25,554 nucleotides of DNA from a virus, in IMG/VR virus record IMGVR_UViG_3300045303_000045, positions 1 through 25,554 of that record; one strand, given 5' to 3'. The translations under genes were made by a program, and so were the position numbers. Under the pieces are notes generated by a model, which saw nothing but the letters and a program-made list of their open reading frames with translations, did no database searches and was not told the DNA's origin. Position 1 is the stretch's first letter. Each line of letters begins with the position of its first letter. Below, piece by piece: positions 1-25,554 of this stretch.

Positions 1-6
1 CGGGGA

Positions 7-420
7 ATGAGCGTGGCTAGTCTCGGAGGCCGCGAGTTGATCGACAAAGCTGAGTCTGTGCTCCGCGATGCAGGTGAGCCGCTGCACTACCGGGAGATTT
101 CCGCACGACTCGACACGATCGGCGTGAAGCCACGAGGCGTTGAACCAGATGCCACGCTCTTGACTGCGCTCACCCGCAGTCCGGCGATCAGGGGAGTAGG
201 CCGCAGGTCGGGCCGTTACTACCTCGTTGGTTGCGCGGATCCTGAGGCCGAGGTGCGGGAGCTTCGTCGCCAACTCGAACAGGTCGAGGCCGCGTTGGAG
301 AGAGTTCTGACGTGGCAGCTGCCGAACGGCACGGTCGAGGAGTGGGCGCTTCCTAGCTGGCTTCGTGATGAAGCTCGCGCAGCCCTACCCGAGCAGAGCG
401 AGGAGGAGGCGCATGGCTGA
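7..420 (+). CDS. HARE-HTH domain protein, putative DNA-binding
   Basis: 137 aa. Residues about 10-75 read as a HARE-HTH winged-helix module: a first helix (LIDKAESVLRDAGEPLHY), REISARL, then a Leu/Ala-rich helix followed by GVGRRSGRYYLV, the usual beta-wing end. This family occurs in the RNA polymerase delta subunit, restriction systems and chromatin proteins, where it is thought to bind DNA or recruit proteins. Residues about 78-100 (EAEVRELRRQLEQVEAALERV) look like a coiled coil that could dimerise. The ATG is 6 bases from the window edge, so an upstream start cannot be excluded. The stop overlaps the next gene by 8 bases, indicating co-transcription. Domain assignment is by eye; the role in the phage is unknown. 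Confidence 0.7.
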   Translation: MSVASLGGRELIDKAESVLRDAGEPLHYREISARLDTIGVKPRGVEPDATLLTALTRSPAIRGVGRRSGRYYLVGCADPEAEVRELRRQLEQVEAALERVLTWQLPNGTVEEWALPSWLRDEARAALPEQSEEEAHG

Positions 421-604
421 GCCGACCATCCCTCCGCACTGGCCTAAGGACGAACCGTTCCCGTGGCCGGAATGGGAGCGGACGTGCCCTCGCTGCGGTC
501 GCTATCACAACAAGTGGCACTTCGACGCGGGCGAACTCTCAGGATGCGCCTACTGCAACTGGAAGGGCGAGCTTCCGAGGACACGGGTGGCCGATGCCGA
601 CTAG
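413..604 (+). CDS. small zinc-ribbon protein
   Basis: 63 aa. The ATG at 413 is chosen because a strong purine-rich Shine-Dalgarno (GAGGAGGAGG, about 397-407) lies just upstream, inside the end of the previous gene. The only feature is a four-cysteine knuckle pair, CPRC and CAYC, about 20 residues apart, typical of a zinc ribbon. The N-terminus is Pro/Trp-rich (PPHWPKDEPFPWPEW). No catalytic motif is visible; such proteins in phage early regions are usually nucleic-acid or protein binders. First of several Cys-rich small proteins in this block. Function not recognised. Confidence 0.7.
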   Translation: MAEPTIPPHWPKDEPFPWPEWERTCPRCGRYHNKWHFDAGELSGCAYCNWKGELPRTRVADAD

Positions 605-953
605 CCCCGGAGCAGCCCCGCGCACCATGCTTGTCACACGCGAGCACGCGCTGCGGGCCGCTCAGAACGCCGTGCGGAACCAGGGGTACGCGGTCGCAGT
701 TCACGGAAGCAATGTGCGCGACCTTGACCTCATCGCAGTTCCCTGGACTGAGACCGCTCTCACGCCGCTGATGGTGGCTGAGACAATCGCCTCCTCGATT
801 CCCGGCGTTCTCTTTGGCAAGCCCGAGAAGAAGCCGCATGGACGCACCGGCTTCACGATTCGCCCCGGCGGTCAGTACGGCTTCGACCGCTGGTACATCG
901 ACCTGAGCGTTATGCCGCGCAAGAGGAAGGTAAAGGCGGTGGCCCGTGGGTAG
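594..953 (+). CDS. nucleotidyltransferase-fold-like phage protein
   Basis: 119 aa, overlapping the previous gene by 11 bases. The core reads AVHGSNVRDLDLIAVPW, a Gly-Ser turn followed by an Asp-x-Asp, and near the end there is YIDLSVMPR with a further Asp. This GS...DxD...D arrangement is that of minimal nucleotidyltransferase-fold proteins, and a family with the VHGS...DLDLIAVPW and YIDLSVMPR signatures is common in phages, function uncharacterised. The end is basic (PRKRKVKAVARG). ATG 594 is chosen for the coupled overlap; an internal ATG at 627 is an alternative. Whether it transfers nucleotides is not established. Confidence 0.65.
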   Translation: MPTSPGAAPRTMLVTREHALRAAQNAVRNQGYAVAVHGSNVRDLDLIAVPWTETALTPLMVAETIASSIPGVLFGKPEKKPHGRTGFTIRPGGQYGFDRWYIDLSVMPRKRKVKAVARG

Positions 954-1200
954 CCCCGAAGCAGCCCGCCTCGAGGAAGTCGAACGCATCGCGCTCGCTG
1001 CTGATGAAGGTGGTCGTCCCTGGGAGTGGACAGGCGGCTATCCGCAGGGCGTGCTCCGGGTCGGTGACGTGGTTGTGGTCGCGGACTGCTTCGAGGATCC
1101 CGACTCGCCATCGCGGTTCGCGGAGCACATCGCCACCGCCGACCCGCCGACCGTTCTCTGGCTGATCGAGCTTGCGCGGAAAGGTCTAGGGCGTGGGTAG
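946..1200 (+). CDS. Ea22-like small phage protein
   Basis: 84 aa, GTG start, overlapping the upstream stop through GTGGGTAG. The C-terminal part (FAEHIATADPPTVLWLIELARK) resembles the conserved end of Ead/Ea22-type early phage proteins, which carry the pattern FI..ADP.TVLALI. The N-terminus begins MGSPEAA, a heptapeptide shared with the next gene. The middle has a short beta-like stretch (GVLRVGDVVVVADCF). These proteins are widespread in phages but have no established biochemical role. Assignment rests on the short C-terminal signature only. Confidence 0.6.
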   Translation: MGSPEAARLEEVERIALAADEGGRPWEWTGGYPQGVLRVGDVVVVADCFEDPDSPSRFAEHIATADPPTVLWLIELARKGLGRG

Positions 1201-1462
1201 CCCCGAAGCAGCGAGCGTAGTTGAGCGGCTGCGTGCTATCGCAGAAGGCGACCCCGAGGACTACGGTGAGATCTGGCCGAGCGAATGTCGGGTGCTCCTC
1301 ACGGTGGTGGAGGCGGCGCAGGCGATTGAAAACAACGACGACGCCCACGGTGGTCATTCAAAGCGGCACCTAATCGTCGCCGGAGACTGCCTCTCTTGCA
1401 GATTGCGTGAAGCCCTCGCCGCCTCCACCACCCCCGATTCAGCCGGGGAGCCCGAAGCGTGA
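1193..1462 (+). CDS. hypothetical early protein sharing the MGSPEAA start
   Basis: 89 aa, GTG start. It overlaps the previous gene by 8 bases at the same GTGGGTAG junction and starts with the same residues (MGSPEAA), encoded by nearly the same DNA, suggesting a duplicated start region. It contains a predicted helix (CRVLLTVVEAAQAIEN), then HGGHSKRHLIVAGDCLSCRLREAL with His and Cys residues (CLSC) that could bind metal. The C-terminus is low complexity. No family recognised. Confidence 0.6.
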   Translation: MGSPEAASVVERLRAIAEGDPEDYGEIWPSECRVLLTVVEAAQAIENNDDAHGGHSKRHLIVAGDCLSCRLREALAASTTPDSAGEPEA

Positions 1463-1647
1463 CCCGCGCCCAACGCATAGAAGCCCTAAGCCGGCAAGGC
1501 CCTATTCGGAACTGGGAGCGGATCGTTGAGCTGGAGGACGCGCTGAAGGCGATTGCCGAGAATGGTGGTTACGGGGAAGAGCAGTGGGACGGCGTTGGCT
1601 GTAGCTACGCAGCTGAGGCCGCTCTTGCTCGGGGAGCTTCGGAGTGA
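1459..1647 (+). CDS. hypothetical small early protein
   Basis: 62 aa, GTG start embedded in the previous stop (GTGA). It contains a helix rich in Glu/Leu (WERIVELEDALKAIAEN) followed by a Gly/Trp segment. The context is a continuous chain of 4-base overlaps, so it is probably made by translational coupling. No domain recognised. Confidence 0.55.
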   Translation: MTRAQRIEALSRQGPIRNWERIVELEDALKAIAENGGYGEEQWDGVGCSYAAEAALARGASE

Positions 1648-2105
1648 GCGTCCACGTCTCGAGCTGGGCCTGGCGTCAAACCGTCCCGACGTCTTCAGCC
1701 AAGCTGATCCTGCTGAAGCTCGCGGACTCCTGCAATGACCTTGGCGTCTGTTGGCCGTCGCAGAAGCATCTAGCCGAGCACTGCCAGATGAGCGAACGAC
1801 ACGTTCGACGAATCATCGAGGAGCTAGAGAAGCTCGATCTGCTTGCGATCCGAAGGAATAAAAAGCCCGATGGAACGTGGGATCTGAACGTCTACACGCT
1901 CTCCAGCGGACACCCAGGTCCTATGGAGGCTTCACCAGCGGACATCCATAGGACGCCCATGTCCTCAGAAACGTCTATAGAACCAAAACCTTCTTTGAGG
2001 ACACCCACGTCCGGTGGTTCGTGCCCGCAGTGTGGGGTCACGCCGCCAGGAACGACTTCACTCGATGAGCACCTCGAGAACGTCCACGGAGTTCGAGCAG
2101 CGTGA
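1644..2105 (+). CDS. winged-helix (HTH_36-type) protein with C-terminal zinc finger
   Basis: 153 aa, GTG start in a GTGA overlap. Residues about 8-75 form a replication-initiator-style helix-turn-helix: AKLILLKLADSCND, WPSQKHLAEHCQMSERHVRRIIEELEKLDLL, then a wing (IRRNKKPDGTWDLNVYTL). This pattern matches the HTH_36 type found in phage replication and regulatory proteins. A Pro/Ser-rich linker of about 35 residues follows. The end carries a C2H2-like finger, CPQC...HLENVH (Cys-x2-Cys, His-x4-His). It likely binds DNA, as a replication initiator or transcription regulator; the sequence alone does not decide which. Confidence 0.7.
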   Translation: MSVHVSSWAWRQTVPTSSAKLILLKLADSCNDLGVCWPSQKHLAEHCQMSERHVRRIIEELEKLDLLAIRRNKKPDGTWDLNVYTLSSGHPGPMEASPADIHRTPMSSETSIEPKPSLRTPTSGGSCPQCGVTPPGTTSLDEHLENVHGVRAA

Positions 2106-2368
2106 TCCTGGCGATTCAGGGCGAGATCGTCTATTGCGGTCGCTGCGGCGCTGACCTGTATCGGCTAATACGAGACGTGTGGATGGACACCGTGCTAGCG
2201 GCGTCACTGTTCGATCCGATTGGCGGATCGCTTCCGTGCATCGACGGTTGTATTCCTCCTCCGTGTCGTGATTGCGGTAGCCGTGAGTGGTTTGAAGAGT
2301 TCAGGTTCCATGCTGTGCGTGGCGACTTTGCTCCGGTCAAGGTTCTCGCTCGAAAGGCCAACCCATGA
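2102..2368 (+). CDS. Cys-rich zinc-ribbon protein
   Basis: 88 aa, GTG start overlapping the previous stop (GTGA). CGRC near residue 12 and CRDC near residue 55, with two further Cys between them (LPCIDGCIPPPC), indicate one or two metal sites. The first half (GEIVYCGRCGADLYRL) looks like a zinc-ribbon hairpin. No catalytic residues stand out. It belongs to the run of small Cys-rich genes here; specific role unknown. Confidence 0.6.
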   Translation: MILAIQGEIVYCGRCGADLYRLIRDVWMDTVLAASLFDPIGGSLPCIDGCIPPPCRDCGSREWFEEFRFHAVRGDFAPVKVLARKANP

Positions 2369-2700
2369 CTATCCGCTCTCGCCGCCCTCGGCTAGACGCC
2401 CAGATGAATATCGTCTCCTCTCAGCCCGCGACTGGAAAGAAGCACCGCCTCGACGTCCGCGGCTACTCCCCAGCAGCAACCTGCCACGGCTGGACTTGTA
2501 CCGAGTGCGGTCGGCATTGGATCTCGGTCTTCACCTTCAAGCCTCATTGGAAGTGCTCCTGCGGTAAGCCATTCGGCAAATCCCGCTACATCCCCTACCG
2601 AGAGCGGCTTCGCCGAAAACGCCAACAGATCCCGTCTACCCCCATCCATAGTGTTCGGCCTGGTGCTGAACGCCAAGCTGAGACTGCACGAACTCGATGA
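2365..2700 (+). CDS. basic Cys-containing protein
   Basis: 111 aa, ATG overlapping the previous stop (ATGA). The central part has CHGWTCTECGRHW followed about 20 residues later by CSCG, a Cys-rich knuckle able to hold zinc. Both flanks are strongly basic (RSRRPRLDAQ, RERLRRKRQQ), which suggests nucleic-acid binding. The last 50 bases overlap the proposed start of the sigma-like gene, an unusually long overlap for this region, so either this end or the next start may be misplaced. Family not recognised. Confidence 0.55.
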   Translation: MTIRSRRPRLDAQMNIVSSQPATGKKHRLDVRGYSPAATCHGWTCTECGRHWISVFTFKPHWKCSCGKPFGKSRYIPYRERLRRKRQQIPSTPIHSVRPGAERQAETARTR

Positions 2701-3124
2701 TGTCGAGGCCGTCTGTGTCAACGTCCTTCGCCGTGCCAACCTGGATCTCGACTACCACGACCGCGAAGACTGCCTCGCCTTTCTGGTCGAGACCTCGTGG
2801 GAGCTCAGCCTGACCTATGAGCGAGGAGACTTCCCATCCCGCTTCGGCATCTACCTCGTCCGCATCCTGCGCCAACGGCTCAACGACTGGCAGCGAAGCA
2901 GGAACGGTCGCACCAAATGGGCCTTCCACGATCGTGTCTATGAGCGCACCCTGCCCAGCTTCGTCCCCCTCGAGGATCGACTCGATGGCCCTGACCACAG
3001 CTTCATGGATCACGTTGACGGAGGTGGCCTTTCGGATCTCCTTGGGCTACAGCGAAAGAGAGGTAGCAAGGGAGATGGGGGTAACGAGGAAGCAGGTAGC
3101 CCAGCAGCTAGGCGAGTTGCGTGA
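2651..3124 (+). CDS. sigma-70-like region 2 protein, region 4 in another frame
   Basis: 157 aa as an open frame. Residues about 25-95 (DREDCLAFLVETSWELSL, then GIYLVRILRQRLNDW, then SRNGRTKW) match the helix pattern of sigma-70 region 2 in phage sigma-like proteins: acidic helix, aromatic, Arg-rich helix ending in DWxR. From about residue 112 the reading becomes Gly/Arg-rich and unlike protein, while the +1 frame from about 2970 encodes a clear region-4-like helix-turn-helix. The gene therefore looks frameshifted, naturally, by mutation, or by sequence error. GTG 2651 has no clear Shine-Dalgarno. If functional it would direct RNA polymerase to phage promoters, and it sits just before the late genes. 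Confidence 0.5.
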   Translation: MFGLVLNAKLRLHELDDVEAVCVNVLRRANLDLDYHDREDCLAFLVETSWELSLTYERGDFPSRFGIYLVRILRQRLNDWQRSRNGRTKWAFHDRVYERTLPSFVPLEDRLDGPDHSFMDHVDGGGLSDLLGLQRKRGSKGDGGNEEAGSPAARRVA

Positions 3125-3143
3125 GGAGTTGATGGAGCAGTGA
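2985..3143 (+). CDS. region-4-like helix-turn-helix (separate gene or frameshift tail)
   Basis: 52 aa if begun at ATG 2985, which has GAGGA 8 bases upstream (2972-2976). The sequence LTEVAFRISLGYSEREVAREMG followed by VTRKQVAQQLGELREELM is a textbook sigma region-4/LuxR-like HTH: GYSEREVAREMGVTRKQVAQQL. It can be read in two ways: an independently translated HTH protein, or the C-terminus of the upstream sigma-like protein reached by a +1 shift. The HTH itself is clear; the expression mode is not. It overlaps the next gene through GTGA. Confidence 0.55.
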   Translation: MALTTASWITLTEVAFRISLGYSEREVAREMGVTRKQVAQQLGELREELMEQ

Positions 3144-3385
3144 AGAAGTTCTCCATCCCGAATGGCCTGGATGCTCCTGGCCTAGCTATCTACCTACGTC
3201 AGAAGTCGAGGAGCATGGGTCGATGTGCGAACTACATGACTAGTGATCATGTGGTGTTCGAGGTGGGTCGAAGGTTCTTTAGCACTAGGCCGTCTGCGCG
3301 GTATGAGCGGCGCCGGCATCGACCTGGGTCTATCGGTAGCGAGGAGCTGGTGGCTGCTTTGGAACAGGAGATGATGCAGCGTTGA
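3140..3385 (+). CDS. hypothetical basic protein
   Basis: 81 aa, GTG start in a GTGA overlap. It is rich in Arg/Ser (RQKSRSMGRCANYM, RYERRRHRPGS) and ends in an acidic helix (EELVAALEQEMMQ). No domain recognised. Position between the sigma-like gene and HNH is where a small terminase or another DNA-packaging helper might be expected, but it lacks a visible helix-turn-helix and is shorter than usual small terminases, so I do not name it so. Confidence 0.5.
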   Translation: MKKFSIPNGLDAPGLAIYLRQKSRSMGRCANYMTSDHVVFEVGRRFFSTRPSARYERRRHRPGSIGSEELVAALEQEMMQR

Positions 3386-3729
3386 CCCTCCGCTTCTGCC
3401 TCCACTGCAACACCCACCACCAAGGCTCATGCCCTAACAGGGACAAGCGGCGCGGCTCCAGCTATGCCCGTGGCTATGGCCCTAGGTGGCAGGCACTGGC
3501 AGCCCAAGCCAAGGCAGCACAGCCATGGTGCTCGGTACCCGGATGTACTGACATGGATCTAACGGTCGACCACATCAACCCAAAAAAAAGAACGAACCTC
3601 ACGCTCGCTGATGTGCAGGTTCTGTGTCGATCTCACAACTCCTCCAAAGGTAGGAGGGGGGGTGGGGGGCTTACGGAAAAAAGTTCTCAAAGACCCCGTC
3701 ATAGGTTTTCGCGAAACACACTCACATGA
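3382..3729 (+). CDS. HNH endonuclease next to terminase
   Basis: 115 aa, TTG start in a TTGA overlap. The N-terminus has a Cys knuckle (FCLHCNTHHQGSCPN). The nuclease core is WCSVPGCTDMDLTVDHINPKK, where VDHI supplies the catalytic His, followed by VQVLCRSHNSSKGRR (LCxxHNxxK), the usual end of the beta-beta-alpha metal motif. In HK97-like phages an HNH protein encoded beside terminase assists cos-site cleavage and packaging; this location fits. The gene contains G and A homopolymer runs at about 3650-3685, after the catalytic motif, so its C-terminal 25 residues and stop are less certain. Confidence 0.85.
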   Translation: MTLRFCLHCNTHHQGSCPNRDKRRGSSYARGYGPRWQALAAQAKAAQPWCSVPGCTDMDLTVDHINPKKRTNLTLADVQVLCRSHNSSKGRRGGGGLTEKSSQRPRHRFSRNTLT

Positions 3730-5255
3730 GCGCTCAAGTTCTCTGGCTGGTCGTACCCGAAGGAAACGGCAAGACAACGCTGATGGCGGCGCTCGGCTTG
3801 TACGGTTTGCGCTTCGGCGGCGAGTCTTCGATTCCGGTTGCTGCGAGTACCCGCGACCAGGCGAAGATCATGTACCGCCAGATGAAGGGTTTTGTTACGC
3901 GTTCGGGGTTGAGCAACCCGGACGCTGAGGGTTTCTGGTTCGAGTGCTTCGATGGATACCGGCAAGTCCAACTGCGGAGGCCGGGGAAAACGAAACGCGG
4001 CGAGGTCGTCGGGCAGATTGAGATTCACGCTGCGGACGCCGGCACCGCTGATGGCGTGATCCCGTGGCCGCTTGGTTTCCTAGACGAGCTCCACCGCCAC
4101 AAGGATCTGTCACTTGCTCGTACCTGGACTGGCAAGCTGAACAAGCGCAGGGGCTCACCCATATTCACGCTCAAACACTTCGAGGAGTGGTGTTCTCACC
4201 TAGTTCTGGACAGCGGCGCGCTTGCGAAGTTCGAACCGTTCCAGCTCTTGTTCGTCAAGGATGTCTTCGCGGGTTGGGACGAGGAGGAACAAGGCGCAAG
4301 ACTGGTTGTGATCTCGACGGCCGGCGAACCGGGGCATGAGTTCGAGACGACACGCGAGAAGATCAAGACCGACGCCACCGCGGTCATCGACAAAGGAGCT
4401 TTCTGCCGCTATTCGACCGACCAGGTCATCTTGCACGATTGGTCTGTCCGTAACGTCGACGACATCCTCAAGGCGAAGGCGGTTAAGGCTGCTAACCCGC
4501 TCTCGACGGTCACGATCAAGCTGCTGAAGGAAAAGCTCGCTGACCCGACGATGACCGAGACCCACTGGCGGCGGTTTACCTGCAACATCGCCACCAGGGA
4601 CGAGGGTAAAGAGCCGTTTATTGACCTCGATGACTGGGATGGGCTAGCTGATCCGTCTTCGAGCGTCGGACCGAATGCGTACATCGGCGCTGACGGCTCG
4701 CGGACCTGGGACACAACCGTCGTCGCTTGGGCAAGCCAAGACGAGAATGGGATGGTGGACGTCGACGCCCGTGTCTTCAGCGTTCGCAAGGACATTGCCT
4801 GTCATGTTCTTCACGAACGAGGCAAGATCGACTTCGACGACGTTGAGTCGTTCGTGCTTGATCTGTTCGACCAGTTCGAGGTTGAGGAAGCGGCCTATGA
4901 CCCGCGTTACCTCGATCGCTCGATGGACATCGTCGCTGCGCGGCTACCCGATCCACTGATCTTTCCGGTAGAGCCGAGCTCGAAGGAGATGCGCGTGGCG
5001 CTGCAGGCGATGTTCAACCTCGCAACCGAGCGAAGGCTTCGGCATCGCGGGGATCCGGTGCTGCGTCAGCACGTTGCCAACGCGGGAGCCGACCGAGGAC
5101 TGGCGGGAGATCCGAGCGTGGCCGGCGGTGAGCTCCGGCGTGTGCGGAGACTTGACGGGCGGCTTCCGATCGACGCTGTACCGGCGATGGCTCTTGCGGT
5201 TTGGCGGGCTTCTTCGGTGATCGCCAACACCGAGCCGATCGTGATGGCCTTCTAG
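3726..5255 (+). CDS. terL: terminase large subunit
   Basis: 509 aa. Packaging motor ATPase and nuclease. Walker A is PEGNGKTT (residues 11-18) and Walker B is FLDEL (118-122). The nuclease half begins near residue 315 with IGADGSRTWDTTVVAW, followed by AAYDPRYLD and, near the end, the conserved DGRLPIDAVPAMALAVW. Only about 10 residues precede Walker A, whereas related terminases have roughly 40-70. An in-frame TAG at 3702 prevents extension, so the N-terminus is either naturally short or truncated by a frameshift in the homopolymer-rich region just upstream. ATG overlaps the HNH stop by 4 bases. Confidence 0.92.
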   Translation: MSAQVLWLVVPEGNGKTTLMAALGLYGLRFGGESSIPVAASTRDQAKIMYRQMKGFVTRSGLSNPDAEGFWFECFDGYRQVQLRRPGKTKRGEVVGQIEIHAADAGTADGVIPWPLGFLDELHRHKDLSLARTWTGKLNKRRGSPIFTLKHFEEWCSHLVLDSGALAKFEPFQLLFVKDVFAGWDEEEQGARLVVISTAGEPGHEFETTREKIKTDATAVIDKGAFCRYSTDQVILHDWSVRNVDDILKAKAVKAANPLSTVTIKLLKEKLADPTMTETHWRRFTCNIATRDEGKEPFIDLDDWDGLADPSSSVGPNAYIGADGSRTWDTTVVAWASQDENGMVDVDARVFSVRKDIACHVLHERGKIDFDDVESFVLDLFDQFEVEEAAYDPRYLDRSMDIVAARLPDPLIFPVEPSSKEMRVALQAMFNLATERRLRHRGDPVLRQHVANAGADRGLAGDPSVAGGELRRVRRLDGRLPIDAVPAMALAVWRASSVIANTEPIVMAF

Positions 5256-5258
5256 GCC

Positions 5259-5274
5259 CTAGCCGAAGTACCAA
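5259..5274 (+). promoter_or_regulatory. late-block element copy 1 (CTAGCCGAAGTACCAA)
   Basis: One of six identical 15-16 base elements in the window. It lies 4 bases after the terL stop and 3 bases before the GTG start of the 50-aa gene. No Shine-Dalgarno is present between element and GTG. Proposed late promoter giving leaderless mRNA, or a start-associated translation element. Confidence 0.75.
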
Positions 5275-5277
5275 ACG

Positions 5278-5430
5278 GTGAGCGACGAAGACAGATACGT
5301 CTGGATTCCAACGTATAGCCCTGGAAGCTACGGCGGTCTTGATAACCGCTTTAAGAGCCGAAAGCGCAAGCACCCGCTCGGATTCGCGCCACCGAAACCG
5401 AAGCCTAAGCAGCAGAAGAGGAAGCGATGA
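5278..5430 (+). CDS. small basic Pro/Lys-rich protein
   Basis: 50 aa, GTG start directly after element copy 1. It begins SDEDRYVWIPTYSPGSYGG and ends in a dense basic tail (PPKPKPKQQKRKR). No family recognised. It overlaps the portal start by ATGA, so it is translationally linked to it. The basic tail suggests binding to DNA or to an acidic partner in the portal/packaging machinery, which is inference from position. Its reality is supported by the conserved element, the tight overlap and the absence of other coding in the gap. Confidence 0.65.
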   Translation: MSDEDRYVWIPTYSPGSYGGLDNRFKSRKRKHPLGFAPPKPKPKQQKRKR

Positions 5431-6806
5431 AGCTCGTCCCCTGGCGCCGCAAACAGGAAGTCGTCGAGCGCGGCGGCTACACCGTTCCCCTGGGCTGGGA
5501 CGCCTACCAGCAGCTGTTCACCTACAACGGGAACGTCTACCCCTACGGGCTCAACCAGACCCTCCGAGGCGAGAAGGAGGAGATCGGAAACGACTTCCAG
5601 GGCCTCGTTCGGGGTGCCTACAAGTCGAACGGGATCGTTATGGCCTGCATGCTGGTGCGGCAGATGATCTTCTCGGAGGCCCGCTTTCAGTTCCGTGAGA
5701 TCCGCAAGGGCCGGCCGGGGAACCTGTTCGGCACCCAAGACCTGACGCTGCTCGAGCAGCCCGGCGGTTCAAGCAGCTCGGAAACCACTGGAGATTTGCT
5801 CTCCAGGGCGATGGTGGATGCCGATCTCGCCGGAAACTGGTTCGGATTGCGAGACGGAGACCGGATCAGGAGGCTTCGCCCCGACTGGGTGACGATCGTG
5901 ATGGGCTCGCAGTACGACGCCGAGGACGCGGTCAACCAGTACGACGCCGACGTGCTCGGCTACCTCTACCACCCCGGCGGGATGTACGCAGACCACGACC
6001 CGATCCCATTCCTGCGTGAGGAGATCGCCCACTTTGCCCCGATGCAGGACCCTGAAGCACGTTTCCGGGGCATGTCCTGGGTGACTGGGGTGGTGCGGGA
6101 GATCGTGTCCGACTCGATGGCGACCTCGCACAAGGTCAAGTTCTTCGAGAACGGCGCCACCCCGAACATGGTGATCAAGATGCCCGACTCGGTCCGCAAG
6201 GAGGCGGTCGAGTCCTGGGTCGAGAAGTTCCGGGCCTCCTACGAGGGTGTTGGCAACGCCTACAAGTCGATGGTCTTGGGTGGAGGGGCTGATGTCACCA
6301 CCGTAGGAGCCGATTTCCAGCAGATGGACTTCAAGATCACCCAGGGTGCGGGCGAGACGCGAATAGCGGCAGCTGCTCGTGTTCATCCTGTGATCGTCGG
6401 ACTGTCCGAGGGTCTGCAGGGAGCCTCCTTGAACGCGGGCAACTTCGCGCTCGCCCGCCGCTCCTTTGCGGACGGGACGATGCGACCTTTGTGGCGGAAC
6501 ATGGCTGGCTCGCTCTCGAACATCGTCAAGGTTCCGCCCGGAGCGGAGCTCTGGTACGACGACCGCGACATCGCCTTCCTAAGAGAAGACGAGAAGGACG
6601 CGGCGGACATCCAGGGAGTGAAGGCGACCACGATCAGGCAGTTGATCGAGGCGGGCTTCACCGCCGCCTCCTCGATCGACGCGATCAACTCAGACGACTT
6701 CTCGCGCCTCGTCCACTCAGGGCTAGTTTCGGTGCAGTTGCAGCCTCCCGGGACTCAGAGTGCGCCTTCGAGCAATGGCTCGGCCACTCCCGTCATAGTC
6801 CCGTAG
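5427..6806 (+). CDS. phage portal protein (HK97 family)
   Basis: 459 aa, a normal length for HK97-type portals. This protein forms the dodecameric ring at the capsid vertex through which DNA passes. Recognisable segments are GAYKSNGIVMACMLVRQMI near residue 70, a long central region with PDWVTIV, then KFFENGATPNMVIKMPD, and the clip/crown part with FKITQGAGETRIAAAARVHP and GLSEGLQGASLNAGNFALARR, which are characteristic portal motifs. The C-terminus is Ser/Pro-rich and probably disordered. The ATG is preceded by GAGGAAG. Two consecutive stops (TAG TAA) end it. Confidence 0.93.
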   Translation: MKLVPWRRKQEVVERGGYTVPLGWDAYQQLFTYNGNVYPYGLNQTLRGEKEEIGNDFQGLVRGAYKSNGIVMACMLVRQMIFSEARFQFREIRKGRPGNLFGTQDLTLLEQPGGSSSSETTGDLLSRAMVDADLAGNWFGLRDGDRIRRLRPDWVTIVMGSQYDAEDAVNQYDADVLGYLYHPGGMYADHDPIPFLREEIAHFAPMQDPEARFRGMSWVTGVVREIVSDSMATSHKVKFFENGATPNMVIKMPDSVRKEAVESWVEKFRASYEGVGNAYKSMVLGGGADVTTVGADFQQMDFKITQGAGETRIAAAARVHPVIVGLSEGLQGASLNAGNFALARRSFADGTMRPLWRNMAGSLSNIVKVPPGAELWYDDRDIAFLREDEKDAADIQGVKATTIRQLIEAGFTAASSIDAINSDDFSRLVHSGLVSVQLQPPGTQSAPSSNGSATPVIVP

Positions 6807-6843
6807 TAACCTAGTCCCACACCCCTCCCAACCACAGCCGGCT

Positions 6844-6901
6844 CCACGACCTATTCGTGGGACACTCGAGTAAGAGCGGACGATGAGGGCTCGAGTAGTC
6901 C
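6844..6901. repeat. pair of adjacent inverted repeats in portal-protease gap
   Basis: Two hairpins sit back to back in the 149-base non-coding gap 6807-6955. The first is perfect: CCACGA (6844-6849), loop CCTAT, TCGTGG (6855-6860). The second pairs GGACACTCGAG (6860-6870) with CTCGAGTAGTCC (6890-6901), with one bulged base and a 19-base loop. No T-run follows, so a classic intrinsic terminator is not supported; a regulator-binding site, RNA processing site or weak terminator is possible. The rest of the gap holds element copy 2 and nothing else recognised. Confidence 0.6.
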
Positions 6902-6937
6902 TGTGGGCGGGAGGGCGTCCGCGCTTTAACTAGTGCG

Positions 6938-6953
6938 CTAGCCGAAGTACCAA
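6938..6953 (+). promoter_or_regulatory. late-block element copy 2
   Basis: CTAGCCGAAGTACCAA, two bases (GC) before the GTG start of the prohead protease at 6956. No Shine-Dalgarno between them. This copy lies in a real intergenic gap downstream of two hairpins, so overlap with coding cannot explain its conservation. Confidence 0.8.
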
Positions 6954-6955
6954 GC

Positions 6956-7723
6956 GTGGAGAACGAACTCCCGCGCGTCGGTGACATCTACAGGGCCGTC
7001 TTTCCCTCGCTTGAGCTCGAACGAGCAGTGGAGGAGGACGCGCCGCCGACGCTGACGATGAAATTCGCGCTCTTCAATCGCTGGACCGAGATCGACTCTC
7101 CCATCGAGGGTCACTTCATGGAGCGCGTCTCTCCGGGCGCCTTCAAGAAGTCGATCAAGGAGAACCTGGGAAACGTCCGGGCGATCCTGAGCCACGGCAA
7201 GGATCCGAGCCTCGGTCAAACCGTGCTCGGCAAGATCGAGTCGATTTCCGAGACCAACGACGAGGCGATTGGGCGGGTAAGCCTGTTTCGTTCGCTGCCG
7301 GGGCTTCTCCTCGATGGTCTTCGTGCCGGCGTCTATGGCGCAAGTTTCCGCGGCGCTTCGATCAAGGAGAAGATCGACTACCGGCCAGCGAGATCGGACT
7401 TCAACCCCGAAGGGATCCCCGAAGTAACGCGCACCGAGATCAGGCTGCGCGACATCGGCCCCACACCCTTTGCCGCCTACAGCGAAACCACCTCGATGGT
7501 GCGCTGTGACACCGACGAAGTGTTTGTCAGAACGTTCTTGGAGCAGTCCGAAGTTCGTCGCCTGCTTCAGGAAACAGGAGCCGCGACACTCGATCGCGCA
7601 GAAGAGCCGGACGTCGACGAAGTCGAGCGCACCACTCCTCTCGAGGACGAGCCGCCGCACTCAGCGGAGGAAGTCCCCGAAGAACGAGAGGAGGAAGTGC
7701 CAAGATGGCAGATTCGACGCTAG
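6956..7723 (+). CDS. prohead (HK97-family) protease
   Basis: 255 aa, GTG start right after element copy 2. This maturation protease cleaves the capsid delta domain during head assembly. Family signatures are ALFNRWTEI, EGHFMERVSPGAF, ILSHG with probable catalytic His80, and GVYGASFRGA with probable catalytic Ser130. The last 80 residues are very acidic (EEVPEEREEEV) and may be a scaffolding-like tail, as in some fused protease-scaffold proteins. It overlaps the major capsid gene by 19 bases, and the Shine-Dalgarno of that gene (GAGAGGAGGAAG) lies inside this end. Confidence 0.9.
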   Translation: MENELPRVGDIYRAVFPSLELERAVEEDAPPTLTMKFALFNRWTEIDSPIEGHFMERVSPGAFKKSIKENLGNVRAILSHGKDPSLGQTVLGKIESISETNDEAIGRVSLFRSLPGLLLDGLRAGVYGASFRGASIKEKIDYRPARSDFNPEGIPEVTRTEIRLRDIGPTPFAAYSETTSMVRCDTDEVFVRTFLEQSEVRRLLQETGAATLDRAEEPDVDEVERTTPLEDEPPHSAEEVPEEREEEVPRWQIRR

Positions 7724-9180
7724 GGACCCTCGAAGCTGAGCTCGATGTGATGGTCAAAGACCTCGAGCGGATGCAGGAGGAGTACCCTGACAAAGAGTTT
7801 CCCGAAGACGTCGCCGATCGTTGGGATCGCACCAACAAGACGATCGAGGACTACAAGAAGCGGATCGAGCTCAAGCGCCGCGAGGAGCGGATGGCCGAGC
7901 TCCAGCGCAGTGCCGCTTCAGGAGACAACCAGGAGCGCTCAAGCCTCGGTGGTTTCCAGGTCGGCAACGCCCAGTGGCGTGACCGGCCCTTCGACCTGAG
8001 CACGATCGAGCGTGACTTCGATCCGGCCAAGGAAGGCCAGCAGTTCAAGGATCGGGCTCGCGTTGTGATCGAGGACAAGGTCACCTTCCGGCAGGGCGTC
8101 GGACAGGACGCGGCCAAGCACTACGCCAGCACTCTGGTCGAGGAGCACGACTCCGACGACGGGCAGATCGCACGGCACATGCTCGTCACCGGCTCACCCG
8201 ACTACAAGAAGGCGTTCGGCAAGTACCTGAAGGGCAGCTTCCTCTCGCAAGACGAGATGAGGTCGCTCGAGATCAGCCGTGGTCTCTCCCTGACGGGTGC
8301 CTCCGGCGGCTTCGCGGTGCCGTTCGTGCTCGACCCGACGATCATCCCGACCTCGAACTTGGCGATCAACCCGTTCCGCGCGATCGGGAACGTGGAACAG
8401 GTCCCGGTCGACGAGTGGCGTGGGGTTTCCTCGGGTGCAGTGGTCGCGGCCTACGGTGCCGAGCTGGCGCCGGCCTCGGACAACGCACCGACACTCGCCC
8501 AGCCCACGATCTCGACGGAGAAGGCAGTGGCCTTCATTCCGTTCTCGATCGAGGTGGGCCAGGACTGGGGTGGCCTCGAAAGCTCGATGGCGAGACTGCT
8601 GCAGGACGCCAAGGACACGCTCGAGGCAACCAAGTTCGCGCTCGGCTCGGGCTCCAACGAGCCCTTCGGCGTGATCACGGGTGCCACGACGCTGTTCACG
8701 GCCGCTTCCACCACGGCTCTCGCGGTGGGAGACCTCTACAACCTGGAGACGGCTCTGCCGCCGCGCTTCCGCGCCAACGCGAGCATCGTCTTCAACCGCG
8801 CCGTCGCCCAGAAGATCCGGGCCTTCGACGCGGGCGTGGGTGCCGGTTCCGGCTCGAACATCTGGGTCGACAACCTGCGCCAGGGCCTCTCCGACCAGGT
8901 TCCGACGCCCGGTGGCTACAACACCACGGTGCTCGGCTTCCCGGCGTATGAGTCCAGCGCCATGTCGTCCACCTTCACGACCGGCCAGAAGCTGATCGTG
9001 GTCGGGGACTTCAGCTACTACAAGATCATCGACAGGATTGGGATGAACATCGAGACGATCCCGCACCTGTTCGATGTCACGAACAACATGCCGACAGGCC
9101 AGAGAGGCTTGTATGCCTACTGGCGCAACGGCGCCAAGGTGCTCGACGCCAACGCTTTCGTCACACTGAGACTGGCATAG
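7705..9180 (+). CDS. major capsid protein (HK97 fold, with delta domain)
   Basis: 491 aa, larger than the mature coat because it keeps an N-terminal delta domain. Residues about 5-75 are a long charged coiled coil (LEAELDVMVKDLERMQEE, YKKRIELKRREERMAEL), the scaffold domain removed by the protease. The coat follows, with typical HK97 segments: GGFAVPFVLDPTII, AIGNVEQVPVDEW, IEVGQDWGGLESSMARLLQDA, FALGSGSNEPFGVI, and a late IDRIGMNIETIPHLF and YAYWRNGAKVL. ATG preceded by a strong Shine-Dalgarno. Expected to be among the most abundant proteins of the phage. Confidence 0.93.
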   Translation: MADSTLGTLEAELDVMVKDLERMQEEYPDKEFPEDVADRWDRTNKTIEDYKKRIELKRREERMAELQRSAASGDNQERSSLGGFQVGNAQWRDRPFDLSTIERDFDPAKEGQQFKDRARVVIEDKVTFRQGVGQDAAKHYASTLVEEHDSDDGQIARHMLVTGSPDYKKAFGKYLKGSFLSQDEMRSLEISRGLSLTGASGGFAVPFVLDPTIIPTSNLAINPFRAIGNVEQVPVDEWRGVSSGAVVAAYGAELAPASDNAPTLAQPTISTEKAVAFIPFSIEVGQDWGGLESSMARLLQDAKDTLEATKFALGSGSNEPFGVITGATTLFTAASTTALAVGDLYNLETALPPRFRANASIVFNRAVAQKIRAFDAGVGAGSGSNIWVDNLRQGLSDQVPTPGGYNTTVLGFPAYESSAMSSTFTTGQKLIVVGDFSYYKIIDRIGMNIETIPHLFDVTNNMPTGQRGLYAYWRNGAKVLDANAFVTLRLA

Positions 9181-9182
9181 AG

Positions 9183-9422
9183 ATGCCGCTCACCAAGGAC
9201 GAACCAAAAGCACCGGCTGAGCCGGAGGCGATCCCCTCGCCTCCGGATGCACCGGACCCGGACAAATACGTTCCGGGCAAGGACCATGCAAGCTACGACA
9301 CGCCTTCCGGCCGAGCTCTGGCCAAGGCGGGCGCACCGAACCCCGATGACGCCGGCTCCGACAAGGAGCGGGAACGCGGGGAGAAGTACGCCGCGGAGAA
9401 GCACAAGCTGCGCTGGGGCTAA
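9183..9422 (+). CDS. small acidic Pro-rich protein after capsid
   Basis: 79 aa, starting 2 bases after the capsid stop. Highly charged and Pro/Asp/Lys-rich (APAEPEAIPSPPDAPDPDKY), ending AAEKHKLRWG. No structured domain is apparent; it looks largely disordered. Many actinobacteriophages carry a short gene here, sometimes a head decoration or assembly factor, but the sequence itself shows no such motif. It is followed directly by the terminator hairpin, so it ends the capsid transcription unit. Confidence 0.7.
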   Translation: MPLTKDEPKAPAEPEAIPSPPDAPDPDKYVPGKDHASYDTPSGRALAKAGAPNPDDAGSDKERERGEKYAAEKHKLRWG

Positions 9423-9440
9423 ACGGCGCACATATTCGTC

Positions 9441-9471
9441 CGAGGGGCACCCGAAGATTGGGTGCCCCTCG
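9441..9471 (+). terminator. hairpin terminator after capsid genes
   Basis: A perfect 12-bp stem: CGAGGGGCACCC (9441-9452), 7-base loop GAAGATT, GGGTGCCCCTCG (9460-9471). It starts 18 bases after the stop of the acidic protein. The tail has only short T-runs (CGTTTGG, CGTTTTGG), which is common for GC-rich actinobacterial terminators. Its place matches the terminator frequently found after phage major capsid genes to reduce downstream expression. Confidence 0.8.
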
Positions 9472-9487
9472 ACGTTTGGAGACCGTT

Positions 9488-9685
9488 TTGGCCCGACCGC
9501 GCAAGCATCCTCCCCGCTACTACCGAGCAACCGATACCGGCGTAGCGGTGCAGGACGGCATTCCCTGGCACTTCAAGAAGGGCGAGCTGTTGCCCGAGGG
9601 AGACCCCAAGCTCGTGGCCTGCCGTTCCTACTTCCAGCCGACGACTTCACTGCCTCCAGGGGAGAAGGTTGGCGACGAACGCTGA
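9488..9685 (+). CDS. small structural-region protein, TTG start
   Basis: 65 aa. TTG 9488 is chosen because GGAGA lies 8 bases upstream (9477-9481); an earlier ATG in this frame would fall inside the terminator loop. The sequence starts MARPRKHPPRYYRATDTG and contains GIPWHFKKGELLPEGDPKLV, a pattern seen in small proteins next to capsid genes of actinophages, where a short barrel-like fold is likely. Role unproven. It overlaps the methyltransferase by 17 bases. Confidence 0.6.
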   Translation: MARPRKHPPRYYRATDTGVAVQDGIPWHFKKGELLPEGDPKLVACRSYFQPTTSLPPGEKVGDER

Positions 9686-10358
9686 GTCGATCGACTTCTG
9701 GAACGAGCACCAGGTAGCGGAGGTTCCGGAGGACATCAGCGCAGAGGAATCGCTCGACCTGATCGAGTGGCGCAACGGGCTTTATCCCGGCTTGCTTGAT
9801 TTGATGCCGGTCGATTATCCCGGCTACCAGATCCTCGACTTCGGCTGCGGTCCGGGACACGACACGATCCAGTTCCTGCTGAACGGCGCTAAGCGCGTCT
9901 ACGCCGCTGACGTGTCGGCTAAGGGTCTTACCTCCCTACGGGCTAGGTTGCGCGCACACGGGCTAGAGGAGCGCTGCACGGTGATGAATCTGGGCCTGAT
10001 CTGGTCCCTGCCCAAGAGCTTCTTCGACCACATCCACGCTGCCGGCGTGATGCACCATCTCGAGCATCCCGTCCCGGCGTTGCGGAAGCTCGCCCGAGCT
10101 CTACGCCCGCACAGCGAGATCCGGATGATGGTCTACTCGACCGAGTCGCAGTTTTTCCAGCAGCACTGCAAGGCCGATCCTGCGATCTTCGCGAGTCGCG
10201 TCGACCACGGAGCGCCGATCGTCCACGCTTACTCTCGGGCCGAAGTAGTGGCGATGGCAGCGAACGCGAACCTGCTGGCTACCTACATGGGCAGCTATCG
10301 CATCCCTGAAGAGACCAAGGGCCTAGGGCTTTCTAGTTGCTGGTCGCTGAAGAAATGA
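9669..10358 (+). CDS. SAM-dependent methyltransferase (class I)
   Basis: 229 aa. TTG 9669 has GGGGAGAAGG just upstream. Motif I is ILDFGCGPG (residues 55-63), followed by the acidic end of strand 2, ADVS (about 80-83), and a motif-IV-like HAAGVMHHLEHP. The N-terminal FWNEHQV...SLDLIEWRNGLYPGLLDLMP resembles a group of methyltransferases found in phages and in glycan-modification clusters. The substrate is not visible in the sequence; being co-oriented and overlapping with two glycosyltransferases suggests methylation of a glycan or of a structural protein. Overlaps the next gene by ATGA. Confidence 0.85.
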   Translation: MATNAESIDFWNEHQVAEVPEDISAEESLDLIEWRNGLYPGLLDLMPVDYPGYQILDFGCGPGHDTIQFLLNGAKRVYAADVSAKGLTSLRARLRAHGLEERCTVMNLGLIWSLPKSFFDHIHAAGVMHHLEHPVPALRKLARALRPHSEIRMMVYSTESQFFQQHCKADPAIFASRVDHGAPIVHAYSRAEVVAMAANANLLATYMGSYRIPEETKGLGLSSCWSLKK

Positions 10359-11092
10359 TCATCACGGCGATGCTTTGTTGGTTTGACGAACCAGCCGCGT
10401 TACTGCGTCAGGTCGTCAAGAGTGCGGCCGTGATTTGCGATCGGATCGTCGCCGCGGACGGAGCCTACGAGCTGATTCACGACCGAGCCCCGGAGAGCCC
10501 GCCGGCACAGAAGAGGGCGATCGAGGACGAGTGCAAGAAGCGCAAACTCAAGGTCGAGTTCCTCGAGCCGCGACTGTGGAAGGGCCAGGTGGAGAAGCGA
10601 AACGCTGTCCTACGACACGCCGCTGAGGGATCGGACTGGGTGATGGTGCTCGACGCCGACTGGAAGATCACCGGGGAACGGCAGCTGATCCGCCGCGAGA
10701 TCGCCGAAGTCGCTCAGCGAGACGTCGAGCAGATCATGGTGGAGTTCATCGAGCCGAACAACCCCGACCGGGACATCAGCATCAGCGCCCCGAACATCTG
10801 GCACGTCTCGGAGTGCGAGATCACCCGAAGGAATCCGCTCATCTTCCGCTCGATGAAGGACATGCGCTGCGAACAGCACCACTGGATCTATTCGGCAGAA
10901 CGAGCAAACGGAACGCGGGTAGGTCTCTGGGGTGGAATCGGCCTCTACCCTATGCCTCAGAGCCACATCCTTCTAGCTTCACACCGCTTCGAGCACATGT
11001 GCCTGTTCCGGGACGACAAGCGGATCCAGCGCAATCGCCTCTTCTGCGGTGCGCGTGACGCTGACGTGGCGCTCCAGGGGGTGGAGCGGTGA
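10355..11092 (+). CDS. glycosyltransferase, GT2-like (GT-A fold)
   Basis: 245 aa. ATG 10355 is chosen for the ATGA coupling; a TTG 18 bases upstream is an alternative. The fold reads MIITAMLCWFDEPAALLRQV, then ICDRIVAADGAY, then WKGQVEKRNAVL, then WVMVLDADW, where D100-A-D102 is the metal/nucleotide-sugar DxD motif. Later segments hold CEITRRNPLIFR and ASHRFEHMCLFR. It probably transfers a sugar from a nucleotide donor in the cytoplasm. Acceptor unknown: virion protein, phage DNA base or host cell-wall glycan. Neighbours argue for one decoration cassette. Confidence 0.82.
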   Translation: MIITAMLCWFDEPAALLRQVVKSAAVICDRIVAADGAYELIHDRAPESPPAQKRAIEDECKKRKLKVEFLEPRLWKGQVEKRNAVLRHAAEGSDWVMVLDADWKITGERQLIRREIAEVAQRDVEQIMVEFIEPNNPDRDISISAPNIWHVSECEITRRNPLIFRSMKDMRCEQHHWIYSAERANGTRVGLWGGIGLYPMPQSHILLASHRFEHMCLFRDDKRIQRNRLFCGARDADVALQGVER

Positions 11093-11337
11093 CGGACGAG
11101 CAGATGGCTCTCATCATGGCGCGGATGAGCCAGCAGCACCGCTACGAGATTGCGAAGCTCGAGGCCCTGCTGATTCGTTATCGGGAGTTCATCGAGGACA
11201 ACGGCTTGACTGCTCCTGACGAGACCGGCGCGGAGGCACTGCGGCGCTTCCGCGTCGTGTTCGAGATCGCCGGCCTTTGGGATCCACTGCAGCACCCCGA
11301 GCTCTTGGCCGACTGGACGAAGGAGAAGGTCGCTTGA
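11089..11337 (+). CDS. small helical protein between glycosyltransferases
   Basis: 82 aa, GTG start (GTGA overlap). Predicted helical: MALIMARMSQQHRYEIAKLEALLIRYREF, then EALRRFRVVFEIAGLW. No membrane segment or catalytic motif. Its stop overlaps the following glycosyltransferase start by 4 bases, so it may be a partner of that enzyme. Family not recognised. Confidence 0.55.
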   Translation: MTDEQMALIMARMSQQHRYEIAKLEALLIRYREFIEDNGLTAPDETGAEALRRFRVVFEIAGLWDPLQHPELLADWTKEKVA

Positions 11338-12044
11338 CGACCCACCAGTTCCCCCAGAAGAAGGCAAGCGGCGGGATGGTCGGAGTCGTCTGCGGCGAGC
11401 TGATGCGCTACGCGCACTTCTTCATGACCTTCATGGTCTTGGACCTTCCCGAAGGCACGCAGCCCTTTATTCAGCCGGGGATGGACATCGTCAAGCAGTG
11501 CAACGACATGGTCGAAGCGGCTCGCAAGAGTGGGGCTGAGTGGCTCTGGATCATGGGCGACGATCACGTCTTCGACGGCGACATCGTGCAAAAGCTCCTC
11601 CTCCATAACGCCGATGTGGTCGTGCCCTACTGCCTTCAACGCTCGGCCCCGTTCAACCCGGTGGTCTACAAGAGTGAGGACGAGGATGGGCACCACGCGG
11701 TCTACGTCGACCTACCTCAACACGGGCTGGTGGAGGTCTACGCCGCCGGCAGCGCCGGGATGCTGATCTCGAAGCGCGTTCTCGATGCGGTGCCCGAGCG
11801 GCCCTTTACTACAAGCAGAGGACACCACAACGAGGATCTGGAGTTCTGCCGCCACGTCCGCGAGGCGGGGTTCACGATCCATGTCGACGTCGATACGCAC
11901 TTGGGTCACGTCGGAACGATGTGGTGCGCTCCGCAGTGGATGGACGAATACGGCTGGGGGATCGCGCTGACGATTGGCCCCGGTCACACCATGCCGATCC
12001 GCCGCATCGGGCAAGAGGACTCAGCCAGTCTCACTGCGGCCTAG
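11334..12044 (+). CDS. glycosyltransferase-like protein (GT-A fold)
   Basis: 236 aa. TTG 11334 is chosen because AGGAGAAGG (from 11321) sits 5-8 bases upstream and the start overlaps the previous stop (TTGA). WLWIMGDDHVFDGD (residues 70-83) carries the DxD-type D76-D77-H78; AAGSAGMLISKRVLDAV and NEDLEFCRHVREAGFTIHVDVD are the acceptor-loop and C-terminal motifs typical of phage and capsule GT-A enzymes, ending in LGHVG. Substrate unknown. Its TAG stop (12042-12044) lies within element copy 3, so element and gene end are fused. Confidence 0.8.
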   Translation: MTTHQFPQKKASGGMVGVVCGELMRYAHFFMTFMVLDLPEGTQPFIQPGMDIVKQCNDMVEAARKSGAEWLWIMGDDHVFDGDIVQKLLLHNADVVVPYCLQRSAPFNPVVYKSEDEDGHHAVYVDLPQHGLVEVYAAGSAGMLISKRVLDAVPERPFTTSRGHHNEDLEFCRHVREAGFTIHVDVDTHLGHVGTMWCAPQWMDEYGWGIALTIGPGHTMPIRRIGQEDSASLTAA

Positions 12045-12056
12045 CCGAAGTACCAA
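12041..12056 (+). promoter_or_regulatory. late-block element copy 3
   Basis: CTAGCCGAAGTACCAA; its TAG is the stop codon of the glycosyltransferase, and GTG 12059 follows after GC. No Shine-Dalgarno. It marks the junction from the glycan cassette to the adhesin/fibre block. Confidence 0.8.
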
Positions 12057-12058
12057 GC

Positions 12059-12214
12059 GTGGGAAACATCGAGGCGAAGGTTCCGCTCAAGCAGGCGACG
12101 ATTGAAGCCGTAGTGATTCGCGCTGACGGATCGCGCGAGGATCTGGGCGTCGTCTCGTACTGGCACAAGAACCCGCTGAGACGGTTGCTGTGGAGAATTC
12201 GTGGCAACCGCTAA
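12059..12214 (+). CDS. small hypothetical protein, leaderless GTG start
   Basis: 51 aa, GTG immediately after element copy 3. It starts GNIEAKVPLKQATIEAVVIRA, a beta-strand-like stretch, and ends basic and aromatic (SYWHKNPLRRLLWRIRGNR). No family recognised. It overlaps the next small gene by 14 bases. Support comes from the element and the overlapping gene chain. Confidence 0.6.
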   Translation: MGNIEAKVPLKQATIEAVVIRADGSREDLGVVSYWHKNPLRRLLWRIRGNR

Positions 12215-12365
12215 CCAGAAGCGGATCATCGAGCGACTTGAGCAGATCAAGGACCAGGCTTCGGCCTACGCCGCCAACCCGAAACAGACCGACGCGAAGG
12301 TCTCCGCGAACCTGGCCGAGGAAGCAGCTGGACTCGGTCTCCAACTCCTAGAGGGGAAGAAGTAG
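12201..12365 (+). CDS. small helical hypothetical protein
   Basis: 54 aa, GTG start within the end of the previous gene. Sequence is helical and charged: QKRIIERLEQIKDQASAYAA, then DAKVSANLAEEAAGLGLQLLE. It resembles short coiled-coil proteins found next to phage fibre genes, with no specific family. The stop TAG is directly followed by the ATG of the next gene. GAGGGGAAG at its end supplies the Shine-Dalgarno for that gene. Confidence 0.6.
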   Translation: MATANQKRIIERLEQIKDQASAYAANPKQTDAKVSANLAEEAAGLGLQLLEGKK

Positions 12366-12761
12366 ATGGCCACTGTCGTAACGAACGGCGGACGCGACGT
12401 GATCACCAACCGCCTCGGTGCGGCGGGCACGGCCGAGCCAAAGAACATCGGCTGGGGGACCGCGGCGGGAACTGCAGCGGTTACCGATACAACCCTCTTC
12501 ACCGAGAAGCTGGTTGACCTCACGACTTCGGCGGGGACTGATCACACCGTAGGGACCTCGACCCAGCAGACGACCTCAGTCACGAACGACACCTACCAGG
12601 TGGTCGGAACCCGAACCGCTACAGGAGCAGGCACGGTGACGAACGCTGGCCTCTTCACCGCTGCTTCGGGTGGAACCCTGTTCCTCAAGGGAGACTTCAC
12701 CGGGATCGGGCTGGCATCGGGCGACTCGATCCAGTTCACGATCAAGGCGATCTTCGCCTAA
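12366..12761 (+). CDS. beta-rich phage structural protein (fibre/decoration type)
   Basis: 131 aa. Gly/Thr-rich: NIGWGTAAGTAAVTDTTLFTE, then TSVTNDTYQVVGTRTATGAGTVTNAGLF, then GGTLFLKGDFTGIGLASGDSIQFTIK. This pattern, with an AGLF turn and a final ASGDSIQFTIK strand, is shared by small tail-fibre or surface proteins of many phages. Shine-Dalgarno GAGGGGAAG is upstream. Likely displayed on the virion. The exact location, head or tail, is not decided by the sequence. Confidence 0.7.
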   Translation: MATVVTNGGRDVITNRLGAAGTAEPKNIGWGTAAGTAAVTDTTLFTEKLVDLTTSAGTDHTVGTSTQQTTSVTNDTYQVVGTRTATGAGTVTNAGLFTAASGGTLFLKGDFTGIGLASGDSIQFTIKAIFA

Positions 12762-13369
12762 TGGCCGGCGAGACCCAGAACTATCACGAGACGCGAGATC
12801 CCTATTTTCAGTCGGGGAACTTCACTTCCGTCGCTCCAATCACGACCTCAATCAGCCTGGTTCCCATTCTCAGGGTTCCGGCTACGAACCTCGCTTTTCC
12901 CGCCGACTACTGGCTCAAGCCCGGAAGACGTTGGTGGATCCGACTGAACGGGTTTCTTACGAATGCCGCTACTCCCGGCAACTGGACGTTTGAAGTTCGC
13001 CACCAGACAGGAGCAGCCCCAACCGACGCAGGCGGAACGATCATCTGCACTTCCGCTGCTCTCGCTGGCGCAGCTACCAAAGTGGCGTCTTTCGTGATGA
13101 ATGTCATTGTCGAGTCCAGGGGCGATGCTTCTACGTTTGTTCCGACGGCATCTCCCCTTGCTTGCTACGGAGACCTTATGGTGGATGGGGTAATCGGATT
13201 CTGGACTACGGGGTCAAATAACCCGATGGTGATGCCAACGGCTACGGGCGCTACTGTCACCAATGTCGACTGCACTCTGGCGGGCCACATTCATATCGAC
13301 GCCAAGCGTTCAGGTTCTACTGCCGAAGCTTGCACGGTTACGGATCTCGCCGTCAACGCGATGACATGA
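12761..13369 (+). CDS. putative virion structural beta protein
   Basis: 202 aa, overlapping the previous stop by one base (TAATG). Sequence alternates beta strands and turns: TTSISLVPILRVPATNLAFPADYW, RRWWIRLNGFLTN, WTFEVRHQTGAAPTDAGGTIICT, GHIHIDAKRSGS. The overall look is a jelly-roll/C1q-like surface domain. There is no signal peptide. Family not recognised; virion role is inferred from the neighbours. Confidence 0.6.
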   Translation: MAGETQNYHETRDPYFQSGNFTSVAPITTSISLVPILRVPATNLAFPADYWLKPGRRWWIRLNGFLTNAATPGNWTFEVRHQTGAAPTDAGGTIICTSAALAGAATKVASFVMNVIVESRGDASTFVPTASPLACYGDLMVDGVIGFWTTGSNNPMVMPTATGATVTNVDCTLAGHIHIDAKRSGSTAEACTVTDLAVNAMT

Positions 13370-14529
13370 AGCGTCGCTGGCTCTTCCTCCCGCTGCTCGC
13401 TCTACTGGCAGCAGGAGGCTTCGTCGCGTCCACCTTTGCAGTCGGAGAAGGTGAGCACGTCGCCTGTACGCCGACCCACACGATCTTGGATAACGGCAAC
13501 CCGCTCGGTGAGATCTCCGGCGAGTGTGTCACGGCCACCGACCAGACAGTCACGGGACCGACGACCACCGAGACCGTCCACGACACGGTTACGCAGACAG
13601 TCACCGTCACGGTAGGAACGACGACCGCTCCCCCGCCGCCGCCTCCACCGCCTCCACCGAGCGGCACGGCGAACCTCTGGGTCGCGCCTGGTGCCGGCGG
13701 CTGCTCGCGCTCCGCGACTCCGGTGATCCTCACGGCGGGTGTCTCCTGCCCGAGCTTCGCCGCGGCCTACACCGCCGCGCAGTCAGGGGACGTGATCGGT
13801 GTGACGGGCACGCTGCCTCAGCAGAGCTTCGCCGGCGGCTACCAGGCGACCCAGGGTGCCGGCACGAAGATCCTCACGTTCAAGGGCGTCACGGGCAACG
13901 TCGTCCGAGGCATCCACTCCGGCTCGCCCGACCTCACCTTCGACGGACTCAACGTGGACTGCGGCGGCGTCAAGTCGAGCGGTGCCTGCGTCGAGAACGG
14001 CGGCGGCGACCGCGACAAGTGGCTGAACATGAGCATCGGCAACGTGGTCGACGAGAAGGCCGCGCTGGTCGATGGCGACCACCTCGTCTTCGACAACGTC
14101 CGCTTCCACGACGCAGTCATCAAGACGGACGGGGTACACCTCGAATGCCTCTACGCGATCGTCGTCCCCTACATGACGATCCGCAACTCGACCTTCACGA
14201 ACTGCGCGGTGTTCGACGTGCTCTTTACCTACGGCTCCTGGTGGTCGCCGCTGCCGCCGGCCTATGGGAACGTCACGCTCGAGGGCAACCAGTTCGGCGT
14301 CACCTACTCGCTCGGCGGTGGGATCATGTACGAGTCGGTTCACGTCGGGGACGTCGGTACCTCGAACAACGGCACGAACGTCGCCAAGGGCTCGATCGTC
14401 GGCTGGGCGCTTCGCAACAACCGCTTCGATTTGTCCGTGACCGGCTTCGATCCTCCTCGGCCCGTGACGGCTTCGACCTTCTGCGGTAACACCGGCTCGG
14501 TACCAAGTAGCTGGCAGCAAGGCTGCTAA
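13366..14529 (+). CDS. exported beta-helix protein with polyproline linker
   Basis: 387 aa from ATG 13366 (ATGA overlap; a longer upstream in-frame start would hide the signal peptide). Residues 1-25 are a classic signal peptide: MKRR, a hydrophobic core LFLPLLALLAAGGFVAS, then STFA. A Thr/Val-rich stretch (TVTQTVTVTVGTTT) leads into ten consecutive prolines. The rest resembles a right-handed parallel beta-helix: FAAAYTAAQSGDVIGVTG, LTFDGLNVDCGG, DHLVFDNVRFHDA, MTIRNSTFTNC, NVTLEGNQFG, with many Cys. This architecture is typical of bacterial secreted carbohydrate-active or surface proteins, not virion parts. It may be a cargo (moron) gene or a depolymerase-like factor; no catalytic residues were identified. 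Confidence 0.75.
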   Translation: MKRRWLFLPLLALLAAGGFVASTFAVGEGEHVACTPTHTILDNGNPLGEISGECVTATDQTVTGPTTTETVHDTVTQTVTVTVGTTTAPPPPPPPPPPSGTANLWVAPGAGGCSRSATPVILTAGVSCPSFAAAYTAAQSGDVIGVTGTLPQQSFAGGYQATQGAGTKILTFKGVTGNVVRGIHSGSPDLTFDGLNVDCGGVKSSGACVENGGGDRDKWLNMSIGNVVDEKAALVDGDHLVFDNVRFHDAVIKTDGVHLECLYAIVVPYMTIRNSTFTNCAVFDVLFTYGSWWSPLPPAYGNVTLEGNQFGVTYSLGGGIMYESVHVGDVGTSNNGTNVAKGSIVGWALRNNRFDLSVTGFDPPRPVTASTFCGNTGSVPSSWQQGC

Positions 14530-16182
14530 ATGGCCGTCACCCTTGAGGGCGGCTTCCCGGTCACCAACAACAACGCTAGAACCACGACCTCGATCACGGT
14601 CGGGGCAGGCGCGAACCGGCTGCTCGTGGTTTGCCTTACCAGCGAGCTCGCGGCGGAACCCGGCACGGCGGTCACCTTTGGCGCGGCCGGCCTGACCAAG
14701 CTCGATGACACACAGGCCACGACGTTCACCCGAGCGCAAATCTGGTATCTGGTCGCGCCGGCAACCAGCACGGCGAATGTCACCTGCACAGTCACCGGAT
14801 CGAGCGGCGGCTGTGGAGTCGCCTGCTACGTCTTCGATGGCGTCGACCAGGTAACGCCGCTCTCGACCGCCGGCAAAGGCTCGGCCGACTCGGGCACGAC
14901 AGCGAGCCACACGCCTACCGGCTTCGCTTCAGGCGATCTGACGGTCGACGTTCTCGGCCTTGACTCGACGGGCCATACCCCGGTTGTCACCGGGAGCAAT
15001 GTCGGTGACTACGCGACGGTGGCGTTCGCTTCAGCCGGCGGCGAGTTCCGGGGATCCTCGAACACCACCAGCGGCGTCATGTCCTGGTCGTGGACGACTT
15101 CGGCGCCGAACTCGCACATCGCCGCGATCGTCAAACAGGTAGCGACTGCTGCTGGGGTCGGGTCCGCTCCTGCTTTTCGTCCATTGATGCTCTCTCTGCG
15201 GAAGTTCAACAAGCCCAAGGGAATCTTCCTCGGCTTTCCGCAGCTCGACAGGGGTACGGTCGGTGCAGCGCTCTTCAATCAGCCGCTAACTGCTGACGCA
15301 GTGGTGGCCACTGGCTCGATGCAGCGCCAGGTGAACAAGCCATTAACCGCAACCTCGGTTGTGGCGACGGCGAGCTTCGTCAAGCAGGTGAACAAGCTGC
15401 TGAGCGCTACGGCGGTCGTCGTCACCGCGTCGATGGTTGCGCTGAAGGTGATCCTCAAGGCTTTGACCGCGACGACCGTGCTGGTTACGGCCTCGATCGT
15501 CAAGCAGGTGAACATCCCACGCAGTGCGACTACCGTTGTAGTGACCGCTTCGATCGTGAAGCAGGTGAACAAGCTCTTGACCGCGACGACGGTAGTAGTC
15601 ACGGCGTCGATGGTGGCGATCAAGGTGATCCTTCGCACTCTTACGGCCACATCGGTGGTTGTGAGCGCGAGCATGGTCAAGCTAGTCGGGAAGCCTCTAA
15701 CCGCGACCAGCGTGGTTCTCTCTGCCTCTCTAGTGAAGCAGGTAGGGAAGCGCCTAACCGCGACCTCCGTAGCGGTTACGGCCACTCTGGCGGCGATCAG
15801 GGTCTTCTTGAAGACGATGACCGCGACCTCTGTGGTTGTAACCGCCTCGATGGTTCGGCGGGTCAACTTCGCGCTCAGCGTGACGGTTGGGCTGACGGCG
15901 ACGATCACCAAGTCGATCACTCACCGCCTGACTGCAACGGTTTCTGTCACGGGCTCGCTCGTCGCCGCTCTTGTCGGTCAGTTGATCGGACCCTTCGCGG
16001 CTTCGCTGACCGTGACTGACGCTGACACGATTCAGCTCTTACTCTCGGACGCTTCCACGATTGCGTTGGCGATCGCAGACGCTCCGAGCTCGGATGCCTC
16101 GGCGGCTGATTCCTCGAGCACTGGCGTTGACCAGAGCGACGGCGGCAGCACCGAGCTCACGATCACCGATACCACCCCCTAG
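14530..16182 (+). CDS. adhesin-like protein with three-tier internal repeats
   Basis: 550 aa, starting directly after the previous stop. Residues 1-215 form a beta-sandwich of a type widespread in phage and metagenomic surface proteins: GAGANRLLVVCLTSEL, TFTRAQIWYLVAP, CGVACYVFDGVDQVTPL, GDLTVDVLGLDSTG, VMSWSWTTSAPNSHIAAIV. A short basic linker follows. Residues 251-446 are tandem repeats of 18-21 residues with core LTATSVVVTASMV. The end (about 447-550) is a degenerate repeat plus an acidic Ser/Asp tail. Likely a fibre or adhesin exposed on the virion. The stop TAG is part of element copy 4. Confidence 0.7.
   Translation: MAVTLEGGFPVTNNNARTTTSITVGAGANRLLVVCLTSELAAEPGTAVTFGAAGLTKLDDTQATTFTRAQIWYLVAPATSTANVTCTVTGSSGGCGVACYVFDGVDQVTPLSTAGKGSADSGTTASHTPTGFASGDLTVDVLGLDSTGHTPVVTGSNVGDYATVAFASAGGEFRGSSNTTSGVMSWSWTTSAPNSHIAAIVKQVATAAGVGSAPAFRPLMLSLRKFNKPKGIFLGFPQLDRGTVGAALFNQPLTADAVVATGSMQRQVNKPLTATSVVATASFVKQVNKLLSATAVVVTASMVALKVILKALTATTVLVTASIVKQVNIPRSATTVVVTASIVKQVNKLLTATTVVVTASMVAIKVILRTLTATSVVVSASMVKLVGKPLTATSVVLSASLVKQVGKRLTATSVAVTATLAAIRVFLKTMTATSVVVTASMVRRVNFALSVTVGLTATITKSITHRLTATVSVTGSLVAALVGQLIGPFAASLTVTDADTIQLLLSDASTIALAIADAPSSDASAADSSSTGVDQSDGGSTELTITDTTP
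15280..15867 (+). repeat. coding tandem repeat, 59-aa super-repeat
   Basis: Ten consecutive units encode x-L-T-A-T-x-V-V-V-T-A-S-M-V. Their ends alternate in a fixed order: KQVNK, KQVNK, then a longer ALKVILK end. Unit lengths are 20,19,21 / 19,19,21 / 19,19,21 / 18, giving a super-repeat of 59 residues (177 bases) present three times plus a partial. DNA copies have diverged at synonymous sites, so this is an old, selected protein repeat, not a recent slippage product. Confidence 0.85.
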
Positions 16183-16194
16183 CCGAAGTACCAA
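16179..16194 (+). promoter_or_regulatory. late-block element copy 4
   Basis: CTAGCCGAAGTACCAA; its TAG is the stop codon of the repeat protein, and GTG 16197 follows after CC. No Shine-Dalgarno between. It separates the adhesin block from the connector block. Confidence 0.8.
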
Positions 16195-16196
16195 CC

Positions 16197-17153
16197 GTGG
16201 CGAAGATCGAGCACAAGGACATTGGCGACCGCCTACAGCCGCAGTTCAGTTGGACGATCGGAGGCGTTGGCACCGACCCAAGCCAGATTGTCGTCCGACA
16301 GCAGGACCCGGCCGGCGTCGAGACGGTTGTCACCACGGCCAGCTCTCCCGCCACGCTCACATCGGCCTCTACGCCTCTTGCGCGGATGTCGGCAGGTGTC
16401 TTCAAGCTCAGCCCTGGCGTCTCGGCTACGAGCTCCGGCTACTGGTTCTTCCGGGCCGAGGGGACCGGTGGGGCCGAAGCAGCTGAGGAGTACCAGTACA
16501 CCGTCGATCCGTCCGAGTTCACCTCGAACGCGGGACTCTCGGATCGCGCCCTCGTAGGGCTTGCGGAGACGAAGGACTGGCTGCAGAAGCAGAACATCGA
16601 CACCGGAGAAGACCTCGACCTGGTACGGGTGATCAATGACATCTCGCAGCGCATGCACGACGAAGCCGAGCGGGAGTTCAAGCCGATCACCGCCGGGTCC
16701 TCCTCGAGGATGTTCTACGTCGAGGACTACTGCAACACGGTGAGCGTGGGCGACATGTCGGTGCTCTCCACTAGCTCACCGATGACGATCTTCGCCAGCG
16801 ACCAGACGACCTCGATCAAGACCTTCGCTTCCACCGACCTGATCACCCTGCCGCAGATTCGCCAAGCCTGGCAGCCGATCCGCAAGATCAAGATCAAGCC
16901 GACCTCGTACTTGTACTTGGTGCCGGGGCAATGGGTGCAGGTGACGGGAACTTGGGGCTTCCCTCAAGTTCCGGGGAACCTGCGCCAGGCCGTACTTGAT
17001 GCGGTCGCCTATACGATCGACCGCGACGTCGAGCACTACCGCGAGGACATCACGGCCGCCCCTGGTGGCGGAGGGGATGTGACGCTGATGCTCTCCCTGC
17101 CTCCATCCGCGCTCGAGATCGCCAGTTGGTACAGCGACCCATGGCTCGGGTAG
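16197..17153 (+). CDS. head-tail connector with N-terminal Ig-like domain
   Basis: 318 aa, GTG start after element copy 4. Residues about 5-105 look like an Ig/BppU-like beta domain (LQPQFSWTIGGVGTDPSQIVV, SAGVFKLSPGVSATSSGYWFF). Residues about 115-318 look like an HK97 gp6-type connector: ALVGLAETKDWLQKQ, DLDLVRVINDISQRMHDEAE, WQPIRKIKIKPTS, GTWGFPQVPGNLRQAVLDAVAY. The connector ring sits below the portal and links head to tail. The N-terminal extension is not usual for gp6-type proteins of about 100-200 aa and may add surface decoration. Confidence 0.75.
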   Translation: MAKIEHKDIGDRLQPQFSWTIGGVGTDPSQIVVRQQDPAGVETVVTTASSPATLTSASTPLARMSAGVFKLSPGVSATSSGYWFFRAEGTGGAEAAEEYQYTVDPSEFTSNAGLSDRALVGLAETKDWLQKQNIDTGEDLDLVRVINDISQRMHDEAEREFKPITAGSSSRMFYVEDYCNTVSVGDMSVLSTSSPMTIFASDQTTSIKTFASTDLITLPQIRQAWQPIRKIKIKPTSYLYLVPGQWVQVTGTWGFPQVPGNLRQAVLDAVAYTIDRDVEHYREDITAAPGGGGDVTLMLSLPPSALEIASWYSDPWLG

Positions 17154-17347
17154 ATGGTCTCTCCGACATGGAGCAAGCAGTTATGGACGCTCTCTGTGAA
17201 GCGGTTGAGGCTTACTCACTCTTGGAGATTCAGCACCCCGACGAGCCGGCAGAGTTCATGTCGTCCATCCATCGCCTTCAGGACATGCTTGCTACTCGCG
17301 CCATGCGCCGCCTCTACCCGGATGAGTGGATTACCTATGGCTCATAA
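17141..17347 (+). CDS. small hypothetical helical protein
   Basis: 68 aa from ATG 17141; TTG 17126 in the same frame is an alternative. It is mainly helical: DMEQAVMDALCEAVEAYSLLE, then PAEFMSSIHRLQDMLATRAMRRLYPDEW. No Shine-Dalgarno is evident, so translation is probably coupled to the connector gene, which it overlaps by 13 bases. It lies between connector genes but shows no connector motif. Family not recognised. Confidence 0.6.
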   Translation: MARVDGLSDMEQAVMDALCEAVEAYSLLEIQHPDEPAEFMSSIHRLQDMLATRAMRRLYPDEWITYGS

Positions 17348-17597
17348 GAAGACGCTCAAGTGTCGGGTCGCTAGACACAGGGCAAAGCCCCGTCCCGGCA
17401 AGGCGGCTAGGCCGATGGCGCAGGGCCACGCCAAGGGCAAACCGAAGCTGAAGTCGCGGGTGAAGAGGCACCGCGCCCACAAGCCGCGTAACGCCAAGGC
17501 CAAGGCGCATCTGGCGCAACAGAAGGCAGCTGGTGCAAGCCCGAGCAAGTGCCAAGCTCCTGTGGCGGATCCAGGTCCTAAGCCGGTGGCGCGCTGA
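17337..17597 (+). CDS. very basic Lys/Arg/Ala/Pro-rich protein
   Basis: 86 aa, overlapping the previous gene by 11 bases. About a third of residues are Lys or Arg, with His and Ala/Pro: KCRVARHRAKPRPGKAARP, GKPKLKSRVKRHRAHKPRNAKAKAH. Composition resembles histone H1-like or HU C-terminal tails and disordered nucleic-acid-binding proteins. It may bind packaged or incoming DNA, or the head-tail interface. Its position inside the connector operon is unusual for a nucleoid-like protein. Only two Cys, no domain. Stop overlaps the next ATG (TGATG). Confidence 0.6.
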   Translation: MAHKKTLKCRVARHRAKPRPGKAARPMAQGHAKGKPKLKSRVKRHRAHKPRNAKAKAHLAQQKAAGASPSKCQAPVADPGPKPVAR

Positions 17598-17995
17598 TGG
17601 CTAAGAGCCGCATGAAGATCGAGAGCAACTTCCCGGCGGTCAAGAGGGCCGGCTGGGAATCCGTGCAAGAGGCGCGGGAGGTCTGGCTCGAACTAGGAGC
17701 CTCGGAAGCCGAGAGCAAGGCTGAGAGTCAAGCCTCCACCCGCGGCTACGCGCTTCAGGTTGGAATCGACAAGGAGCGCATCGGTCACCAGTCAGCGCGC
17801 ATCTCGGCATTCACGCATACCGAGAAGTGGGGCGACGACCCCTGGATTTTGAGGTTCTTCGAGTACGGGACCGTGAACATCCGGGCGATGCCCTTCATGC
17901 GTCCTGCAGCGCGTAAGGCGAACAAGGCGTTTGTCGCGCATCTCGGGACCCATCTCGAAGGGAAGATCCGTCGTAAGGCGAGCGTAAGGAGGTGA
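17597..17995 (+). CDS. HK97 gp10-like neck/tail-completion protein
   Basis: 132 aa. It contains the signature FFEYGTVNIRAMPFMRPAARKANKAF: an (F/L)EYGT motif followed by PFMRPA, characteristic of HK97 gp10-family proteins that join head to tail. The first half is helical and charged (SVQEAREVWLELGASEAESKAES). Length agrees with the family (about 110-160 aa). It follows the basic protein with a TGATG junction, and its C-terminal coding sequence holds the strong Shine-Dalgarno for the next tiny gene. Confidence 0.82.
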   Translation: MAKSRMKIESNFPAVKRAGWESVQEAREVWLELGASEAESKAESQASTRGYALQVGIDKERIGHQSARISAFTHTEKWGDDPWILRFFEYGTVNIRAMPFMRPAARKANKAFVAHLGTHLEGKIRRKASVRR

Positions 17996-17996
17996 C

Positions 17997-18083
17997 ATGA
18001 ACATCACAATCTCTGAGCTTTGCATGGTCGTGATCGCTGCTGTGCTGGTGATCGCGCTGCTCTGGGGCTGGTCCCTGCTGTGA
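17997..18083 (+). CDS. 28-aa single-pass membrane peptide
   Basis: 28 aa with a near-perfect Shine-Dalgarno (AAGGAGGTGA, 17986-17995) immediately before ATG 17997, the strongest in the window. The peptide is MNITISELC then a hydrophobic run MVVIAAVLVIALLWGWSLL, a likely single transmembrane helix. Its stop overlaps the next gene start (GTGA), so it may be a peptide or serve mainly to load ribosomes for the downstream gene. A role in membrane insertion or lysis is possible but unsupported. Confidence 0.55.
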   Translation: MNITISELCMVVIAAVLVIALLWGWSLL

Positions 18084-18520
18084 GCACCGTTCTACAGGAA
18101 GACGCAATCACCGAGTGGCTGGTCGGATACTTGGCTGCCGACGCTGCGCTGATGGCGTTCTGCGACGGCGACGTCACGCCGGAAGTGACCTGGGACGCCA
18201 ACGCGGCCCCGTTCGTGCGCGTCGACCGGCTCGAGGCTCACGACCTAATGGTGATCGGCCTCTTCCGGGTCTGGACCGACTGCCTCTACCACATTCGGGG
18301 CTGCGACCACATCCCGGCCGCTGCACAAGTCCCGGACCGGACGACCGTCAACGCGATCGGTGCGCGCATTGATGCACTTCTCCACGGCCGCGAAGTCAGC
18401 TCCGGTGGCTTCTCGATCCACTCCTTTCGCGAGGAAGGGGAGCCGAACCCGGCCCAGACCGAACGCGACGGGTCGGTCTGGTTGCAGTCGGGCGGGCTCT
18501 ACCGAATCAGGGCTGCTTAG
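18080..18520 (+). CDS. tail terminator-like / minor tail protein
   Basis: 146 aa; GTG 18080 chosen for the GTGA coupling with the membrane peptide. The pattern VLQEDAITEWLVGYLAADAAL, NAAPFVRVDRLEAHDLMVIGLFRVW, CLYHIRGCDHIP, NAIGARIDALLHG, GFSIHSFREEG, GGLYRIRAA resembles tail-terminator/DUF3168-like proteins that cap the tail tube next to the head. Position after gp10-like and before the major tail protein fits exactly. Its stop overlaps, tail to tail, the stop of the minus-strand gene. Confidence 0.72.
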   Translation: MSTVLQEDAITEWLVGYLAADAALMAFCDGDVTPEVTWDANAAPFVRVDRLEAHDLMVIGLFRVWTDCLYHIRGCDHIPAAAQVPDRTTVNAIGARIDALLHGREVSSGGFSIHSFREEGEPNPAQTERDGSVWLQSGGLYRIRAA

Positions 18521-18660
18521 CGGCGATAGCCCTCGAAGCTTTTCGTAAGCCGCCAGACGATCTCGCGGTTGAGGCTGCGCTCATTCCTACGAGCGCTCTC
18601 CTTTAGCTGTGCGTGGAGAACGACTGGAAGGCGCAGCATTAGGGGGATGAGGTCTTTCAT
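18517..18660 (-). CDS. Arc-like ribbon-helix-helix repressor, antisense to late genes
   Basis: 47 aa, read from ATG at 18660 down to TAA at 18517-18519; the two convergent stops share three bases. The sequence MKDLIPLMLRLPVVLHAQL followed by KESARRNERSLNREIVWRL is an Arc/MetJ-type ribbon-helix-helix: the strand residues LMLRLP contact DNA, and RNERSLNREIVWRL is helix B. Such proteins act as dimeric repressors. No Shine-Dalgarno is seen; instead TACACT at 18672-18667 is placed 6 bases before the ATG, consistent with a leaderless transcript. It is the only credible minus-strand gene here and is divergent from the major tail gene. Confidence 0.78.
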   Translation of the reverse strand: MKDLIPLMLRLPVVLHAQLKESARRNERSLNREIVWRLTKSFEGYRR

Positions 18661-18666
18661 AGTTTC

Positions 18667-18672
18667 AGTGTA
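18667..18672 (-). promoter_or_regulatory. candidate -10 box for antisense regulator
   Basis: On the minus strand TACACT fits the actinobacterial -10 consensus TANNNT. It ends 6 bases before the ATG, so the transcript would start at the A of the start codon. No convincing -35 was found. Prediction only. Confidence 0.4.
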
Positions 18673-18701
18673 GTTGCAGATTCGGGCATCTTCGCATCGC
18701 T

Positions 18702-18716
18702 CTAGCCGAAGTACCA
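18702..18716 (+). promoter_or_regulatory. late-block element copy 5, not at a start codon
   Basis: CTAGCCGAAGTACCA, then CTC where the other copies have AGC, ACC or AAC. No GTG follows; the next gene starts at ATG 18744 with its own Shine-Dalgarno (CGAGGAGCG, about 18731-18739). This copy shows the element can work at a distance from the start codon, as expected for a promoter with a 5' leader. It lies between the divergent ribbon-helix-helix gene and the major tail gene. Confidence 0.8.
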
Positions 18717-18743
18717 CTCGAACCCCGCTACGAGGAGCGCTGA

Positions 18744-19745
18744 ATGCCTGAGGTCAGTTCACTTTTCAACGGAGTCCAGCTTGGAGCGGAGACCACCGCG
18801 TCTCCCGGCACGGCCGTCTCAGCGTCGAAGCTCCTCAACTACCTGAACTTCCAGCCGACCTTCTGGGCCGGCGACTTCAACGTCATGACCCCGATGGGCC
18901 AGAAGGCCGGTTCGGGTGTCTCCCCCGGCTACGACTACACCAGCTGGGCGCTCTCCTCGGATGTCGGTTCTTACTCGGAGATGATCTACCCGCTGGCCTC
19001 GCTGCTGAAGGACGTCTCGCCCTCGACGGTGGAGACCACGGCGAGGCTGTGGACGTTCAAGCCCACGGCTCGATCCGAGGACACGATCCGTACCTACACG
19101 GTCGAGACGGGTTCCACGACCAGGGCGCAGAAAGCCACCTTCGTCGCCGTCACCGGGATCGAGGTCACCTTCAACCGCTCGACTGGAGTCACCCTTTCGG
19201 GGAGCGGGATCGGGCAGCAGATCCAGGACAACGTCGCCCTCGACACCGCCACGGCGATCGAGGACGCGCCGATCCTGCCCACACATCTGGACGTCTTCGT
19301 GGACACGACCTCCACGAACATCGGCACCACCAAGGTCACGCGCGACTTCAACGCGGTCTTCCGCTACAACGACGCTCGCCAAGCGGTCTGGGCGATCAAC
19401 TCGGCTAACGCCTCCTACGTGAACCTGGTCGAGACGCGGCCCACGGCGCAGATCGAGCTGACGATGGAAGCCGACTCTGCGGGGATGGCGTACTTGGTCA
19501 ACGCTCGAGCGGGGACGATGAGCTACATCCGGCTCTCGGCGGTCTCGACTGTGGTAGCAGGAGCGGGCACGGCCAAGTACCAGATGATCATCGACGCCGC
19601 CGGCAAGATCACCAACATCGCCGGACCTGATGACACGGACGGGATCAAGACCGTCACCTTCACCTGGGATCTGATGTTCGACTCGTCTTGGTCTTCGGGG
19701 ACCTACCTGACCATCGGCGTTCAGAACAAGGTTGCCGCTCTATGA
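18744..19745 (+). CDS. major tail tube protein
   Basis: 333 aa. It occupies the slot between tail terminator and tail assembly chaperone. The N-terminus LFNGVQLGAETTASPGTAVSASKLL, the central TFNRSTGVTLSGSGIGQQIQDN, VFRYNDARQAVWAINSANASY, and the late TAQIELTMEAD and IKTVTFTWDLMFDSSW match actinophage tail tube proteins of the Thr/Ser/Ala-rich type. It is preceded by a good Shine-Dalgarno and element copy 5, suggesting high expression. Its stop overlaps a possible 24-aa ORF (ATGA). Confidence 0.85.
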   Translation: MPEVSSLFNGVQLGAETTASPGTAVSASKLLNYLNFQPTFWAGDFNVMTPMGQKAGSGVSPGYDYTSWALSSDVGSYSEMIYPLASLLKDVSPSTVETTARLWTFKPTARSEDTIRTYTVETGSTTRAQKATFVAVTGIEVTFNRSTGVTLSGSGIGQQIQDNVALDTATAIEDAPILPTHLDVFVDTTSTNIGTTKVTRDFNAVFRYNDARQAVWAINSANASYVNLVETRPTAQIELTMEADSAGMAYLVNARAGTMSYIRLSAVSTVVAGAGTAKYQMIIDAAGKITNIAGPDDTDGIKTVTFTWDLMFDSSWSSGTYLTIGVQNKVAAL

Positions 19746-19816
19746 GTTGGCTCGCTCACGGGATCGTGACCGGCTGCTGGTCATTCGTCTACTACCACGT
19801 ACCCGAGGAGGTCTAG
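19742..19816 (+). CDS. possible 24-aa peptide
   Basis: 24 aa, ATG in an ATGA overlap with the major tail stop. Sequence MSWLAHGIVTGCWSFVYYHV plus PEEV is short and aromatic. No Shine-Dalgarno; translation would be by coupling. Its last codons contain the strong Shine-Dalgarno of the next gene, so it may simply be a leader that brings ribosomes there. Confidence 0.35.
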   Translation: MSWLAHGIVTGCWSFVYYHVPEEV

Positions 19817-19954
19817 ATGGCTGACGAGAAGAAGCCCGCCGAGCAGAAGGAGCCCGAGCCCTACGTCATCAAGCACGACCTCCCGAAGAAGCCGCTCGTA
19901 GCGCCGGACGGTCATGTGAATCTCAGCCAGGAGGACATCGATGCCCGTCAGTAA
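19817..19954 (+). CDS. small charged protein before tail chaperone
   Basis: 45 aa, ATG preceded by GAGGAGGT with 5-base spacing. Charged and Pro-rich: ADEKKPAEQKEPEPYVIKHD, then LPKKPLVAPDGHVNLSQEDIDARQ. The stop is 14 bases inside the next gene. Small charged genes at this position are frequent in actinophages, with unknown role. The strong ribosome-binding site is the main support. Confidence 0.65.
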   Translation: MADEKKPAEQKEPEPYVIKHDLPKKPLVAPDGHVNLSQEDIDARQ

Positions 19955-20396
19955 GGCGCAGATCCGGCGAGCTCGGGTCATCGGCCACACGGTCGACTTC
20001 GGGGAAGGCGTCGAGGTCAAGTTCTGGTACGACCGCAACAAGATCACAGACGCCTGGATGAAGGACTGGACGCTGCAGGAGGAGCAGGCCAACGCTCCGC
20101 GCATGAACGAGATGCTGTTCGACCTGATCAACCGCTGGGACGTGGTCGAGGAGGACGGCGGTCCCGAAGTCCCGGTGACGGTCGAGACGATCGCGGAGCT
20201 CTTCAGCTGGCCGGACAAGATTTACCTGATGAAAGAACTGATGACCGGCGGCCTGCCCTCGAGCGAAGAGGGAAACGGCTCAAGCGAGCCCTCGTCCTCG
20301 CCAGTAGCAACCTCTTCGGATCAAGCGGAGACGTCCCCGAATGGGCCTCAGCCTTCGCCATTGCCGGCACCCTTGGCGTCCCCGTCGCCGACGTAG
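19941..20396 (+). CDS. tail assembly chaperone, unshifted (G-type) product
   Basis: 151 aa. It binds the tape measure protein during tail assembly, like lambda gpG. The ATG has GGAGG 7 bases upstream. The folded part is residues 1-105 (ARVIGHTVDFGEGVEVKFWYD, TLQEEQANAPRMNEMLFDLI, ETIAELFSWPDKIYLMKEL). After residue 112 the zero frame is Ser/Pro low complexity. The overlapping -1 frame is open from before the slippery site to 20488 and gives the extended product. Position between tail tube and tape measure is diagnostic. Confidence 0.85.
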   Translation: MPVSKAQIRRARVIGHTVDFGEGVEVKFWYDRNKITDAWMKDWTLQEEQANAPRMNEMLFDLINRWDVVEEDGGPEVPVTVETIAELFSWPDKIYLMKELMTGGLPSSEEGNGSSEPSSSPVATSSDQAETSPNGPQPSPLPAPLASPSPT

Positions 20397-20488
20397 AAGA
20401 CCAGCCCTTGTTCTGGGTCAGGGCAGCGCAGATGTGGAACGAGGCGCAGGACGCCGTGCGTAGGCATCAGGAAGCGAGGCGGAACTAG
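19941..20488 (+). CDS. tail assembly chaperone, -1 frameshift (GT-type) product
   Basis: Predicted 182 aa: 112 codons in frame 0 through GGA AAC, then 70 codons in the -1 frame to TAG 20486-20488. The -1 extension reads KRALVLASSNLFGSSG, then DVPEWASAFAIAGTLGVPVADV and QPLFWVRAAQMWNEAQDAVRRHQ, a plausible folded domain, unlike the zero frame. In lambda the analogous gpGT recruits the tail tube protein to the tape measure. The stop overlaps the tape-measure GTG by one base. Frameshifting itself is inferred from the slippery site, the open frame and family behaviour. Confidence 0.8.
20270..20276 (+). promoter_or_regulatory. programmed -1 ribosomal slippery site GGGAAAC
   Basis: Heptamer G GGA AAC in the correct phase of the chaperone frame (codons GAG GGA AAC), a canonical X XXY YYZ site nearly identical to lambda GGGAAAG. 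A small hairpin GGCTC (20277-20281), loop AAGC, GAGCC (20286-20290) follows directly, and GAGG/CCTC (20268-20271 and 20290-20293) could extend it across the site. Confidence 0.85.
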
Positions 20489-22491
20489 TGGCGACGACCG
20501 TCGCGCGTCTGCAGGCAGTTCTGAGCGCTGACACGCGCGACTTCGATCGCGGAATGGATAAGTCGCAGGGGAAGATGAGCAAGGTTGGAAAAGCGGCTGG
20601 GATTGCCGGTCTGGCCATTGCCGGCGGGCTAGCGGTTGGGCTCAAGAAGTCCGTCCATGAGGCGATGGAAGCCGAGCAAGTGCAAGCGCGGCTGGCCGTG
20701 GCGTTCAAGACAGCGGGACTAAACATCAAGCCCTACGCGAAGTCGATCGAGCAAGCGGACAAGGCGACTCGCAAGATGGGCTTCTCGGACGAGGATGCGA
20801 AGAACGCTCTCGGGTCCCTGATCGTCGCTACCAAGAGCTACAAGAAATCGCGCGTCGATCTGAACATCGCGATGGACATCGCGCGCTTCAAGAACATTGA
20901 CCTGTTGTCAGCGACCAAGATGTTGACGATGGCCCAAGCGGGCTCGCAGAGGGCAACGAAACAGCTCGGTCTTACGGTGCAGGCCTCGACCGCAAACGCC
21001 GACAAGGCCAAGCTCGCCTATAACGCACAGAAGGATGCGATCGACGCTCAGTACAAATCCTTGGGCAAGTTAACCCCCGCTGAAGAGGCCCAGAAGCAGG
21101 CGGCGTTAGATACAGCCAAGGCGCACTACGATGGCGCCAAAGCGACTGCTCAGGTGATTGACAAACAAGTCACCGCAGCCAAGGTCATCGACCTGGTCAA
21201 AGTCAAGCTGCATGGGCAGGCACAGGCTTTTAGCGAGACCACTGCCGGGCAGATGGCGCGGTTCTCGGCTCAAACTCAGGAGCTCGAGGAACAACTCGGC
21301 AAGATGCTGCTGCCTGCGCTCACTGGTGTGACAGCGGCACTTGCGACATTGGCTGAGGGAATGCAGGGTCATACGGAAATCGCCAAGATCGCCACGGTTG
21401 CGTTGGCCGGTCTGGCCGCAGCCCTCCTGCTCACAAGCCTCTACGCCAAGCTTGCCGCTTCGGCGTTTGTGAAGCAGTTCATCCCGGCGCTCGTCAGAAG
21501 CACTGGGGCGATGCTCGGGTTCGACGCAGCCGCGGACGCTAACCCGCTCGGAGCTGTGATCGTGAGCGTGGTGGCGCTTTCGGCGGCGCTGGTGTATTTG
21601 GAACTCAAGTACCAGGCTCTTTCTAGGGCGGTCAAGTTCTTGACCACAAACTGGTACCTGTTGCTCGTGCCCATCGGGCTCATCCCAGCCGCGATTGCGT
21701 TGGTGGTCAAGAAGTTCGGTCTGTTTGAGGATGTTGTAGGAGGTGTCCAGAAGGCCGCTGCTGGTTTGCGGAACGAGGTCCATACGCTCGCCTCGGCGTT
21801 CGAGAAGGTCGTTGACGCTCTCAAGTGGATTATCAACAACGCCAAGAAGATCGGTGGCGTGCTCGGTGGAATCGGCGGAGCGATCGGCGGCGCGGTCGGC
21901 AAGGTCAACCCCTTCGGAGACGGTCTCGGAAGCATTCAGAAGGCGGTCAAGATGGGCGGCAGCGGCGCGGCGGAAGGAAAGGCTTTCAACGTCGGCAGCC
22001 AGCTCTGGGACGAGATCGGCTTCGGAGAGAAGCTGGGCCTACGCGTCACCTCGGGCTATCGGCCCGGCGCGGTCACCAAGCACGGCACTCCCTCAGACCA
22101 CGGCTACAACCCGTCTCGCGCTGTCGACATGGCTGGGTCAGGAGGAGCCATGGCGGCGATGTTCATGGCGCTTGTGGGACGCAGAGAGATCAGACAAGCC
22201 TTCTATGACCCGCTCGGCTCGATCTTCGGCGGGGTGCGCTCAAGCTACCGCGAGGGTGGGCACTCCGATCACATCCACATCGCGGAGTACGACAAAGGCG
22301 GCTACCTGCGACCTGGCTGGAACCTGGCCTACAATGGTCTCGGCCGTAATGAGCAAGTCGGTGGTGGGGACGTGGTCATCCCCGTCTCCATCGGTGGAGA
22401 GCACGTCGCCACGGTGATCTTCGACCAGCTCAGGCGTAAGGCGAAGGTGTTCGAGAACCGCAACGGCCGGCCGGCCTTCGGGGGAGCGTAG
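20488..22491 (+). CDS. tape measure protein with C-terminal M15-like peptidase domain
   Basis: 667 aa, GTG start in TAGTG. It sets tail length and is injected early. N-terminal RDFDRGMDKSQGKMSKVGKAAG is a usual tape-measure start. A Lys/Ala-rich helical part follows (to residue 290), then hydrophobic segments (IATVALAGLAAALLL, LGAVIVSVVALSAALVYL, WYLLLVPIGLIPAAIAL) probably inserting in the host membrane. Residues about 515-600 carry LRVTSGYRPG, KHGTPSDHG, SRAVDM and HSDHIHIAEY, the zinc-ligand pattern of M15/hedgehog-type peptidases, which could cut peptidoglycan on entry. About 2 kb suggests a tail near 100 nm by the usual 0.15 nm per residue rule. Confidence 0.88.
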   Translation: MATTVARLQAVLSADTRDFDRGMDKSQGKMSKVGKAAGIAGLAIAGGLAVGLKKSVHEAMEAEQVQARLAVAFKTAGLNIKPYAKSIEQADKATRKMGFSDEDAKNALGSLIVATKSYKKSRVDLNIAMDIARFKNIDLLSATKMLTMAQAGSQRATKQLGLTVQASTANADKAKLAYNAQKDAIDAQYKSLGKLTPAEEAQKQAALDTAKAHYDGAKATAQVIDKQVTAAKVIDLVKVKLHGQAQAFSETTAGQMARFSAQTQELEEQLGKMLLPALTGVTAALATLAEGMQGHTEIAKIATVALAGLAAALLLTSLYAKLAASAFVKQFIPALVRSTGAMLGFDAAADANPLGAVIVSVVALSAALVYLELKYQALSRAVKFLTTNWYLLLVPIGLIPAAIALVVKKFGLFEDVVGGVQKAAAGLRNEVHTLASAFEKVVDALKWIINNAKKIGGVLGGIGGAIGGAVGKVNPFGDGLGSIQKAVKMGGSGAAEGKAFNVGSQLWDEIGFGEKLGLRVTSGYRPGAVTKHGTPSDHGYNPSRAVDMAGSGGAMAAMFMALVGRREIRQAFYDPLGSIFGGVRSSYREGGHSDHIHIAEYDKGGYLRPGWNLAYNGLGRNEQVGGGDVVIPVSIGGEHVATVIFDQLRRKAKVFENRNGRPAFGGA

Positions 22492-23033
22492 TGGCTAACC
22501 CCTACGTCAAGCAGACCTGGGTCGACAACAACGTCGCCAACCCAACAAGCGCCGCGAGGATGGGCGTGCTTGAGACGGGGATCTTCGATGCTCATTACCC
22601 GCCAGCGGTTTGCGTGACTCACAACGCCAGTCAGTCGATCACGACTTCCACGAACACGATCCTCGCGTTCAACACCGAGCGTTACGACCAGGCGAGCAAC
22701 GTTGCCGACACGATGCACGACACGGTCACCAACAACTCGCGCCTGACTTGCCGTTATGCGGGGGTCTACCACATCACCGGAATGATCGAGTGGGCGACGA
22801 ACACCACCGGGGAACGAATCGTGGAGCTGTTCCTGAACAACACCACGGTCATCGCTCGCAATCGCCTGGCAGCAGGTTCGGTCGGCTCGATTGTCCAGTC
22901 GGCGTCCCGAGATTACTCGCTCGCGGTGAACGACTTCGTAGAGGTACGCGTCTTTCAGTCGAGCGGCGGCGCACTGAACGTCACCGTGGGCGCCAACTAT
23001 TCGCCCGAGTTCATGATGGTCCGCGTTGGCTAG
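22491..23033 (+). CDS. C1q/TNF-like tail fibre protein
   Basis: 180 aa, GTG overlapping the tape measure stop by one base. The first 40 residues are a shaft/attachment segment (VKQTWVDNNVANPTSAARM); the remainder is a C1q/TNF-type jelly roll: QSITTSTNTILAFNTERYD, CRYAGVYHITGMIEWATNTTGERIVELFLN, YSLAVNDFVEVRVFQSSGGALNVTV. Such domains trimerise and bind receptors at fibre tips. Position right after tape measure is unusual for a fibre tip, which normally comes later. Overlaps the next gene by 8 bases. Confidence 0.75.
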   Translation: MANPYVKQTWVDNNVANPTSAARMGVLETGIFDAHYPPAVCVTHNASQSITTSTNTILAFNTERYDQASNVADTMHDTVTNNSRLTCRYAGVYHITGMIEWATNTTGERIVELFLNNTTVIARNRLAAGSVGSIVQSASRDYSLAVNDFVEVRVFQSSGGALNVTVGANYSPEFMMVRVG

Positions 23034-23694
23034 CGTCGGCCCTGCTGTTGTCACGTCGACCACAGCGGTAACTAGCACCGCCACGGTCACCGGGCAGGGA
23101 TTGTCTCCGATCCCCCGTTGTCGGATCTCCTACGACGATGTCTCGGTGGCTACGCCGAACTGGACCGAAGTCACGAACGCTGACTTCCGCGCCTTCACCA
23201 GCTCGAGGGGACGTGATGCGGAGCACTCCGAGTTCGACGCTGGCACGGCTACGGCTTCGCTCGACAACCGCGATCGCGCCTATGACCCAGCAGCACTACC
23301 CGATGTTATCCGACCCCTGAACCGAATCTGGCTCTACTACGAGTTTAGTGGGGTGGTCGATGACATCTTCAAGGGCTATGTCTCAGCCTGGGGCCAGGAC
23401 TGGCCGGGTGGAGGTTGGTCGGATGCTGTCGCCACTGCCAATGCGGCGGATGAGTTCTCGGTGCTCTCCCAGGCTGCGCTTCCGGTGACGAGCCCGCCGC
23501 GAGAGTCCTACGCAGACCTGCTTGCTACTGATGGGCCGGTGGGCTACTGGGATATGAACGAGGATCCTGCGTCACGCCAACGACTGCCGAGCGAGATAGT
23601 GATAGCGCTGCCTGAATTTACCCAATACGGACGGCGAGAGGCAGAGCGCGCTGATCGTAGAACCCGTCCGCGTGTTCAGAAGCGGAAGCGCTGA
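23026..23694 (+). CDS. minor tail protein, N-terminal part (probably split)
   Basis: 222 aa, TTG start. The body resembles the N-terminal half of siphovirus minor tail/baseplate proteins: AGTATASLDNRDRAYDPAA, RPLNRIWLYYEFSGVVDDIFKGYVSAWGQDW. It then reaches SYADLLATDGPVGYWDMNEDP, the standard lead into a LamG domain, but from residue about 184 turns into a basic tail (REAERADRRTRPRVQKRKR) and stops. The expected LamG domain starts in the next gene, in another frame. So the ORF looks truncated by a frameshift, or the gene was split into two coupled ones (TGATG). Confidence 0.75.
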   Translation: MASVGPAVVTSTTAVTSTATVTGQGLSPIPRCRISYDDVSVATPNWTEVTNADFRAFTSSRGRDAEHSEFDAGTATASLDNRDRAYDPAALPDVIRPLNRIWLYYEFSGVVDDIFKGYVSAWGQDWPGGGWSDAVATANAADEFSVLSQAALPVTSPPRESYADLLATDGPVGYWDMNEDPASRQRLPSEIVIALPEFTQYGRREAERADRRTRPRVQKRKR

Positions 23695-25040
23695 TGGCGA
23701 ACGCTCTCTTAGTTCCTGACGCTAGCGCTACGGGCGCGATAAGTGTTGGGGCAATCGTCGGTGACAACTCGACTCCGTGGCAAGGTGCGCTCATGACCGC
23801 TGGGGATTCCATGACAACCGGCGATCTAGAGCAGGGGGAAGCGGGCGAGGCCGGGGGTCTGCTCGATTTCAGCGTTGAGGGCTGGTTCCAATGGACAGCC
23901 GCTGCTCCGACTGCCGGCAGTAACTTGGTCTACGGCCCGGTTTCTACCTCGGGCGTTCTCCGACAATGGCGGCTCACTATCGGGGGGGCGGGTGGCGCGC
24001 AGTTCTCGGCGATCAATGCAGCGGGCACGGAAATCTCTTCGACCCAAAGTGCGGCCCTAGTCTCTGCTACCTGGTATCACTTGGTCGGGGTTGTCACGGG
24101 TGGAAACGTACGTGTCTATGTGAACGGTGTCGATGCGGGAGCTTCGGCGTTCGTGGGGGCGATTCGCCCCTCAGCCTTAACCGCAGGCTCCGCACAGATG
24201 GCGCTCTTTTACGTTGGCGGCACGAATCAATACGTTGACGAGCTAGCGGTCTACCGAGTGGGACTGAGTGCAACGCGAGTTCTGGAGCACTACACCGCCG
24301 GCCGTAACCGCGGGTTCGCTCAGCAGCTTCCAGGCGAGCGAATCGGAGCGGTGCTCGACACGATCAGCTCTCATGCTCCACGGAGCCTCCAGGCAGGGAC
24401 TAGGAACGTCATCCCCCGCTATATGAGCGGGCAGTCACCGCTGGAGGAGTGCCGCAGGGCGGTGGAAGCCGAAGACGTCGACGCGGCCCTGTTCGTCTCG
24501 GCCGGCGGCACGATCACTTTTCTCGCTGATGGCCATCGGAGCTCCTCGCCCTACAACACGATCCAGGCGACCTTCGGAGACGGCACGGGGGAGTTGGCCT
24601 ACACCGACCTCGAAACGGACTACTCCGAGAGTGAGCTGATCAACGAGTGGAACGTCACTCGCTCGAGTTATGGCCCGACTGCGGCAGCAACCCAGACCGC
24701 TTCCGATGCCACCTCGATCTCCAAGTACTTCAAGCGCTCCCAGTCGATTTCGGATGTTCCCACAACTTCGGACGCCAACTGCGCCACGATCGCTACTGCA
24801 TTGCTGGCGAAGTACAAGGACCCGCTCTACCGGATCACTTCGATCTCGTTCAACACCATCGACCCGAACGTGACCGAGGCGGTGCTTCAGCGCGAGCTGA
24901 TGGACAAGATCCGCATCCTCCGAACCCCTCCGGGGGGAGGATCGAGGATTCAGCAGGACGTGTTCATCCAGAAGATCGACATCGCCGGCTCGAATGACGG
25001 GCGGCCCTGGACGATCCGCTGGGCCGTCTCGCCGCTGTAA
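23694..25040 (+). CDS. minor tail protein, LamG plus C-terminal part
   Basis: 448 aa, ATG in TGATG with weak Shine-Dalgarno. Residues about 55-200 are a LamG/concanavalin-like domain: LDFSVEGWFQWTAAAP, WYHLVGVVTGGNVRVYVNGVDAG, YVDELAVYRVGLSATRVLEHYTAG. The rest is the usual tail-protein domain found after it: RIGAVLDTISSHAPRSL, SPLEECRRAVEAEDVDAALFVSAGG, LINEWNVTRSSYGP, DPLYRITSISFNTIDPNVTE, RIQQDVFIQKIDI. Together with the gene before it, it matches one continuous minor tail protein of related phages. The glycan-binding LamG could aid host adsorption. Confidence 0.8.
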   Translation: MANALLVPDASATGAISVGAIVGDNSTPWQGALMTAGDSMTTGDLEQGEAGEAGGLLDFSVEGWFQWTAAAPTAGSNLVYGPVSTSGVLRQWRLTIGGAGGAQFSAINAAGTEISSTQSAALVSATWYHLVGVVTGGNVRVYVNGVDAGASAFVGAIRPSALTAGSAQMALFYVGGTNQYVDELAVYRVGLSATRVLEHYTAGRNRGFAQQLPGERIGAVLDTISSHAPRSLQAGTRNVIPRYMSGQSPLEECRRAVEAEDVDAALFVSAGGTITFLADGHRSSSPYNTIQATFGDGTGELAYTDLETDYSESELINEWNVTRSSYGPTAAATQTASDATSISKYFKRSQSISDVPTTSDANCATIATALLAKYKDPLYRITSISFNTIDPNVTEAVLQRELMDKIRILRTPPGGGSRIQQDVFIQKIDIAGSNDGRPWTIRWAVSPL

Positions 25041-25072
25041 AAGAGCGCGCCGCAGCGGGTCCTGGGGAGGGA

Positions 25073-25132
25073 CGCTACAGACGCGCTGTCTACGACAGTA
25101 GCGCCTAGGTTGCCTGGGGTCCAGCCCCCTAG
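25073..25132. repeat. nested inverted repeats before the lysin
   Basis: In the 106-base gap 25041-25146. CGCTAC (25073-25078) pairs with GTAGCG (25098-25103), and alternatives AGAC/GTCT (25079-25082 and 25088-25091) or CTGTC/GACAG (25086-25090 and 25094-25098) lie inside. A second structure is CTAGG (25105-25109) with CCTAG (25128-25132), plus GGGG/CCCC within. The 3' arm of the latter is the first four bases of element copy 6. No T-run. Terminator, operator or mutually exclusive RNA structures are all possible. Confidence 0.55.
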
Positions 25133-25144
25133 CCGAAGTACCAA
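25129..25144 (+). promoter_or_regulatory. late-block element copy 6
   Basis: CTAGCCGAAGTACCAA in a true intergenic gap, two bases (CC) before GTG 25147 of the endolysin. No Shine-Dalgarno. It is overlapped at its 5' end by an inverted repeat arm. Confidence 0.8.
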
Positions 25145-25146
25145 CC

Positions 25147-25554
25147 GTGAACCCCAAGCCGTTCCGGGTCATCCCCTGCGCCGAGTGGGGAGCCAAGCCA
25201 CCCAAGCACGCGATCTCAGGCGCCGGCAAGCCATCGCGGGCGATCTTCCACCACACCGCCGGCCACGCTCTTGGGATTGCGAATGGCGAGAGCTACGAGG
25301 AGGCAGCGGCCTACGCCCGCTCGGTCCAGAACTACCACATGGGACACAACGGCTGGTCGGACTCCGGGCACAACTTCCTCGTCACGCGCAACGGCTACAT
25401 CTTCGAGGGGCGGCATGGCTCGCTGGCCGCGGTCAAGGCTGGGAAGATGGTCGTCTCGGCGCACTGCCCCGGCCAGAACGACCAGCCTGGGATCGAGCAC
25501 GAGCAGGTCGACCCCGAATCACTGACACAGATCCAGCACGACGCGAGCGTCTGG
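25147..25554 (+). CDS. N-acetylmuramoyl-L-alanine amidase endolysin, partial
   Basis: 136 residues before the window ends, no stop reached. Amidase_2/PGRP fold: SRAIFHHTAGH with probable zinc His35/36, NYHMGHNGWSDSGHNFLVTRNGYIFEGRHGS (two stretches: residues 62-78 and 79-92), then SAHCPGQNDQPGIEHEQ with the probable second zinc His106. It hydrolyses the amide bond between muramic acid and the stem peptide to lyse the host. GTG directly after element copy 6. A C-terminal cell-wall-binding domain and a holin would be expected beyond the window. Confidence 0.9.
   Translation, partial: MNPKPFRVIPCAEWGAKPPKHAISGAGKPSRAIFHHTAGHALGIANGESYEEAAAYARSVQNYHMGHNGWSDSGHNFLVTRNGYIFEGRHGSLAAVKAGKMVVSAHCPGQNDQPGIEHEQVDPESLTQIQHDASVW

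Follow-up and report, generated by a model that had tools for sequence, protein, structure and literature searches.

The window, that is, the whole stretch of DNA that was analysed, comprises 25,554 bases and is an entire virus record, the record itself being a phage fragment. A scan of the window for CTAGCCGAAGTACCA found six exact copies, all of them on the plus strand (positions 5259, 6938, 12041, 16179, 18702 and 25129), exactly as listed in an earlier, sequence-only reading of this DNA. Apart from these copies, the window contains no site with three or fewer mismatches to CTAGCCGAAGTACCA; in shuffled sequences the mean number of sites at this level was 0.57, and none of the shuffles reached six. 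The copies lie on the coding strand at the heads of late gene units. Copy 1 (5259–5273) is followed by a GTG codon at 5278 that opens a gene of 50 aa overlapping the start of the portal gene. The GTG codon after copy 2 (6938–6952) is at 6956 and opens the gene of the head maturation protease (255 aa, named using PHROGs). Copies 3 (12041–12055) and 4 (16179–16193) are those whose TAG (at 12042 and 16180, respectively) had correctly been noted to be the stop codon of the preceding gene (11277–12044 and 14530–16182); their GTG codons at 12059 and 16197 open a 51-aa gene and the gene of the head-tail adaptor (318 aa, name also from PHROGs). Copy 5 (18702–18716) has no GTG codon; it is separated by 27 bases, including the Shine-Dalgarno sequence GAGGAG, from the ATG codon at 18744 of a gene for which PHROGs gave no match and for which we kept the earlier name, tail tube. 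Copy 6 (25129–25143) precedes the GTG codon at 25147 of an amidase-like lysin, named from an EWGA-type motif and open-ended at the window end.

Thus, GTG does follow five copies, as had been claimed, but the spacing is 3 bases in four copies and 4 bases after the copy at 5259, not 2–3 bases. The claimed lack of a Shine-Dalgarno sequence was confirmed by a simple scan of the window: none of the five genes headed directly by the element has a match, whereas 22 of the 25 other called genes have a match of at least 4 nt (Fisher P 0.0004). Scanning the window for Rfam families and tRNAs yielded nothing.

Two observations concern other genes of the window. Methyltransferase-like and glycosyltransferase-like genes (9669–11092) lie inside the structural block, between the capsid and the connectors. 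A 131-aa gene (12366–12761) is 84–93% identical to genes in several phages, and the other proteins that these phages share with the window are mostly less than 60% identical to those of the window; judging by this, the gene has probably been exchanged as a module.

Relatives carrying the element were identified by protein searches. With the window, they form a set of seven phages, the others being G1 (contig L141, 42,474 bases), G2 (L137), G3 (L124), G6 (L162, 41,421 bases), G7 (L208, 35,747 bases) and L138. The motif search in relatives that the sequence-only reading had suggested gave own versions of the element in these six contigs: TAGCCGAAAACC in G1 and a mostly identical one in G6, TAGCCGACCAAC in G2, TAGCCGTACAAC in G3, TAGCCGAAGAAC in G7 and TGGCCGAACAAC in L138. 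In two short contigs one copy heads the protease gene; L125 has the version of the window, L126 that of L138. Counterparts of the window copies occupy orthologous sites, namely L124 5573, L208 6765, L125 2613 and L126 1263 for copy 2 (protease), L124 9787 for copy 3, L124 12835, L141 9984 and L208 14680 for copy 4 (head-tail adaptor), and G2 19950 for copy 6 (lysin). The consensus pooled over 38 copies from the seven phages is C-T[A/G]GCCG[A/T][A/C]N[A/T]NC, with six invariant positions. The motif is near-uniform inside each genome and divergent across genomes, and it stays on a single strand at the heads of orthologous late genes; uniformity within genomes combined with divergence between them fits a reader encoded by the phage. 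In G1 and G6 (about 42 kb each) every good copy is in the late block and on the strand of the late block, which supports the earlier suggestion that the element coordinates late modules.

Several other candidates were rejected. The exact 15-mer occurs in 37 stretches of other viral contigs, with one match each and none at a gene start resembling those of the window, and these were attributed to chance or to coding sequence. The near matches seen in the first portal relatives seemed to be coincidences within coding sequence. Contigs L199 and L248 have one motif match each, not at plausible heads of late genes, and the GCCGGCCAAC repeat of L192 is inside genes.

The distance to the start codon was measured from the first T of the motif, and a start codon was counted only if it opened a frame of at least 40 codons. 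In 24 of the 38 copies a start codon is located 17–18 nt after this T, the chance expectation being 2.8–4.4% for random positions and 5–10% after any TAG. The copies with no fitting start codon include G6 17935 and G1 35309; in G2 there are starts at +20 and +22. A short, asymmetric sequence kept in one orientation at gene boundaries might also be a stoperator-like repressor site that silences late genes in the lysogen. Stoperators of cluster A phages are generally spread throughout the genome. Against such sites, which we consider extremely improbable, stand the restriction of the element to the heads of late genes in G1 and G6, its exact distance to the start codon and its tie to missing Shine-Dalgarno sequences. 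The orientation of stoperators has been described (PMC4351075).

The sequence-only reading had proposed either a late promoter or a translation-start element, and the relatives favour the promoter. A translation element would work in the mRNA in the manner of the start-associated sequences (SAS) of mycobacteriophages, being bound by the ribosome or another factor to start translation, in line with the constant short distance to the start codons and the missing Shine-Dalgarno sequences. The tail-tube gene argues against it. In four phages (the window, G2, G3 and G7) a leader with a normal Shine-Dalgarno sequence comes after the element of this gene, and the start codon is 39–48 nt from the T (counterparts of the copy 5 layout are at L124 14424, L208 17945 and G2 12082). 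In G6 (31245) and L138 (3229) the same gene has the leaderless layout with the start at +17. Since the gene has a leader in at least four phages and is leaderless in two, a signal for transcription start accounts for every layout, and a signal for translation start does not. Moreover, the motif varies between phages, which a signal read by the ribosome would not. The SAS of cluster K, GGGATAGGAGCCC, is likewise a short asymmetric repeat just before starts that sometimes contains the preceding stop codon, but it has a Shine-Dalgarno core, is found at non-structural genes and is common across the cluster (PMC3203893). The window element is directly upstream of starts in five of six copies and has neither the AGGAG core pairing with 16S rRNA nor another anti-16S core. 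The parallel with mycobacteriophage SAS drawn earlier thus holds for the position near starts and fails for the core and for the genes involved, which here are late rather than non-structural. We consider a translation element very unlikely; judging from these layouts, the six elements are most likely promoters of late genes, with most messages beginning at the start codon.

Two features of G1 are mentioned separately. Its tail-tube gene (L141 around 13098–13180) apparently starts at ATT after GGGAGG, and the ATG codon at +17 of the tail-tube element opens a frame of 13 codons. Two elements, at L141 798 and 975, are 177 bases apart and have ATG codons at +17 of each in the same frame; the G1 protease could exist as a long and a short form.

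The earlier statement that the region upstream of the element has no common sequence and no −35/−10 pair was upheld. Within any of the five phages tested, no upstream hexamer was common beyond chance and no −35-like sequence was observed; over the 38 copies, the sole conspicuous column upstream of −1, a weak one, is at −15. Hexamers of the host sigma-70 type are not present at −35 and −10, and there is no TANNNT at the expected place.

The same window contains a sigma-like gene (2663–3143, plus strand) that the sequence-only reading had overlooked. It is located upstream of the HNH gene and the terminase gene. Frame 0 is open from 2651 to 3124, and homology begins at 2663. The region-2 half (2663–2968) is in frame 0, has homologues in contigs L124, L157, L162 and L208 and yields a model resembling sigma domain 2. 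The region-4 half with the helix-turn-helix (2970–3143, stop codon 3141–3143) is in the +1 frame, the change taking place after approximately codon 101. Sigma-like homologues in G1, G3, G6 and G7 have 36–45% identity, and the offset is identical in all five phages. The point of the frame shift is placed only to about 2966–2985. All ten phage pairs show conservation of the +1 frame past the junction (z 15–22, and 53 for the near pair G1–G6), and for frame 0 z is near 0 in six pairs and from 4 to 37 in four. Comparison of G1 with G6 before the junction gives 28 synonymous and 6 nonsynonymous codon changes in frame 0; past the junction, the counts are 7 synonymous and 4 nonsynonymous in the +1 frame and 2 synonymous and 8 nonsynonymous in frame 0. 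Coding constraint thus switches frame at the junction, which, along with the equal offset in five phages, rules out sequencing error or gene decay. An internal start of the region-4 half was also rejected: although GAGGA and an ATG at 2985 are present in the window, neither L208 nor L162 has an in-frame start at this place. Transcriptional slippage was rejected as well, the C5 run being present in the window and L124 only. A candidate +1 slip site, CCC-C (2966–2969), is common to the window and L124 (G3) only and does not fit the other three phages, so that the slip site is not conserved. Based on frame conservation, a conserved +1 frameshift would join the region-2 and region-4 halves.

The joined proteins have a weak match across both halves to PHROG 1740 (0.0013 at best), a match to Sigma70_r4_2 (7.6e-5 at best) and, in two of four, a match to Sigma70_r2 (0.012–0.07), all sigma profile scores being below the curated cut-offs. 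AlphaFold2 models of the window protein, with mean pLDDT of 73 and 76, resemble sigma factors. In the second structure search, all 50 PDB matches listed were sigma factors, the best having a structural Z of 8.9 over 74–75 residues of sigma domain 2, modest for a helical domain. Given that the structural matches are uniform and that the region-4 half follows in the correct order, the predicted product of 2663–3143 is likely a phage sigma factor.

The sigma-like gene is present in all five element phages whose contig covers the region; the contigs of G2, L138, L125 and L126 do not extend to it. Among 16 portal relatives with at least 5.7 kb upstream covered, none has the sigma-like gene and none has the element. 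The association has P 5e-5 with relatedness ignored, and it rests on few phages, some of which are close (G1 and G6). A late promoter might instead be read by a single-subunit phage RNA polymerase, an activator or a host sigma factor. Promoters of the T7 type, too, would agree with a contiguous motif that stops a few bases short of the RNA start, and late promoters that depend on activators are common. Such readers we consider unlikely. A host-type −10/−35 pair was not found, a 42-kb relative has no open frame of RNA polymerase size, PF00940 (RNA polymerase) gave no match in six mostly fragmentary contigs in which the control also had none, and it is a sigma-like gene that accompanies the element. 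The probable reader of the elements is a sigma factor made by the virus, the putative gene for which is split over two frames in the same manner in five phages.

At the DNA level, the sole match of the window among named phages is 168 bases of the portal gene in Rhodococcus phage Shagrat. The tail tube, the adaptor and the sigma half have no match among named phages, and no relative was found in the prokaryote genomes scanned. The nearest named relatives of the portal are from Gordonia, Rhodococcus and Mycobacterium phages. Leaderless messages are translated well in Actinobacteria.

Taken together, we are fairly confident that the elements are single-element late promoters read by the frameshifted phage sigma factor (2663–3143), with RNA starting at +17/18. 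Early in infection, the host polymerase would transcribe the sigma message, and a fraction of ribosomes would shift by +1 and produce the full sigma factor with regions 2 and 4. The core polymerase with this factor would bind the contiguous CTAGCCGAAGTAC at about −18 to −6, with no −35 element, and open the late block at the motifs, the RNA starting at a purine 17–18 nt past the first T of the motif. In five of six places this purine is the first base of GTG, which implies a leaderless message, and mostly leaderless messages would result; the tail-tube RNA would carry a Shine-Dalgarno sequence within a leader of roughly 23 nt. Counting against this model, the putative sigma factor has a region-4-like half, yet no −35 element is seen. 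More tentatively, and with some doubt, the gene may have two products, a frame-0 protein with region 2 only and the frameshifted sigma factor with regions 2 and 4, the efficiency of frameshifting setting the level of late transcription. We know of no sigma factor controlled by frameshift efficiency.

Precedents exist separately for phage sigma factors, for single-element late promoters and for repeated start elements. The promoters of phiEco32 gp36 consist of a single element with RNA starts 6–8 bp downstream (PMC8948821); the predicted start here is 6–7 bp past the element, which would place the element at about −17 to −6. Both phiEco32 and the system predicted here have a phage sigma factor and several late promoters, each built from one contiguous element with no −35. 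They differ in that phiEco32, a podophage of E. coli, has the motif tAATGTAtA and a single-frame gene for gp36, which has no region 4 (PMC8948821), whereas the system described here has leaderless genes and a +1-frame half that resembles region 4. The gp47 protein of phage 7-11, also a phage sigma factor, has homology to region 4 and recognises late promoters, but these are bipartite (GTAAtg-16-aCTA), and no frameshift is reported (PMC8948821). Microbacterium EC and EI phages likewise combine a repeated one-strand intergenic motif (18 bp in 12 copies in EC, 5 copies in EI, function unproven) with a phage sigma gene (PMC7302621). The EC motif, TAGaCTCTaGGTgTaAgC, differs in being 21–30 bp 5' of start codons, ahead of the ribosome binding site, and mostly at non-structural genes; the paper reports neither a link between motif and sigma factor nor a frameshift (PMC7302621).

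The literature searched contained no example of leaderless structural genes combined with such promoters, of a diverged promoter set within one phage group, or of a split-frame or frameshifted sigma gene; as the search covered only open-licence papers, this absence is weak evidence. An unexplained phage repeat becomes a testable pair of promoter and sigma factor with several natural variants of each, which may be useful for studying how sigma domain 2 changes the motif and as orthogonal promoters. The results also suggest that the phage expresses its structural genes mainly from leaderless messages, and they point to a conserved frameshift within a predicted sigma gene.

In relatives with shared capsid or fibre genes, a distinct repeated start element, CCGATAGGCG, was observed on one strand. 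Its copies are at 7412, 9330 and 12835 in L075, between 3758 and 15376 in L193 (7 copies) and between 1814 and 16769 in L224 (5 copies), mostly a few bases 5' of ATG or GTG, and it possibly represents another start-associated or promoter family.
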